Origin: Prillingera fragicola
Taxonomy: Eukaryota > Basidiomycota > Tremellomycetes > Trichosporonales > Trichosporonaceae
NCBI GenBank assembly: GCA_002335605.1
Contig: BEDY01000015.1
Span: 1 to 64,000 of the forward strand
Direction: 5' to 3'
DNA length: 64,000 nucleotides
Part shown: positions 1 to 64,000 of the stretch, piece after piece
How positions within the stretch are numbered: position 1 is the first letter of the stretch
Layout of the letters: each line of letters starts with the position of its first letter
Made by a program: the position numbers and the translations under genes
Notes under the pieces: model-generated
Seen by the model: only the letters and a program-made list of their open reading frames with translations
What the model was told of the DNA's origin: nothing
The model's database searches: none

Positions 1-45
1 GAGCGTTTGGCGTGAGCGTTTGGCGTCGTTGTGGTCAGTCTGCAG

Positions 46-770
46 GCGCGCCCGTTGTTTGAACAACGTACTGTTTGTTCGTTCGGGACAAGCCTCCGCC
101 CAGTGGAGCGGAAGATGTTGGAGACACCCAGACAATGATGTCGCACACGTCGGACAGTCGTAGTCTGCCGACAATCAAACGCCCCCTATCGGCCACGGCC
201 GTCAAGCCAGTATAAGGGACGCTGTTGCGGAAACTGGGGGACGATGTAACATACCTCTCGTAGTCTGTCAACTGTGAATCCCAGCCAAAGGGCGCGCCCG
301 TCAAGCCAGAACTGGAGTAGCTGTGGGAAGAACCGTAGAATGATGCCGTGTGTCGTCTTCTGTTGGCAGTGAGCACAGGAAAAACCCCCCAACGGGCCCG
401 CCGGTCAAGCCAGTATGAGGAATGAGGGATGAGGGAAGGCGTTCTGGAAACCGGAGGATGCTCCCTCAGAGTTCGGGCAGTGTCGCAGTAACTTGACAGC
501 AAAACCCCCCCAAAGGGCGCGCCGGTCAAGCGAGTATTGAGGGACGAGGGAAGGTGTTCTGGAAACCAGAGGATGGTCCCTCACACTTCAGATAGTGCGG
601 CGGTAACTCGACAGCAAAACCCCCCCAACGGGCGCGCCGGTCAAGCCAGAATAGAGAAGGTGTCGAAACGCCCCGGAGGATCATGGTTCATGGTATATTA
701 ACAGAAGAGAGACCAGCGCGCGGTTGGGCTCGGCAAGAAACAATTGTCCCAACGGGCGCGCCCGACAGGT
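46..770. repeat. Diverged tandem repeat, unit about 100-123 bp
   Basis: A unit recurs imperfectly about six times. Its most conserved part is GGGCGCGCCGGTCAAGCCAG, seen around 194-210, 289-309, 392-412, 514-532, 629-649 and 752-769. The GTCAAGC core recurs at spacings of roughly 99, 104, 121 and 115 bp. The two best-matched full units are about 420-535 and 535-650; both contain GTTCTGGAAACC, TCCCTCA and a run of A4 followed by C7 just before the core. Open frames through this region simply translate the repeat, with recurring WLD-type peptides, and look spurious. A short direct repeat of GAGCGTTTGGCGT opens the window. Confidence 0.8.
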
Positions 771-815
771 GAGATAAGACAAGGCGAGACATCATCGAGA
801 GAGAGGGGGGGGGGT

Positions 816-962
816 CGGGCGAGGTGCGGGACCCCGGGCGAGGTTGGAGGCCGGGCGAGGGGTGGACCCCCGGGCGAGGGGATTGTGCCTGGCGGAGGAT
901 TTGGAAAAGGGTCCGCGAATTCGCTACAGTGGGCGGGCGAGGTGGCCAAGGGCCGGGCGAGG
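816..962. repeat. G-rich minisatellite, CGGGCGAGG unit
   Basis: The 9-mer CGGGCGAGG occurs at 816-824, 835-843, 852-860 and 871-879, spaced 17-19 bp, and again at 934-942 and 954-962. It is preceded by a run of at least ten G after a GA-repeat (about 800-815). The G runs are all on the + strand, so the region could form G-quadruplexes. No protein is convincing here: the frames give only low-complexity Gly/Arg/Pro. Confidence 0.8.
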
Positions 963-3303
963 GCTCGCCCGCCCCCCCGGGTGAGGGCCCGAGCCCCAAA
1001 GGCCGGTGCAACGCACCGTGCAGCGAACAACTTGTATTGCTTGTAGCGTTGTACTCTAAGCCATGTTACTTTGAGTCTAGTCCAGTCTATTCGACGCGCC
1101 TCCCCTCTTGTCCATGTATTAGTCATTCACGCTACGCCGCAGCAAGTCGTTATCGAATTACCACCGGGATTCACCTGTGTTCGCCACTTCGTCGCTCTTG
1201 CGCCCCCACACCTGCCGTCAACTACGCTGGACGGATTGATTTGAGGTTTTCGGCTACGTCCCTCACTTCGATCGTGACACTTACCATTGAAGCGAAAGGG
1301 TACGCCACAAAGAAATGAGTTTACATGCATCTAAGTAGCTGCATCGCTGGACGACTTGATCTACTATGCATGTGTGTTGTAGCTAAGGATTATATGCAAC
1401 AGTTGTTGAGAAAAATGGATGGATGCATGGGAGAATGAGTTCAAATACCCCTGGTGGCACAAGTGATTTTCGGCGCTGTGGCGAACTTCACCTTTCCCCT
1501 ACAGTAATCACCGTAGCCGTTGACGACACATTGCGCGGTGCCGTCCCGACTGTCTGCCATCAACATGAACGCGCTTGCAGCGGCCTGAACCGTGCTGCGC
1601 GATTGAACCTGGCGACAATTATGCCCACTGCAATACGCTACACGCGACCGCTCTGTAGTTGCTATTGCTAAAGCCTCGGCGGCAGGGGGGTAGGGAACGA
1701 CTGACGGGCTGAATATCGATAGCCGGACACTGGCGTTGCTCCATTGCTTCACGGCCACGACAGCCATTCGGCCGCGACATTCGGCGACGACATTACACAC
1801 GCTCTGTCGAGTTGACTGACCTGGTCAATGCGGGGACCGTGGTGCTGGCTGGAGTCGTGTTGCGTGGGATGCAGAACGTTCTCGCGCCGCGCCTGAAGTG
1901 AGCGGGCTGCAAAGACGTCACATACAGATGCTCGAGCTGCCGTTGGCCTGGCACCTGGCGCCCAAAGAAACACGGCGTGCTTTTCATGCAGCCGAAACAC
2001 GGTATCTGCAGTCACCATCCATTGCACAAGAGCGTGCGCTAGGCGCCAAGAACCGGCTCAGCGCAGTGGTGGTTCGCAAGGGGAGTCTCGTTCGGCATAG
2101 TATCGCCATAATCGCTATGCCGGACACCGCGACATGACGAGGCGACGCTGGCCTACAGACCTCGTCCAAGGGCGAAGCAGAGGACGCGATTGATGCGCTT
2201 CCAGGCCGCCCATGTGCCGCACCTGTGAGGAACAGTCGGTGGCGACGACTGAGTGGGCGGCGGGGGTGGGCGGCGAGGGCGGCTTGTGACGACTGTGGTT
2301 GCGATGGGAGAGCGGAGGCAGCCGGTTGTCGCCGGTTGTGTGAGTATCAAATCTGTCAGTCGGTGTGGAGTTGCGATCCTGGCCAGGATGACGCCTCGCG
2401 TTGACAGGTATGCATGGGCGTGGACGAAGGTGATGGATGGAGGGAGCGATGAAGACAAAGAGCTAGCCTGTCGCTCGCTTTCCACCTCCTCGGGCTCCTC
2501 GGCCTGGTCAACGGGATCAAAATCATGTCTTGCCGCCTGTGCACCCCAACCTTGTCATGCTGTCTCGCTCGACCACAACCTATTCTCGGGCTCTCCCTCT
2601 CGGTCTGCAATCATACCGGCTGCCAGTAGCTGGTTCCCGGGTGTCGATTGGAACACTAGCGGATCCGGCGAATGCTTTGGAACGACCCTTGTTGTTTGCG
2701 GCGACACCCGCCGCACTCCACGCACGCTAGCAGAAACAAGCTCAACTCTCGGCATCCATCAGGCTTCCCAAGGTACCAGGAGCTCACCCGGGCACAGAAC
2801 GCCGTCTCCATCGTCTCACGGCGGCGGTGGGTGGCCGCGCTGATACCTCCAATGGCGACAAGCTCATCTCTATTTTTGGCCATGTGCCTCGACATCGTTA
2901 TCCGCATGGCTGACAGAAATACAACCATTGTTCACACGTTTCTAATCATCATCAGCCGCAGAGGCGCGCTAACCACAATGTCTCCTCTTCCCTGATCGTC
3001 ATGGCATCCCCCCTGGCTGTGACTCTCCCAGCATGGTCATGCAGCAGGCACTGCACGACTTGGGTTGTGCAAGCAGGTCATGCAGGCGGCCATGTACGAC
3101 GCCGGACCGCCACCAGGGACGAGATTGAAGCTTGTTCACTACGTCCGGAAAGTTCAAGTTCTATTTCGAACAACTGACAAAGTGGACTTCGTTGTCTCGT
3201 CGTCTATCCATCCACTCACACCGCAAAGTCTCTATCGCCAGATTTCCCTCATATCATGTAGTCACAACGCCTCGTGCCGTCTTTTCCACTCCACATTGCC
3301 ACC
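963..3303. other. Intergenic, no gene recognised
   Basis: About 2.3 kb upstream of the first regulator. Several open frames of 60-200 codons exist on both strands, but none shows a recognisable domain or a plausible splice chain. A single ATTCTCGGG (2582-2590) resembles the motif found in the cluster promoters. The last 200 bases form the 5' flank of the regulator at 3304. Confidence 0.6.
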
Positions 3304-5250
3304 ATGACCGCAACTGCTTGCGATGCCTGTCGCTTGCGCAAAGTAAAGTGCTCATGGCTGGACGACTCGAAGTCCTGCAACTTCTGTTCGTCTATCGGCA
3401 TCTCCTGTACAACAGCCCCACGTCAGCGGCAGCGAGCCAAGAAGGTGGCCCGGGGAACAGCATCTACAGCTCCGCGCAAGCTCTCCAACTCGGCGGGTGC
3501 CAACGATACAAGTCGACCTGTGTCGCCCTCCCGGCGCCATCCAGCTGTCAAGTCGGCTTCGGAAGGAGCTCGGCTTCTGGGTGTTGCTAGCCTCACTCGC
3601 CAGGCTCTCGACAGTTGCATAGACAGCTATTTCTCGACTATCGGTCAAGTCTTGTCGCTGTCGCAACCGCAAGCACTGTTCACTCGCCGAATGCGCGTCC
3701 ACCTGTACTATGCGTCTGGTCTCGATATCCCTGCAGAGTTGGCCGACATTGCCCACGACCCTGCTAGCCGGCTGCTCATCTTGGCCGTTGCATGTCGCGG
3801 GGCCTTCTTCAGCCCCTACTCGGCCCTCGCCGACGAGTTGTACGCCCACTGTAGCAAGATTCTGTCCGAGCCAGACAGCGCAACGGTCGACTACATGGAC
3901 GCCATCGAGGCCATCCTCTTGCTGTCAGAGCTCACCATCCAGCCCAGACATGCAACGGCGACCGAACTGGATCCGCTTGGCAAGGGGACCGTAGTCGACC
4001 TCGCTCTATACCACAAGCTCCACATAGCCCCTCCCCCCGGCTCACCAGACTTTCAACGCCGGCTCGCCCTTTTCACACGTATCTGGGCCCACGACGCCAT
4101 TCGCTCAGCCAGCGCGCATACCTGCTACCGCATCACCGACGATGACTTTGGATGGCCCTTGCCGTCGAACGCCGAGGATGTGCCCTATGTCGCTCTCACT
4201 CTGGCAACACGGGAAATCTGCGCTACCCTTTTGAGCCCGCGCGCCAAGGGTCTCGGAATTACGGATGAGGTTGTTCAGCAGGCTCTGGACACTCTCGAAG
4301 GACTCAGATCGAGGATGCGGGTCACCATTGAATCTCTCAACGCATGTCTAGCCCCTGGTGCCACACCGGACAATGAGCCACTCTACCCGTTCAACGCCGG
4401 TAATCCACTGAAACCTATGGAGCAGCTGTTCATGCTGAGCACTCACAACTGGCTGCACCTCGTCATATGGGTTGCTGTGCAAGAGTCGATGGAGCGACAC
4501 CCGGGGCGCGTGAGCCCCTCTACTATGGTCAACGCCGAATCAGCCGCCGTCGCCGCGTGCGAGGACATGGCGACGCTCGCACAGATCAGCACAGCCCACA
4601 GCCTACATGTTCGCGGCCCTCGCAGCATTCGCAACCACATGGCGGCGTTTGCCCTCTTCCTAGTCCGCGTCTTCACCTCCATTGCCAGTCCCACAGTGGA
4701 GCAGTCGTCCCGCTACTTTGCACTCGCCGAGACGCTCAACTTTGGTGTGCGTAGCGCAACATACTATCCAGACTCGGACACGCTCGCCAACACGCTTCGT
4801 ATGGCGTTATATCGTGCAACTCGCATTGGCAGTAAGGATGCGGCACGGGTTGCCGAGCGCGGATTAGAAGGACTCCCGGAGGATTCAAACAATCACAACG
4901 TGCAGATGCCCACTTCTACCGAGTCTGTCGATCCTCTGGTGACTTCATGCCCGCCACCGACGCAGGCGGCTGCACCTGTCCCGCAACATCCGGATGCCGT
5001 GTTCCTGCAAGCCGACTTTACTGCCGCTACTGCCTCATGGACAAACGACGCAACCATTGTGGCCAGCCCCGTCGCCCAAGACGCGGCCAAGACCTGCAGC
5101 GTCCCACTCTTTTCAAACCCAGTCGACACATTCTGCCCACCACCGGTGTCAGACTCGTCGTCCCGTTCCACGTCCGTGTCGCTCGACTGGTCCGAGCTCA
5201 TGGACACTCTCAAGGGCTGTGGGTTCGAGCTGCCGCTGGGTCCGTTGTAG
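3304..5250 (+). CDS. Zn2Cys6 transcription factor, candidate cluster regulator
   Basis: A 648-residue intronless protein. The start at 3304 sits in a good context (GCCACC before ATG) directly ahead of the DNA-binding domain; the frame is open 10 codons further upstream but without benefit. The zinc binuclear cluster has Cys at 6, 9, 16, 25, 28 and 35 (C-X2-C-X6-C-X8-C-X2-C-X6-C), with the basic stretch RLRKVK between Cys9 and Cys16. A Lys/Arg-rich linker follows, then a long helical region from about residue 89 typical of the fungal-specific middle homology domain. The C-terminus is Ser/Thr/Pro-rich and ends in an acidic/hydrophobic patch that could activate transcription. It lies at one edge of the glycolipid-like cluster and is a clear paralogue of the protein encoded at 13759-15695. 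A role as nuclear activator of the cluster is inferred. Confidence 0.9.
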   Translation: MTATACDACRLRKVKCSWLDDSKSCNFCSSIGISCTTAPRQRQRAKKVARGTASTAPRKLSNSAGANDTSRPVSPSRRHPAVKSASEGARLLGVASLTRQALDSCIDSYFSTIGQVLSLSQPQALFTRRMRVHLYYASGLDIPAELADIAHDPASRLLILAVACRGAFFSPYSALADELYAHCSKILSEPDSATVDYMDAIEAILLLSELTIQPRHATATELDPLGKGTVVDLALYHKLHIAPPPGSPDFQRRLALFTRIWAHDAIRSASAHTCYRITDDDFGWPLPSNAEDVPYVALTLATREICATLLSPRAKGLGITDEVVQQALDTLEGLRSRMRVTIESLNACLAPGATPDNEPLYPFNAGNPLKPMEQLFMLSTHNWLHLVIWVAVQESMERHPGRVSPSTMVNAESAAVAACEDMATLAQISTAHSLHVRGPRSIRNHMAAFALFLVRVFTSIASPTVEQSSRYFALAETLNFGVRSATYYPDSDTLANTLRMALYRATRIGSKDAARVAERGLEGLPEDSNNHNVQMPTSTESVDPLVTSCPPPTQAAAPVPQHPDAVFLQADFTAATASWTNDATIVASPVAQDAAKTCSVPLFSNPVDTFCPPPVSDSSSRSTSVSLDWSELMDTLKGCGFELPLGPL

Positions 5251-5334
5251 ACCATAGATTTCTATTGTGCCAGGAATGCAGGCAAGTTGTATCGTTCAAG
5301 TTGATTCATACAAGTTCAGATCACTACAAGGGTT

Positions 5335-7020
5335 CTAAGGGTTGAGAATATCAGAGAGCCGCTCAAACACCGTTGCGCGGGCAGCGGCTGTGCGCTCGGA
5401 CACAATCTCTTTGTGCAAGGCTAGTGTGCGGGCAGTCACGTCATCAGACTCGCCGCCCTGGCAGAAGCTGAGATTATCCAGGACACTGCGTTGGAACTCG
5501 TTGAGTGGCTGATCACGCGCACTGTGGATGACCTTTGCGACACCATGCCCCTCGAGGAGCTTGGCTGTGAAAAGCTGGTCGCCAAAGAATGGGAAGACGA
5601 TCATGGGCTTGCCCGCCAAGAGCGCCTCAGTGGCACTGTTCCAGCCACCGTGCGTGAGGAAATAGCCGACATTGGGATGGTTGAGGACAGCGTTCTGGTC
5701 CACCCAGTTGCAGATATGAACCTTGCCCTTGGCGGCGGCGGCAGCGAGCTTGTCGCTCAGAGCTTTGACGCGGGCGGGGTCCACGCCGTGGAGCTCGGCG
5801 GTGAGCGACTTCTGGCCGCCCAGGGTCCAGACGAAGGGGACGCTGCCGAGCTGGTCGAGAAGGGTGTCAATCATGACCACGAGCTGCTCCGGGTTGGGAC
5901 GGAACAGTGTGCCAAAAGAGACGTAGAGTACTGAGCCCGACTTTTGAGTGTCAAGGAAGCTGTTGACGCCGGCCATTTTGTCAACATCAAGAGCACGCTT
6001 CTGGTCGGCTGCCTGGAGCATTACGGGTGCAATGGGGACGATGGGCTTCTGCACGTGCTTCTGAAGGTACTCGAGAATCGTATTCTCGACCGAACCGTAG
6101 GTGTTGATAAGCATGCCATCGCTGTGCTCGACGAGCCCCTGGATGTTGAGAAGCGAAGGGGTGACAGGAATGTCAATCAGATAGGCAGGGGCCTGGGGCG
6201 AGCACGCCTTGTCTTGGATAGGTTCAATGTTGGTGCCGGGGACATGATACTCTTGGGAACCAAAGCGGCGGCCAAACAGACGCTCCATTTCGTCCTTGTC
6301 GTCGGCGGCATGCCCAGTCTCGCGGCAGTGGCTCTCCCACAGTGAGGAAGTGTTGCCAAACCCTCCGATAGAACGGGGGCCAAGCAGACGAGTGCTGAAA
6401 TAGCTGCTGTGGTCGAAGAACGCAAACAGCTTGGTCTGCGGTGCAATAGCTTTGACCAGCTTGTCAATACCAAACGTCATCCAGTTACACACGACAGCCG
6501 TGACTGGAGCGCCAGCGGGCTTGATGCCGAAAGTGGGGAAGCCGTTGTCGGCAAGGAGGACCGGAAACTTCTCGCGGAAGTGAACTGCAATCTGGGTGGC
6601 CGATCGCATAGTCCTGAGCAACACGGTGTTCTTGTCGACACCCTTGGCCGAGTCGGTGAGTGCCATTGGCTCGTCCTCGGTGGTCACTTTGGATGCGAGG
6701 GGGTTCTCGCCGAGCGACTCGTCACCCATAGGGATAATACGCAGGCGCTCGCCAAATGAGGAGCGCCCACAGCCGGCTCGGTCAAGGTACTCGACCATGT
6801 CAGGCGAAGTGAGGAAGGAGATGACAGTGTCGGGGTCTGCGGTGAGGAGGGCAGAGGCAAAGTCCATCATGGGGGTAACATGCCCGACGGCAGGCCAGGT
6901 GACGAATGCCAGGTGGGTGACCTGTCGCGGCTTGGTGACTGACGGAGTTGCCTCGGTTGCCGAGTTGACGGACTCGGAGGCCATCCTGTGTGCGGGAAGT
7001 GGGTTGGCAACTGCAAGCAT
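5335..7020 (-). CDS. UDP-glycosyltransferase (GT1 family)
   Basis: A 561-residue family-1 glycosyltransferase. The C-terminal donor-binding signature is clear around residues 440-480: a WVDQ motif, then HGGWNSATEALLAGKP from about residue 457, then FFGDQ. The N-terminal acceptor domain begins near the HLAFVTWPAVGHVTP segment, the usual first strand and loop of GT1 enzymes. The frame is open to 7116, but a TATA box at 7136-7145 would put the transcript start near or below 7116, so the ATG at 7020 is preferred (the ATG 12 codons later is also possible). It converges with the upstream regulator (84 bp between stops) and shares a divergent promoter with acyltransferase 1. By context with P450, hydroxylase, acyltransferases and exporter, it likely glucosylates a hydroxylated fatty acid, as Ugt1 does in Ustilago cellobiose-lipid synthesis. 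The substrate is inferred. Confidence 0.92.
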   Translation of the reverse strand: MLAVANPLPAHRMASESVNSATEATPSVTKPRQVTHLAFVTWPAVGHVTPMMDFASALLTADPDTVISFLTSPDMVEYLDRAGCGRSSFGERLRIIPMGDESLGENPLASKVTTEDEPMALTDSAKGVDKNTVLLRTMRSATQIAVHFREKFPVLLADNGFPTFGIKPAGAPVTAVVCNWMTFGIDKLVKAIAPQTKLFAFFDHSSYFSTRLLGPRSIGGFGNTSSLWESHCRETGHAADDKDEMERLFGRRFGSQEYHVPGTNIEPIQDKACSPQAPAYLIDIPVTPSLLNIQGLVEHSDGMLINTYGSVENTILEYLQKHVQKPIVPIAPVMLQAADQKRALDVDKMAGVNSFLDTQKSGSVLYVSFGTLFRPNPEQLVVMIDTLLDQLGSVPFVWTLGGQKSLTAELHGVDPARVKALSDKLAAAAAKGKVHICNWVDQNAVLNHPNVGYFLTHGGWNSATEALLAGKPMIVFPFFGDQLFTAKLLEGHGVAKVIHSARDQPLNEFQRSVLDNLSFCQGGESDDVTARTLALHKEIVSERTAAARATVFERLSDILNP

Positions 7021-7835
7021 ATTGAAGGGGATCTGGCAGGTCAGTAAGCCGCTAATTCGTTGCTGCTCACTGTGTGCTGTGTGGTACGGGCAAATGGGAG
7101 TGGTGTGGAGAATCACTTGAACGTGAGGAGAGCACTTTATATATCGTTGATAGCTTCAGTGACTGGGAAACGTCCAGGTTAAACCGTCGTGCAGCAGGTG
7201 GGTATGATGCGGAGTCGCAACACAGTCGATGAGGCAGCAGTGAGACTGTGATCCAACCGAGAGTTGTCGGAGCGAGTATGGTGAGGTTGAGTAATGGTAT
7301 TGACCGAAAGTAGCTCGGAGACCCCATGCATCTCTAGGGACCCTCGTTGCTCTGCGGGGTTAGTTGAATCTATCTTCGGAAAGCGAAGGAGTAAACAGCC
7401 CTGACTAGGTGGATGGAGTGACCCCGAGAAAGAGTGTGAGATTCTCGGAGCCAACGAAACCGTCTTCCGAGTTTCCGAGATCAGATAACAAGATCACCGA
7501 TGCCAACTGAACGAGATGACCGACCGACCGTGTAGCAGTTGGCTGTCTGCTGGTTACCTCGCATTCTCCATTCTGCTTTCATGCCTGGAAGGATGAGCAG
7601 GGTTGACTCTAAGGATTCATGTTCTCGGAGGCTTCTCTCCCTACTGTACCTCCGAGACTCCGAGTGACAAAGACATGGGACGGCGCGCGTCTGCTCAATT
7701 AGCAGAGCATGTTCTACCAGAGGTCTGTGAAAGCGTCCTATGCGACCCTCTGGCGTTAAGACTCCAATGCTAAGACTACGATATATAACAACATGCTGAT
7801 ATTCGGTGCTGGCTCGCCACGTCAACAATTCCACA
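7021..7835. promoter_or_regulatory. Divergent promoter UGT / acyltransferase 1 with CCGAGA motifs
   Basis: This 815-bp region lies between two divergent start codons. A TATA box for the UGT is at 7136-7145 (minus strand, TATATAAA) and one for acyltransferase 1 at 7780-7788 (TATATAA), about 50 bp before its ATG. CCGAGA/TCTCGG cores occur at 7424-7429, 7443-7448 (inside a full ATTCTCGGAG, 7441-7450), 7475-7480, 7623-7628 (GTTCTCGGAG) and 7652-7657 (part of a CTCCGAG direct repeat, 7650-7664). CTCGGAG also occurs at 7314-7320. The same motif recurs in the other divergent promoters of the cluster. Function as a regulator binding site is inferred. Confidence 0.7.
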
Positions 7836-9294
7836 ATGCTTAGCACACTCAAAGTCACCCCAGTCCCGACCTTCGCTCCGCAGCCGATCAGTGACGTGCA
7901 GCAGCCGCCACTTCAAAATCGACAGCTGGTTGGCCTCGAGCGCCTATGGGGGTTTACCCATAAACACTGTGACGGGGCATATGACATGGCCACGTCGTTC
8001 ACCATGCCCCCTGACATCGCCGCCACGTACACCATTGCCGACTGGCGCAATGCTTGGGTGAGACTTGCCCTGGAGCAGCCATTGCTCCATATGCGCTTGA
8101 ATGCCGACAAAATGGTAATTGAGTCCATTCCCCCAGCGGCTCAACAAGGCTTCTGGAGCCGACGCACTCTGCGCACCTCGCCAGTGTGGGATAGTAGGTG
8201 GACTCTGCAGGAAGGTCTCGATCACTGTCTTGCGACCAACGACTTCTCTTCCCTGCAGATAACACTCTTCCATCTCCCGCAGAATACGCGTGTCAAGCAT
8301 ATTATCATCACTAATCCGCATGCGATTGCGGATGCAGGTACTGTCATTGCAATTATGAAACGACTCCGGATCCTCCTAGAGAGCGGAGGGTCGCTGGAGT
8401 ACGGCCGGTGGCACACCCAACCACCGCTTCCGCCGTCTATTTACACGGCGCTACAAACCACTCCCGATGACGGTAAACTTCAACAGTGGATGCAGCGAGC
8501 TACAACGGTACTGCGATTGTCACAACGAAAGTGAGTAATGCTGACAGCGCCGTGCAGCCGAGCCACGGCTTGTCGGTGGTTCCGCTGGATGCTTCACAGG
8601 CAGGACCACTTTCCGGCCAATGGAGGAAAGTACACACTTTCACTGCAGTCACATCGGCCACAGTCCTCCAATACTGTCGCAATGCTGGATTCAGCGTGAC
8701 GGCATTAGCATACGCTGCCCTGTGCCACGCTGTTGCCGCCGCCAATCCACCCGACACATGGCCAGTCAATTTCACCAACCCTTTACAGCCAATTTCAAAG
8801 CTCTCCGAGTGCACGAGTGACGACATTCTGTTCAGTGCATTGGCGGCGATGCCAATTAGCTGGAAGATGGACCAAACAGACAAGGTTGAAGACACAGCAC
8901 GCTTGATTTCTCAGGAGATTTGTGCAATGCGGTCCGACTGCATAGGTCCCCTGGACACCTACATCTCAACGATGCTCAGGTTCTTCCAGGCTCAACAGCA
9001 GGGCAAGATGCCCAGGCGAGTTATCAGCCTTGAGCAGCCGCTGACATTAACAGCAGCAAGACATCCTTCCCAACACTCAACTCTCTGGGCAACATCGGAA
9101 ATGATGTCGAGGGCATTCAAGTGACGACTCGGAACAATCTTCCCTCCGTAGGTGCACATGCTTACACAGTTTCAGGGCGCCTATCCCTCAGCTTAGCTTG
9201 GTGTCCTGGTCGGTTCTGCCAAAAGGAGCTTGACACGTTCTGGAATGCTTGGGTTGGATTTTTGGAGGCCGTGAAGGAAGAGCGATTGGATTAG
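7836..9294 (+). CDS. Acyltransferase 1 (HxxxD superfamily)
   Basis: A predicted 455-residue protein from three exons: 7836-8507, 8558-9019 and 9061-9294. HAIAD at residues 162-166 matches the HxxxD catalytic motif of the BAHD/condensation/alcohol-acyltransferase superfamily, and the last exon contains a conserved-looking SFPTLNSLGNIG segment. The ATG at 7836 follows a TATA box at 7780-7788. Intron 1 (50 nt) has a GTACTG donor, CTGAC branch and CAG acceptor. Intron 2 needs a weak GTTATC donor and an AAG acceptor to keep frame, so that junction is uncertain, or the gene carries a lesion there. It is divergent from the UGT. It likely transfers an acetyl or medium-chain acyl group to the sugar or lipid part of the cluster product. 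This is inferred by analogy with Uat1 or the MEL acyltransferases. Confidence 0.75.
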
Positions 9295-9960
9295 CGGTGG
9301 CCCAGGCTGCAATTTGTACCAAGCGACAAGAGAGACAAATGTAGGGTTATGTTCTCCGGCGCTTCCAATCTCTTGCCCTCTGTCCTTTACAGTACGCTAT
9401 GAAAGCACTGGTCAGCCGGAGCTGCCACCGAGTTTCCTTCTGGGCCATTGAGTACCATATGGCTATAAACTCGCGGGCCGAGAGCAAGCTCTCCACAAAG
9501 ATTATATCGGTGCAAGCATATTCGGCCACCCCAATGGGCGGCACGCGCCAAAGTGCCACCAAGGATACCAAAGGCTTACATGCATCATTCATGCCGAGGT
9601 AGATGCTGGGTGTTCTATTCTTGTCGTGGCAGCCATGAGCCGCTTGGGGTAAACACCCGAAATTAATTCCTCTCGTTATCTCTTCTTAACTGTCCGAAGT
9701 GGTGCTAGTGCTAGTGCTGTGCAATCCCGTGAGCTTCACTTCACAGTGCATGGAGTGCAGCATGCTCGCTTGTCGCTTGAAAAGACCCCAGTCAGGCACA
9801 TAGTGTATGCATAACGGCAAGCACGACAGAAACGAGCACAGAGCAGCAATACGCGATACCGCATTGTTTCACCGCGAAAGTAAACCCCTGAGCTTAAATC
9901 ATACTCTGAATCGTAGCTCGCTTTCACACTGCATACATCTATTTATACGACGACGATTGA
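9295..9960. other. Intergenic between convergent genes, nothing recognised
   Basis: A 666-bp spacer between the 3' ends of acyltransferase 1 and the hydroxylase. Short open frames exist on both strands but none has a domain or a splice chain. A GTGCTAGTGCTAGTGCT triplication lies at about 9702-9718. It presumably holds both 3' UTRs and terminators. Confidence 0.5.
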
Positions 9961-11166
9961 CTAGTAGCTGACACCCCAGGTGACAAGAGCATCATTCGGG
10001 TTCTGGGCGTCCTTTGCATCTTGCTCATCCTCGGCGTCGTTGAGCAGCTTGGCAGCGGCGGCTGAGGCTTCGTTGCCGAAAGCGTTCTGGACCTCGGCTG
10101 TCCAGGCCTTGTAAACGGTGTCCGTCTTGAGAATGGCATCGAGGAGACCAATGGGGCCAAAGTTCTCGTTGGTGTAAAAGTGATGCCAGTCGTGAGGGAG
10201 GGCCACGGTGAGAAAGGGGAGATTGTAGCCCGAGTGGTGTGCATGAGTGCCGATCAAGAGGGCGTGGAAGAACACCATCTGCAAGCACCAGTGGCCGCGG
10301 CAAATAACGAGACCAAGAATGATGGGAAAGAGGTTGGAGAAGTAGTACTCGAGCGGGTGGGCGTATGTAGCTGAAATGGCGGCGGGTGCCTTGAACTCGT
10401 GGTGCTGCTTGTGAATGTGCTTGTACAGAACACGGTGGTGGAGGGCTCGGTGTGCCGTGTAGAAGCCGACCTCCTGAGCGAGAAGGCAGACAACCCACTG
10501 GCCGATGAGGGAGTACCAGCGTGGCAGATCCTCATAGCGAGTCGAACCGCCGCGCCACTGGATGAGAGGGATGAAAATCATGTTGGAGATCGTGTTGACG
10601 ATAATCATGTTGAACAGCACATTGGGGACAGCCTTGGTAAACTCTCCCCAGCTGAGGTGCTTGTTGGGCTGCACTTTGTAGCGGGCGATCCATTGGGGAC
10701 GGAGGAGGTCGACACTGGTGAAAGCTCCGACAATGATGAATTGGCTGACGGTGAAGATGAGAGCACCGATACCACCCCAGATGGTCCACTGGCTGTGAGT
10801 GTTGAGCCAGGCATAGAATGGCTTGGCGTATGACGAGTTGTTGAAGGCAATGGCCATGCCAATAATGGCAATGTGCGGCGTGAGACCCTTGGCCTTCGTG
10901 TTCTCGTAGGCGCCGCGCAGGTAGCCCCACTTGCGCTTCGAGTACATTGTCTCTTCGACCTTGTCCAGGGTGCGAGCTTTGTATTGCAAGGAGGGAGCAA
11001 TCGGACAGCGACTGTCGCTGGATGTCTTGGGCTTCGATACCTCTGCCGATTGGGCGATGGCAGGATGAGGGTCGCTATCACCCTTGAGCTGAATGATGGC
11101 AGGTGTCTGGGGTGCCGACTTGGAGGCAGCACGGGCAGTGACGATGAGAGTGCTGGAGACGAACAT
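9961..11166 (-). CDS. Fatty acid hydroxylase / sterol desaturase superfamily enzyme
   Basis: A 401-residue, intronless membrane di-iron oxygenase. The metal-binding histidine boxes are HRALHH (239-244), HKQHH (252-256), HAHH (308-311) and HDWHH (325-329), followed by FYTNENFG. Hydrophobic segments lie around residues 95-115, 125-150, 180-205, 218-236 and 290-306, consistent with an ER membrane enzyme. The histidine spacing most resembles the C-4 methylsterol oxidase/fatty acid hydroxylase family. The ATG at 11166 is preferred over the upstream open frame because a TATA box lies at 11236-11244. It is divergent from the P450. In Ustilago cellobiose-lipid clusters two enzymes of this superfamily (Ahd1, Uhd1) hydroxylate fatty acids; only one is seen here. 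Hydroxylation of the cluster's fatty acid is the likely role, but a sterol substrate cannot be excluded. Confidence 0.88.
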
Positions 11167-11978
11167 GTTTGCTGAATACGGAGAAGGTGTGTTGACAGCT
11201 GGCTGACAATGTTCTGAAACTCGTCCTTGTTCATGCCTTTTATAGACGCCAGGCAAGGCCTCTGAGGCCGCCAGTCTAAAGAGAGGGCCCCGAGATCTCT
11301 TCACCACCGAGAGAGAGAGTGAGCTCGATGGCTTCAAGTTGTGACCGACAATGCATTGGTATCGTTCAGCAGTGTCACGAAATGGCTACAGGCATCTCGG
11401 TGCTCCAATCGTCCGAGACACACTGCATGATTGCATGATTGTAAGAGGCACCGATTTCGGCAACTAGGCCATGGTGCTATCAAGGCGGAAGTCCCATTTT
11501 CGGCCATGACTTGTCACCACCTCCGAGAATCATGCACCGAATTTTAGCCACTGTGCACCATGCCGAAGCCAAGGGCACGAGGTATGCAAGATCAACCCGA
11601 GCTTGGTCTGCCACTCCTCGGCAAGATATCGTTGAACTGCAGGTTCAACAGACCGATTCCTAGTCAACGCTTATCGGCGATTCCGAGGTTGAACGTCATC
11701 AGTAACATCTGTGCCGACATTCAACAAGTCGATGCATCTCTCACTACCGACACTCTGTTGCGTTCAATTTTAGAACTGGCCAATGTATTCTCGCAGCCGA
11801 CAACTCACTCACTGAAGTGATGGCCGAGTACAGCAGTACATGCACCCTCTCTTGCGCCATTGACGATGCACACTGTCAAGGTCAGCCATGGGTTGGTATA
11901 TAAGAGAGGTTATGCAACGAGGCAAGACCCAGTAACAAGCATCATTGCTCCTCAACTGTCAACCAACCAACTCTAGTC
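11167..11978. promoter_or_regulatory. Divergent promoter hydroxylase / P450 with CCGAGA motifs
   Basis: TATA boxes lie at 11236-11244 (minus strand, for the hydroxylase) and 11897-11904 (TATATAAG, for the P450). The exact 10-mer CTCCGAGAAT is at 11521-11530. Further CCGAGA/TCTCGG cores are at 11290-11295, 11307-11312, 11395-11400 and 11413-11418, and a weaker TTCCGAGG at 11681-11688. An 86-codon open frame at 11560-11820 has no recognisable features and is taken as spurious. Confidence 0.7.
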
Positions 11979-13649
11979 ATGTCCAGCCTTCGTCTTCTTT
12001 CAGTACCAGACGTGGTGTGCCGCTCGCCCATCAATGCGTCACTCGACGCTGTGCTCGGCCTCCCTCTGGATCACACCCCGTCCACCCACTTTAGCTCAAC
12101 AGCTAGCTTTGTAACACTTTCGCTCACGGCCCTTGCTCTACTCTTAACTCTTCTTTATACGCGTTACCCCAACAATGCCATTGGCACTCGCAACCGTCCC
12201 GACCTCAAAGGTCCCAAGGGCCACCCGATCATCGGCAACTTGCTCTGGGCCGTGAAAAACAAGGATCCTCTTGCCTGGCAAGTCTCTGCCCAGGAGCAGT
12301 ACGGCAACGGCTACACCTTCACTCTGCCCGGTTTGGGTCGTGTGGTCGACGTCTCGAGGCCAGACTGGATCGAACACGTTCAGAAAACCAACTTTTCCAA
12401 CTATGTCAAGGGCGACAGCTTCCACAACCAGATGAAGGACGTCTTGGGAGACGGCATTTTCACGGTTGACCGCGATCAGTGGAAGACACAGCGCAAGATT
12501 GCCGCACGAATCTTCACCGTCAACCGGTTCAAGGACTGCATTACCTCTGTTATCCGCCAGGATGTCGACCTACTCGACGGGATCCTTGCCAAAAAAGCCG
12601 CCTCGGGCGAAGTGTTCAACATGCAGGATCTCTACTTTCGCTTCACCCTTTCGAGCTTTGTCAAAATCGCATTCAGCCAGGACACTGGCGCGCTTTCCAA
12701 CCCCGACGTTCCGGATGAGTTCGGTGAGGCATTTGGCTTTGCCCAAAAAGTCCTGGACATGCGATTTGTGCAGCCACTCTGGTGGCTTACCGAGCGCTAC
12801 AACGCGACTGGCACCAAGATGCGCGCCGCTCGCAAGGTGATCGACGACTTTTTGGAAGAGATTGTCAGCAAGCGCCTCGCCGATGCCAAGGAGGGAAAGC
12901 GTACTGTCGGCGAAGACGGCGAGGAGCGAGGAGAAGATCTCCTAGATCTCTTCATTGCGTACCGCAGCAAGGACGGATCGAGTCTCGACCAGCATAGCCT
13001 GCGCGACGCCATTCTCAACCTTCTGATCGCAGGCCGCGACACCACAGCCGAGGCCTTGTCTTGGATGACCTGGCACGTCATCACCAAGCCCAACATGCGC
13101 ACATACCTACAGCAGGAGATCGACGAGGGGCTTGAAGACACTGGAAGCCTCGACATTGACTACGGAGACTTCAAGCAACACAGTCGCAAGCTCGCATGCA
13201 TTCACGAGACCCTCCGCCTCCACCCTTCCATCCCCAAGAACATTCGCTGCGCGGAGACGGACGATGTGCTTCCTAATGGAGGCCCTCGTATCGAAAAGGG
13301 CGATATCGTCATTTACTCTGACTGGGCAATGGGCCGTAACCCCAACGTCTGGGGAGACGATGCGCGCGAGTTCCGCCCCGAACGCTGGATCGACGAGGAC
13401 GGCAACTTTAAGCGCGTCTCGCCAAACAAGGCCCACTTCTTCTCAGCAGGGCCGAGGGCGTGTCTCGGGTCTACACTCGCCCAATATGAGATTAGCCAGG
13501 TCATGAACAGCGTGTTCGGCAAGTACAACCTCGAGCTGGTTGACTTGGGACCCAAGAAGTCGGCGTCTGCGCACACCGTGCCCGACTATCTCAATTCGCT
13601 CACCCACCCCATGAAACGTCCTCTCATGGTGCGTGCCACTCGGCGCTGA
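11979..13649 (+). CDS. Cytochrome P450, CYP52/CYP86-clan fatty acid hydroxylase
   Basis: A 556-residue microsomal P450 in a single exon. A hydrophobic anchor (about residues 43-61) precedes a PKGHPIIGN hinge. The I-helix oxygen-binding motif AGRDTT begins at about 351, the K-helix ETLR at about 410, FRPERW follows, and the heme loop [10 protein letters not shown] (488-497) carries the thiolate Cys495. The segment after ETLR (HPSIPKNIR, then VLPNG) is characteristic of the CYP52/CYP86/CYP704 clan that hydroxylates long-chain fatty acids at or near the omega end. It is divergent from the hydroxylase gene, with its own TATA box 75 bp upstream of the ATG. By analogy with Ustilago Cyp1/Cyp2 it would supply the omega- or subterminal hydroxyl that is glycosylated. 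Regiochemistry cannot be read from sequence. Confidence 0.93.
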
Positions 13650-13758
13650 GCGCCACTCCCAGTTGTAGCGGAAACAGTTTTATGAGAGCGAATCTATAGA
13701 ATTCTATGAAAACAAGTGATTTGGATACAAAGAAGCACAGCCGACCGGCGACTTATGT

Positions 13759-15695
13759 TCAGAGAAACGGCCCACCAATACCGCACGAGGCGAGAAAGTC
13801 GAACAACCCTTGATCGTCCACCTGGAGACTGGCCAGGGATGAATCAGCACCCATGTGAGGCGTAGTGGAAGCAGTGGGGAGCAAGACAGAGGTCTGAGTA
13901 GCAGTTGACGACCCATGCGGCAGAGGGGGTCGAGACTGGAACGGATTCCCCTTGGCTGGCGAGGCACTGGTGGCTGACTGAGCCCACCATGGCTCACCGC
14001 TGGGTAGCAAGGATGTGTATGACGGCTCGGGAGCAACATTTGAGAGCAAGTTTGCAAACAGATCAGGTGTAGAGATCTGCACGTCGCTGGCTTCAGACAC
14101 CGTGTGGGACGTCAGGAGCGGAGCCGACCTTGGCGGCGAGTCTGGGGTGATGGACCTCATGTTCCGGCTAGCGCTATAGACAGCGTCGCGGAGTACGTGT
14201 GCGAGCCTCTCTGAATCGCGATAGATGGTGGCACTGCGCACTGCACTTCCGAGAGTCTCCGCCAGTGCAAAGTACTGTACCGCATCGGGCGAACTTGTGG
14301 GTGGGTCGGTGAGCTTGCGGACAAGAAAAAGGATAAAGGCCGCAAGGTCGTCGCGCACTGCGCGAGGAACAGACTTGAGCAAGTTGTGCTTTGTGACAGC
14401 CTGCGCTAGGAGTGCCATGCGCTCTGTAGCTCGCATTGTCGCTGCCTCTACACTAGCAATGACATGAGGCGCCATTTGGTTGTCCTTGGCGGCAACCCAG
14501 CAGACGAGGTAGAGCAAGTTGCGTGTCGACGAGAGAAAAAGCTGCTCGCACGAGACAGAACCAGGGTCCGAGCTGTCGGTGTCCAGGGCGTCGAGCGCAG
14601 AAATGGCAGCCCACAGGTCGGCCTCGCGGATGCCCACAGTCTTGACCCGGACGCTCAGCATCGAGCTGCAGATCTGCCGCGCTACCCGTGCCAGACTCTG
14701 GTGCGGGTCCTGTGACGCACTGCATGGAAACGCCCAGCCGATGTTAACCTCGGCGAGCCGACAGGGCAGCCTCGCCGATGCCATGCGGATAGCGTCTAGC
14801 TCCCAGAGTCGCCAGAAGAGTGTCTCGCGCCGCTCTTTCTCCGGATCCTTTTCGCCCAGGGCAGAGGGAAGATTGAGCTTGTGATACATTGCAAGGTCGA
14901 TGGCGAATCCCTTTCCTAGAGCGTCAAGCTTGAGAGGCGTGAAAGTAGGTTGGTCCTGTCCTTGGGTTGGCTGCGATGGAACGGCGCTTTCTAGTAAATT
15001 GACAGCTTCAATTATATCCAGGACATTGTCCTCCAAGTAATCGCGCTCCTGTGTGAGAGCACGGCAGTGATCGTACAGCGCCTGCCCGACAGTGTGATGG
15101 GCACTAAGCGGTGCGCCGAGGCATGCAACGGCGAGAACCAGCAGCTCCGACGCACCTTGCACGTCTACGATGTCGTTCGGGATATCGGCCCCGGCTGTGT
15201 CGTAGAGGAGCACGCGGACCCGGTCTAGAAACACGTCGCGAGGCTGAGACAGTCGGTAAGCCGGCTCTATGGTCGTGAAGAACGTGTCGATGCAGTCATC
15301 GAGGGCTTCTCGAGTCAAGCCTGGTACCCCGAGGAGACAGGCGCGACTGGCGTTTGCAGTCAGAACGACTTGCGGTGCTTTCTGAACAGTCAGCGGTGGC
15401 CCAGACAGGTGCTCACTACCACCGAAGCAGCATCCGACACAGTACGCGTTCGGCTCATGAGAGGCGGCTTGTCGCGACTGGATGGTCGTTGCTCATACTG
15501 GTGTGGCGGCGGCTGCGGAGGGTGCTGGACCTCTTGCCCTTGCTCTTGGTGTTGCTGTTGCTGCTGCAAATCGTCTTGCTGCTGCTGAAGTAGCTGGACG
15601 ATGCGTTTCCCTCGTTTATGCTTCCCGTGTGGTCGAGGAATATTCTCTCTGCCGGGAGACGATGGGAGGGATCGCTTACGCTGTGGTGTAGACAT
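13759..15695 (-). CDS. Paralogous fungal regulator lacking a visible zinc cluster
   Basis: A predicted 633-residue protein from two exons (complement of 15417-15695 and 13759-15381). The 35-nt intron has a GTGAGC donor, CTGAC branch and CAG acceptor, phase 0. From the exon junction on it aligns with the regulator at 3304-5250: LLGV, LTREALDDCID, then YFALAETL and VRSAT followed by Y-x-DS, and a CG-ending acidic C-terminus. This is the fungal-specific middle homology region. In place of a zinc cluster, the N-terminus is basic (KHKRGKR) and then Gln-rich (two polyQ tracts within residues 37-53). No CX2CX6C pattern is visible in the upstream 300 bases on this strand. It could act as coactivator, modulator or competitor of the full-length paralogue, or it could have a missed 5' exon. 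The role is inferred. Confidence 0.78.
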
Positions 15696-16420
15696 GACGG
15701 TAATGGGAGTGAGACAAAGGCGGGCATCAGAGTTGTGGTTGAGCACTGTAAGTAGACAAATGAACTACAGTCGTTGTTGCCATCAGGCGCGATATGACCG
15801 TTTAGGTTAGAGAGGCCCTTTTTGCTGTGGGAACAGTGATCGTACAGTGACGGTGCAAGTACATATTATTAGAACAAGGCTAGGGATAGCGTGAACTGGT
15901 CGTCAATCGCAACCGCAAGCGATGCAAGCGACGAGGGAATAAGGAACAGCAATGACGAAAGACCAAGTACTATGCACAACCAGGAGAGGAGTCGCAAACA
16001 CCGGAGCTAGTCGTGCCTATCTTTCACTCAGGCACGGTACCTTTTTGAATGATTGTCGCCGTGGTTGGTGCGCATGGGCCCATGTGTCACGTCAGCCAAT
16101 CCTCATGCGATAAGGGGACCCAGTCAAGGTTTGTACAGTGACCGCAGCCTCATGCCCAACGACACTGCAAATGTATTTTGGGCGAGAGAAGGCGTTGTAA
16201 ATAGCCAGCCGCAGCAAAGACAGTTTCCGAGGCCAAACTGGCTCGAAAGCTAGTGTTCATTCCGCCCGCGGAATCGGTGTCAGCTGTGAACAAAGCAAGA
16301 ACACGTTGAAGTCTAATACAATGCATGTAACGGTATCATACGAGAAATCACCCCTTGGGACAGATGATCGTTTCCGTCCCGGATAGTCTATAGCCGACAA
16401 CACAAGCAGCAGAAGGAGGA
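15696..16420. other. Intergenic 5' flank of the second regulator
   Basis: A 725-bp region between the start of the second regulator and the stop of the next gene. No gene is recognised. One TTCCGAGG (16225-16232) resembles the cluster motif weakly. No strong TATA box is seen. Confidence 0.5.
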
Positions 16421-17407
16421 CTAGTGACGGCCGTAGCCACCATACTGGTGCCCAGGACCTGATCCAAGTGACGCAATCACCAGGAATGGCATGCTGTCCT
16501 TGTCCTTCTTGCGGTCCTTCTTGTGCTTGCTGCTGTGGCTAGCCGAAGCGCACATCATGGCAATGTCACCAGTTAATGGCTCCGGGTGCAATCCCACGTG
16601 CTTTGCCGTCGCGCGCTCGCCCTTGCATACGGCGTACACGTCCAGTCCACGAGGACCAAAGAAGCGCTCCTGCCAGGTCTCGATGGTCTCAACAACAAGC
16701 GGCTCGTTGCGGCGTGCCATTCCCTTAACGATGGCCTTGGTGACAAAGTAGCCAGTGATGCCCATGTGCATCGTCAATGGCGCCACGTTGGCAACCACCT
16801 GCCCGGCGCCACCGACCTTGCCGGCCGTAAAGACGTCTTCCAGGAAGCGCGCAAAGTCTGCGGAGCTGACGTCATGAGCCACCATGAGTGGGCCAAAGTA
16901 GCTGGGTTTGAACCCAGCGCCGATGAGGCCAGTCTTGCCATCACTCTGGAGAATCACGGGCTGGAAGGGCTGGCGAGCACCAGGAGACAGACGCGGCTGG
17001 CGCTGGAAGCTGCGGGGCTCGGGCTCGAAGGGCTTGCCGGCTGAACGACTCAGGCGCGACTTGACACGAAGGGCAAAGTCAATCTTGGGCAGAGCTCGGA
17101 GTTGCAGGTCCTCCTGGGTTGGGGTCCATGCGTCGTTGTGTGCAAGAGGATTGTCGAAGCGCGCCTTGTTCTGGGCATAGATGGAGCCCTTGGGGATGCC
17201 GTCGTCGTCCTCCCCACGGGCGGCATGCTGCTTGTCGGCCATAGGAGGGGAGTAGGACTGGGGCGGCGAGGCAGTCTGGCGCTGAGGAGGAGGGGGAAGA
17301 TGGCTATACTGTGGGCAGGCTTGGGGTGCCGTGGCATACTGCTGCCCGTAGGGGTGGTTGGGGGCGTTCCAACTTTGCTGAGCGGGGTAGGTCATGGTGT
17401 AAGACAT
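16421..17407 (-). CDS. Conserved uncharacterised fungal protein inside the cluster
   Basis: A protein of 328 residues if translation starts at 17407; a second ATG is 4 codons later, and the frame is open to 17521 but a TATA-like TATATAAC at 17531-17539 argues for the later start. The N-terminal ~60 residues are Pro/Gln/Tyr-rich and probably disordered. The C-terminal half holds a folded-looking domain: HDVSSADFARFLEDV, then MHMGITGYFVTKAIVKGM, then WQERFFGPRGLDVY. It ends in a Lys-rich stretch (KHKKDRKKDKD) and a Gly/Tyr tail. Similar C-terminal domains occur in uncharacterised proteins across fungi (from memory; no function known to me). It is divergent from acyltransferase 2 and shares that motif-containing promoter. 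It could be co-regulated with the pathway or be a bystander. Confidence 0.75.
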   Translation of the reverse strand: MSYTMTYPAQQSWNAPNHPYGQQYATAPQACPQYSHLPPPPQRQTASPPQSYSPPMADKQHAARGEDDDGIPKGSIYAQNKARFDNPLAHNDAWTPTQEDLQLRALPKIDFALRVKSRLSRSAGKPFEPEPRSFQRQPRLSPGARQPFQPVILQSDGKTGLIGAGFKPSYFGPLMVAHDVSSADFARFLEDVFTAGKVGGAGQVVANVAPLTMHMGITGYFVTKAIVKGMARRNEPLVVETIETWQERFFGPRGLDVYAVCKGERATAKHVGLHPEPLTGDIAMMCASASHSSKHKKDRKKDKDSMPFLVIASLGSGPGHQYGGYGRH

Positions 17408-17944
17408 TCTAGTTGTCAGCTCAGCGCCGAGCTGGAGGACGTACTCAAAGGTTGTGGTTCTTGTGGTGGTGGCGAACGAGCTTGCAAGGTTGAAGTTGGT
17501 GAGGGCATGTTTGCTGGCCAAGTCGTATGTGTTATATACAAGGTGACGGCTGGTTGCTGAACGATGGTGAAGAGATAAAAGAAGAAGAGATAGTCAGTAG
17601 TGACGCGCATGATGGTCCGTGAGCCTCCGAGAATTGTTCGGAGCTGTTGCCAGGCACCATCGAATCGCGTGGTCGACGATTGTGGTGATGAAGGGGCAAG
17701 ACCGCGAGAATGCGGACGGCGACGCTGACGTCCAGGTCCACGGAGGTTGGGACATTCTCGGAGTCCGACCTTGATTTCGGTCCATAGTCTCCGAGAATTA
17801 TCTTCATTGTCCAGACCGCTCTCTTGTCGTGGACTTGGTAAACTTCACACATTCTACGAATACAGCTCGTACATTCATATATCTCGCCATGCTCACTGTT
17901 CTCGAGACCCAGATACTTGCTTCCTGTCGTTACACTCGCCCACC
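17408..17944. promoter_or_regulatory. Divergent promoter of uncharacterised gene / acyltransferase 2
   Basis: Three exact copies of the 10-mer occur: CTCCGAGAAT at 17625-17634, ATTCTCGGAG at 17754-17763 and CTCCGAGAAT at 17789-17798. The last two form an inverted pair separated by 25 bp. A TTCGGAG is at 17637-17643. A TATA-like element lies at 17531-17539 for the minus-strand gene, and a weaker CATATATC near 17876-17883 for acyltransferase 2. Confidence 0.7.
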
Positions 17945-19489
17945 ATGACCATGACCTTCGCGCCCATCAACGACCCCGCCCCAGAGGACCTCCAACTGGA
18001 GACTGTCGACACCTACAACGTCCAAGCGCCGAAAGATGCTTCCCCGCACCAGTTGCTGGGAACTTCGCTGCCTATCGATGGCCAAGATCTAGCCATGCCT
18101 GACCTCTACATGGCTAGTTGTCTCTTCTTCTCGTCCGAGAAAAACCCAGAGCTCAGGGCCTTGTCAATGGCTGATGTCAAGACCGCCTTTGACCGCGGTC
18201 TGGCTCAGTTGGTGGCTCAGTTCCCCGCCGCCTCTTCCAACTTTTACAAGAATGAGCAAGGCATTTGGCACATACAGTACACCGACGATGGCGTTCCTGT
18301 AATGCTTGCGACGTCGCCCCGCGAGCTTGGGACTGGCTACATTGGGGGGGGCGGCCGCGTCGACAACAATGCCTGCCCCCGCAACTTTCATGTGTCAGAC
18401 CACTCGCAGCCAGGCTTTGCCATTAAACTGTTCCGCTTTGCTTGTGGCTCCATTGGCATTGGTACCAGCACGCACCACTGGATCGTCGACTTTGCAGGCT
18501 ACCACGACATGATGTCCCTGCTTGCGCAAGCCATCACATCCCCCGGCACTCCCCTTCCGCCCCGCGACCACACTCGCAACATGCTCAAGCACATCGCCAC
18601 TGTTCCCTCTGAGCCCATTCCTTCGGGCGACTGGTTTGTCACCAACGGAGCAGGGGTATGGGACAAGCGCGACTTTAAGCTTCCTCCTGACAATGTTACA
18701 AACGTCATGGTCCACATAAGCCGGCGGAAGCTAGAGCAACTCAAGTTTGAGACCATCCGGTCGGCTTATGATCTGCCCACCGAAGAGCGGCCCGGCCTCG
18801 ACAGTTGGATCTCGACCAATGATGCTCTCGCCGCACTTCTCTGGAGCTCTGTCACTGCTGCGCGCGGCCTCTCTGGTCCTGCATCATCCCGTATTGTTCT
18901 CACTGTCGACGGACGCCGCTACATTCCCAACAGCGACGACTATGTCGGCAATGTCCACACGGGTCACAACAGCGTCAACTCTCTCGACGTCCTTGGCAGC
19001 CAGACACCAGCCTCCATCCTCAAGACGGCTCATCTCCTCCGCGATGACCTCAACTCCATCACGCCCGGCAAGATGGCAGCCGTCGTCCGCCTACAAAACA
19101 AGGATCTCACTCAGTTCTACGTACCCAACTATCAGCCATTCTTCGGCTACGACGTCCTCGTCTCCAACCTGACCAAGTATGACTGGACGGCTCTCAAGTT
19201 TGGTATCCTTGGGTCACCCACTTACGCCAGTGTGGTCACCACGGCCCCAGTCCAAGCTGGCCCGCTCCGCATTGCCGGATCCGATGGTGCTGTGTTTGTT
19301 CTCAACGCGCCGCACGGATTTGTGCCTTCCGGTGCTGTTAGTAGTCCGGCAGGCAGCGAGGCCTCGAGTGGCTCGGATGATTGGCGCAGCAAGCCGGGTG
19401 TCATTGCTCTTATTGGTGTGCGGGAGCGTGACGTCGAGACATTTAAGAATCTCCCTCTTATCAGGCGTTACGCCGATATTCTGCCCTAG
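17945..19489 (+). CDS. Acyltransferase 2 (BAHD-like, HHxxxD)
   Basis: A 514-residue, single-exon enzyme. The ATG at 17945 has a near-perfect context (CCCACC before ATG); the frame is open another 66 codons upstream but that segment lies in the promoter. HHWIVD at residues 177-182 is the catalytic HHxxxD motif of acyl-CoA dependent BAHD/transferase-family enzymes. The C-terminal half contains a VDGRRYIPN segment and a DVLVSNLTKYDW stretch, where this family places its structural motif. No signal peptide or membrane segment is evident, so it is probably cytosolic. In the cluster it likely esterifies the glycolipid with acetyl-CoA or a medium-chain acyl-CoA, as Uat1 or Mac/Mat acyltransferases do in Ustilago glycolipids. 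Acyl donor and position are unknown. Confidence 0.88.
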   Translation: MTMTFAPINDPAPEDLQLETVDTYNVQAPKDASPHQLLGTSLPIDGQDLAMPDLYMASCLFFSSEKNPELRALSMADVKTAFDRGLAQLVAQFPAASSNFYKNEQGIWHIQYTDDGVPVMLATSPRELGTGYIGGGGRVDNNACPRNFHVSDHSQPGFAIKLFRFACGSIGIGTSTHHWIVDFAGYHDMMSLLAQAITSPGTPLPPRDHTRNMLKHIATVPSEPIPSGDWFVTNGAGVWDKRDFKLPPDNVTNVMVHISRRKLEQLKFETIRSAYDLPTEERPGLDSWISTNDALAALLWSSVTAARGLSGPASSRIVLTVDGRRYIPNSDDYVGNVHTGHNSVNSLDVLGSQTPASILKTAHLLRDDLNSITPGKMAAVVRLQNKDLTQFYVPNYQPFFGYDVLVSNLTKYDWTALKFGILGSPTYASVVTTAPVQAGPLRIAGSDGAVFVLNAPHGFVPSGAVSSPAGSEASSGSDDWRSKPGVIALIGVRERDVETFKNLPLIRRYADILP

Positions 19490-19982
19490 TCGACTGGGGA
19501 ACGTTGTAACAGTGTAGCTTTTTAGCGACGTTCATCGTTACATGTAAACCTCATGAATACTGGTTATCCTCCCCGTTGCGTGCAACCGAATCATGATCCA
19601 GCTTCAACACTCGGCTTCAACTGAAGTGGCCGGCATTGCGGCATCTATGCACATGTCTGATGACCAATACCTAAACGAGGAGGTGTAACTGCATGCAAGG
19701 AGGCTATCCGGGGAGCGACACCTGGCCAGCCTAGGGTAGGTGATCAGTGTTCGGTGAATTAATTCTATTGTATCTTATTAATTATTTATTATGACTATGT
19801 TGTGCTGTCCAACGCTCCTGCTGACGTTAATTTGACATTCAAGAGACTCTATCCGGATCTTGTGTCGTACGTCGCCCCAAGTTAACATCAGCTGCATCAG
19901 TCTTCAGCACCAAATCTGAACGGCAACGTATGTAACGGAAGCGAGAACAACAAAATACATTTCGAGATACTGTTTTCAATCT
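19490..19982. other. AT-rich intergenic spacer between convergent genes
   Basis: A 493-bp spacer with a marked AT-rich patch at about 19756-19795 (TTAATTCTATTG, then TTATTAATTATTTATTATG), unusual against the GC-rich background. It presumably holds two 3' UTRs and terminators. No gene is seen. Confidence 0.5.
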
Positions 19983-21128
19983 TCACCCCTTGAACCACCC
20001 GAATGGCATCATGACACTGTCCATGCTGCCCACGCAAACAACCTCGCCGGTCTCATTCTCCATCTTGAACTCGCTAGTCACACGGCCATGCAGGGCCTGC
20101 TCGCGCCAAGCAACGTGCAGCCACTCGAGCTCTCCCTCGATTGGCCGCATGAAACGCAGCGTAAGCGACAAGGTAGGGTAGGCCCATTTACGCGTCGGCT
20201 CGTCAAACACCGAGTGCGGGTCCTCCTTGAGCACGTTCTCCATAGCGGGGCGGCGAAAGTCTGCCATCGTGGGCAGAGTCGCGAGACTAATCCTGCGGGC
20301 CGTAGCATCACGGAGTGGAAGCGTGGTGCTGTTCAGGGCGAAAGCGGTGCCATCCATGGGCTGGTCGACTGTGGCGTTGTCGTACTGCTGGTTGGCAAAA
20401 CCGGCCGGGTGATGGCGGATCCAGTAGTTTGCACGGGGGCGGCGCTCGGTCTCGAGATCCACGAGCAGGTCAAACTGCTGCGAGAGCATGCAGATCTTGG
20501 GAGGAAGATACCAGCTCTTTGGGTGGGGCACGGGCGTGTGCTCGAGAGCGAGGCGGGGGCCATAGTGGCCACTGTCGGTCGCCGAGGGGCCTTTGGTGCT
20601 GAACGTGCCGAAGAGGGCCACGCTACGGATGGTCTGCACCAGGTGCTCGGTGGTGTCTTTCTTTGGAGTTTGGAGTTGGTAGAGGTCGGCGTAGACGTCT
20701 TGCATGCGGCCGCCAGCACGGGCGTCTGCGCGAACGACAACGAATGCGGGTCCCATGTTGGTGGGCGTAAGGTAGTCAAAGGTGATTGAGAGTGGGTCCT
20801 TGCAGCTGCTGTCCTGGTGAGTGAGGCAGGCATTGAGAATGACCGAGCCGACATGACCACCGTTGGGCATGGTAGGCGTGTTACCAAACCCGGGGTGAAG
20901 CTTGGCCTGGTAGACAACCGCCATGGCGTACGAGGGGTGCAAGTCCATGAGTGACTTGAGTTGGTCGGGCAAGGCAGCATGGTCGACTGGGGTGACCTTG
21001 ATGGCTTTGTCGAACAGGTCTGTGTTGGTGGACTGTGGCTTGACGGGATTGTATGCCACACCTTGGTTGGCGAGGGGCTCAGCCTTGGTGGCCAGGAGCT
21101 GGGTAGGGTCGACAGTGGCGAGGGTCAT
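19983..21128 (-). CDS. Thioesterase-like protein (double hotdog, 4HBT_3 type)
   Basis: A 381-residue, single-exon protein. The N-terminal half has the hotdog signature PNGGHVGSVILNACLTH near residues 88-104, followed by DYLTPTNMGPAFVVV and DVYADLYQL strands. A second hotdog-like half ends with LSLTLRFMRP and HVAWREQALHGRVTSEFKM. The double-hotdog arrangement fits acyl-CoA thioesterase-like proteins (TesB/4HBT_3 superfamily). The ATG at 21128 follows a TATA box at 21201-21210 (minus strand). It is divergent from the ABC exporter. It could release or select acyl-CoA chain length for the glycolipid, or have been recruited as an acyl-transferring enzyme. Either role is inferred; I see no diagnostic catalytic residue that decides this. 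Confidence 0.78.
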   Translation of the reverse strand: MTLATVDPTQLLATKAEPLANQGVAYNPVKPQSTNTDLFDKAIKVTPVDHAALPDQLKSLMDLHPSYAMAVVYQAKLHPGFGNTPTMPNGGHVGSVILNACLTHQDSSCKDPLSITFDYLTPTNMGPAFVVVRADARAGGRMQDVYADLYQLQTPKKDTTEHLVQTIRSVALFGTFSTKGPSATDSGHYGPRLALEHTPVPHPKSWYLPPKICMLSQQFDLLVDLETERRPRANYWIRHHPAGFANQQYDNATVDQPMDGTAFALNSTTLPLRDATARRISLATLPTMADFRRPAMENVLKEDPHSVFDEPTRKWAYPTLSLTLRFMRPIEGELEWLHVAWREQALHGRVTSEFKMENETGEVVCVGSMDSVMMPFGWFKG

Positions 21129-21900
21129 GGTGAATGCAGGTCGGTGATGTGCGAGGTGGAGATTGATGTTGCTGGGGGTTCAACCCTGGGGAGGGACCCT
21201 CTTTTATATCTTGGCGATATGCACAAATGGTGGTGTAACCCCCAGACATGGTCATGCAGCGTCAGCAACAGTTGTTCTCGGACAGACATCAATGTCGGTG
21301 GCTTGAGGTCAAGATGCCGAGTTGACGCCTCCGAAATCTGCATCAAGCTTGCTGGATACTTTGCCATGTGGCCACCAACGTCTCTGCAGTATGCATGGTC
21401 GTAAATTGGTCTGCCAGGTGCTTGCATTGGGCAGCTATTACCAGGGGGCTGACAACCCAAGCATTGTGCAGTGTTCTGGCTGACGACAGCAGGTGAAGGC
21501 CGTGCCTGGCGGCGGTCACTCGGAGGCCGAGAATCACCACCCACCGAGAATCCTTGTCTTCATCCTCATCGGTCAACTCTCTCATTCTATTCGTCAAATC
21601 GCACCCACATTATCTCGGCTCGCAATGCTTACATGCACTTCTCTACTATACAGGTCAGGTACGTCCCGATTCAAGCAACCATGCCGAAGCACCTTCATCC
21701 TCGGCTACACTACCCCGGAGCACCGGGGGCAATCTCGCACTCCTCTCAGTCCATCGACACGGGCATCTACAGCGGCTGGTGGGGCAGAGACGGTCGACTG
21801 TGGTGACACGTATATTCAATTATCGCAAGTGCTGTCGCACCCCATATAATAGGATACACCTGTCGACCTAAACGTCCCCCTCGGTCCCAGAAAGCCAAAG
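21129..21900. promoter_or_regulatory. Divergent promoter thioesterase-like / ABC exporter
   Basis: CCGAGA/TCTCGG cores lie at 21276-21281, 21527-21532 (GGCCGAGAAT, directly after CTCGGAG at 21519-21525), 21544-21549 (CACCGAGAAT) and 21613-21618. A near match, CTCCGAAAT, is at 21329-21337. TATA elements: 21201-21210 for the thioesterase-like gene (minus strand) and CATATAATA at 21843-21851 for the exporter. Confidence 0.65.
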
Positions 21901-24900
21901 ATGTCCACCACCACCACATCTTCAGCATCGTCGTTGCACAAGGACGACGCCAGCTCAGTCAGCACAATCCTGGAGAAGCCCAAAGTCACGGCTATTACCA
22001 AACCCATCGACAGTAATGAGGTTACCGACACCACAAAGCCCGTTGGCTTCATCGCGCTCTTCCGCTTCGCAACCGGCTCCGAGATCGCGCTCAACATCCT
22101 CGCCTGCATCCTCGCCGCCGGCGCCGGTGCCGCCCAGCCCGCAATGACCATCATCTTCGCCAACCTCACCAACCTGTTCACCAGCTTTGGTATCGCAAAC
22201 CGTACCATTGCTGAGCACGGGCTGACGCCCGAGCTGTCGGAGGAACTCGATGTCGCGTCGCGGGCGCTAGTCAAGGAGGCAGGACATTGCTCGCTGTATC
22301 TCCTCGCCATTGGAGTGGGCACCTTTTTGTGCACATACGCGTACATGCTCATCTTCAACTACACGAGTGAAGCGCAAAGCAAACGTTTGCGAGAGAGGTA
22401 TCTCGCCGCGGTCCTCCGCCAGGAGGTACGTCCAGTTATTGATTGTGCAGCTGCTGACAACCAGATTGCGTGGTTTGACGATGTTGGTGCTGGCGAGGTC
22501 GCGACGCGTATCCAGACCGACTGCCTCATTGTCCAGACGGCTATCAGTGAGAAGATTGGCATTTCGGTCCAGTACCTCAGCTCCTTTGTCACTGGCTTTG
22601 TCGTTGCTTTCGCTCGCAGCCCGCGACTCGCCGGTGTCCTCACGGCTATCTTGCCCATCATCCTGATCGCTGGCGGTTTTGGTACGTGTCAGTTTGAAAG
22701 TTGGGTACTGACTCCGTAGTCGGTATCTTTGAGACCAAGTATCAGACAGCCGCCCTGGGATTCGTCTCCAGGGCAGGCAGTGTTGCCGAGGAGGTCATTT
22801 CGAGTATTCGCACAGTCCAAGCATTCGCCACCACCAAGGTCCTGGGGGGTCGGTTTGACAAGTATGCCGACAGCAGCCGCGCGGCGGGTATCCGTGGATC
22901 CTTCGGCATCGGCTTGGGCCTGGCGGTACTTTGTAAGTGAGCCCACTCTGACAACAACTGACCTGCTAGATTTCACAGTCTACATGCCCTATGCCTTGGC
23001 CTTTGTCTACGGCGGCAATCTCGTCGCGCACGGCAAAGCCGACGCGGGCACTGTTCTCAACGTGTTCTTTGCCATTCTCATCGGCTCGTTCTCAATCGCA
23101 ATGCTGGCACCGACTCTCCAGTCCGTCTCCAAGGGACGCGCCGCCGCCGCCAAGCTGTACGAGACCATCGACCGCATCCCTTCCATCGACTCGGGGGATT
23201 CGTCAGGCCAGAAGCCTGCCCACACAGAGGGCGATATTGCTTTGACCAATGTCAATTTCCACTACCCTTCCCGCCCCAATGTGCCCATCCTCAGGAACCT
23301 CAGCACGACTTTTGAGGCTGGCAAGGTCTGCGCCCTGGTCGGCGGCAGTGGTAGTGGTAAATCGACCATTCTGTCCCTCATTGAACGGTTTTATGATCCG
23401 CTACCTGGCTCAACCGTGACGCTCGACGGCACGGACGTTCGCAAACTGAACCTCAAGTGGCTTCGCCAGCAGATCGGCTTGGTCTCCCAGGAGCCGACCC
23501 TCTTTGCCACGACAGTCCGCGGGAACGTCGAGCACGGCCTGGTCGGTTCCCAATGGGAGACAGCCTCAGCCGAAGACCGTCTCGCCCTCGTGCAGGCTGC
23601 TTGCGTAGCCGCCAACGCCGACGGTTTCATCGCCAACCTGCCGCTGGGTTACGACACTGTTGTCGGCGACCGCGGCATGCTGCTCAGCGGAGGCCAGAAG
23701 CAACGCATTGCCATTGCGCGCGCCATTGTTTCAAACCCTCGCATTCTGCTGCTGGACGAGGCGACGAGTGCGCTCGATGGCCACAGCGAGCGGGTCGTCC
23801 AGGACGCCCTCGACAAGGCCAGTGTCGGGCGCACTACCATTGTGGTCGCGCATCGTCTTGCTACTGTCCGGAATGCGGATAAGATTCTCGTCATGGACGC
23901 CGGCGACGTTGTTGAAGAAGGCACACACAACAGCCTGCTGGAGCTCAACGGCACTTATGCCAAGCTCGTTCAGAACCAGGAGCTCCAGGAGCTTGCCGAG
24001 TCAGAATCTTCCGACAATGATGATCTGGCAGTCCTACCTACGACCGAGGAGAAGAACCAGATTGAGCGTTGCACATCCGCCACCTCGATCTCGAGCCGGA
24101 TCCTCAAGCAGCGTGCCACCGATGAAGTTTCCGAGGCACCAATGGGCTTTTGCGCAATCTCCTACCGTCTGCTCAAGATGAACAAGCCTTTCTGGAAGTG
24201 GTACACAGCCGGCGCCATTGGATCTGTCGCGTCAGGCATGGTTTACCCCGCCATGTCAATTCTGTTTGGCAAGGCAATCGCCGACTTTGAGCTCCCTCCC
24301 GACACGATCCGGGCTGCGCTGAATCGCAAAGCACTGTGGTACTTTATCGTAGCGATTCTGGCCGCCATCAGTCGCTTTGCCAACTTTTGGATGTTTGCGC
24401 GTACCGGCTACGAGCTTGCTGCCACACTGCGTAAGCGCTTCTTTGCAGCTGTGCTCCGTCACGACATTGAGTGGTTTGACGACGAGAAGAATGGTACCGG
24501 TGCCATCACTGCCAACCTCTCTGCGCAGCCCCAGAACGTCCAGGGTCTTTTTGGTGTAACCCTCGGCGCGATCTTGTCGGCCCTCACCACTCTCGTCGGC
24601 GGCTGTATCATTGGACTGGCTTACGGTCCAATTCTATCGCTCATCGGCATTGCGTGCATTCCCATGATTATTTCGAGCGGGTACATCAGGCTGCGCGTCG
24701 TGGTGACCAAGGAAGAGAAGACAAAGCAGTGGCACGCCAGCAGCGCTCAGATGGCTTCTGAGGCGGCGGCGGCTGTGCGTACTGTTGCCTCGCTCACCCG
24801 GGAAGCAGACATTGGCACTCTGTACGCCAAGTCGCTCGAGGAGCCGATGCGAATCTCGAACCGCGTCGCTGTCCGCGCCCAGGCGCTGTACGCTGCATCG

Positions 24901-26032
24901 CAAGGTGTCATGTTTCTGGTCATTGCACTCGTCTTCTACGTCGGCGCTGTATGGATTGCGAGCGGCAAGTATAACACGGCCATGTTCTACACATCCCTCA
25001 CTTCTGTGGTACGTACATTGCGATGGGTCCCTGGCTGACAACAGATCTTTGCAACTCTTGAGGCCGGCGACGTTTTCCAGTACGTCCCGGACGCCTCCAA
25101 GGCCGTGTCCGCCGCTCGATCCATCTTCCACGTCCTGGACAACGTCCCTGCCGTCGACGCTGAGTCTGCCGAGGGCATCATTCTCGACGCAGCCCAAGTC
25201 AAGGGCCACATCACCCTGTCTGACGTCCACTTTCGCTACCCCACGCGCCCCGGCGTCCGCGTTCTGCGCGACCTCACCATCGACGTCCCGGCCGGCAAGT
25301 ACGTGGCACTCGTTGGACCATCTGGCTGTGGCAAGAGCACATCCATCGGCCTCTTGGAGCGATTCTATGACCCACTGGCAGGCAGAGTCACCTTGGACGG
25401 AACCGACATTCGCAAGCTCAACGTCGCGAGCTATCGGTCTCAGCTTGCTCTTGTCTCGCAGGAGCCCACGCTGTACACTGGCACTATCCGGTCCAACATT
25501 GTCCTTGGTGCGACTGGAGACGTGACGGAAAAGCAACTTGTGCAAGCCTCCACTGAAGCCAACATTCATGACTTTATCACGTCTCTACCTGACGGATACG
25601 ACACCGAGGTCGGAGGCAAGGGCTCCCAACTGAGTGGAGTGAGTCTCCCCCTTAACCCGCCCGCGCCAGAAACTGACACTCGCAGGGCCAGAAACAGCGT
25701 ATCGCCATAGCCCGCGCGCTCGTGCGCAACCCCAAGGTGCTTCTCCTGGATGAAGCCACGGCCGCGCTTGACAGCACGAGCGAGCGCGTCGTCCAGGCTG
25801 CACTGGACAATGCGGCCAAGGGTCGGTCGGTCATTGCCATTGCGCACCGGTTGAGCTCGATCCAAAACGCCGACATCATCTACTTTATCTCAGAAGGCCG
25901 TGTGCTCGAAAAGGGCACGCATGCCGAGTTGCTGGCGCGTAAGGGGGCTTATGTGAGTGTGACTGTCTGTGTGGCGGTGCTGACTTTCAGTTCGAGCTCG
26001 TGCAGTTGCAGAGTCTGAGCAAGGTTGACTAG
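21901..26032 (+). CDS. Full-size ABCB/MDR-type ABC exporter
   Basis: A predicted 1298-residue protein from seven exons: 21901-22425, 22465-22681, 22720-22932, 22970-25008, 25045-25638, 25686-25952 and 25991-26032. Introns are 36-47 nt with CTGAC branch sites. Topology is TMD-NBD-TMD-NBD. NBD1 has Walker [10 protein letters not shown] (from about 443), signature LSGGQKQR (about 557) and Walker [16 protein letters not shown]2 has Walker [10 protein letters not shown] (from about 1089), LSGGQKQR (restored by splicing intron 5) and [12 protein letters not shown]. Both NBDs look catalytically intact. The last exon is only 42 nt. This matches P-glycoprotein-like plasma-membrane exporters. Given its position it most likely secretes the acylated glycolipid, as proposed for Atr1 in the Ustilago cellobiose-lipid cluster. 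A general drug-efflux role is the alternative. Confidence 0.95.
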
Positions 26033-26107
26033 ATGTGGGCCGGCCGTTGATAGAGTTCAAACCGTGTTGTACAGTATAATCTGCATGCCCATAGTCTTCT
26101 TGCGCGA

Positions 26108-26959
26108 CTATTCAAACATCTCACGCGTCTCGCGCGCAACCAGTTCTGGCTCAGAGCACAGAATGAAGTGACTACTGTTCTCTGCCGGAACATACTTTGC
26201 GCCGGTCCGCGCACACCTGGCCTTGTGGGCCTCGATGATTTGGTCGCGCAGGCTCCCCGGCGTCCTGTCCTTTTGCGCCGAGATGATGGTCATCTTGACA
26301 TGCGACACATCCGGGTCGCCGTCGCCCTTGAGGCTCTCGAGTCCCGGCACAAAGTTCCACAGCTCCCAGCTCGCGGCGCGCGCAGCCTTGTCGTGACCGG
26401 CCCCCTCGACGACAGCAGTGACATATGGCTCGGGCAGCGGCTGGACGTTTTGCCTGAGTGCCCTGCCGAGTGCACCGGTCCACGACCTCGGGCGGAGCAT
26501 CCAGCTGCTTTTCCAGTGCGCGCGCACAACCTCGGGCCGAAAGTAAAAGGCACACTCCTCGTCGCTGCCGTCAACGAGCACAAGACCCATGAGGGGCACT
26601 TTTTCATCCGAGGCAAGCTCGCCAGCTGCACACCGGATCATGGGGGCGCCATAACTGTGGCCCACAAGGACGAGGCTGTCGTACCCATCCTGAGCGCGGA
26701 TGACGGCCAGCAGATCAGCGACGAGGTGTGGGAGCGACCGATTGTCCGACACACCCGTGCTGGTGCCAAAGCCCGCGCGGTCATAGCCCACCACGCGAAC
26801 CGTGGACGAAGCCAACTCCTCGGCTACCGTGCCCCAGTAGGCGGCATTCTGGCCCAGGCCAGACTCGAAGATGACGAGGTTCCGACCAGTGCCGAGGGTG
26901 AATGTCGTGAGCTGGCCGGAAGGGGCGGTGACTGTCGAGGTATTGTTGAGGAAAGACAT
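26108..26959 (-). CDS. Alpha/beta hydrolase
   Basis: A 283-residue protein. The nucleophile elbow GHSYG places Ser102. The oxyanion strand LVIFESGLGQN is near residues 27-37, the VVGYDRAGFG strand near 52-61 is typical of the fold, and the likely catalytic His lies in SSHFIL near the C-terminus. The start at 26959 is the first ATG adjoining the fold; the frame runs open to 27181, but that extension overlaps the neighbour's 3' flank and is Cys-rich without a domain. It converges with the ABC exporter (75 bp between stops). Its upstream region lacks the CCGAGA motif, so cluster membership is uncertain. It could be an esterase trimming acyl groups or an unrelated hydrolase. Confidence 0.85.
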   Translation of the reverse strand: MSFLNNTSTVTAPSGQLTTFTLGTGRNLVIFESGLGQNAAYWGTVAEELASSTVRVVGYDRAGFGTSTGVSDNRSLPHLVADLLAVIRAQDGYDSLVLVGHSYGAPMIRCAAGELASDEKVPLMGLVLVDGSDEECAFYFRPEVVRAHWKSSWMLRPRSWTGALGRALRQNVQPLPEPYVTAVVEGAGHDKAARAASWELWNFVPGLESLKGDGDPDVSHVKMTIISAQKDRTPGSLRDQIIEAHKARCARTGAKYVPAENSSHFILCSEPELVARETREMFE

Positions 26960-27187
26960 GACCGGGGGCGGTGAGCAGGTTATGAGAATGAAGCAGAAAA
27001 AGATACAGACATGTGCAGACGAGTCATGGGGAGGGAGAGGTAATGTCCTTGCGGAGCATGTCTTGGCATGTTCGGACTGCTGTTCACGTCGGCCGAACTG
27101 ATACGGAACCAAACACCGCAGTGTGCGTACATAGTCTGCTACAACAGCGCAGCGACAAGGGCTGCATAGACGTTCATTCATAATGTT

Positions 27188-30100
27188 CTAGATGCATGGG
27201 TAGCACGGCCAGTCGACATCCATGGCCGCATCACGCACATCCCCAACCGGGTGCTTGCGCAGCTTGACAAGGAGCTCGCGCCCATCGGCATCGTATGGCG
27301 GCGTCTCAGGTTTTCGGAGCCCGCGTGCAATGTAAAGAGCCAGTTGCCCTTCCGCCGCCGTTCCGCGCTGTGCAAGCTGCTCGGCCACCGCCAACCGGGC
27401 ATTCCGAGCAGCAGCATCTTTTCCATCGATACTCGGCTGGTAAGCGTAGACATCCAGCATCGCAGTCAAGGCGAGCGCTGGCCGGGCGTCGCACAGCGCG
27501 AGAATCGCGTCGACGTCGGCCAATACTTTGTCCACCTCGTCCGTGAACACTAAGGTTCGTGCGAGTAGTTTCACCGCACGGTTCACTGTGAGGTCGCTTT
27601 CGGCTAGAACTGTCGACAGCGCCTTTAGAGCTGCACGCTTCTCCTCCGTGTCGCGAGACCATTGCAGCTGATCGGCCAAGTATGCCACACGGCGATATCC
27701 TGGATGATCCTGGTCACTGTCGTTGGCATCATCGCGAAGACTCCGAACGACACCAGTGACAGCCTCAACAGACGAATCCCAAGTGCTGGCGAGAACGTCG
27801 CAAGCTGCCTTCCACAAGGCCTCGGACGCGCTGGAGCCCGAGCTATCCGACAGATCCAAAACGATAGGTGCTGCAAGCCTTGGCAGTTGCGGGGCCCATG
27901 GCCGCCATGGAATCAGGTTTTCAAGGACCTCGGTGGCAATCTTCTTGTCCGGGGTCTGCACCATTGGCACAATTAACGCCGCAAACCGTTCCCTGTATCG
28001 CGTGGGCACGTTGTCGACTACTTGCTGAAATAAGGCTCGTCGGGGGGATTCTTCCGTGGATGCCGCGGCTGCCTCTAAAATGCTCCAGATGCTCTCGTCG
28101 AAAAGGAGATCCGAAACAACTCGTTTCGCGCACAGGGCCAAAATGTCATGGTGTATCCCTACGCCGGAGCAGAGCTGCGCGAGTAGCGCCACCTGATCTT
28201 GAAGAGGCAGGAGGTCAGCGACCATTTGAATCACCAGCCTGCGTGACGAGATCTTTGCCTTCTCGTCGAGCAGAATAGCACCAAGCTTATCTGTCAAGTG
28301 CTTTGGGCGCAGGAACCGCGAGGCTCGCTTGGCAGCGTACAGTGCGGCTCCTGAGGAATCGCCGTGGGCGCGCTCGAGCAGCAAGGGGAGTGCGTCTGGT
28401 GACGACCGCAAAGCGTACATTGCAGCTTCTTGAAGCGTGACCTTGTCCGAGTCGAGCCACTGACGCACTGCGTCGACGAGTGGTGGGACGCTGCCGAGGG
28501 GCTTGACTAGCGCTACGCGGGTGGTGAGATCGATGGCTTCATCGTTGACGAGGCCACATAGTTTATCAACAAAGGCTTGTTGTTGGGTAGCAGTCCAGCT
28601 GCGCTCAATGGTGGCTTGCTCCACGGTGGGCGGCCGCCACTTGTATTTGGATGGCCGGAATCGACCCTCGGGCGCCGATTTGAGCAAGCAGTCCATCAAG
28701 TCGGTCCGGCGACTTGCTACGCGAGTGGACACTCCTGCCACGCAAACCGTGGAGGGATCCATAGCGAGCAACTTGCCCACAACCTCATCTCGGGTCTGCC
28801 AGGGTTGAAGCAAGTAATGAATGGCTTGCCTGGCCTCGCTGCGACTGGCATGTTCGGCGGCGTACCACAAGGCCGTCTGCAGCTCCGGAAGATCCTTTGT
28901 ATCGCCCCGCATCATTCTTGCAATTGCGAATGCCGTGTCGTACTCGTTTTCGTCACGGTCCGCCATGTCATAGTCCTGTGCCTCGCCGTTGGCCAGGGGC
29001 AGGGTTCGACACAGCAGGTGAGCGACAGCGCGGGCACATTGGGGTCCCCATTGTAACCACTGCGGCATGGTCTCGTTGAGTGTCAAAACAGTGTCAACTG
29101 CCCACTGCACAACCTCGTCGTCCTTGAAGTTTTCACGGGCAATCTTGCATGACAGCCGCGAAAGACATTGCGCCTCCAGGTACATGGTGATTATAGGCGG
29201 CGAGTTCATAGTGTCTTTGGCGAGTCGGCTGAGGTGAGGGAGCGCGTTCTTGGACCACATGTGCGGAGACACTTCATCCAGAAGTGACCTCAGGACCGTG
29301 TGGCGCACTGTGCTCTGTTCATTTCGGATGCGAGAAGCCAGTTGCTCAACTGCCCCGGCAAGAAGGAGCGGGTCGCGCGTCCGGGAGGCGCTAAGGACGT
29401 AGGCGTGCCAGGCTTGGCTGCGTTGCTCTTCAGTAGAACGCTTCGTATCTTCCAAGATGGATTCGCGCTCCTTGTCGAACATGAGAAACCCCCGCAATTC
29501 CTCGTCATTGTCACCACAACGAGCAATGTACTGGGCCGTGACCTCGGCGCCATAAGGGACTGGCAATGCTTTCAGGACGTCCACAGATATTGTATTGCGA
29601 TCTATCGCCTCAATTGTTGCTCGGCGATCCCGTGGCGCCTGCGCTAGCAGGAAGCTTGCCAGTGCTTGATCCTCTCTTCCGGCGAGTTTGGACAGGATAT
29701 GCACATCGTGTGCAGGTGGAGCGCGAGCAACAATCTTGCGGGTCTTGTGAGAAAGGGACTCAATATTCCAGTGTGCTGCCAAGAGTTTGATAAACCGATC
29801 CGAATGTGTGCGCGCAAACCGCTTGGCGTGCCAGTGGACAAGGAAAAGTTCGTGGGGCGGATGAGCTTCCAGCATTCCCAAGACCTTGTTCCCAAGGTCT
29901 ACTGATTGCGGAGCGATCCTCAAAAGCGCGTGCAGGTACTGGCTGTTTTGCTCCCACCAGTCTTGCGCGTCGGCTGCGGCCGACAAATCGACTTGAAGTT
30001 GCTCGAGCAGCGGCTCCGGATGCTTGCGAGCCAATAGCCATTTGTTGCCAACACGGCTCAGCAACTCGGGCAGCAGCCGCCGAACAACCTTGGCCGAGCA

Positions 30101-30544
30101 ATACACCAGAGCTGTCACAGCCACCGCGTCCCCGCACTCGGCACGAAGCGTTTCCACGACACGGTCGGCAAGCACTGGTCGTCCGTCCAGCACTCGGATG
30201 AGTCGCTTGCGTGTGACGGCCGAGGCGTCTACAAACGCATCCTGGAGAACCGCATCCGGCACGAGGTCCGGCTTGGTTCTGGCGGCGTTCATGGCCCACG
30301 CCTGCACCGCCGGGTCGCGATCCTCGAGGTGGCCAATGATCCACTCGCTGTCGTCTGTAATGCAGGCCATGCGTGCCACAAGGAGTTGCTCATACTGTGT
30401 ACCAGACTCGAGGTCTCGAGTAACGGTGCGTACATGCTCGAGAGGCTGCTTGCGTGCAAACTCTGTGATTTCGCGCCTGCGTTGGGGAGCGGCCAGTGGC
30501 TCGACTTTGGCTAGAAGGTCGCGAGTTATTTGTGAGAACGGCAT
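27188..30544 (-). CDS. Large HEAT-like helical-repeat protein
   Basis: A 1118-residue intronless protein built almost entirely of amphipathic helices in about 35-40 residue units, typical of HEAT/ARM-like solenoids; examples are the region around residues 75-130 and the C-terminal third. No catalytic motif, signal peptide or membrane segment is evident. Such solenoids usually scaffold protein or nucleic-acid interactions. I do not recognise the specific family. It is odd that so long a gene has no intron while most neighbours have several. The stop lies 228 bp upstream of the alpha/beta hydrolase start; no operon-like link is implied. Confidence 0.82.
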   Translation of the reverse strand: MPFSQITRDLLAKVEPLAAPQRRREITEFARKQPLEHVRTVTRDLESGTQYEQLLVARMACITDDSEWIIGHLEDRDPAVQAWAMNAARTKPDLVPDAVLQDAFVDASAVTRKRLIRVLDGRPVLADRVVETLRAECGDAVAVTALVYCSAKVVRRLLPELLSRVGNKWLLARKHPEPLLEQLQVDLSAAADAQDWWEQNSQYLHALLRIAPQSVDLGNKVLGMLEAHPPHELFLVHWHAKRFARTHSDRFIKLLAAHWNIESLSHKTRKIVARAPPAHDVHILSKLAGREDQALASFLLAQAPRDRRATIEAIDRNTISVDVLKALPVPYGAEVTAQYIARCGDNDEELRGFLMFDKERESILEDTKRSTEEQRSQAWHAYVLSASRTRDPLLLAGAVEQLASRIRNEQSTVRHTVLRSLLDEVSPHMWSKNALPHLSRLAKDTMNSPPIITMYLEAQCLSRLSCKIARENFKDDEVVQWAVDTVLTLNETMPQWLQWGPQCARAVAHLLCRTLPLANGEAQDYDMADRDENEYDTAFAIARMMRGDTKDLPELQTALWYAAEHASRSEARQAIHYLLQPWQTRDEVVGKLLAMDPSTVCVAGVSTRVASRRTDLMDCLLKSAPEGRFRPSKYKWRPPTVEQATIERSWTATQQQAFVDKLCGLVNDEAIDLTTRVALVKPLGSVPPLVDAVRQWLDSDKVTLQEAAMYALRSSPDALPLLLERAHGDSSGAALYAAKRASRFLRPKHLTDKLGAILLDEKAKISSRRLVIQMVADLLPLQDQVALLAQLCSGVGIHHDILALCAKRVVSDLLFDESIWSILEAAAASTEESPRRALFQQVVDNVPTRYRERFAALIVPMVQTPDKKIATEVLENLIPWRPWAPQLPRLAAPIVLDLSDSSGSSASEALWKAACDVLASTWDSSVEAVTGVVRSLRDDANDSDQDHPGYRRVAYLADQLQWSRDTEEKRAALKALSTVLAESDLTVNRAVKLLARTLVFTDEVDKVLADVDAILALCDARPALALTAMLDVYAYQPSIDGKDAAARNARLAVAEQLAQRGTAAEGQLALYIARGLRKPETPPYDADGRELLVKLRKHPVGDVRDAAMDVDWPCYPCI

Positions 30545-31524
30545 CGCTGGTGGCGAAGCAGCAGTACAATTGGGCCCCGGAATGGACAGTTGCCACGATG
30601 CCTGAGCCGTCAGATTCGGCGGCTATGTGTGACTAACGCTGCACGGCTTACGGAATGAGCTTGGGTATCTTCCAAAGTGCTCAGCTGCGAGAGAAGGAGG
30701 AGAGCGAGGGCAGAGGGAGGGATGAGTGAGAGGATGAGTGACAGCGACACGTCAAGATGCAGCACGCATCTGGAAAGTCGCCGGTGCGGTGCAAGAAGAG
30801 CACGTGATTGCCACGTGAATTTAGTTGCCGACCCCGTACGGACCTTTCACGCGGTAATCCACGATTCTCTTGCGAATGGTCCTGCACCGAGTCCCATGCA
30901 TGCCCATGCAGCAAAGTTGCCAAGGGACACAGTACACTCTTGCAAGCAGCAGCAGACGTTGCATTGGTACGATGGTATGAAACGTAAACCATTCAAAAAG
31001 TCGGTGGACAAACCCGTCTCCAGCCCTGGTAGCGGACGTTAGCAATGGCACAAATGGGCTCTTGGTTGGAATGGTCTCGCATCAAGTTGCTTGGAAGAGA
31101 TGCCCAGCGGCGACTACATAGCAATAGAACGCTGCATGGCGCTTCTCATAACTCACTCATGGCAGAGCCAGGTTATACAAGATTCAAGCATAACTCCCTC
31201 GCAGGTCACCGCTCACACGCATCCCCAAACTGCTTTGCCCCGATCGTCCTCGCGCTCAAAAATCTAACACACTGGTCCACAAGCATCTCGCGTCCTGGGG
31301 TCTGGCATTTGGCTAAAGCGACAAACCAAGCAAACTCGGTTAATTGGTTGGCGCCAGCCTCGATTGGCTGCTACTGTGTGTACATATTTACATTGTTACC
31401 GCTCGAGCTGTCCCAGTGAAGTACCGGGTATGAGTGTGTCCAGGAAAGGCTCGTTCTACACGTTCATCGCGCTGCATTTAGAGACCCTATACGGGACGAG
31501 CTCAAGTGATAAGACCAATGTTTA
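30545..31524. other. Intergenic, no gene recognised
   Basis: A 980-bp region between the HEAT-like gene's start and the acyl-CoA oxidase stop. Open frames here (up to 124 codons) lack domains. It includes the 5' flank of the HEAT-like gene and the oxidase 3' UTR. Confidence 0.5.
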
Positions 31525-33558
31525 CTACAACTTTGCCACCCCCAGCCTTTTCTGCACAATAACCTCACTCTCCGGCCTGGGGTCAAACACAAGCTGGTTG
31601 ACCGGGTTGGCCGCCGCACGTCTAAAGATGCTCTCGTAGACCTTTCCGTCGCTCCTGCCGAGACTCGAGTTGAGGACCAGGTCGCTAAACGCCCACCCGT
31701 CCATGAGGTTGACCGCATGCGGGCGGATAGCCTTTAGCAGCCCTGCGGTCGCCTGCTGCCGCTGCAGGCCGGATGCAAAGGCCGAGGGCAACGCGCCCGC
31801 GTCGGCGAACTCGGACGCGTACTGGTCCACGACACCCAGGGCGTAGAGCCTGTAGCAGTCCTTGAGGGCCTGAGCGGTGGGTGCGCCGACCTTGGCAGGG
31901 AGGGAGGGGAGAGCATTGTTGAACGCGCGGGCAATGACGAGCTGCGCGTGGGCCGTGCACAGCCGCCAGAAGGGAACCAGTACGTCGTTCCAGCTCTGGC
32001 CCTGCTCCTTGAGCTTGAGGATCGTAAAGGTCTGATAAGCTACGCGCTGCGCAAAGGCGCCGACAATGTCGGCGTCGTTGGAAAAGTTGAAACTCCGCTG
32101 CGGGTTGGCCAGGTAGTCTGCAAAGAAGGGCTTCTTAGCCTTTGCGTCCTTGAGCAGCGCACGCGCGACTTGCTTGGTGAGCATGTAGTTGTCGCCCTCG
32201 TACGTCGCGGACGGGAGCATCTCCACGTACATGTGGCCAATGCCTGAAAAGTGGCTATAGCCGTGTCCGCCACAGGCGCGGCGCGCCGTCTCGATGCCTT
32301 CGACGGAAATGGTCGTGCCGTGTGACTTGAGCGCGCAGGACGCGACGTGCAACTCGGCGAGCAGAGCTTCAGCAGCCTTGGCCTGGTTGTTGCCCAGCAA
32401 GCCATCGTACTTGCCGTAGAGCTCGCGCAGCTCTTGCGTCGCAAAGAACAACGCATACGAGGTCGCGATGAGAGGTAGGATACGGTGCTGGACCATCGAG
32501 TAGTTGAGCACCGCAGTCTCCTCTGGCGACTTTGAGTCCTCGTCAGCAAATTGCTTGCGGATCGAGGTGTAGCGTGTCGCAATCGAGGTGGCGTGTGCGA
32601 GGGTCCTGGCGGCGTCGGCAGCGATGCCGACGCGCAAAAAGGTCATACCGCCATACACAAACGCCTGAGATCCGCGGCGCTGGTACTCGCTCGTGACAGG
32701 GTCGACGACCTGGAAGCGTGCAAGCATATTGAGGTGAGGAATCTTGACGTTGTTGAACAGCACGAAGCCATTGTCCATAGAGCTGTCGTCAGCGCCGCAC
32801 TGTGTGCGGGTTACTCACTTGTAGCCCATCTTGGGTCCAATGTCGCCGACGTACACACCCGGCAGCGGCTCGTGAGTTTTCAGGTCGCGCACGGGAACGA
32901 CAAAAGTGTGAGGTCCATAGTTCTTGCCCTTGATAATGAGCTGGGCCATGATGAGCGCATAGTTTGCCGTCCTGCCCAGAGTACCGATCCACCACTTGGA
33001 CGCGGTGAGCGTGGGCGAGTGCATGATGAACGTCTTGTCCTCGGGGTTCCATGTCGCTGTCGTCTCAAGCCCGCGCACGTTCGAGCCGTGACTCAGCTCG
33101 GTCTGGGCATAGCAGCCAATAATCTTGTCCTGGCGGGCGGGGACGAGGAACGCCTCCTTTTGCTCGTCTGTAGTTTGGTCGGTAAGACACTTTATAAACG
33201 CCTTGTCGTGCAGGCCGTAGATTTGCATCTCGCCCACCGCGGTCTGGGCATAGGTGTACTCTGCGTCGTTCCAGTTGAGCTTCTTGCGCATGGCCTTGAG
33301 CGTCTTGCCGCGCTTGAGGGATGCTTGCAGCCGCTCCGCCCTTGAGAGGCTTGGGAGGACTTCGAGCTCGTCGCGGAAGCCGGCGTCAATCACTTGCTTT
33401 TCGACTTTGGCGCGCATGGCCAGTACGTCGGCGCCGTACAGCATGTTGGCGAGGGCTTTGGGGTCGACATTGCTGTTGGACCGCTCGGATGCGAGCTGGT
33501 CGGGGCCTGTTGTCTGGAGGGTGTTGACGAGGTTTGAGACCCAGGGTGGTGTAGTCAT
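31525..33558 (-). CDS. Peroxisomal acyl-CoA oxidase
   Basis: A 665-residue flavoenzyme of peroxisomal beta-oxidation (acyl-CoA to trans-2-enoyl-CoA plus H2O2). Exons are the complement of 32819-33558 and 31525-32782. The 36-nt intron (GTGAGT, CTGAC, CAG) splices within the classic GYNSMDNGF segment. Visible family motifs are CYAQTELSHGSNVRGLETTAT (FAD/substrate domain), KWWIGTLGRTAN, IPHLNML, then RRACGGHGYSHFSG and YEGDNYMLTKQVAR. The C-terminal AKL is a type-1 peroxisomal targeting signal. Length is normal for the family. It lies about 4.5 kb beyond the cluster edge. Peroxisomal chain shortening feeds some basidiomycete glycolipids, so a supporting role is possible but inferred. Confidence 0.97.
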
Positions 33559-35827
33559 TGTGGACGATGGATAAAGATGAACAATGCAAGATCAACTGAC
33601 TGCTGGCTCGACTATAACGCAGCAGTAGTAGTCTGTCGGCTGCAGTGTCGACAATAGTAACCGGGCACCAGCAAGAACAACGAGAGAGATGGGGACGGCT
33701 ACGGCCGTGACCGTGTCGGGCCCCGCGTTCAGATGCCGGATACTGGCTGGGGAAAATGCCGAAAGCCGTCCCTTGGCTGACCTCACTGGCAGTTTATGCT
33801 CTCGTCAACATCCCATGCATGCATAGGCTACTCTGTATAACTCTTCCAGATACTCTTCCAGATACTCTGAGTCCCGCTTAGCCACAACAGGCGGCCGCCG
33901 GGGTACCACCCTGCTCAGTCGGCTGACACAACCTGGCGCTTGACCACCAAACTAACCATTGCTTGGCGCATCCCTCGCCAAAGTGCTGATTTTTGGCGAG
34001 GCAAGGGTTACTCACACAAAGAGAGGGTTGTGGAATGGGGCAAAAGACTACATCACTGACAACTCTGTGCAAGTGGTGCCACCTATTTGTCATGGATCGG
34101 CCCCGACTCACAAGCACAGCGAGCAGGACCGCACCTACTGTTATGTACTAACAAACCGTCGTTTCAGCGTACACCACATCCCTAAGCCCCAGCAGGCTCG
34201 ACCGCCAAGAAGAACCCATCCCCAAACCACTGGGCACACTCCAAAGAAGCTGACCCAAGATCTCACGGCGTGCATAGTTGATGAACACTTAATCCTTCCC
34301 TGCAAGATTACGCCCGCGATCTGGAAGCACGCAGTGTACTCCGCCGTTGCCGCCGACTGCCACATGCTCGCAAGTTACCTGTTTGCTGTACTACTGTGCA
34401 CACTGCATAAGAGTTAAAAACAGCGGGCCGGCACTGTGCCATGGTAGGTCAACGCTGTCGATTTGGACAGGATGCCTAGTGGACGCACGCTCTGAGCATA
34501 CCTGGGGCCAGCGGTGTCGGATTACAGAGGGCTGTTGCCACAACGGCACATGGCGTATCAAGGTCTCCAAAGGTATCAAGCAAAGAACTGTGCAGTGAGC
34601 ACACACTGCCTGAACACCCTTGATACAGTTGAGCGGTTCAATCCCTGGTCGAGACATCTTTTTGCTTGTGCATGGCCCTTGTGCAGGGCGAGGTGGGGCT
34701 GCCAGCACACGCCGCCCCGGCGCATCATTTCGGCGTAGAGGTTCATGCTCTCTCAATGATTTTGCAGTGTCAGTTTCTATGTCCGTTTGGGCAGCAGCAG
34801 CAGTGACTGCCCCTGCTGCTACCCGTTGGCGTTGAGAAAAGTTGAGAAAGAATTGGGTCTGGACGAGCAGTAATGTGCGGCCGCCAAGGGTTGCTCTTGG
34901 TTCAGCGACAGACAGCCTTTCGTCGGCCAGTCGTTCAAGCCAGGGAGGTGCAGAGCCCAGAACGTTGTCGCGAATGTGATGCTGCAGTCCTGAAGAGGTG
35001 AGCCCAAAGGCTTGATAAAATGTGGCCCGAGTGCATGTCTGCTGCGAGCTGCCTGCAGTGTCGGCTGGTCGCCCACCTCTGGCCTCAGGGAGGGGCTGCT
35101 CATCAGTACATGTATGACGGGGGTCCTGTCCAGAAGAACAAGAGCAGAAATGTTGGGATACGCGACAGAGCATGTCATCAGGAATGGTCCCATACCTGCT
35201 ATCAACTCGTCATTCTTCGACTCGGCAACCGCCGAGAGAACAGACAGGCAGGTGGTACCTACAGTCGTCGCCGTCGCTTGTTTAAACGTCCATCCTCGTG
35301 TGCGCTCCTGCTGTTCATCGTGCCATGATCAACGCGACGGCCTACTCACTGTGCACATGTTTGGTGTGGGTGGGGTGTGAGCACAAAGTGCTGCTGTACG
35401 ACCCTTTATGCAGAGGCACAAGACCAATCTAAAGGGGCAGGATGTTATAAGCTAACATCCTCCTTGTTGACATTGTCGTTCGAGTCGTCGTCCATTCTAC
35501 TGCACACCAACATTCACATCCACATCCACGTCCAAGGATACACCCTGCTATCGACAGGTGGTATACAGTCACAGCCATTCAGCGGCATTCATCAGCAGCA
35601 GCAGCAGCAGCAGCTACTCTCCCTTTCCTAGTATCCCTCCTGGTTGCCGCGGCTCAAGCTGCTGGGCATCTCGGATCTGGAAGCAACCGGCCCCGCCCGC
35701 AACACACTCGCCACTCGCTCTCTCTCTCGTCTTCTGCTCCATCCCTCACTATCTCGCACAATGTTCAGCAAAGCTTCATACACCAACATGATGCAAAAGT
35801 TCAGGACCAAGGCTCGCCGGCAGGATC
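33559..35827. other. Long intergenic region, no gene recognised
   Basis: About 2.3 kb. It contains a short direct repeat (CTCTTCCAGATA twice, about 33841-33867), a small CAG run near 35594-35611 and CT-rich sequence close to the next gene. Open frames on both strands (the largest about 260 codons at 34391-35173, minus) show no domain, biased composition or splice support. A tRNA B-box-like GGTTCAATCCC near 34634-34644 does not fold into a convincing tRNA. Confidence 0.5.
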
Positions 35828-37071
35828 ATGTTGGGGATGCGCAAACCCGCTCTGAGACCCCACCCACCACCACCACCAACGCAGAGGGGGGCGCCGGCGA
35901 CGCAAAGGAACAGCAGGCCCGTTCCCACGACCAACACCGTTCCCACCAGCCTGGGCATGGCCAACCTCGTCAATGCCATGGGACAGCCGACCTCTACGAA
36001 CCCAAGGGCCAAGTTGAAAAGCCACCATCGCCTCCGCCATCCTCCACGCCGAGCCCCGAAAAGCCGCCCGAGTCCACCTCTGGAGCTCGTCTAACGGCTC
36101 CTCTGTCACCGTTGTCACTGCCCGTCTCTCCTATTACCTGGTCGGTGACTTGTGGCCAAGGATTGATCATGTGCTGACCCGTTCTCAGCGCAACCGGCCA
36201 AGAAAGCGTTCACTCTGGTGCAGTCACGCCAAACGTACCTATTCTTGACCTGGCCACCGACTCTTTGACCGTCACCAAAACTGGCGGCTGGCAGGACCAT
36301 GTCATCGACATTTGGTCTGATTGCGACCCCCTGGAGTAAGTCCAGGCTTGGGCGCTTCCTGCCCTTGGAACATGCTCATGCAGCCAGCTATCCGCTCGAC
36401 GTTCAAGCGTATCTGGAATGTGTCGCGCGCTACAGTGAGGCGAAACCAAACGGCTTCTATTTGGCAAAGGAGTTGCGCAAGCAAGGCCTGGACCCCAATG
36501 ACCTGTCTGCCAGCTACGTCCCCGATGTCGACGCCATGGTACGCGGCCGTCAAATTCTTATTGCAGAATACGACAACGTAGTTACAGATGGTGTGCCAAA
36601 GAACCTCTTCTTCCCCCCCCGCCATGTCTTTGAACCCGCTGCCCTAGCCGAGTACCCGTTGCACCCTTGGCGATATGGTCTCGACGCGTGCCAGCTGGCC
36701 GAAATCTTGAACGCAACACGGCCCTGGGACCCGCAGAATGACTGGAAGGACCCGATGAACAGACAGCAAGAGTATCTTTATCTGGTACGTCCATTCTCTC
36801 GCCGTCGAATGGGACGCTGACGAAGAAGGGAACAGCCCGCATCTCCATTCCCGAGACCGTCAAGGCTCGGTGTAGCCCCCGTTTTTGGGCTGCAGCCGTA
36901 GGCGCGGCTTGTGGATACCAGCACCCAATCTCCTTTGTCTCGGGCCATTCTAGGTGGGATGACAGTAGCATTGACGAGCGCCGTGCCTACCATATCCTGG
37001 GAGTCATGGGCGTTCCAATTGCACCATGGCCGCCTGAGTCACCCTGCTTTTCTGACGAGGACAGTGAATGA
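35828..37071 (+). CDS. Uncharacterised multi-exon protein; apparent frame slip in exon 1
   Basis: The last exons are well supported: 36388-36784 and 36829-37071, joined by a 44-nt intron (GTACGT, CTGAC, AAG). They encode a Trp/Tyr-rich segment (YPLDVQAYLECVARYSEAKP, then WRYGLDACQLAEILNA) and an ending in GVPIAPWPPESPCFSDEDSE. An upstream exon near 36203-36335 encodes a WQDHVIDIWSD stretch. Exon 1 (to about 36144) starts in a Pro-rich frame at 35828 (or at an ATG in another frame at 35761), continues as MANLVNAMGQ, but must shift by one base at the A-run 36017-36020 to read on as ATIASAILHAEP, then WSSSNGSSVTVV. So either the sequence has a single-base indel or the gene is broken. I do not recognise the family; no catalytic motif is visible. 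Confidence 0.55.
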
Positions 37072-37164
37072 GCCCGAGCCGGTGTACGCATGTCATGACG
37101 ATTCCTGATATCATAGTGTCAAATACAAATGTAGCAAATAGTGTGCACATCTCCAAGAGCAACT

Positions 37165-38654
37165 TCAATCCCTTTGGAACTTTGCCAAGATGTTGGCCAC
37201 CCCATCCCTCAGACGTCGACTAATCCTCTTGCGCAGGAGACGCATGCGAGTTGTGCGACCTGGGGTGGGCTCCTCTGCTGAATCCTCTTGAACACCGGGT
37301 GTGCGGAGCGCATCGAGATGACTGTGCGCCCGCACCATTTGGAACGCAAACCTTTCCAGTTCTTGAACGGTCTGAGGCACTGTCCAGGCCGAAGCGTGCA
37401 CCAGGACCACATGCACGCCCAAGTGCCACATGGCCATGACCATGCCGCCATCAGAGCATAGCAGAATAACTTTGGATCCCGTGTCATGTTGGTAGTTCAG
37501 GAGTTGCAGGCGAACGTACGTGTCTCCGAAAGGCTTGTCCCGAAGCAAGGGCAAGGCACCATGCTGTGGTAGCATGTTGATGCGACTCGAGTTTGGCGCC
37601 AAGACAAAGCCAGGCAAAATGCCTTTGCGAATGTGATCAAGGAGTGCCTGCTCAGCCAGAACAGATGCGAGAACTGGAACCTCATCCGGGAAGGGGGCGA
37701 GTTTTTCGTCACAGACGGTGGTGGGCACCACGATCTCGAGCAATTGGCGGTCGCGGGCGGGAAGCTTGGCTGCAAACTTGGCGATTGTGACAAGGGGGGG
37801 CACATTTTGATCGTTGCTCCGAATGGTGTTTGACTCAAGTGCCAAGGAATAGGCTTGGGGGTTGTCGGTTCGAGGTGGTGAAAGGATCGAGAGTGTATTC
37901 CATGTTCGGTGGGTTGTTGGCGTCGGTATCGCATGAAAACCGCTCCCGAAAATGTCGCGGCTTGACCGGTGCGCCCACTCCTGAGACGAGACGACGCGGC
38001 ACTCGTGAACGGCGTTGCGATCCTGCCACAGATCCTTGATCTTGATGTCCACTGCGTTCGACGCATGCAGCAAAAGCGTGATACTGTGATCAGGAAAGAT
38101 TGTCCTGAGACGGTGGCACAGCCGCTGATACGCGACGAACCGGAGGTTCGCTGCCCCCTCCAATGTTGCTGGCAAGGCGTACAGCTCCAAATCCTGCGTA
38201 CGGTCAGGACAAGAACACAGAAAGGAAAGAGACCACAGCAACCTACGAATGCTGCCTGTGCATCCTCTAGAATGAACCTGGGCTTGAGACCGCCAAAGCC
38301 GTCGTTCGCCCCAGAGGGCGGGGGGCCCAAGCAAAGTCGCGGGAGCCCGCCGAGAGCCCTCCTGGCCGCATTGTTCTTCGGCGCGGTGCTACGCTCGTGC
38401 AGGAAAATGTAGTCCACCCATCCAAAGACCAGCATGGGGTCACCCACACAATGGTCGCGTGCAAACCGACTAGCATATAATTGCTTGGACGAGTGGGACA
38501 AGTACTCGTAGCTGACAACGATGATTGCGCGGCCTTCCATTGGCTGCCTGGGTAGCCAAACCTCGCTATCGGGCAGCAAGGATTCGCACATTCCAATGGT
38601 GGGAATTGTCGCACCTGTCGCCGCCGCTGTCGGTGCTGTTGTCGGCGCTGTCAT
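37165..38654 (-). CDS. Uncharacterised protein, possible Golgi/ER glycosyltransferase-like
   Basis: A 478-residue prediction from two exons (complement of 38247-38654 and 37165-38193). The 53-nt intron has a GTAGGT donor, CTGAC branch and CAG acceptor, phase 0. The start region is hydrophobic and Ala/Thr-rich (MTAPTTAPTAAATGAT). Recognisable patches are EGRAIIVVSYEYLSHS, DYIFLHE, YVRLQLLNYQH, and a KVILLCSDGGMVMAMWHLGVHVVLVHA segment that faintly recalls the nucleotide-binding half of DUF563/GT61-type glycosyltransferases. The C-terminus is Arg-rich. The resemblance is too weak to assign a function. The two exons overlap other open frames, but the splice gives one continuous sensible protein. 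Confidence 0.65.
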
Positions 38655-38843
38655 GATGGACACTATTAGAGAAAACGGCAGCGTGGATGGAGAAGCAAAC
38701 AGTCAGACGACGACAACATCAGCAGCGAGTGAACACGTCGCCAGAGGCCCCCAAGGGGCGTCGACAATGTGCTCACAATAGGCGCCCTACTTTCATTCCA
38801 GTCGACCTTGCAAGGACATGGCGAGGGGCAACGACAGACCACT

Positions 38844-39338
38844 CTACATGTTGACATGAAAGACGACATGCAATCCCGCTCTCGATGCCATGCCAAAGAA
38901 CGCCTTCAGCTCCAAAATACTCGCCCAAGCATACCCCCTCTCCTCCTCGCCATACTCGGCATTCCTTAGCTCGACAGGCATGGCCGCGTACGCCTCTGCA
39001 AACAACTCCTCGTCCATCTCCCCCAACTCGGTCGCAACGTCCTGCACGCCTTCGGCATCAGTGTATCCCACACAGAGCTCGTCGCTATCCTCCTCCAGCC
39101 CCTCGGCGCCCATAATGACGCCACCCCACGGCCAATCGTCCTCGTCCCGCTCCGACCCCGAGGGCGCGAGCGCACACGAAATGGGTTCCCAGGCCTTGTC
39201 ACTCTGGCACGTCGGGATGGTCGGGTCCTCCTCGAGGGCGTCGATTAGGGTCGTAAGCGCGTCATCATCGCCGCGAGCAGCCAGGAGGGGCGCCGCTTGA
39301 GATTCTGTGATGGCAAAGTGGACGCCGAGTTGGGGCAT
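38844..39338 (-). CDS. DUF1877/YfbM-like small protein
   Basis: A 164-residue, intronless, strongly acidic protein. Features matching the YfbM/DUF1877 family are a DKAWEPISCAL segment in the first half, a WGGVIMGAEG strand, and a VQDVATELGEMDEELFAEAYAAM helix followed by YAWASILELKAFFGMASRAGLHVVF. That family is common in bacteria (YfbM of E. coli) and scattered in fungi; its function is unknown. The ATG at 39338 opens the conserved region; the frame is open 21 codons further upstream. Confidence 0.75.
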   Translation of the reverse strand: MPQLGVHFAITESQAAPLLAARGDDDALTTLIDALEEDPTIPTCQSDKAWEPISCALAPSGSERDEDDWPWGGVIMGAEGLEEDSDELCVGYTDAEGVQDVATELGEMDEELFAEAYAAMPVELRNAEYGEEERGYAWASILELKAFFGMASRAGLHVVFHVNM

Positions 39339-40083
39339 GAGAGAGTGGGTGGTTGAGAGAGAGAGTAGAGCGGGACAAGTTACGATGTACAGGGCTGGCA
39401 AACCAGCAGGGAAAGAGTGCGGGGTACCCCACAGCCACCAGTCAACAACGCCACCAGGCTGTACTCATTTTACCCCGCCCAATGTTGCAGACAGCCTGTT
39501 GGTACTTGGCTTTTGCGAGAATGTTCCAAAGCTGCCAGTGATCGTGCAGTCTTTGAGGGCGAGATCGGGCTTACACCATCAACATTGGGCTGTGGATCGC
39601 AAGTAAGCCCATGTGGTTCCACGTGGTTGCCTCGTGGTAGTCTATTAGCACCTCGTGGCGTAGGCAATGGCGCGCAGCAGTGTGATCCCACTGGTGTGGC
39701 TTGTGTGTTGTTTTTGGCTTGCTCCTAGCCCCAGGCTACGACCTTTTACTTGTACGCTGCATAGCAGCAGTGCTGGATAACATCGCTCACTGGCTGCTCG
39801 CTGTACAAGGACGTGTTGGGTGGGTGTGCCTGAGACGGGCCGAGTCTCGGACCCTGTGGTGCCTGAAGAGGGCGCGATCATCAAACAGCCCGGAATGACG
39901 TCAATTGAGACCAAACATGACCCGCTTTTTCTCTGATGCTCATCATCATCACCTTTTCCTGCTGCTCACTCTCGTTCTGGACGTCATTGCAAACACGGCA
40001 TTTACAGCAACAATAAAGAGATCTCGGCGCTACTCTCCTTTCCTCTCTTTCACTCTCTACCTCACCCTCGCCACTCCAGCGAC
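39339..40083. other. Intergenic between divergent genes, nothing recognised
   Basis: A 745-bp spacer that must hold the promoters of the DUF1877-like gene and the membrane protein at 40084. It includes a CATCATCATCACC stretch (about 39942-39954). No convincing gene is present. Confidence 0.45.
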
Positions 40084-42573
40084 ATGCCAATGGACAGCCC
40101 TCAAAAGGTGCCCGTCCCATGGCTCAACGCCCCTTCGCCGGCGCAGTCGTCGCCGGCGTCGTCAAGGATCCAGCCCGCATCTTCACCGACAACGGCGTCG
40201 GCGGCTACCTCTCCGGGTCCCCCAGTCACTCACTCAACTCCCTCCCATGCAGCACCGGCAGCGGTATCCCCAGCCTCCCCGTCCCCCCTCGGTCCTAAAC
40301 AACCCACACCGCCTACCCTCCCGCCACGCCACGCAGGGAAATCCACCTCACTGTCGAGCGAGCCGCTCTCGCGCGTCATCTCCCCGCCCACACGTGTTGA
40401 AACACAGGGCGAGGACATTGCCGAGGTCGCCGCCGTGCAAGCAGAAATCGCGCGCGTGGAAGAACAGAAGGCCATCAAGGCCGACGTCAAGGCCGACGAA
40501 GGACTGAACGTGGAGGGTGACAATCTGTCGGCCGACGCTGACACGGTCGTCGACGGCATCGAGGATGAAGCTCTCTGGGCTCTCATGCGTACCTTTAGCA
40601 CTGTAAGCCATCTTTTCTTCCCCGCGCGTTCACTGACGGGGAAAAGCAAGTCAACCATGTGCTCCACGCGCCCGAGTCCGCGCCGCCCGCTCAGCCAGAC
40701 CTGCGCATGACCAACCTGCCGGATGTTGCGTACCGGTCTGACACGCTCAAAGCCAACTTTGAGCGCGTCATTGGGGCACTCGGTCCCTCGGCTATGCGGG
40801 GCTTCACCGAGGTCGTACGTCTGACGGACTGGGAGCTTGAGCCAGTTCGCACGTCGCTGTACTGCGGGGCCTACTTTATCACGTGGCTCTTTGGATACAC
40901 CATGCTGGGGTGCGGCATATTCTTCATTGTCCTCATCTGTTTCCCGAAGACGAGGCGCATACTCTTCCCTCCCGTGAGTGGTGTGCGGCGAAACACAGCT
41001 AACGACAGATTGAACTGCCTGGCCTTCTCGAGGACGGCGACGGCACAATTCCCCGACCACGCACCCGCGCCGCCAGGGGCGAAGTACAGGCCTATGAGGC
41101 CCGCGCTCTCTTCGACGCCTACACTCAGGCAGTCGTCTTTGGTCGATTCAAGGTCGAGCCGGGAAATGCCAAGGTTGGGAGAAAGGGCGGTCAGCCCGTG
41201 CCCAAAGTCGGCAACCCCGTGATCGACGACAAGGGCGACATTATCGGCGAAAAGACGGCCACTGGCGACGATACCGTCGTCATTGTCGGTGACGACGGTG
41301 TGGCCATTGTCGACGGAGAGCACAGGGATGCAGGTGCCGACAGCGTCGAGCATGAGTCGCGCGACGAGATGGTGGCAAAGATGGCAAAGGGCACCGAGAC
41401 CGGTCTCGGGACCGTGGCGGACTTCTTTGAGATCTTCCAAAAGTGAGCCCCCTTCGCAGCCACGACTAACAGACAGCGCGCTCTCGCCTCCCGTCCCGTA
41501 CCCCGACTATCATGCACGCTTCAAGATTGCAGCCGCTTTCGTCGCCGTCCCTACTGTCATGTTCCAGTACACTCCTCCCTGGGTATGGGGCCGCATCATC
41601 ACCTTTGTCTTTGGCGCGGCCCTCTGGGGCCGACCGCTCGCTACGCGTGCGGCCCGCATCTTTGTCAAGTATGTGCCCAACTGGGCCGAACTCATCGACC
41701 TGCGCAAGTGAGTACCTCCTGCCTCCACGCTACTCGAAGCGCACTGACGTGACCCAGCTCGATCCTCTCGGGCACCCCGACCAACGCCCAGCTTGTTCTC
41801 CATCTCTTGCGCGTATGCGAGGACATGGACGACCCCCTGCCCGCACCCCCCGCGGCACCAGTCCAGGAATCACCCCTCAAGGCGGCAGACGACCCGTCTG
41901 GCATGGGCGGTACAGTCACAGACATCCAAGTCATCAAAGAAGCCGGCGGGCAGACTGTCGGCGTCATGGCCAAGACAAAGTCCAAGACCAAGGCGCAGTT
42001 TAGTAGTGCGTTCAAAAAGATGACGCGCAAGCTCGCGGGTATTTCTGGAGACGTCGCTGTTGATGGCGAGCACACGAATGTCAGTCCCCCTTGCCCTGCC
42101 GGCCTGCCTGCCTGGCCCGGCCTGCGCTGCGTGCCATGCTGACTCCGCAGTTTGCCATGAAGGTCACCAACGGCCTGCTCAAGCGCAAATACTCGGAAGA
42201 CTCGATGCACGGCTACGCTGCGAAACTCAAGGGTGTGCCGGGCCACATTATCATCGACGACGCGCAGCGCAGCATCACCTGGTCGGCCGTGGCGTTCACA
42301 AAGCCCCAGCACCTGGGTTTCATCGATGACCTGGTCGAGGTGAAAAAGGACTCGGTGGGCATGACCCGCATCGCGCTGGGTCTTATGGGCGGCGCAGATG
42401 TCGAGAGCTTGGGCATTGAGATCCGCTTTGCCGAGCCTGGCGCCAGGGGGATCGAGCCCGACATCAAGCCCAATGGCGAAGACGGGACGTACCAGTTCAA
42501 GAGTGTCATCAGGCGCGAGCAGCTGTTCAATCGCTTGCTCGCGATTGGGTCCCAGCGTTGGGAGATTCTGTAG
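40084..42573 (+). CDS. DUF3292-like fungal membrane-associated protein
   Basis: A predicted 751-residue protein from six exons: 40084-40602, 40647-40973, 41009-41442, 41477-41707, 41758-42079 and 42151-42573. Introns are 34-71 nt with CTGAC or CTAAC branches. The N-terminal 110 residues are Pro/Ser-rich and disordered. A hydrophobic hairpin (TSLYCGAYFITWLFGYTMLG, then IFFIVLICF) is followed by a second hydrophobic region (IAAAFVAVPTVMFQ, then IITFVFGAALWG). The segment DLRNSILSGTPTNAQLVLHLLR and the C-terminal domain (GHIIIDDAQRSITWSAVAF, then RRREQLF-like ending) match my memory of the fungal DUF3292 family, of unknown function. It is probably an ER or organellar membrane protein. Confidence 0.82.
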
Positions 42574-42854
42574 TCTGACCGCGGGCAGTGGCACTGGTAC
42601 TCGCTGGACATTCTCAGTGTGCGGGTTTGGTTTAAGTTGTCTGTCTAATGCATCCCTCCGGCTTGTCCTTATCGTTCCAGGTCTCTGGCTCCGCTCCTCC
42701 TCGCAACATTCCCCACTAAGTGAATGATGTCAATGAGAAGCAAGAGTCGCCGCTCGCTCTAGCATCGTCCTGCTCAGGTGCATCTAACGCGCTGGTCGAC
42801 CATGGCAGCTCATTATAGGTTGCATTTTCTCTACAGTGTCCGCCACCTCTGCAC

Positions 42855-44794
42855 TTAGAGGTACATCTTCTCAAACCCAATCACCTTCCACTCTTGTGAG
42901 TCAGTGTTGAGCGTCAAGTTGGTGTGCTTGACCTCGCCATCACGGAGGGCGCCAGACTCGACGCGGCCGCCAGCAACAGGACGCTGCAGGTGGTTGGCGC
43001 CAGCTTTGACGGTAAAGTTGGCGAGGGGAATCTCCCACGCGTTGCGCTCGGCGACAGTGGGCGCGCCATAGTACTCGGCAGTGGCCTCCTCGGCAGACAG
43101 GCCAAGGATGAAGTAGCCGCGGTAGTGGCCCTCCTGCCACTGGAGTTCCTCGTTGTACTTGACATTCTCGCGGGCAGAGTCACCACTGTTGGGCTCAATG
43201 GGGCCCTTGATGCCCGAGGACGAGACGGCGGTGCCGGCAAACTCGACGCCAATGGCGCCGTCACCCGACTTGGAGTCATAGGCCTTGACGCCGAGCCAGG
43301 CAATGTCAGAGACCCAGTTCTGGTGCGAGTCTCCGGCGAGGAAAATGTTGTTGGTCAGGCCGTTGTCGTACATGTGCTGAAGGGTACGGTTGCGGTTGGC
43401 AATGTAGCCGTCCCAGGTGTCGCCGCTGTGACCGCCCTTCTCGTCGTTGATGCGCGAAAAGACAATTTGGTTGCCGACAATGCGCCAGGTTGCGCCGCGC
43501 TCCTGCGACTCGGAGAGGGAGCGGTAGAACCACGCCTCCTGGCGTGCACCCATCAGAGTGCGCGAGGGGTGGTCGTCGATCAGGGAGATGTACTTGTCGT
43601 TCCAACCGAGCGATGTAATGGAGCGGTCATAGTTGCGAGTGTCGAGCACGACAAGGTCAAGGAGCTTGCCCATCTGGAACGAACGCCAGACACGCAGGCC
43701 GTCGTCCATGTCGGTCACACGGATAGGGATCCACTCAAAGTAGGCACGGACAGCGGCAGCCTTGCGGTCGTCGACAGTCGCATTGCCGCCGTTCTTGTTG
43801 AACGACTGCTCAGTGTTGTTCAGACCACTAAAGCCGTCGCGGTAGCCGTTGTTGGCAAACTCGTGGTCGTCCCAGGTGGTAATCCAGGGCGAGCGCTCGG
43901 TCAGGAGCTGGAGGTCCGGGTCGGAACGGTAGACACCGTGGCGGCCACGATAGTCCTCGAGCGTGTAGATTTCGTTCTGGGGGATGACGTCGCGCTCACC
44001 GTCGCGCTGCTTGTCGGTCTGGCCGTACTCATAAAGGTAGTCGCCGAGGTGCAGGTTGTAGTCCTGCTCGTTCTTACGGGCAGCATTGCCGTAAGCGTTA
44101 AAGTAACCAGAAGCTGGCGTCAGCTGCCGTGACAGAAGAACGACTTACGGTAGTTGGAGCATGAGAAGACGGCAAACTTGATCTTGGAAACGTCGTCGTC
44201 CTTGCAAGGGGCAGTCTTGGTGCGACCCATGTTGGACACGACATCCGAGTCGCAGACACGGAACTGGTACGAGTACTCGGTGAAGGGCTGGAGGCCGGTA
44301 GCCTCAACCTTGACGGTAAAGTCAATGTCGGACGAAGTGTACGCGCGGTCCTGGGCGACAACTTTTTGCGAGGGGCAGTTCGACTTGGCCTGTTCAGAGT
44401 ACTTTGTAGCGTCGAGCTCGTAGACGGTCCACTCGACACAGATGGGGTTGGCATCGGCCTTGACCCACTTGTCGGTCTCGTGGTTGTAAATGCCAACAGC
44501 ACCTTCGAGGACGGCATTGCTCTTCGAGGCGGCCACGGTGGGGGCCACGCGGGTCCAGAGAATAACAGAGTTGGGCCACGGGTCGCCCGAAGCAATACCG
44601 TGGGTAAAGTTCAGCTGCTCGGGCTTGTACTGGACGTTGTCACGCTTCCAAGAGCGGCGCTCGATCGTGGGGACGTTGATACCGAGAAAGTCGTGGGGGC
44701 GCGAGGGCGAGTCATAGTTGATGTTGCCCGAGAAGCGGGCCGTCGCCGCTGAAGCGAGCAGGGCTGCTACAGAGAGCAGCTGAGTGGCGTGCAT
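42855..44794 (-). CDS. Secreted alkaline phosphatase D (PhoD-like)
   Basis: A 634-residue protein from two exons (complement of 44149-44794 and 42855-44113; 35-nt intron GTAAGT, CTGAC, CAG). The ATG at 44794 opens a signal peptide (MHATQLLSVAALLASAATA) and follows a TATA box at 44839-44847. The N-terminal PhoD domain has GIASGDPWPNSVILWTRV. The metallophosphatase domain shows LHLGDYLYEYG, WDDHEFANN, GNQIVFSR and NIFLAGDSHQNW, whose Asp, Asn and His residues bind the metal centre in PhoD enzymes. It hydrolyses phosphomono- or diesters outside the cell and is probably phosphate-starvation regulated (inferred from the family). Confidence 0.95.
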
Positions 44795-46592
44795 GGCGGT
44801 CGCTGGAGTTGCGATAAAACCTACCAGCGTCACGCCGTCTTATATAGTCGGCGCTGGCTCGGCACGCCGACAAAATGACCGCATCCAGCGAATATGCGTC
44901 GACGCCGAGAGCCAGTCAGACACGTTGCATTGACGATGCTGTCGCAACAAGCCAACTGGTAACAACACTCTGCACGAACGTTCTTGCCTGCCAAGACACG
45001 AGTCGTGTGGGTGTCCCAGAGTGTTGATGCCAAGCGCTCGTATCTGAAGGCTTGCCGTCCAGAGGTAGAGGGTCTCCAGCCTGCAGCTCCAGGGAGTCTC
45101 CACAGGGAGGCGTAAACCATCCAAAGTTCTGGTCGTCCGAGGTACTGAGAATAACCTTCGAGGTGGAATGCGGCGCAAATGGCGCACAAGGTGAGTCGCC
45201 CTTGGGAACTGGGGTTGCGGATGTCGTTTGCTCAACGGCATGTCGACATTCGGCGCCAGAGAGAGGAGACGAGCCGCATCCTGGCTATACCAAGTGGCGC
45301 AGCGTCCAAGGCCTGATTATCGATGATGAGACTGATAAAGATAAACGTGCGTGACAAGTAGCTGATATGAGCATGCTGGCAGCAGGGTAGGAAGCAACGT
45401 CAATGGGACACTAGCCTAAACAAAGTTAGTTGGATCAGGTGAGAGAATGAATGACGCAGAGAGGCGGGTTCCTGAGTACTCGACCTTGAATGACCATGAT
45501 TTCTCCACAACAGACACCACGAGATCCGATCGCACCGAGCCAGCGCCATGAAACGTGCGACCTTTAAGACCATGAAACCCAACAGCTTCAGCCACTCCGT
45601 GACTGTCTTTTCAGATGTCATTGGCTGAGCAGTGGCATGTCATTGATGACGTCTTGACTCTGAGGATGGCGCAACCAGACGGCGCACCACCTTGTTACCG
45701 CTCACACGTCGCTCACGGCGCCCGGCCAACAGTCAGCATTTGAGACTCCGAGCACGTTTATGGCGACCAGCTTCGCCCTTCGGACATGAGCGCCCCCAAA
45801 CGGAGTGCCAGCATGGGAAAGGAGGCGTACCAGCGCAGCGAGCATGTACGACGCATGACGACTTTGGAGACAGTGCAGTTCTTATTGGAGGCAGCACGAA
45901 GACTACAACCTGCACTCGTCGTCAATCTGGTGCACGTCAACCTGGTGCACCACACGAGACTGTGCCGTGCACTGAAAGCTCCAACGCTCGAGGCGAATCC
46001 TTAAAATCCTGCTGGTTCACTCATTTGCAAGTGCCTACAGCATCTTGTAGGCGCGTCAGATGAATAGACGCCTTCAGTCTCGAGATGGAGAAGAGAGAGA
46101 GGTGGCCAAGGGCTCGAAATGTCAACAAACCGAATCCCATATTACGTAAACAACTTTGGCATGGCACGAGATCCGTCTGTTGGCTCTGAAATGTAAACTT
46201 GAACATCGTTCAACATTGTCCAAGCTTACATCGTCCAGTTCCCCGTCACTTGGCAGCTCTTGGCAGCCGTAGCAAGGTGGTATCTACGTTTTGAAGCGCG
46301 CCGTTGATCGAGAACCTGCTCCATGGATCTGCTATTGCTGTGAGTCTCTCAGTCTTGTCACGTTTCGACATTCAATCACTTGGCCTCGCAAACTTGTGGT
46401 TTGCTGGGCAAGACCGCGTCGTTGAGTCGTTCAGCGGAGGCATGACAATTGGATGTCGCTCGTGCATCATGCTGTTCCTCTCGTACGAGGCTTCTCGCGT
46501 ACCTCATCACCCAGCCAATTTCTGACGCGTCCAGGTCGACAGCCATGACCCATCTCTAATCGCCTCCGCCCACTTTCCACCATAACATTATC
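44795..46592. other. Intergenic, no gene recognised
   Basis: About 1.8 kb from the PhoD start to the next small ORF. The first 60 bp carry the PhoD TATA box. Open frames of 60-130 codons have no domain or splice chain. One isolated CTCCGAG is at about 45747-45753. Confidence 0.5.
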
Positions 46593-46877
46593 ATGATCAT
46601 CGCTCTTCCAGCTGCGAGTACCGTAACACTCTGGGCGGCCCGCTATGCCCAACGCACTCTCACTCAACGCGCAGCAACGACCGTCAGCCGCAAGGCAGCA
46701 AAATGGATCACGGTCGTCGTAGCGCGCTACCTCGCTCGGCACCCCTCACGCTTTCTGGCCCTTTACGTGAGCCGCTTTCTCGTCCAGAGGGCATCCAAGG
46801 TTCTTGCACAGCATGCTTCCGTGTCTCTCGGCAAGGGTGTCGCTCGCATCGCCGTCGCTACCACTGCTATCAAATGA
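46593..46877 (+). CDS. Small basic amphipathic protein (94 aa)
   Basis: An open frame of 94 residues, Ala/Arg/Val-rich with almost no acidic residues (one continuous pattern of hydrophobic residues and Arg/Lys, for example WAARYAQRTLTQRAATTV and YLARHPSRFLALYVSRFLV). It would form long amphipathic helices like a mitochondrial presequence or a membrane-surface protein. There is no recognised family. The ATG lacks a strong context. It may be a genuine small gene or chance; no neighbour explains it. Confidence 0.4.
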   Translation: MIIALPAASTVTLWAARYAQRTLTQRAATTVSRKAAKWITVVVARYLARHPSRFLALYVSRFLVQRASKVLAQHASVSLGKGVARIAVATTAIK

Positions 46878-47358
46878 GCTGCCGAATATGACGCAAAACA
46901 AGCCGTGGCGTCGGGCCAAGCACACCCGTCGGCGTACACGGACCCATGCCACGGTCGTGTTCGAGCGTTGCGCTTGTGGGGTGCACTCTGAGCAGTGTGG
47001 TCGTCGACGTTCACAACAGCAGCAGCGGCGGGGTTCGGCATCCTGCACGGCTCGCCGCTCCTCACTCATCAGCTGAGCCTCAACACGGGCCCTGCGCGCA
47101 TCTCTTCGTTGTCGAACACTGTGGTCCCATGAGTAAGCTGCAAGGGACCCACCGCATCCGCCCGGACTCGCATGTCGGTGCCACCGCGTCATCAGCCCGC
47201 CGCAATCTACTCATCGTCGCCCGAGCTCCTCCCCAAATGTGCGCGAAAGGCACATTGGTGCTCGTGTGCACACCCGTTTTGCAGAGTGCACCTCGGGGCC
47301 CGTGACTAGGCGTGACTAGGCCGGCGCCAGGAGAGCTCATGAGAGCACCCAACGTGCG
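46878..47358. other. Intergenic, nothing recognised
   Basis: A 481-bp spacer with open frames in several phases, none with domain content. Confidence 0.4.
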
Positions 47359-48174
47359 ATGGCGTCTTTCTTGTCTCTCAACATTCTTATCCAACTAGCC
47401 CGAGACTCCAGAACCAACATAGGACGACAGCAACCACAGGCACCGCACCAGCCCCGCACCCCCAAGTCTCTCGCCACCACAACCTCGCCAGGCATAATGT
47501 GGTCCTCTCACGAGCCCCGCGCGGTCTCCCCGCCGCCTCACCGGTGTACAGGCCATTGGACCAGTTGTGCAATCTACACTCTCGGTCTTGCACCAAGCCT
47601 CACACCTGGCGGCCAGCCGATGCCGTCTCCCCCGCACGAGGTTGTCGAGCACGCACGCGAGGGCACACGTCCTGTGCCCCCGACGACGTCCTCGGGCATA
47701 ATATCGCCCCTGGCGCCCTCAACTTCTGCAGTGGAGCAGCATGACCGCCCAACCAGCACGTCAGTCGGGGAAGCCGACTCGCCTGCTGAAGAAGACCAAG
47801 AACGCGACGCGGACGAATACCTCCACGTGCCCTACCCCGCTGCGCCGCCGACCCCGCCCCGCCGCCGCTCGGTCGCCCTCCACGAGTCAGGCGAGGCATC
47901 CCCCCTGCGCAGGCCGAGCATTAGCTTTGCCGCACCAGCGCAGAAACCTGTCCACCCACACCGCTCCTCACCGACGTTGACCGAAGACGACGAAGCCGAC
48001 GACGACGACGCACCCCCGTCGGACAACGATCTCGGCCATCCCAAGGTCACACACAACGGGGATTCCGACGCGGCTAGGCTGTTCGCCGCGACGTCCCCAA
48101 ATTCAAGCTCCCGCCCTGCGTCTCAAGCCGATAATCCAGAGACTCGCCCCGCCTCCTCCTCTCCTCTTTCGTGA
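47359..48174 (+). CDS. Hypothetical low-complexity, acidic/Pro-Ser-rich protein
   Basis: An open frame of 271 residues (or 225 from the ATG at 47497). The C-terminal 150 residues are strongly biased: PPTPPRRRS, an acidic run (EDDEADDDDAPPSDNDLG) and a Ser/Pro-rich tail. This looks like a disordered, possibly phosphorylated protein or the last exon of a larger one. No domain is visible and the start is not determined. Confidence 0.45.
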   Translation: MASFLSLNILIQLARDSRTNIGRQQPQAPHQPRTPKSLATTTSPGIMWSSHEPRAVSPPPHRCTGHWTSCAIYTLGLAPSLTPGGQPMPSPPHEVVEHAREGTRPVPPTTSSGIISPLAPSTSAVEQHDRPTSTSVGEADSPAEEDQERDADEYLHVPYPAAPPTPPRRRSVALHESGEASPLRRPSISFAAPAQKPVHPHRSSPTLTEDDEADDDDAPPSDNDLGHPKVTHNGDSDAARLFAATSPNSSSRPASQADNPETRPASSSPLS

Positions 48175-48478
48175 CCTGGCCGCCGCCCCCGCCGCGGGAG
48201 GAAGCATGTCCGCTACATAAGCCCGAGCATCAGCTGAATGCGCAGCGGGGCGTCGCACGCTGGCGGGGTCGCGCAGAGGCAGGAGCGTGCTGCTGCCACG
48301 CTGCAGGCTGCACAACGGCGCTGACGCTGGTAGTTGGGAATGAGGATGGCGGAGTTGCTGAGGATCGGCTGGAGGACGCGCTCTCTTCGCGCTGCTGGGG
48401 CCGCTTGAGTGTGGGACAGATCAGACATGTTACAACAAATGCATGATGCTAGCGCTCTCTGATGCAGAACGCCGATGC
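48175..48478. other. Short intergenic spacer between convergent genes
   Basis: A 304-bp spacer. Nothing is recognised beyond presumed 3' UTRs. Confidence 0.4.
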
Positions 48479-49868
48479 TCAGTATGTGAGCCTCAACGGC
48501 GGCGCACTCCTGTTAATGTCCGGATACACGAGCTCACTCGGCCGTTCGCCAGTGATATCAAAGCTCTCCCCTTTGACCTGCACGACCTCGCGCCCCTTGG
48601 CCATGGCAGTTACAGCATCGATAAACGTCTCCACGGCCTCGGGATCCGTCTGGTGATGCACGACGCACCGCTCCGAGTCCGCCGTGATGGGACTCTGCAG
48701 CGCGGCGAGCACCTGCGACACGTCCTGGATCGTCAAGCCCAGCGGACTCGGGTCGAAAAACACCATGTTGGTGTGCACCGGCGCCAAGATCCTGCACCCG
48801 GCAGCGTGCAGGCCGGCTGCAAGCCGCCACGCGAGCTTGTGGGTAGCTGCCAGCCGGGGAAAGTGGTGCGTCAAGGCGTAGTCTGCCATGACTGCCAGAG
48901 AGCCGGATTGGTGCCACCCCCCGCCAATGACGTTGCGATAGAGATGGCAGCGGCGGATAAAGTCCTTTGAGCCGACGATCACGCTTCGGGCTTGTTAGAA
49001 GGAAAGAAGGTGGAGCAACTCACGATCCGACTGGCGCGCCGAGGCCCTTTGACAAGCACAGACTCGCGCTGTCAAAGGGTTCCAGCAGCTTTGAGACCGT
49101 TGCGGTGACGGCTTGTTCGCTCGTGGGATCGAGCCTGTCGCGATCCATGACGTCGGCGGCCACGTTCCACAGCCTCGCTCCGTCAAGGTGAAACGGAATG
49201 CCGTGGCCCTTGACCAGCTCGCCCAGTCGCACAATTTCGGCCTGCGGGACCACAAACCCGGACATGGTGTTCTCGAGCGCCACCAGGCGTGTGGGACAGA
49301 TATGCACGCTGTCCCCGAGCTGGAGCGCAGGCTTGACGTCCTCGACGGTGAGAAAGAGGCCGTTGGAAGGCACGAGCGCGTGCATGGTCGTTCCGCTGAA
49401 GAAGGCCGACCCGCCCGCCTCGTACAGGTGGATGTGCGCGCGGTGGTCGGCAATCATCGAGTGTGGTGGGAGCGGCAGGTGGGCGCGGATAGCGAGTTGG
49501 TTGGTCATGGTGCCCGAAGCGCAGAAGAGGGCGGCTTCCTTGCCTGTCATGCGCGCTAAACGCGCTTCGAGCGCGACAGTCGACTCGTCCTCTCGCGGGG
49601 ACGTCACGTCGTCGCCGCGCGAGGCGTGGAGGGCTGCGAGGAGCTGCGCGTCAGAGGGGATTGTGAGTGTGTCGCTTCGAAAGTCGCGGGAGATGGCGCG
49701 GAGTTTCGCGACGTTGGCTTGGCCCCCTTGGGCGGGCGACACATCGTTTGCTGCAGCGTAAGGTTGGCGAGCCCCGGCCGAGGAGGTAGAGGACATGGCG
49801 CGGACAGGGACAGGTGGTGGTCGGATTATTCGTGCTAGAGTTGATTTTGAGAGGCGGTACTGCCTCAT
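48479..49868 (-). CDS. GLY1: Low-specificity L-threonine aldolase (PLP-dependent)
   Basis: The enzyme cleaves L-threonine/allo-threonine to glycine and acetaldehyde. Exons are the complement of 49024-49868 and 48479-48983 (40-nt intron with CTAAC branch), giving 449 residues. Family motifs are DFRSDTLT near the start of the fold, GDDV, FCASGTMTNQLAI, HLYEAGGSAFF, LENTMSG, HLDGARLWN and SLSKGLGAPVGS, whose Lys (about residue 274) binds PLP. Several in-frame ATGs exist: 49976, 49868 and 49796. The segment from 49868 (MRQYRLSKSTLARIIRPPPV) has the look of a mitochondrial presequence, whereas 49796 gives a 425-residue cytosolic-length protein. A TATATA element lies at 50007-50012. Function is secure; the start is not. 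Confidence 0.93.
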
Positions 49869-50080
49869 GCCAGGCGAGAGAGCAGAAGAGCACAAGGCGT
49901 GCAGGGAGATGCGATAACGACGAGCAGAGAGCGAGGTAGAGAGGGAGAGGTGGTCGATGCATGGTCTATAGGTCATGTACGGGTGAGGAGTACAACCGTG
50001 GGAAAGTATATACCTCCACCTCCACTACTACTCCATCGACATGACATCTCGTCTCTTGCTCTTGACCATCCCTCGTCGCC

Positions 50081-50350
50081 ATGCCAGATCAAACCCAGAC
50101 TATAACCCACGCAATCATAGCCTCAATCCTGGCCATATGCTACACCGTCTGCATATGCGTGTACATGATAAAATCACCACACGGCGCATCATGGATCTTG
50201 GTCACACCACTCGGTTGGGCAATGTGGTGGGTCGTGAGTGAAGAACGAGAAGAGACTATTCCTGTGCCGCCACCTCGGATCCCAAAGCCAGCTCTGGCTC
50301 AACCGCCAGCACCAGCGACCATGTCAATCAAGGAAGGGGCCATGAGCTGA
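50081..50350 (+). CDS. Small two-helix membrane protein, tandem paralogue A (89 aa)
   Basis: An 89-residue ORF with a good start context (GTCGCC before ATG). Two hydrophobic segments, about residues 9-29 (HAIIASILAICYTVCICVYM) and 36-53 (ASWILVTPLGWAMWWVV), are followed by a Pro-rich tail. It shares the SxxAICYTVxxCVYM segment and the two-helix layout with the ORF at 50637-50876, so the pair is a tandem duplication. This conservation is the main evidence that both are real genes. No known family. Confidence 0.65.
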   Translation: MPDQTQTITHAIIASILAICYTVCICVYMIKSPHGASWILVTPLGWAMWWVVSEEREETIPVPPPRIPKPALAQPPAPATMSIKEGAMS

Positions 50351-50636
50351 GGATCGAGCCCCGCAAACTGCCCATCTCACGGCCTGTAGCGTCTCACGCA
50401 GCGGTCTGTTTCCATTGACCCACTCAGTCGCCTGCCCGGAACCACGGCACCCTAGCAGCTCTGCAGGGACTCTGCAACCTCGTCTACGTTCTGAGTAACT
50501 GAAGGACTCGTCAACAGCCGTTCACTATTGGCCTCGGCATCGACCGTGGGAACCCCATGCGCCACCCAAACACCTGCAACTCTGCACGCAATCTATCCAT
50601 TGTCCATACCATCAACATCAGAAACGACCACACCCA

Positions 50637-50876
50637 ATGTCGCCGCACCAAGACAACGCCACCGCCCTAGTAACGAGGACAATCACAACCTCAGTCATAG
50701 CAATCTGCTACACAGTCATAGCCTGCGTCTACATGGCCACGACCAAGAACACCTCGACCGGCACGACCGGCACGTGGATGCTGCTCATCCCGCCCGCGCT
50801 GGCGATGGCGGGTGTCCTGGGCTTGTTCGATCGGCCGCCGCCCGGCGGGAGCGTGGAGGCTGCGAAGATGGATTGA
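50637..50876 (+). CDS. Small two-helix membrane protein, tandem paralogue B (79 aa)
   Basis: A 79-residue ORF with the same architecture as the ORF at 50081-50350. TM1 is around residues 16-34 (TTSVIAICYTVIACVYM), then a short Thr/Gly-rich loop, then TM2 (WMLLIPPALAMAGVLGLF), and a charged end. Divergence between copies is large outside the CYTV segment, so the duplication is old or fast-evolving. Localisation and function are unknown. Confidence 0.65.
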   Translation: MSPHQDNATALVTRTITTSVIAICYTVIACVYMATTKNTSTGTTGTWMLLIPPALAMAGVLGLFDRPPPGGSVEAAKMD

Positions 50877-51300
50877 GCGCTTGCGTCGCGCACGGCGGGA
50901 GGGCGAGTCGTTGCGGAAAAGGACGGCCGGTCGCAGGTCGAGAGGGAGCAAGTTATGTCCGGCTGCGGGACGTGACGGATCTGTTGGCGGCCTCTGACAT
51001 CCTTCAGGCGCTCTAGGATCGGCTGCTGCTATGCGTCGCGGTCGGCCTCAGCGAGTAGAGACGCGCGTCGAGGCTGAGTAGGCGGGAACGTCATTTTCGG
51101 ACCATAGGATGTCGTTTAAGCTGCCCATGTCCCCCTGTAGCATGTATCGCGCACATGGCCATGTATTGATTTCCACACTGCCTCGGTATCTGAGCGGAAT
51201 GAGCTTCAACTGTCGATCCCAACTTGTGGTGATCAATCTGCATGCTTCGTGTAATTCTATCTACGCTTCCCTCCATCCTCTCGCCGCCGCCACCCGAAGC
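50877..51300. other. Intergenic between convergent genes, nothing recognised
   Basis: A 424-bp spacer ahead of the bleomycin hydrolase 3' end. Confidence 0.4.
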
Positions 51301-53126
51301 TTAAGCAAGGGCACCCATCGGGTCCCAAGGCTCGAGCATGAGGGGCTCCTGGTCGAGGACCTTGACCCACTTCTTGTCGACGATCGACCTGGGCACGACG
51401 ACCTGGTAGACATACTCCCTGAACCAGTCTGCCGACATCATAAACCACCCGTCCTCGCCCGCGGTCTTGGACCAAGAGTTCTCCACCTTGTACCGCACGG
51501 GACGGCCCTTGGCGTCCACGTGCACGGCGGTAATGACCATGGCGTGCGTGGCCGACGACTCGCCCATGATGAGCCGCTCGGCCTTGGACAGGTTGTACCC
51601 GTACCCAAACGCCGCGGAGAGGTCGTACAGCGCAGTGTCCATGATGCCCTTGGCGCGCTCGGAAAACTTGCCCACGTCGCAGCCAAAGAACAGGGGCGTG
51701 TTGGCCTTGATGCCTGCAATGACTGCGTCTTCGAGGACTTCGGCGGGGGCGTTGACGTCTAGGTGTGGTTAGCGACTGAAGATGCTCGGCGGTGTCGACT
51801 TACACTTCACACCAGGACCCTCCCAGACGTTACCGAGGTTCTTGACGCTGTAGAGCTGCTCGTACTTGTTGCGCGGGTCGTTGATGAGCGAGAACGAGTC
51901 CTTGGGGTCCATGTTCTTGCGCTTGCCAAACTGGGTGTAAAAGTCGACAGGAGTACCCTTCCACGAGTGGAACTTCTTGTCCTTGTCATAGTACTCCCAC
52001 ACGAGCTCCTCGTCCGCCTTGGGCGGGGTGCCGAGCATGATGCACAGGGTAGAGTAGATTTCACTCATGTACTGCGCCTTCATCGTGCGGAGCGCCGCAG
52101 CAGAGGCATGGGCCGAGCCGTCGGCAGGGCGAGCGGCCTTGCGGAGCTCGAGACCGTATTCGCGCAGCTTGGCCGTGACAATCCAGTTGAGGCGGGCCGA
52201 CGACGCCGACGAAAACGACTCGGGGTACAGCTTGCCGGGGACCATGCCGTACTTGTGCAGAATGTTGTACGCCATGTCCCACTGGCCGCCGTCGTTCACG
52301 GGGGCAGTGTTAAGGAACGAGACGAGGCGGCCGTCGACGGGCTCGTCGGCGAGCTCGATCATTGTCCTTGGTGGTTGTCAGTGCTCCATTACACGGGAGT
52401 GGCGTGACACGGTGGGCATCCGTTTGCCACCCACCGGCGTGCGACTCACTGGAGATAGTAGTTTGCCTTTTCGAGCTTGTCGTAAAAGTACAGGTAGCTC
52501 TGCGAGAGCTCAAAGTCGCCGAGCTTGAGCTGCTCAACGACATTGTAGCGCAGGACGTTGGCTGCAGGTCAGCCTACATTCGGCCGACGGACAATGCCGC
52601 CGTCACATGACATCCGCGTCACACGACGGGACGGCGTCTCAACCTCTCTCGTGTGACTTACTAGTAGCAAACAGCCAGCAGCGACCCGAGCTAGCCTGGT
52701 TGGTAATGGGGCCAGGGTAGTCCTTCTTGTCCTTGTCGTCGCTGGTGCCCTTGAGGTCGACGTTGAAGATCTTCTCGTTGGCGATCAGCGCATCACGCGA
52801 CTTGATGGCGGCGATGGGGTCCGCCTGCGAGAGAACGAGGCGGGCGAGCTTGAACGTAGCGTCCTGTGGTGTCAGTTGAGTGCTTCTGGGTGGATGCGTC
52901 CACTGGGAGATAAGCTCCGATAAGGTGTACCCACTTTCTCGTGCTTGGCGTCCAGAGCGTTGAGGACAGCGAGGTCGACAGCCTCGGGTGCGTTCTCGTC
53001 GACCACAAGGCTCGAGCTGCCCTTGGAGGTAGCCTCTGCCTTCTTCTGGTCGAGATAGGCCTTCTTCTCGTCAAAGTCCTTGGTCATTGTGGTTTGAGGA
53101 GTGGGTTTGGAAGAGGACGAGCCCAT
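51301..53126 (-). CDS. BLH1: Bleomycin hydrolase (C1B cysteine aminopeptidase)
   Basis: A 508-residue protein from five exons (complement of 52935-53126, 52662-52863, 52450-52561, 51804-52366 and 51301-51758). Introns are 71, 100, 83 and 45 nt. The papain-like triad is visible: Cys126 in SSGRCWLFA, His428 in [11 protein letters not shown] and Asn450 in VENSWS. Other family landmarks are [25 protein letters not shown] and PVDFYTQFG. The N-terminus MGSSSSKP could be N-myristoylated (MGxxxS), or translation could start at Met15. The family forms cytosolic hexamers that trim peptides and inactivate bleomycin and homocysteine thiolactone. The C-terminal Ala matches the family habit of a self-compartmentalising C-terminus. 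Confidence 0.95.
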
Positions 53127-53732
53127 TGCTTGGGCAGGTGGTGTGTTTAAGAAGTAAAAGGCAGGTTGGGAAATGTGGGGGATGGTGGGTGGGTTATAGG
53201 TCCCGGATCTAGCTCCCGGGGCGGCTGTGTAGTGACGTGGAGCGGGAGGTGGACAGCAGAAGCAGGAGGAGGAGAGGAGAGGAGAGGATCACAAGGCGGA
53301 GATGCGGGTTGCGCGTCGAGTCGTGTGGGCAGGTAAGCGTGCATTCGGACTTGACCGCACAGGTGCATCCCAGGCACGGTTCTAGCAAGGTGAGGTCCGC
53401 ATGGGCACAGTTGGGTGGATTGGATATTTTCGGTAACAGCGCCGCATGCTGATAGACACATGCGGGCTGCATTAGTCAGCGCTGAAAGAGTACAGCGCAT
53501 AGCAAGCGCTACTCGTAGCCAGGTTGCTGCTTGCCATCGCCGAACTCGCATGGGGCACACACCTCGGTGGCAATCACCGCCGATCCGCGGATCCCAATTG
53601 CTGCCACCCTTCCAACGGGAGCAATTTGCTGATAAGATGTGACGGAATCAAAATTTGATTCCGCTGATGATCGACCTCGTGAGAGAACAGCGACCCGAAC
53701 AATCATCGCTCTATTCAGCATAGCTGTAAACA
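53127..53732. other. Divergent intergenic region BLH / BTB gene
   Basis: A 606-bp region holding both promoters. It contains a purine-rich GAGGAGGAGAGGAGAGGAG tract (about 53267-53286). No gene recognised. Confidence 0.45.
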
Positions 53733-55757
53733 ATGGATGTCGTTCAGCCTGGAGGCCAGGCTCCGGCCGCAGCAGCAGCATTAATCAACACGGAAACATC
53801 GCCCGAGGAACTCACAATGGACGTCGAGTCGTCTCACACGGACGGCATGCAAGTCGACTCCCCGTCATGCCCAGAAGCAGACCCTCAACTCCCACCACCA
53901 ATAGCTCCCACTCCAGACGAGCACTGGAAAATCGGCAACTTTACCCTCGTCTCCTCGGACAGTGTCCTCTTCAAAGCCTGCACGTACCAGCTCTTTTCCG
54001 CGAGGTAGGGCCGCATTCTCTCACCAACGCTAATGTCCAGCGGCGTGTTCCGCGATGCGAGTGAATTGAGCGGCACCGAAGCCCGTGTAGAGTTTACCGA
54101 TCCACAAGTCGAGACTGCCGACGTGCTGCGGCTCTTTCTCCATCTCGTTACCGTAGGCGAGCTCCCACGCGACCAGACTCCGGAGCACAATAGTCTCATC
54201 CCGCTCATCGCATTCTGTCGCAAGTATGACTGCGTCGTCGCGCTCCGGTGTGCATTGGCTTCGGTTCGCGACATGATTTACGGCGACGGCGTGCTCATTT
54301 TGCCCTGGGCGTTTGCCGTGGGCGCAGTAGCCGACGACCCAAGGACATGTGCCGTGGCACTCAAGGCAGCCATGTCCTGGCCTGAAGCCGAGGTGCCCAA
54401 CCAATACTTAAACGTGGGCAAGTTTGACCGCGAACAGTGGGATACGCTGCCGATCGAGTATCTCTGGGCGCTGGCACGGTGGCCTCATGAGAAGCGCGCG
54501 GGCGAGTCGAGTTGGGAGGTGTTCCAGTCGCTTGTGGATATGTCCAAGAGTGAGTCTCTCGTCCGTTTAACGCTGACATCAGAACACCCAAGACACAGTA
54601 GCCACTGTAAAGCTGGCAGTCTACCGACCTACGACCCCCGCTGGGTGGAGGGCGATCTCGAGATTGAGTCGGGCGACAACGTTCTCTTCCGCGCCGACCG
54701 CGTAGCGCTCACGGCAGCATCGTGAGTACCCCACTGGGTCGCACTGCTGACCCCAGTCCCGCCCTCCGCGACCGCATCGAAGCCGAAGGTTCTCTGAAAT
54801 TTGACGACCCGCACACGGAATCCTCGTCCGTGATCCACCTCCTCCTCACTCTGCTCACCACGGGCAAGCTCGACCTCTCCATGGCGCACAGGCGGCACGA
54901 CAGCCACGTCCCGCACGTCACCGAGCTGGCGCTCTTTCTGCACAAACACAACTGTGTCCCAGCAATCGCCACGCTCCATCTATCACTCGCCAACCTCTGC
55001 GCCGCCCGCGAGCGCTTTATCTTTGCCGCCTTTCTAGCCGCAGCCGTAACCCACGACACGCCTACGGTTCTCTCTCTCCTGTCGCGCGCAGCAAAGCGCA
55101 AGAGGGACAGGAAATGGCTCACAACCCACCACGTCCTGGATTCACAAGACCCCGTGTCGTGTCCGGTGCATCAGTACCGCATCTGGTCCGTCTCAGCATG
55201 GCCATTCATGTACTGGACCCTCGTCCCTGCCCAGTACCTCTGGGCCTTGAACGCAGGCGATGCCCGGCCGGGACTGGATGTGGCCGAAATCAGGCAGCTG
55301 TTGCGGCCGCGTAGATCCAAGGGTGAGTCTCAGGTCGTCTCTGCTTGGTTGGCTGATGGAAGCACCAGTATCAGATCACGCTGCCGCCGACGAGGCGTCC
55401 GAAGCATTGGTCGCGGCCATCACGGCTACGCCCGAGGCTACACCGCCCGCAGCAGCGCAGGCACCAGCCTCTCAGCCCGAAGCCGCGGCAGGGCACAGTA
55501 AATCCGCGCCGCGGGTGATCAAGCAGCTGCTGATGAAGGACGACACGGACGAGTCGGACTGGGGGGAGAGCGAGGTTAGTGATTCCGACTGGGAAGCGGA
55601 ATTCGTCGACGACAATACCGATGACAGGGGGTGCTGCCGCGAGGTGAGGGAGAGTAGCGACGAGACTGGGGAGAGTGAGTGGGACGACCTCGAGGTCGGT
55701 GAGGTGGATGCGATGAAAGATGACCGAAAGGTGATCCAGTCAAGCTGGGGGTTTTAG
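53733..55757 (+). CDS. Tandem BTB/POZ-domain protein
   Basis: A predicted 624-residue protein from five exons: 53733-54004, 54041-54549, 54583-54721, 54757-55322 and 55369-55757. Introns are 33-47 nt with CTGAC-type branches. Two BTB-like modules are visible. The first begins at GNFTLVSSDSVLFKACTYQLFSASGVFRDA (from about residue 68) and the second at GDLEIESGDNVLFRADRVALTAASPALRD. Each is followed by a helix-rich region ending in a similar YLWAL motif (LPIEYLWALARW and VPAQYLWALNAG), so the whole BTB-plus-helical unit is duplicated. The C-terminus is acidic and disordered (DDTDESDWGESEVSDSDWEAE). BTB proteins usually dimerise or recruit cullin-3; the target is unknown. Confidence 0.8.
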
Positions 55758-57193
55758 CCTTGTTTTGAGTCTTGTATAATGCGTAGCGTCTGTACGAGTA
55801 CTGTGTATGTCAATGGGCACGAGCTGCTCCAAGAGTGTTAGCTTAGTGACTCGGGTAGTCCCAATCTTCCGTTTGGTATAAACCTTCATTCCCTCTCCCC
55901 ATCAGCCTTCTGACCATTACCAATAGTGTTCCTCTTCCTGACACAGTAGACTGCAGAAAGAGGGAAACGCCGATGAGTCAAGGAATACTCTTTGACACGG
56001 TCGCATGTAATTAATTAATTAATTAATTAATTAAAATAGTCGTCTCGGCAATCAGTCATCCGCAAGTATGCATGACGTGTCTCTTGAATGCCACTTGCTT
56101 GTCGTGAATGAAAGCAGGGCATGTGTAGCATTGCATTCTTGATGAGTCCAGAACGAGCAGGACAGACCTCAATGCAGTGACATGGGAGACGACAAGTATG
56201 CCGACACATCGGTCGCACCAACTCCACCATGGCCCACATCCTTCACAGCTTATGCATCCCGCCCACTCTGCCGTCACCCTTCACCACCCTTTAGCTCACG
56301 CGCCACAGAGCCACACGCTGCTCACCATCCAACGAAACAACAGCCCTCGGTCAGCTCGGCTGCTTTCCGACACCTCCGGATCACAGTGGGGCTCCGTTCA
56401 CATCCTAACACCGATGTCGTCGTACATCCAACGACTTTCTGCAGTCTGTAGCTCACCCTCCTGCCCATCCTGCCCACCTTATGCTGGCTATTGACATGGT
56501 AGTTGCAGGAGTTAACCAGTGCGTATCCCAGCTCTGCAGAGACAACGGGGTTGAGGTGATTATCGTTGGGGCACCCTTGAAATTGTTGTGGCTTACGAGG
56601 GGTTCACCCTTGGCATTGTTGTGGATTACGATGACATCCCGTGTTGCATGTGCTGGGTTGCAAAAGTCCCGCATTTCGGACGGGCTGGGTTGGCCAATCG
56701 GTGGTGATCTGACGAAAGACGCCGAGGTCCCGAGGCCAGACACCGCGGACGGATGTGACTACATCGCTCGGAGCACCACACCTCGTCTACCTCGTCTTGA
56801 TCTACCAGCTTCCTCCGAGTTGGCAGACACGGCCGAGTCTGCAAGCTGGACAATGCACACTCCTTCAATGAGCACCTTGCGAGCAATGTCTGTGCCTCCC
56901 GTGACGCCGCCAGACGGGCGTTGCTGTTGCTGCCCACCACGGAGCAACCCTGACCCGCCTCCGAGCCAAGATCGATCCCCACCAATCACACTAAACCCTC
57001 CTGCTCCCCAAACTCCATATCCGGCGGAGTGCAAGAGCACCAGCGACCCGATTTCCAGACATGCCCGATGGCGAGCTGTCGGGATAAGGTTGTTATTGCT
57101 CTGCTCGCGACGGCCTGCGCACTTCTCTTTTATCTCTAACTCTGTATTGTAATCGTTCTCTCCATCTGCAGTCGCTGCCGGAGACTCAAAGCC
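55758..57193. other. Intergenic region with (AATT)n microsatellite
   Basis: About 1.4 kb between the BTB gene and the regulator at 57194. An uninterrupted AATT repeat runs at about 56009-56035. A 223-codon open frame at 56481-57152 has no domain or coding-like composition and is not annotated. The 3' end is the promoter and 5' UTR of the next gene. Confidence 0.55.
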
Positions 57194-59959
57194 ATGGGAC
57201 CACCACCGCCGCCTGGTGCGCCTGGCGGGCCAGTCGAGCCGCCGCGATCAGATTCGAATGACGACTTGAGGGCCGAGCCGTCGCGTGAGTAGGCGTGAGA
57301 TGGGTTCGGAGGTAGCTAACCCTTTACAGGTGCTTGTGTGAGTGTCTTGTGCAACTCGGCAACAGGTCGCGGTAGCCAGAGGACGATGAAGCCGCGTGGA
57401 CAAGGCTTGCCGGCGTGCCAGCACATCAACCGCTAACCCGCCCAGGACGCATGCCGCAAGATGAAGATTCGGTGCATCGACAAAGAGAACCCCCCCTGCA
57501 AGCGCTGCAGGCACATGAAGCTCCAGTGCCGCTTCCAAACTGCCCCGGTCCCGCGCGCCGTCATTGAGGAAACCGAAGCTACACAGAGGTAGGTATGCCC
57601 ACTTCAGCACCAGAGCTTGCGCTGACCACAACCAGCCGCCTGGAGACCCTCGAAGGGCATGTATCTGGCATCTTTCAGAAACTCGACGAAATATCCACTG
57701 TGCTCGTGCGAGTCGCCCGCGCGGCGCCCGCCACGCCGACGTCCGAGACCTCGCCGCGGACAGCGATGTCGGGCAGCTCTACGGCTGGTGGCGGCAGCAA
57801 CTCACGCAACAACTCGCGTCCGGGCCGTCCCTCGTCGCAGACAAGGCTGCCAAGGACCGACTCGTACAACAACGGAACGGGGTCGTCCTGGGGGAGCGCG
57901 ACCTACCGCCCCGAAACGCTTGGCATCCCCGCAGTCTCCACGGGCCCCCCGACAGGCGGCCATATGCCCCACGAGGACGTTTTGCTCGACTTGGCCGGCG
58001 TGCCGCTCCCGATCGAGGCGGATGGGAGCCTGAGCGAAGACGACGACCCGTTGTTTGCCGCTGTGCGCAGCGAGCCGTTCCGCGACTTTACGAGACGCGA
58101 GGAGGAGCTCCATCTGCGTGCCGACGGGCTCAAGGAGACGAGAGAGGAGCCGCGGCGCCGCTCGCGCGGTCGGTTCGGCAAACGGCGCCGAGTGCAAGGC
58201 GTCGCTGAGATTGTGAATACCCACGGTCAGCTTGCGGCTGGTAGCAGTGACGACGAGTGGGAAGGCCCCGGGCCGATGCGGCTCAAGGGGGAGGGTGCCC
58301 GGCGGTCGGGAGATCCGATTGAGATGGGCTGGGTGAGCGAGGCAGAGGGGAGGGAACTGTTTGCGGCATTCTTCAAGTATGCGCACCCGTTTGTGTCGGT
58401 GTTTGATGAGAGGGATGATACGTTCGACACGTAGGTGCTTTGACGTGGGGAGCGCTGACGGCAGAATCCGCAAGAGGTCATCGTTTTGTACGAGCGTGAT
58501 ACTCATGATAGCGCTCGTGCAAAGAGAATCGACAGGCCCAATGTCCGAGGTGTCGAAGCGTATGAAGGCGCACGCGCTCAACATGGCCATGCGCACGCTC
58601 TTGTCGCCAGTCGCCACGCTCGAAACGGTGCAAGGTCTTGTCCTCTTGTGCTCGTACACGGAACACGCCTGGCGTATGTGCTGCCACGCCATGGCTCTAG
58701 CCGTCGATATGCGGCTCTACCGTTGCCTGCCCTACCTGCACAAGATTAGGATGGACTCGCAGCACCCCAACCACCTGCTTGGGCGCCAGCGCCTGCTCGT
58801 CGTCGGCGCGAGGGTGTGGATGTGTGTCATGAGGCTGAGCTACGAAATGTCGTTCAACCATGCGCTGCCTATTCAGTTTCCATCCGAACGGGGCAAGAGG
58901 GCTGCTTATGCGCGCGAGCTGTTGGATCACCCATACAGCACGCTCAGCGACACGAGGCTGGTCATCGCTTCGGAGCTCTGCGAGGCGAGGGAGCAGGCCT
59001 TTCAGCCTTACGAGAGCGTCGGGTCGCAGGACCAGTCTGAAGTTGACAATCTTCTCCGACGCGCCAACGCCGACATGCATCAACTGTGCGACTACTGGCT
59101 CGACCACTACCGCCGTCTTGGCCTCGGCGCGGAACACTTTCTGCGCGTAGAGCTCAGCAACCAAAAGGCCTACTCGCTCATGTTTCTCAACTCGCCAGCG
59201 TGGTACGGCGTCGGCAACAAGGACGACGTCAAGCACCTGTCTCTAGAAAGGCAAGGATGGGTAGCGTCAGCAATGCGCAGCGCCGCCTTTCTCGTCAGTT
59301 CAGTCGCCAGCAAGCGTCTAGAAAGGGACTCGGAGTTTGGCAACCACAACTTTCATGTTGGCATCGTCGCCACCGCCCGCTACCTCATCCGCATGTGCGA
59401 GCTCCTGCCCACCGCCTGCGACCTGTATCAAATCTCGCTCGACATTGATCGTCTCCTGCTCAAACTCCCATATTACCCCGTGAAGCCCTTTGCAGACGGC
59501 CTCCGCCGCACACTCGCCAAAGCCCGCGAGCAAGGTATCCTCCCATTCACCCAAACGTCTGAAGCAGCCCTCGCGCAGCCCTCCGGCCCAAGTCCAGTCG
59601 GCAGTACGGCGTCGTCCGGTATCCGCGCAACAGAAGCAGCTACAGCACTCCTACCAGGCCTAAACCCCTTCCCGTGGATGGACCCAGTGCAGGCGTTCAA
59701 CGACGTGCGCCCCACAGAGATGCACGGTATCGACCTCCTCGCAGCAGGCGTCCTGCCCGACCAGCCCGCAGCGCCGGCCACGGGCCAGCTCGTCCCGCCC
59801 ATGGACAGCGTGGCCTGGTCCGACGACCTGAACCTCGCCAATTGGTTCCCCGTCAACGACAACCACGCTCAGGTCATGGACATGAGCGCTTTGGACACGG
59901 ACATGTCCAATTGGTTTCCTGCCGCGCCCCAGTTGTGGCTCGCTGATATAGATATTTAG
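57194..59959 (+). CDS. Zn2Cys6 transcription factor with fungal-specific TF domain
   Basis: A predicted 843-residue protein from five exons: 57194-57284, 57330-57337, 57446-57588, 57636-58430 and 58465-59959. Exon 2 is an 8-nt micro-exon that supplies the first zinc-cluster cysteine. With it spliced in, the cluster reads Cys33, 36, 43, 51, 54 and 61 (C-X2-C-X6-C-X7-C-X2-C-X6-C), with RKMKIR as the basic loop. A coiled-coil linker follows (SRLETLEGHVSGIFQKLDEIS), then an acidic, disordered region, a nuclear-signal-like RRRSRGRFGKRRR, and the fungal-specific domain starting at LFAAFFKYAHPFVSVFDE. The C-terminus is Trp/Asp-rich. It is not closely similar to the two cluster regulators. The target pathway is unknown. 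Confidence 0.9.
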
Positions 59960-60083
59960 ACATGCAGCACATGCGCAGTAGGCAGGCCAGGCGAGGGGAG
60001 TTGCTCGACGCTCCCTGCGTCGTTGATTAGAGGTTTGCGCCCATGCGAGGCTCACAGTCAGGCATGTGGATGGAAAAACATCA

Positions 60084-60182
60084 GCCTTCTTAGTTCAGTG
60101 GTTAGAATTTGTCACTAGTAGTATCCCCTTCTGTGATTTACAGTGTATGACAGGGTCACTCGTTCGATTCGGGTAGAAGGCA
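60084..60182 (+). tRNA. tRNA-Thr (anticodon AGT) with 26-nt intron
   Basis: A complete cloverleaf can be drawn. Acceptor GCCTTCT/AGAAGGC; D-stem GTTC/GAAT around AGTGGTTA; anticodon stem TGTCA/TGACA; T-stem ACTCG/CGGGT around TTCGATT; discriminator A. The anticodon AGT (60117-60119) is followed by A37 and an intron at 60121-60146, the usual eukaryotic position. A T5 polymerase III terminator follows at 60187-60191. An identical copy lies in inverted orientation at 60543-60641. Confidence 0.88.
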
Positions 60183-60542
60183 TATCTTTTTGACGTCTTT
60201 TTGCACACTTTCATACGAGAGGTTTAACACCCATGCATGCGCACCGCGTCTCTGAGCAACACTATCAACCCTCCACCTGCACCGCGACCTTGGCTGTGAG
60301 CAGTAAAACTCAACAAGTGACACACTGCATGCGCTTGTGGTTCTGAAGCAATCCGAGGCCGGCTAAAATAATATAAAAACGCTCGCCACACGCCACGCCT
60401 CACCGCGTGTGAGCAGACGCACAAGCACCAAAAGATGCCCGCAGGCAGACGCACCACAAGGACGACCCCAACATACAACCCCTGGGCTTCCTGGGTCACC
60501 AAACCCATTACAAAAGATCAGACAAAAAGACGACAAAAAATA
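60183..60542. other. Spacer between inverted tRNA-Thr copies
   Basis: A 360-bp loop between the two convergent tRNA genes. It begins with the Pol III terminator of the first copy and ends with an A-rich tract (terminator of the second on the other strand). No gene is seen. Confidence 0.5.
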
Positions 60543-60641
60543 TGCCTTCTACCCGAATCGAACGAGTGACCCTGTCATACACTGTAAATCACAGAAGGGG
60601 ATACTACTAGTGACAAATTCTAACCACTGAACTAAGAAGGC
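60543..60641 (-). tRNA. tRNA-Thr (anticodon AGT) with intron, identical inverted copy
   Basis: The reverse complement of this stretch is identical over all 99 bases, including the 26-nt intron, to the tRNA at 60084-60182. Its terminator is the A6 tract just below 60541, read as T on the minus strand. The two genes are transcribed toward each other. Confidence 0.88.
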
Positions 60642-61302
60642 TTGATGTTGGACAACCAGCACTGTGGGCTACAGCCGCCAGAGCTCAGCGACTACTCACC
60701 GGCTCACAACGCCCCACCTCGACCACATCGAGCCTCCCGCCGACTCTGCAAAGCAAGAGCCTACTGCTGTAGCGTGATTGCCGAAGACTATCCACCACGG
60801 CGTTGTGCATTATGAAACAGGCCCGGATGCACTGTGGCTTCATTCAGCTGCATCAACACACCCGCCCGCAGGCTGTGGTACTCGTTGCTGGAATTGCTGG
60901 GCCCCTCGCCCCTCCCCCACCCTTGGACTGCCACGGTGCCTCGCCGCGGCCGCCTTTGGGCTCGGTTGGCCAGCTGATGACCTCCAGCGACCAGCGACAG
61001 GGCGAGTCTCGGATGCTATTGCTGCTCACCACGATCACTGCTCGACATGATGACTCTCTCCCACGTGGTAAATCTTAAAAGTTCAGGTCAATCTGCTCTA
61101 CGCCGCAGCAATTCAGCGGGGAGCAACAGAGTACTGCTCGGGGACGAACGTTTGAATCGATATCCTGTGGCTTACATGAGCATACCCGGGGGAGGCGCTG
61201 ATCCAGGGTCGATCAATCAGTGCTGATCTCTGGAAATGACAACCAGCACTCGACGGTCTCTTCAACATTGCCCATTCCACACTCAATCACACACCCACGA
61301 CA
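60642..61302. other. Intergenic, nothing recognised
   Basis: A 661-bp region upstream of the GT18-like gene. Open frames of about 90 codons have no domain. Confidence 0.45.
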
Positions 61303-62936
61303 ATGCCAAGCACGCTGCGCGTTGTCCGGCATCCGCTCGTGTTCGCAGCAGTGGTGCTCGTCCTCCTCGCCACCATCTCCCTACACCAGCACCAGCAGGG
61401 GCGCGCACCGTGGGCGCTCGCGCCATTTGGGAGCGCACACGCTGCTGCGGCCTCGGGACGGACGGCCGAGCAGGTCGCGATAGACAGCCTTCTCAACGGC
61501 GTTCCCGACGAGCAGCTCAAGGATGACAAGGAAAACTACAAGTTTGTGGCAGAGCACAAGTTGCGGCAGCTCGAGGCTTGCAATGAGCGTGGAAACTGCC
61601 ATGCCAATGCGAACAAGGTGGGTTCTTGGTGGGACTCGCGCTGACAGCTAGATCGTGATTCTGACCGCATTGCACTGTCATCTCGGCATCTTTAACAGCT
61701 ACCGTGGCGGCGAGGGGGTCTGGTGCGTGCTCGCAGAGGCAGGAGCTGACGAGCAGGTGTCTGGGCATGATCGAGTCGCTTGAGAGACAGGGATACACCG
61801 TTCTCACTGCGCGGTCCAACTGGCGTAAGTAGCTGCTTATCAGCCAGGCAGGGCTGACATCGTAGCGTACGCGCTTGAGCTGTACCAGCGCTTCCCGGAC
61901 AAGGTCAAGGCGATCATCGGCGACGACCTTGGTGATCAAGGCTATGCGCACGAAGTGTACAAGACCAAGGACCGGCCCGACGGGATCCCTGCCTGGAAGG
62001 TGAGTCGCGTGCAATGACTCTTGCTGATTCTGCAGCACTTTCTGTTCTACTACTTTCCCAACCCTTGGTCCACAGAAGTCGGCGAGGAATGGATCATCAC
62101 CGCCGAGCCGCCGTACGAGCCATGGAACCCGAAGAGTAAGCACACGTGTCGAACCCCACTGACAACCAGACTTCACCTTTCTGGGTTATGCTCTCCAGCC
62201 ACCCCCCGACCAGCTCCCTTTCATTCCGCATGCCAAGCGTCCCAACCGTGCGTGGATCCTCTCCAAGCGCCTCGAGTACTTTTACGACTCGAAATGGGGC
62301 ACGCCAACGTTCACTTCCGACTTTTACGAGCGCGCGACCAAAGACTTGCGTGCCGAGTTTCCTGATTTCGAGTTTGCTGGCGGCTTCTTTGACGACCGCC
62401 TGCCTGAAGAGAAAGAAAAGGACGGCCTCCTCCCCGAACCCGCGGGCGTGCGCAACGTCGGCCTCATGGACTCGGTGACGTTTGACAACGAGGTCGCCAA
62501 CTCGCGCATCCTCGTCGGCATCGGCAAGCCTGGCACGAGCCCGAGCCCCTACCGCGCCCTCTCCATGGGCGTTCCCTTTCTCAACCCCCACCTCATGTTC
62601 CCCGAGAGCAAGCAGGACGACCCTCGCACCTGGGGGTTCCCACAGCACGACGGCCTGCGCACGCACGTCGCGGACAAGCCGTACGTCTACCACGTCGAGG
62701 CGGGCGACTACGACGGGTTTGTCGATGCGATACGCCAGGCGCTCCGAACGGGCATTGAGCGCCACCCCATGCCGTGGCTCACACAGGAGGCGCTCGACGA
62801 GCGCATGCGTACCTGGGTTGAAGCAGACTGGCGTGCCAAGGCGGCCGTGAAGCTCGAGAACCGTATCAACGGCAACGAAACCAAGCCGTTTGAGAATGCT
62901 CCCAACTCGCGCGGCCCCCAGATCTTTGAACTCTAG
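61303..62936 (+). CDS. GT18-type N-acetylglucosaminyltransferase-like protein
   Basis: A predicted 484-residue type II membrane protein from six exons: 61303-61617, 61652-61722, 61757-61824, 61866-61999, 62036-62135 and 62170-62936 (introns 34-41 nt). A short cytosolic N-terminus precedes a signal anchor (HPLVFAAVVLVLLATISL, about residues 9-26). The catalytic region shows CHLGIFNSYRGGEG, IIGDDLGDQGYAHEVY, WSTEVGEEWIITAEPPYEPWNPK, FLGYALQPPP and, near the C-terminus, LVGIGKPGTSPSPYRALSMGVPFLNP. The last motif is characteristic of GT18 alpha-1,6-mannosyl-glycoprotein beta-1,6-GlcNAc transferases (MGAT5 type). It is likely a Golgi enzyme; the acceptor in a fungus without complex N-glycans is unknown. 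Confidence 0.85.
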
Positions 62937-63014
62937 ACTGCCTCTCCTCGCACCAATATACATAGACTGCACTTTTACCATTGTACTGTACGACACCAAT
63001 GCCACATGTGATCC

Positions 63015-64000
63015 CTACTGCCCCTTGTTCGTGACGCGTCCGTCCTTGTTACGGCGCAGTGTAAACCCGGCCCTCGCCCCAGTCATCTTACCCTCATCCA
63101 GCGCCACGGCACCGTTGACGAGCACGAACCGCACACCCTCACTGGGGACACGCGGGTGGGCATGGCTCGAGCGGGCCTTGATCGTCTCGGGGTTGAAGAG
63201 CACCAAGTCTGCCGCCGACCCGACGGCAATCTTTCCACGGTGCGGGTACACGCCGAGCCGCTTTGCCGGCCTGCTCGTCATGTGCGCGACCATGTCGGGG
63301 ATGCTCATGAGCTGTTCGTCGCGCGCATAGTGGCCGAGGAAACGGGGGAATGTCCCGTACGCGCGCGGGTGGAGGGACTTGCCGTGCAGGATGCCGTCAG
63401 AGCCCGCCATGTGGGTCGCGTGCTGCATGATCAAGCGGACGTTCTCCTCGTTGCCGATATGCAGGATCAGGCCGGTCGCCAGGTCGTCGGTGATGAGAAT
63501 GTGGTAGAATGTCTCAATGGGGGGTTCGCCGCGCTCGACTGCTACTTCGGACACGCGCCGGCCCGAGTAGGATGCGAGAGAGGGATGGTGGGTGGACCCA
63601 ATCTCCATGTCCTCCCATTTTGTCGGCAGGCCGTGCCCGCCGTCACAGCCTGTTACCTCGACGGCGATGCGGATCTTCTCGCGCTGGGCCGGGTCCTTGA
63701 GGCATTCGAGGGTTTCGGCGGGGCCGCCGGCGGATGCCCACGACGGTAGCAACGACGACAGCGTCGTGCAACCCGGGAGATATGGATAGGTGTCGAGCGA
63801 GAGATCGACGTCGTCCTTGATCGCCTCGTCGATGAGCTTGATCAGCTCTGGCGCGCGACCCTTGTTCTCGGCAAAGTTCATCGTAGCGTGCGTGAGGTGC
63901 ACGCCGCAGCCCGTGCGGCGGCCCAGGTCGAGCATCTCGAGATACGACTCGAGGGCCTTGTTGCCATAGCTCCTGTGGTGGGGTGCGTAGAAGGTACCCT
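63015..64000 (-). CDS. N-acyl-D-amino-acid deacylase (amidohydrolase), 5' truncated by window
   Basis: The frame stays open from its stop at 63015 to the window edge, so at least 328 C-terminal residues are present and the N-terminal metal-binding HxH part lies outside. Recognised motifs: FYAPHHRSYGNKALESYLEM, HLTHATMNF, DTYPYLPGCTTLSSLLP, HATHMAGSDGILHGKSLHPRAYGTFPRFLGHYAR, TSRPAKRLGVYPHRGKIAVGSAADLVLFNP. The GSDG-to-YGTFPR segment is diagnostic of the D-aminoacylase branch of the amidohydrolase superfamily. It would release free D-amino acids from N-acyl-D-amino acids using a Zn centre. The 5' end cannot be judged. Confidence 0.9.
   Translation of the reverse strand, partial: GTFYAPHHRSYGNKALESYLEMLDLGRRTGCGVHLTHATMNFAENKGRAPELIKLIDEAIKDDVDLSLDTYPYLPGCTTLSSLLPSWASAGGPAETLECLKDPAQREKIRIAVEVTGCDGGHGLPTKWEDMEIGSTHHPSLASYSGRRVSEVAVERGEPPIETFYHILITDDLATGLILHIGNEENVRLIMQHATHMAGSDGILHGKSLHPRAYGTFPRFLGHYARDEQLMSIPDMVAHMTSRPAKRLGVYPHRGKIAVGSAADLVLFNPETIKARSSHAHPRVPSEGVRFVLVNGAVALDEGKMTGARAGFTLRRNKDGRVTNKGQ

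Follow-up and report, generated by a model that had tools for sequence, protein, structure and literature searches.

The DNA analysed here is a 64,000-nucleotide stretch of Prillingera fragicola (the window), with a GC content of about 58% in a genome of 20.25 Mb. Gene models place eleven genes at 3304..26959, in agreement with the span given by a first-pass annotation of the same sequence, and arrange them with four divergent gene pairs (Table 1). Pfam domains above the curated cut-offs were Zn_clus, UDPGT, FA_hydroxylase, p450, DUF4646, Transferase (PF02458), 4HBT_3 with 4HBT_3C and Abhydrolase_6, together with two ABC_membrane and two ABC_tran domains found on the ABC gene across three pieces. 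The gene classes assigned earlier to the UGT, the hydroxylase, the P450, the thioesterase-like protein, the exporter and the alpha/beta hydrolase are thus upheld by domain matches, and NCBIfam models gave nothing above their cut-offs for the seven proteins scanned. The eleventh gene (17407-16421) encodes a DUF4646 protein. Membership in the cluster is uncertain for this gene and for ABH; the promoter motif scan found no cluster motif between ABH and the next gene. Because the repeat at the start of the window recurs at or near the ends of other contigs, the contig end is taken to be chromosome-terminal. The cluster is subtelomeric, which is new here.

Table 1. Genes, introns, shared promoters and repeat at the locus, in window positions.
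Feature	Coordinates	Strand	Description
Subtelomeric repeat	375..1100	.	copies at or near the ends of contigs C1, C2, C3, C4, C5, C7, C9 and C11
TF1	3304..5250	+	Zn2Cys6 regulator of 648 aa, modelled as one exon; Zn_clus at 25.5 bits against a cut-off of 21
UGT	5335..7020	-	UDP-glycosyltransferase, 561 aa, Ugt1 relative; UDPGT Pfam match
UGT/AT2 divergent promoter	7021..7835	.	CTCGGAG core present five times, in three cases as TCTCGGAG (12-base sites 7441, 7621, 7648)
AT2	7836..9294	+	small acyltransferase-like protein with an HxxxD motif, 455 aa in 3 exons (manual splice model; introns 8508-8557, 9020-9060)
AHD	9961..11166	-	di-iron enzyme of the FA_hydroxylase superfamily and candidate alpha-hydroxylase, 401 aa; FA_hydroxylase 69.4 bits
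AHD/CYP divergent promoter	11167..11978	.	one ATTCTCGGAG (11521-11530); weaker match at 11787
CYP	11979..13649	+	cytochrome P450, 556 aa, Cyp1 relative (predicted terminal hydroxylase); p450 237 bits
TF2	13759..15695	-	TF1 paralog in which no zinc cluster is recognised; 633 aa in 2 exons with one intron (15416-15382)
DUF4646 protein	16421..17407	-	328 aa; PF15496 85 bits
DUF4646/BAHD divergent promoter	17408..17944	.	three ATTCTCGGAG sites (17625, 17754, 17789)
BAHD	17945..19489	+	BAHD-type acyltransferase, 514 aa; Transferase PF02458 58 bits; HWIVD
TE	19983..21128	-	acyl-CoA thioesterase-like protein, 381 aa; 4HBT_3 and 4HBT_3C above cut-off
TE/ABC divergent promoter	21129..21900	.	core CTCGGAG only (21519); weak matches at 21523 and 21540
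ABC	21901..26032	+	predicted full exporter of the ABCB type, 1311 aa encoded in 6 exons (manual splice model); ABC_membrane x2, ABC_tran x2
ABC introns	22682-22719, 22933-22969, 25009-25044, 25639-25685, 25953-25990	+	manual splice model
ABH	26108..26959	-	alpha/beta hydrolase, 283 aa; Abhydrolase_6 55.6 bits; GHSYG nucleophile elbow

Matches to smut proteins lay far past chance, the best named ones having E values of 7e-215 for the P450, 8e-110 for the hydroxylase and 8e-100 for the UGT. Among the best 120 of 1463 matches, CYP is 63% identical to a P450 of P. flocculosa, its closest named relative by score, and 60% identical to Sporisorium scitamineum Cyp1. The latter match is the published Cyp1 homolog CDU25005.1, judging from its size of 597 aa and from the 706,248-base contig that it has in common with the Ugt1 match. 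In a midpoint-rooted tree of the window protein with 35 sequences chosen from these 120, CYP groups with the smut Cyp1 proteins (support 100/99); its best paralog elsewhere in its own genome is 31% identical. For the UGT, 34 matches were listed, among which identity reaches 65% in Vanrija pseudolonga, 38% in P. flocculosa and 35% in S. scitamineum Ugt1, with a range of 34-39% over the named smut Ugt1 proteins; the full-length named fungal relatives among them come from V. pseudolonga, V. palustris, P. flocculosa, S. scitamineum and P. hubeiensis, and the other full-length fungal ones are unnamed. A tree of 19 of the 34 with the window protein, midpoint-rooted and with long branches, joins the UGT to the smut sequences at 82/94; the remaining entries come from plants and a chytrid, apart from one unnamed protein. 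Elsewhere in the genome the UGT search returned one weak 60-residue match. The possibility, raised at first pass, that the P450 and the UGT would be best matched to unrelated pathways was not borne out: CYP leads to S. scitamineum Cyp1 and P. flocculosa, and UGT to smut Ugt1. Judged by these relationships, the cluster contains a predicted Cyp1-type terminal fatty-acid P450 and a predicted Ugt1-type UGT. A second P450 (Cyp2) was not found, one P450 being present among the eleven products scanned and none in eight further ORFs of the window.

The assignment of the hydroxylase is less specific. AHD carries the motifs HRALH, HKQHH and HDWHH, and its closest named relative among 72 matches is P. 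flocculosa PFL1_06793 (51%), whose source name reads 'Related to alpha-hydroxy'. When 25 of these matches were placed in a tree with the window protein, the AHD clade held P. flocculosa and unnamed copies only, and the wider relatives are named sterol-methyl-oxidase or FAXDC2-like. The structure model (pLDDT 78.8) had no PDB match with E <= 0.001. Given that S. scitamineum Ahd1 is not named among the 72 matches, that the AHD clade is narrow and that the P. flocculosa relative sits on a contig of 142,412 bases, separate from the 1,975,278-base one with its UGT and P450, 2-hydroxylation by AHD is uncertain. In three cases, relatives of AHD and CYP occur on contigs of equal size (11,878, 16,111 and 4,588 bases), which points to a conserved linkage of the two genes. 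V. pseudolonga contributed no P450 to the best 120 of 1463 CYP matches and no hydroxylase to the 72 AHD matches. A second hydroxylase copy at C1:6058-6888 (39%) was set aside; it has three internal stops in six-frame translation and lies near a retroelement-like long ORF, and no pathway neighbours were recognised by eye among the ORFs of C1:1-20000.

Two acyltransferases had been proposed, one of which, BAHD, stands above its Pfam cut-off, whereas AT2 is recognised by an HxxxD motif (HAIAD) and a sub-threshold PapA_C match (E 0.012). Against PDB sequences, BAHD matches BAHD enzymes of plants (E 2e-8) and has a weak match to a trichothecene 3-O-acetyltransferase (E 0.04). Genome searches with BAHD, AT2 and TE each returned the query itself only. 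At E <= 1 no PDB sequence matched TE, whose structure model, made without an alignment, was poor (pLDDT 33.6). The exporter shows two Walker A, LSGGQ and Walker B motifs.

The earlier description of Zn2Cys6 regulators in the plural holds for TF1, which has the Zn_clus domain, and fails for TF2, which has no Pfam match. Reading the three minus-strand frames of 15330-16430 by eye revealed no zinc-cluster pattern upstream of TF2. The two proteins are 40% identical over 428 aligned positions (E 1e-85). On contig C11, a TF1 paralog (52% over residues 4-648) lies about 12 kb from a TF2-like match (39%, one internal TGA), and the latter, from C11:513126 onwards, had no Zn_clus in 371 residues scanned. 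That only TF1 of the pair appears to have a zinc cluster, and that a similar pair exists on C11, is new here. We rejected a second glycolipid cluster at the C11 pair, as searches with UGT, AHD, BAHD, AT2 and TE gave no match on this contig; the ORFs seen by eye at C11:495-545 kb include a different P450 and transporter-like, polygalacturonase-like and amidase-like ones.

A shared promoter element, ATTCTCGGAG, is also new here. It is present in three of the four divergent promoters, a count made after the element had been found post hoc, and the genome has 47 exact copies, of which 5 fall in this cluster, compared with at most 2 in any other 25 kb. The pattern TCTCGGAG gave 7 sites across six cluster promoters, where shuffling gave 0.14 on average; scoring was likewise post hoc, the background includes coding DNA and other words such as ATATAT are enriched too. 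Neither the TF1 nor the TF2 promoter carries the ATTCTCGGAG element, and it is weak in the TE/ABC promoter. Among CGG-N-CCG sites no spacing was clearly enriched.

We consider it likely that the cluster makes an acetylated cellobiose lipid by a route using the Cyp1 and Ugt1 relatives. The known lipid of V. (Cryptococcus) humicola is described as 16-(tetra-O-acetyl-cellobiosyloxy)-2-hydroxyhexadecanoic acid, with a reported mass of 781 (PMC3725880), and a Cyp1, a hydroxylase, one UGT, acyltransferases and an ABC exporter are the enzyme classes that such a structure needs (PMC3725880). The first-pass expectation of a distinct or simpler acylated glycolipid fits this known Trichosporonales lipid (PMC3725880). 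In the route that we infer, with its reactions, product, element-binding factor and role for TF2, CYP would hydroxylate palmitate at the terminal carbon, AHD would add the 2-hydroxyl, and UGT would place two glucoses on the terminal oxygen to give a cellobioside. One UGT may suffice because smut Ugt1 is reported to add both glucoses (PMC7673458). BAHD and AT2 would then acylate, most likely acetylate, sugar hydroxyls, ABC would export the product, and TE could supply or clear acyl-CoA at one of the steps; the acyltransferase specificities are among the weakest links of this pathway. Palmitate would come from the ordinary fatty-acid synthase. As the first-pass annotation had noted, no Fas2 is visible: the eleven products scanned contain no FAS, and the single fungal FAS ACP domain found in the genome lies on contig C5. 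TF1, perhaps with the zinc-less TF2, would turn the genes on via ATTCTCGGAG.

A cellobiose-lipid cluster could instead yield a new congener, in which AHD hydroxylates another position of the chain or one of the acyltransferases attaches a longer acyl group. We regard this as possible but rather unlikely: AHD may not be an ortholog of Ahd1, and BAHD, AT2 and the thioesterase-like TE together perhaps exceed the needs of acetylation alone, yet no second FAS ACP hints at a dedicated medium-chain synthase, and the known lipid from the same order is described with acetyls and a 2-hydroxyl (PMC3725880). With identities of just 34-39% between the UGT and named smut Ugt1, sugar number and linkage could also differ, as in a monoglucoside or sophoroside of a hydroxy fatty acid. 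Such a non-cellobiose glycolipid seems improbable given that cellobiose lipids are produced within the same order and that the UGT is single, the rest of the genome adding one weak, partial match. Sophorolipids are made with two UGTs, and the sophorolipid cluster differs from the present one in this respect. That unrelated lipid-modifying and detoxifying genes merely lie together in a subtelomere, as the position and the lack of a clear role for ABH and the DUF4646 protein might suggest, is very unlikely, given a P450 and a UGT whose nearest relatives belong to a single known pathway, four divergent pairs with the same rare element in three of their four shared promoters, and an AHD-CYP linkage that seems to recur elsewhere.

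Like the ustilagic acid cluster of Ustilago maydis and S. scitamineum, the present one has a Cyp1-type P450, a Ugt1-type UGT and an FA_hydroxylase-superfamily enzyme. For four more proteins the likeness is one of class or size only: BAHD has the size of Uat1 (514 aa here and 513 aa in U. maydis, from the listed gene length), AT2 is another small acyltransferase, ABC is an exporter of the ABC class, and TE is about as long as orf1 (381 aa, compared with 382 aa, again from the listed gene length). By contrast, Cyp2 and Fas2 are missing here, and the C2H2 regulator Rua1 was not recognised in the cluster, where TF1 is of the Zn2Cys6 type and TF2 has no Pfam domain; the zinc-less paralog, the DUF4646 and alpha/beta-hydrolase genes and the subtelomeric position are further differences. 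Likeness to the flocculosin cluster of Pseudozyma (Anthracocystis) flocculosa covers the hydroxylase (51%), the P450 (63%) and the UGT (38%), although in that species the relative of the hydroxylase lies on a different contig from the other two. Flocculosin also has a medium-chain hydroxy acyl group. To our knowledge, the mannosylerythritol-lipid cluster has no P450, and the combination of P450, UGT and ABC exporter sets the present cluster apart from it. The genes of that cluster are given as Emt1, Mac1, Mac2, Mat1 and Mmf1 (PMC12715866), and flocculosin is described as bearing one acetyl more on its cellobiose than ustilagic acid (PMC10098057). A chemical counterpart is the cellobiose lipid of V. 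humicola and Trichosporon porosum; V. humicola belongs to Trichosporonales, and the known structure needs just the enzyme classes found here (PMC3725880). The genomes of the producers V. humicola (JCM 1457) and A. porosum have both been sequenced (PMC7026411). No gene cluster for it was found in the literature searched, in which the lipid is known chemically. Others may have spotted the cluster already, because a review calls cellobiose-lipid clusters retrievable from genomes and names Trichosporon and Cryptococcus strains as producers (PMC7888453).

In Trichosporonales, cellobiose lipids are natural antifungal compounds of published structure, while the genetics found in the literature searched covers smuts. 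The expected compound type here is a detergent-like antifungal sugar lipid, and a compact cluster without a second FAS or second P450 would lend itself to a direct genetic test and perhaps to a simpler production route. The cluster would also serve as an example of how one glycolipid pathway reached two subphyla under different regulators. We tentatively suggest, with some doubt, that smuts and Trichosporonales have in common a pathway core under unrelated regulation, here by TF1 as activator and a paralog that lost its DNA-binding domain, acting together as a pair on ATTCTCGGAG as their dedicated element, and that this core (at least AHD, CYP and UGT) was either transferred or is ancient with near-total loss elsewhere. 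Both the P450 and UGT trees, under midpoint roots, set the smut sequences apart from the window protein and its unnamed relatives, a pattern that would fit transfer as well as ancient descent with loss.

Judged from its sequence, the cluster is of the cellobiose-lipid type, but its set of enzymes is reduced and its regulators differ. Splice models give 11 genes in the order TF1 (a Zn2Cys6 regulator), UGT (UDP-glycosyltransferase), AT2 (a small HxxxD acyltransferase-like protein), AHD (an FA_hydroxylase-superfamily enzyme), CYP (a P450), TF2 (a TF1 paralog), DUF4646, BAHD (a BAHD-type acyltransferase), TE (4HBT_3 thioesterase-like), ABC (an ABCB-type exporter) and ABH (an alpha/beta hydrolase). 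Eight of these are single-exon models, while the eight introns, all short, are spread across AT2, TF2 and ABC, each with a CTGAC branch-like motif. Promoters are shared by four divergent pairs (UGT/AT2, AHD/CYP, DUF/BAHD and TE/ABC). Past ABH lies a 1144-residue ORF with no Pfam match.

The P450 search scored 7990 candidates, of which 1463 passed. Among the best 120 of these 1463, the closest named relatives of CYP were from P. flocculosa (63%), S. scitamineum (60%) and T. frezii (60%), a V. palustris match reached 64% over 78% of the query, and named non-smut P450s stayed at or below 45%. CYP and the smut Cyp1 rows formed one group with 100/99 support in a tree of 36 rows, a set that includes one long-branch V. 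palustris row; the next P450 in the own genome is 31% identical. For UGT, 8000 candidates were scored, and the 34 proteins listed included named matches from V. pseudolonga (65%), V. palustris (38%), P. flocculosa (38%), S. scitamineum (35%) and P. hubeiensis (32%), further copies without species label (33-79%), and mostly plant UGTs with partial cover. Elsewhere in the genome, the UGT search gave one further match, weak and 60 residues long. The S. scitamineum P450 (597 aa) and UGT (577 aa, 'um12340') rows, with a longest contig of 706,248 for both, fit CDU25005.1 and CDU25009.1, given as cyp1 and ugt1 (um12340) in a published table (PMC7673458).

The AHD search returned 72 matches, one being the window's own protein. 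At 51%, PFL1_06793 of P. flocculosa was the nearest named relative, and its source name starts with 'Related to alpha-hydroxy'; the AHD clade had 100/98 support and the histidine motifs of AHD are intact. Alpha-hydroxylation has been assigned to Ahd1 from a mutant (PMC10098057). No named S. scitamineum protein appeared among the 72 matches, which leaves AHD a candidate Ahd1 ortholog. In three AHD/CYP relative pairs both members sit on contigs of identical size (11,878, 16,111 and 4,588 bases), most simply explained by one shared contig. The hydroxylase relative seems unlinked to the UGT and P450 relatives in P. flocculosa, because its longest contig is 142,412 bases and theirs 1,975,278. An AHD paralog on C1 adjoins a reverse-transcriptase/integrase-like ORF (Table).

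Identity with the ustilagic acid cluster was rejected because Fas2, Cyp2 and Rua1, looked for within the cluster, were not found there; the cluster contains a single P450, and no C2H2 regulator was recognised in it. The single FAS ACP domain found genome-wide, on C5, makes an additional, Fas2-type fatty-acid synthase unlikely. Making the Vanrija humicola lipid, 16-(tetra-O-acetyl-cellobiosyloxy)-2-hydroxyhexadecanoic acid, requires one hydroxylase for the terminal carbon and another for position 2, a glucosyltransferase acting twice, acetyltransferase(s) and an exporter, whereas a second P450, a beta-hydroxylase and a medium-chain synthase are not required. By gene content, the cluster would supply this full list. 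Cellobiose lipids are also reported from Trichosporon porosum (PMC10589195). A report of such a cluster in Trichosporonales was not found in the open literature, subscription papers being mostly outside coverage; this is not proof of novelty, because of that coverage and because a review describes cellobiose-lipid clusters as retrievable from genomes (PMC7888453).

Coordinates of the cluster and of features inside and outside the window
Feature	Contig or locus	Position	Remark
Tandem repeat	C15 (window)	375-653	115-base unit, 2.4 copies, within subtelomeric sequence common to many contig ends
Gene cluster	C15 (window)	3304-26959	
Acyl-CoA oxidase gene	C15 (window)	31525-33591	near right flank; 2 ORFs with complementary Pfam domains
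Glycosyltransferase family 18 match	C15 (window)	62163-62936	40.9 bits vs cut-off 28
Element copy	C15	176459	
Element pair	C1	3933261; 3933626	365 bases apart
AHD paralog	C1	6058-6888	39%; stops in six-frame reading; subtelomeric too
Reverse-transcriptase/integrase-like ORF	L024	985-4653	long; named by eye
Regulator pair	C11	526606-528579 (L042); 513387-514736 (L040)	zinc-bearing + apparently zinc-less; ~12 kb apart

Words of the ATTCTCGGAG family were enriched in the cluster promoters against the rest of the window, a background including coding DNA, as were AT-rich words such as ATATAT. TCTCGGAG has seven sites in the six promoters (UGT/AT2 3, AHD/CYP 1, DUF/BAHD 3; none in TF1, TF2 or TE/ABC), compared with a mean of 0.14 and a maximum of 2 in 500 shuffles. 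The exact 10-mer ATTCTCGGAG occurs 47 times genome-wide (reversed control, 20), with 5 of the 47 in the cluster and at most 2 per 25 kb outside it. The Poisson probability of at least 5 per 25 kb is 5e-9, uncorrected for a motif picked after viewing these promoters, and about 0.003 when multiplied by all canonical 10-mers. Zn2Cys6 proteins bind the triplet CGG; since this is present within the element, TF1 is the natural candidate to bind it. TF2, 40% identical to TF1, lacks a recognised zinc cluster and has a basic N-terminal stretch (HKRGKRIV-LLQ) in common with its C11 paralog. In the second of the two C11 paralogs the zinc cluster is retained. Because the C11 pair repeats the TF1/TF2 arrangement, zinc-bearing and apparently zinc-less paralogs lie near each other twice in the genome. 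Searches with UGT, AHD, BAHD, AT2 and TE found no relatives on C11.

The window covers the first 64 kb of C15, which is 205,916 bases long in a genome of 20.25 Mb and 17 contigs. The left end of C15 is probably a chromosome end, about 3.3 kb from the cluster start, because a repeat in the window's first kilobase is also present at, or close to, ends of the contigs C1, C2, C3, C4, C5, C7, C9 and C11. Outside the cluster, the sole other pair of element copies within 25 kb lies on C1 and one further copy lies on C15; these may possibly mark unlinked regulon members.
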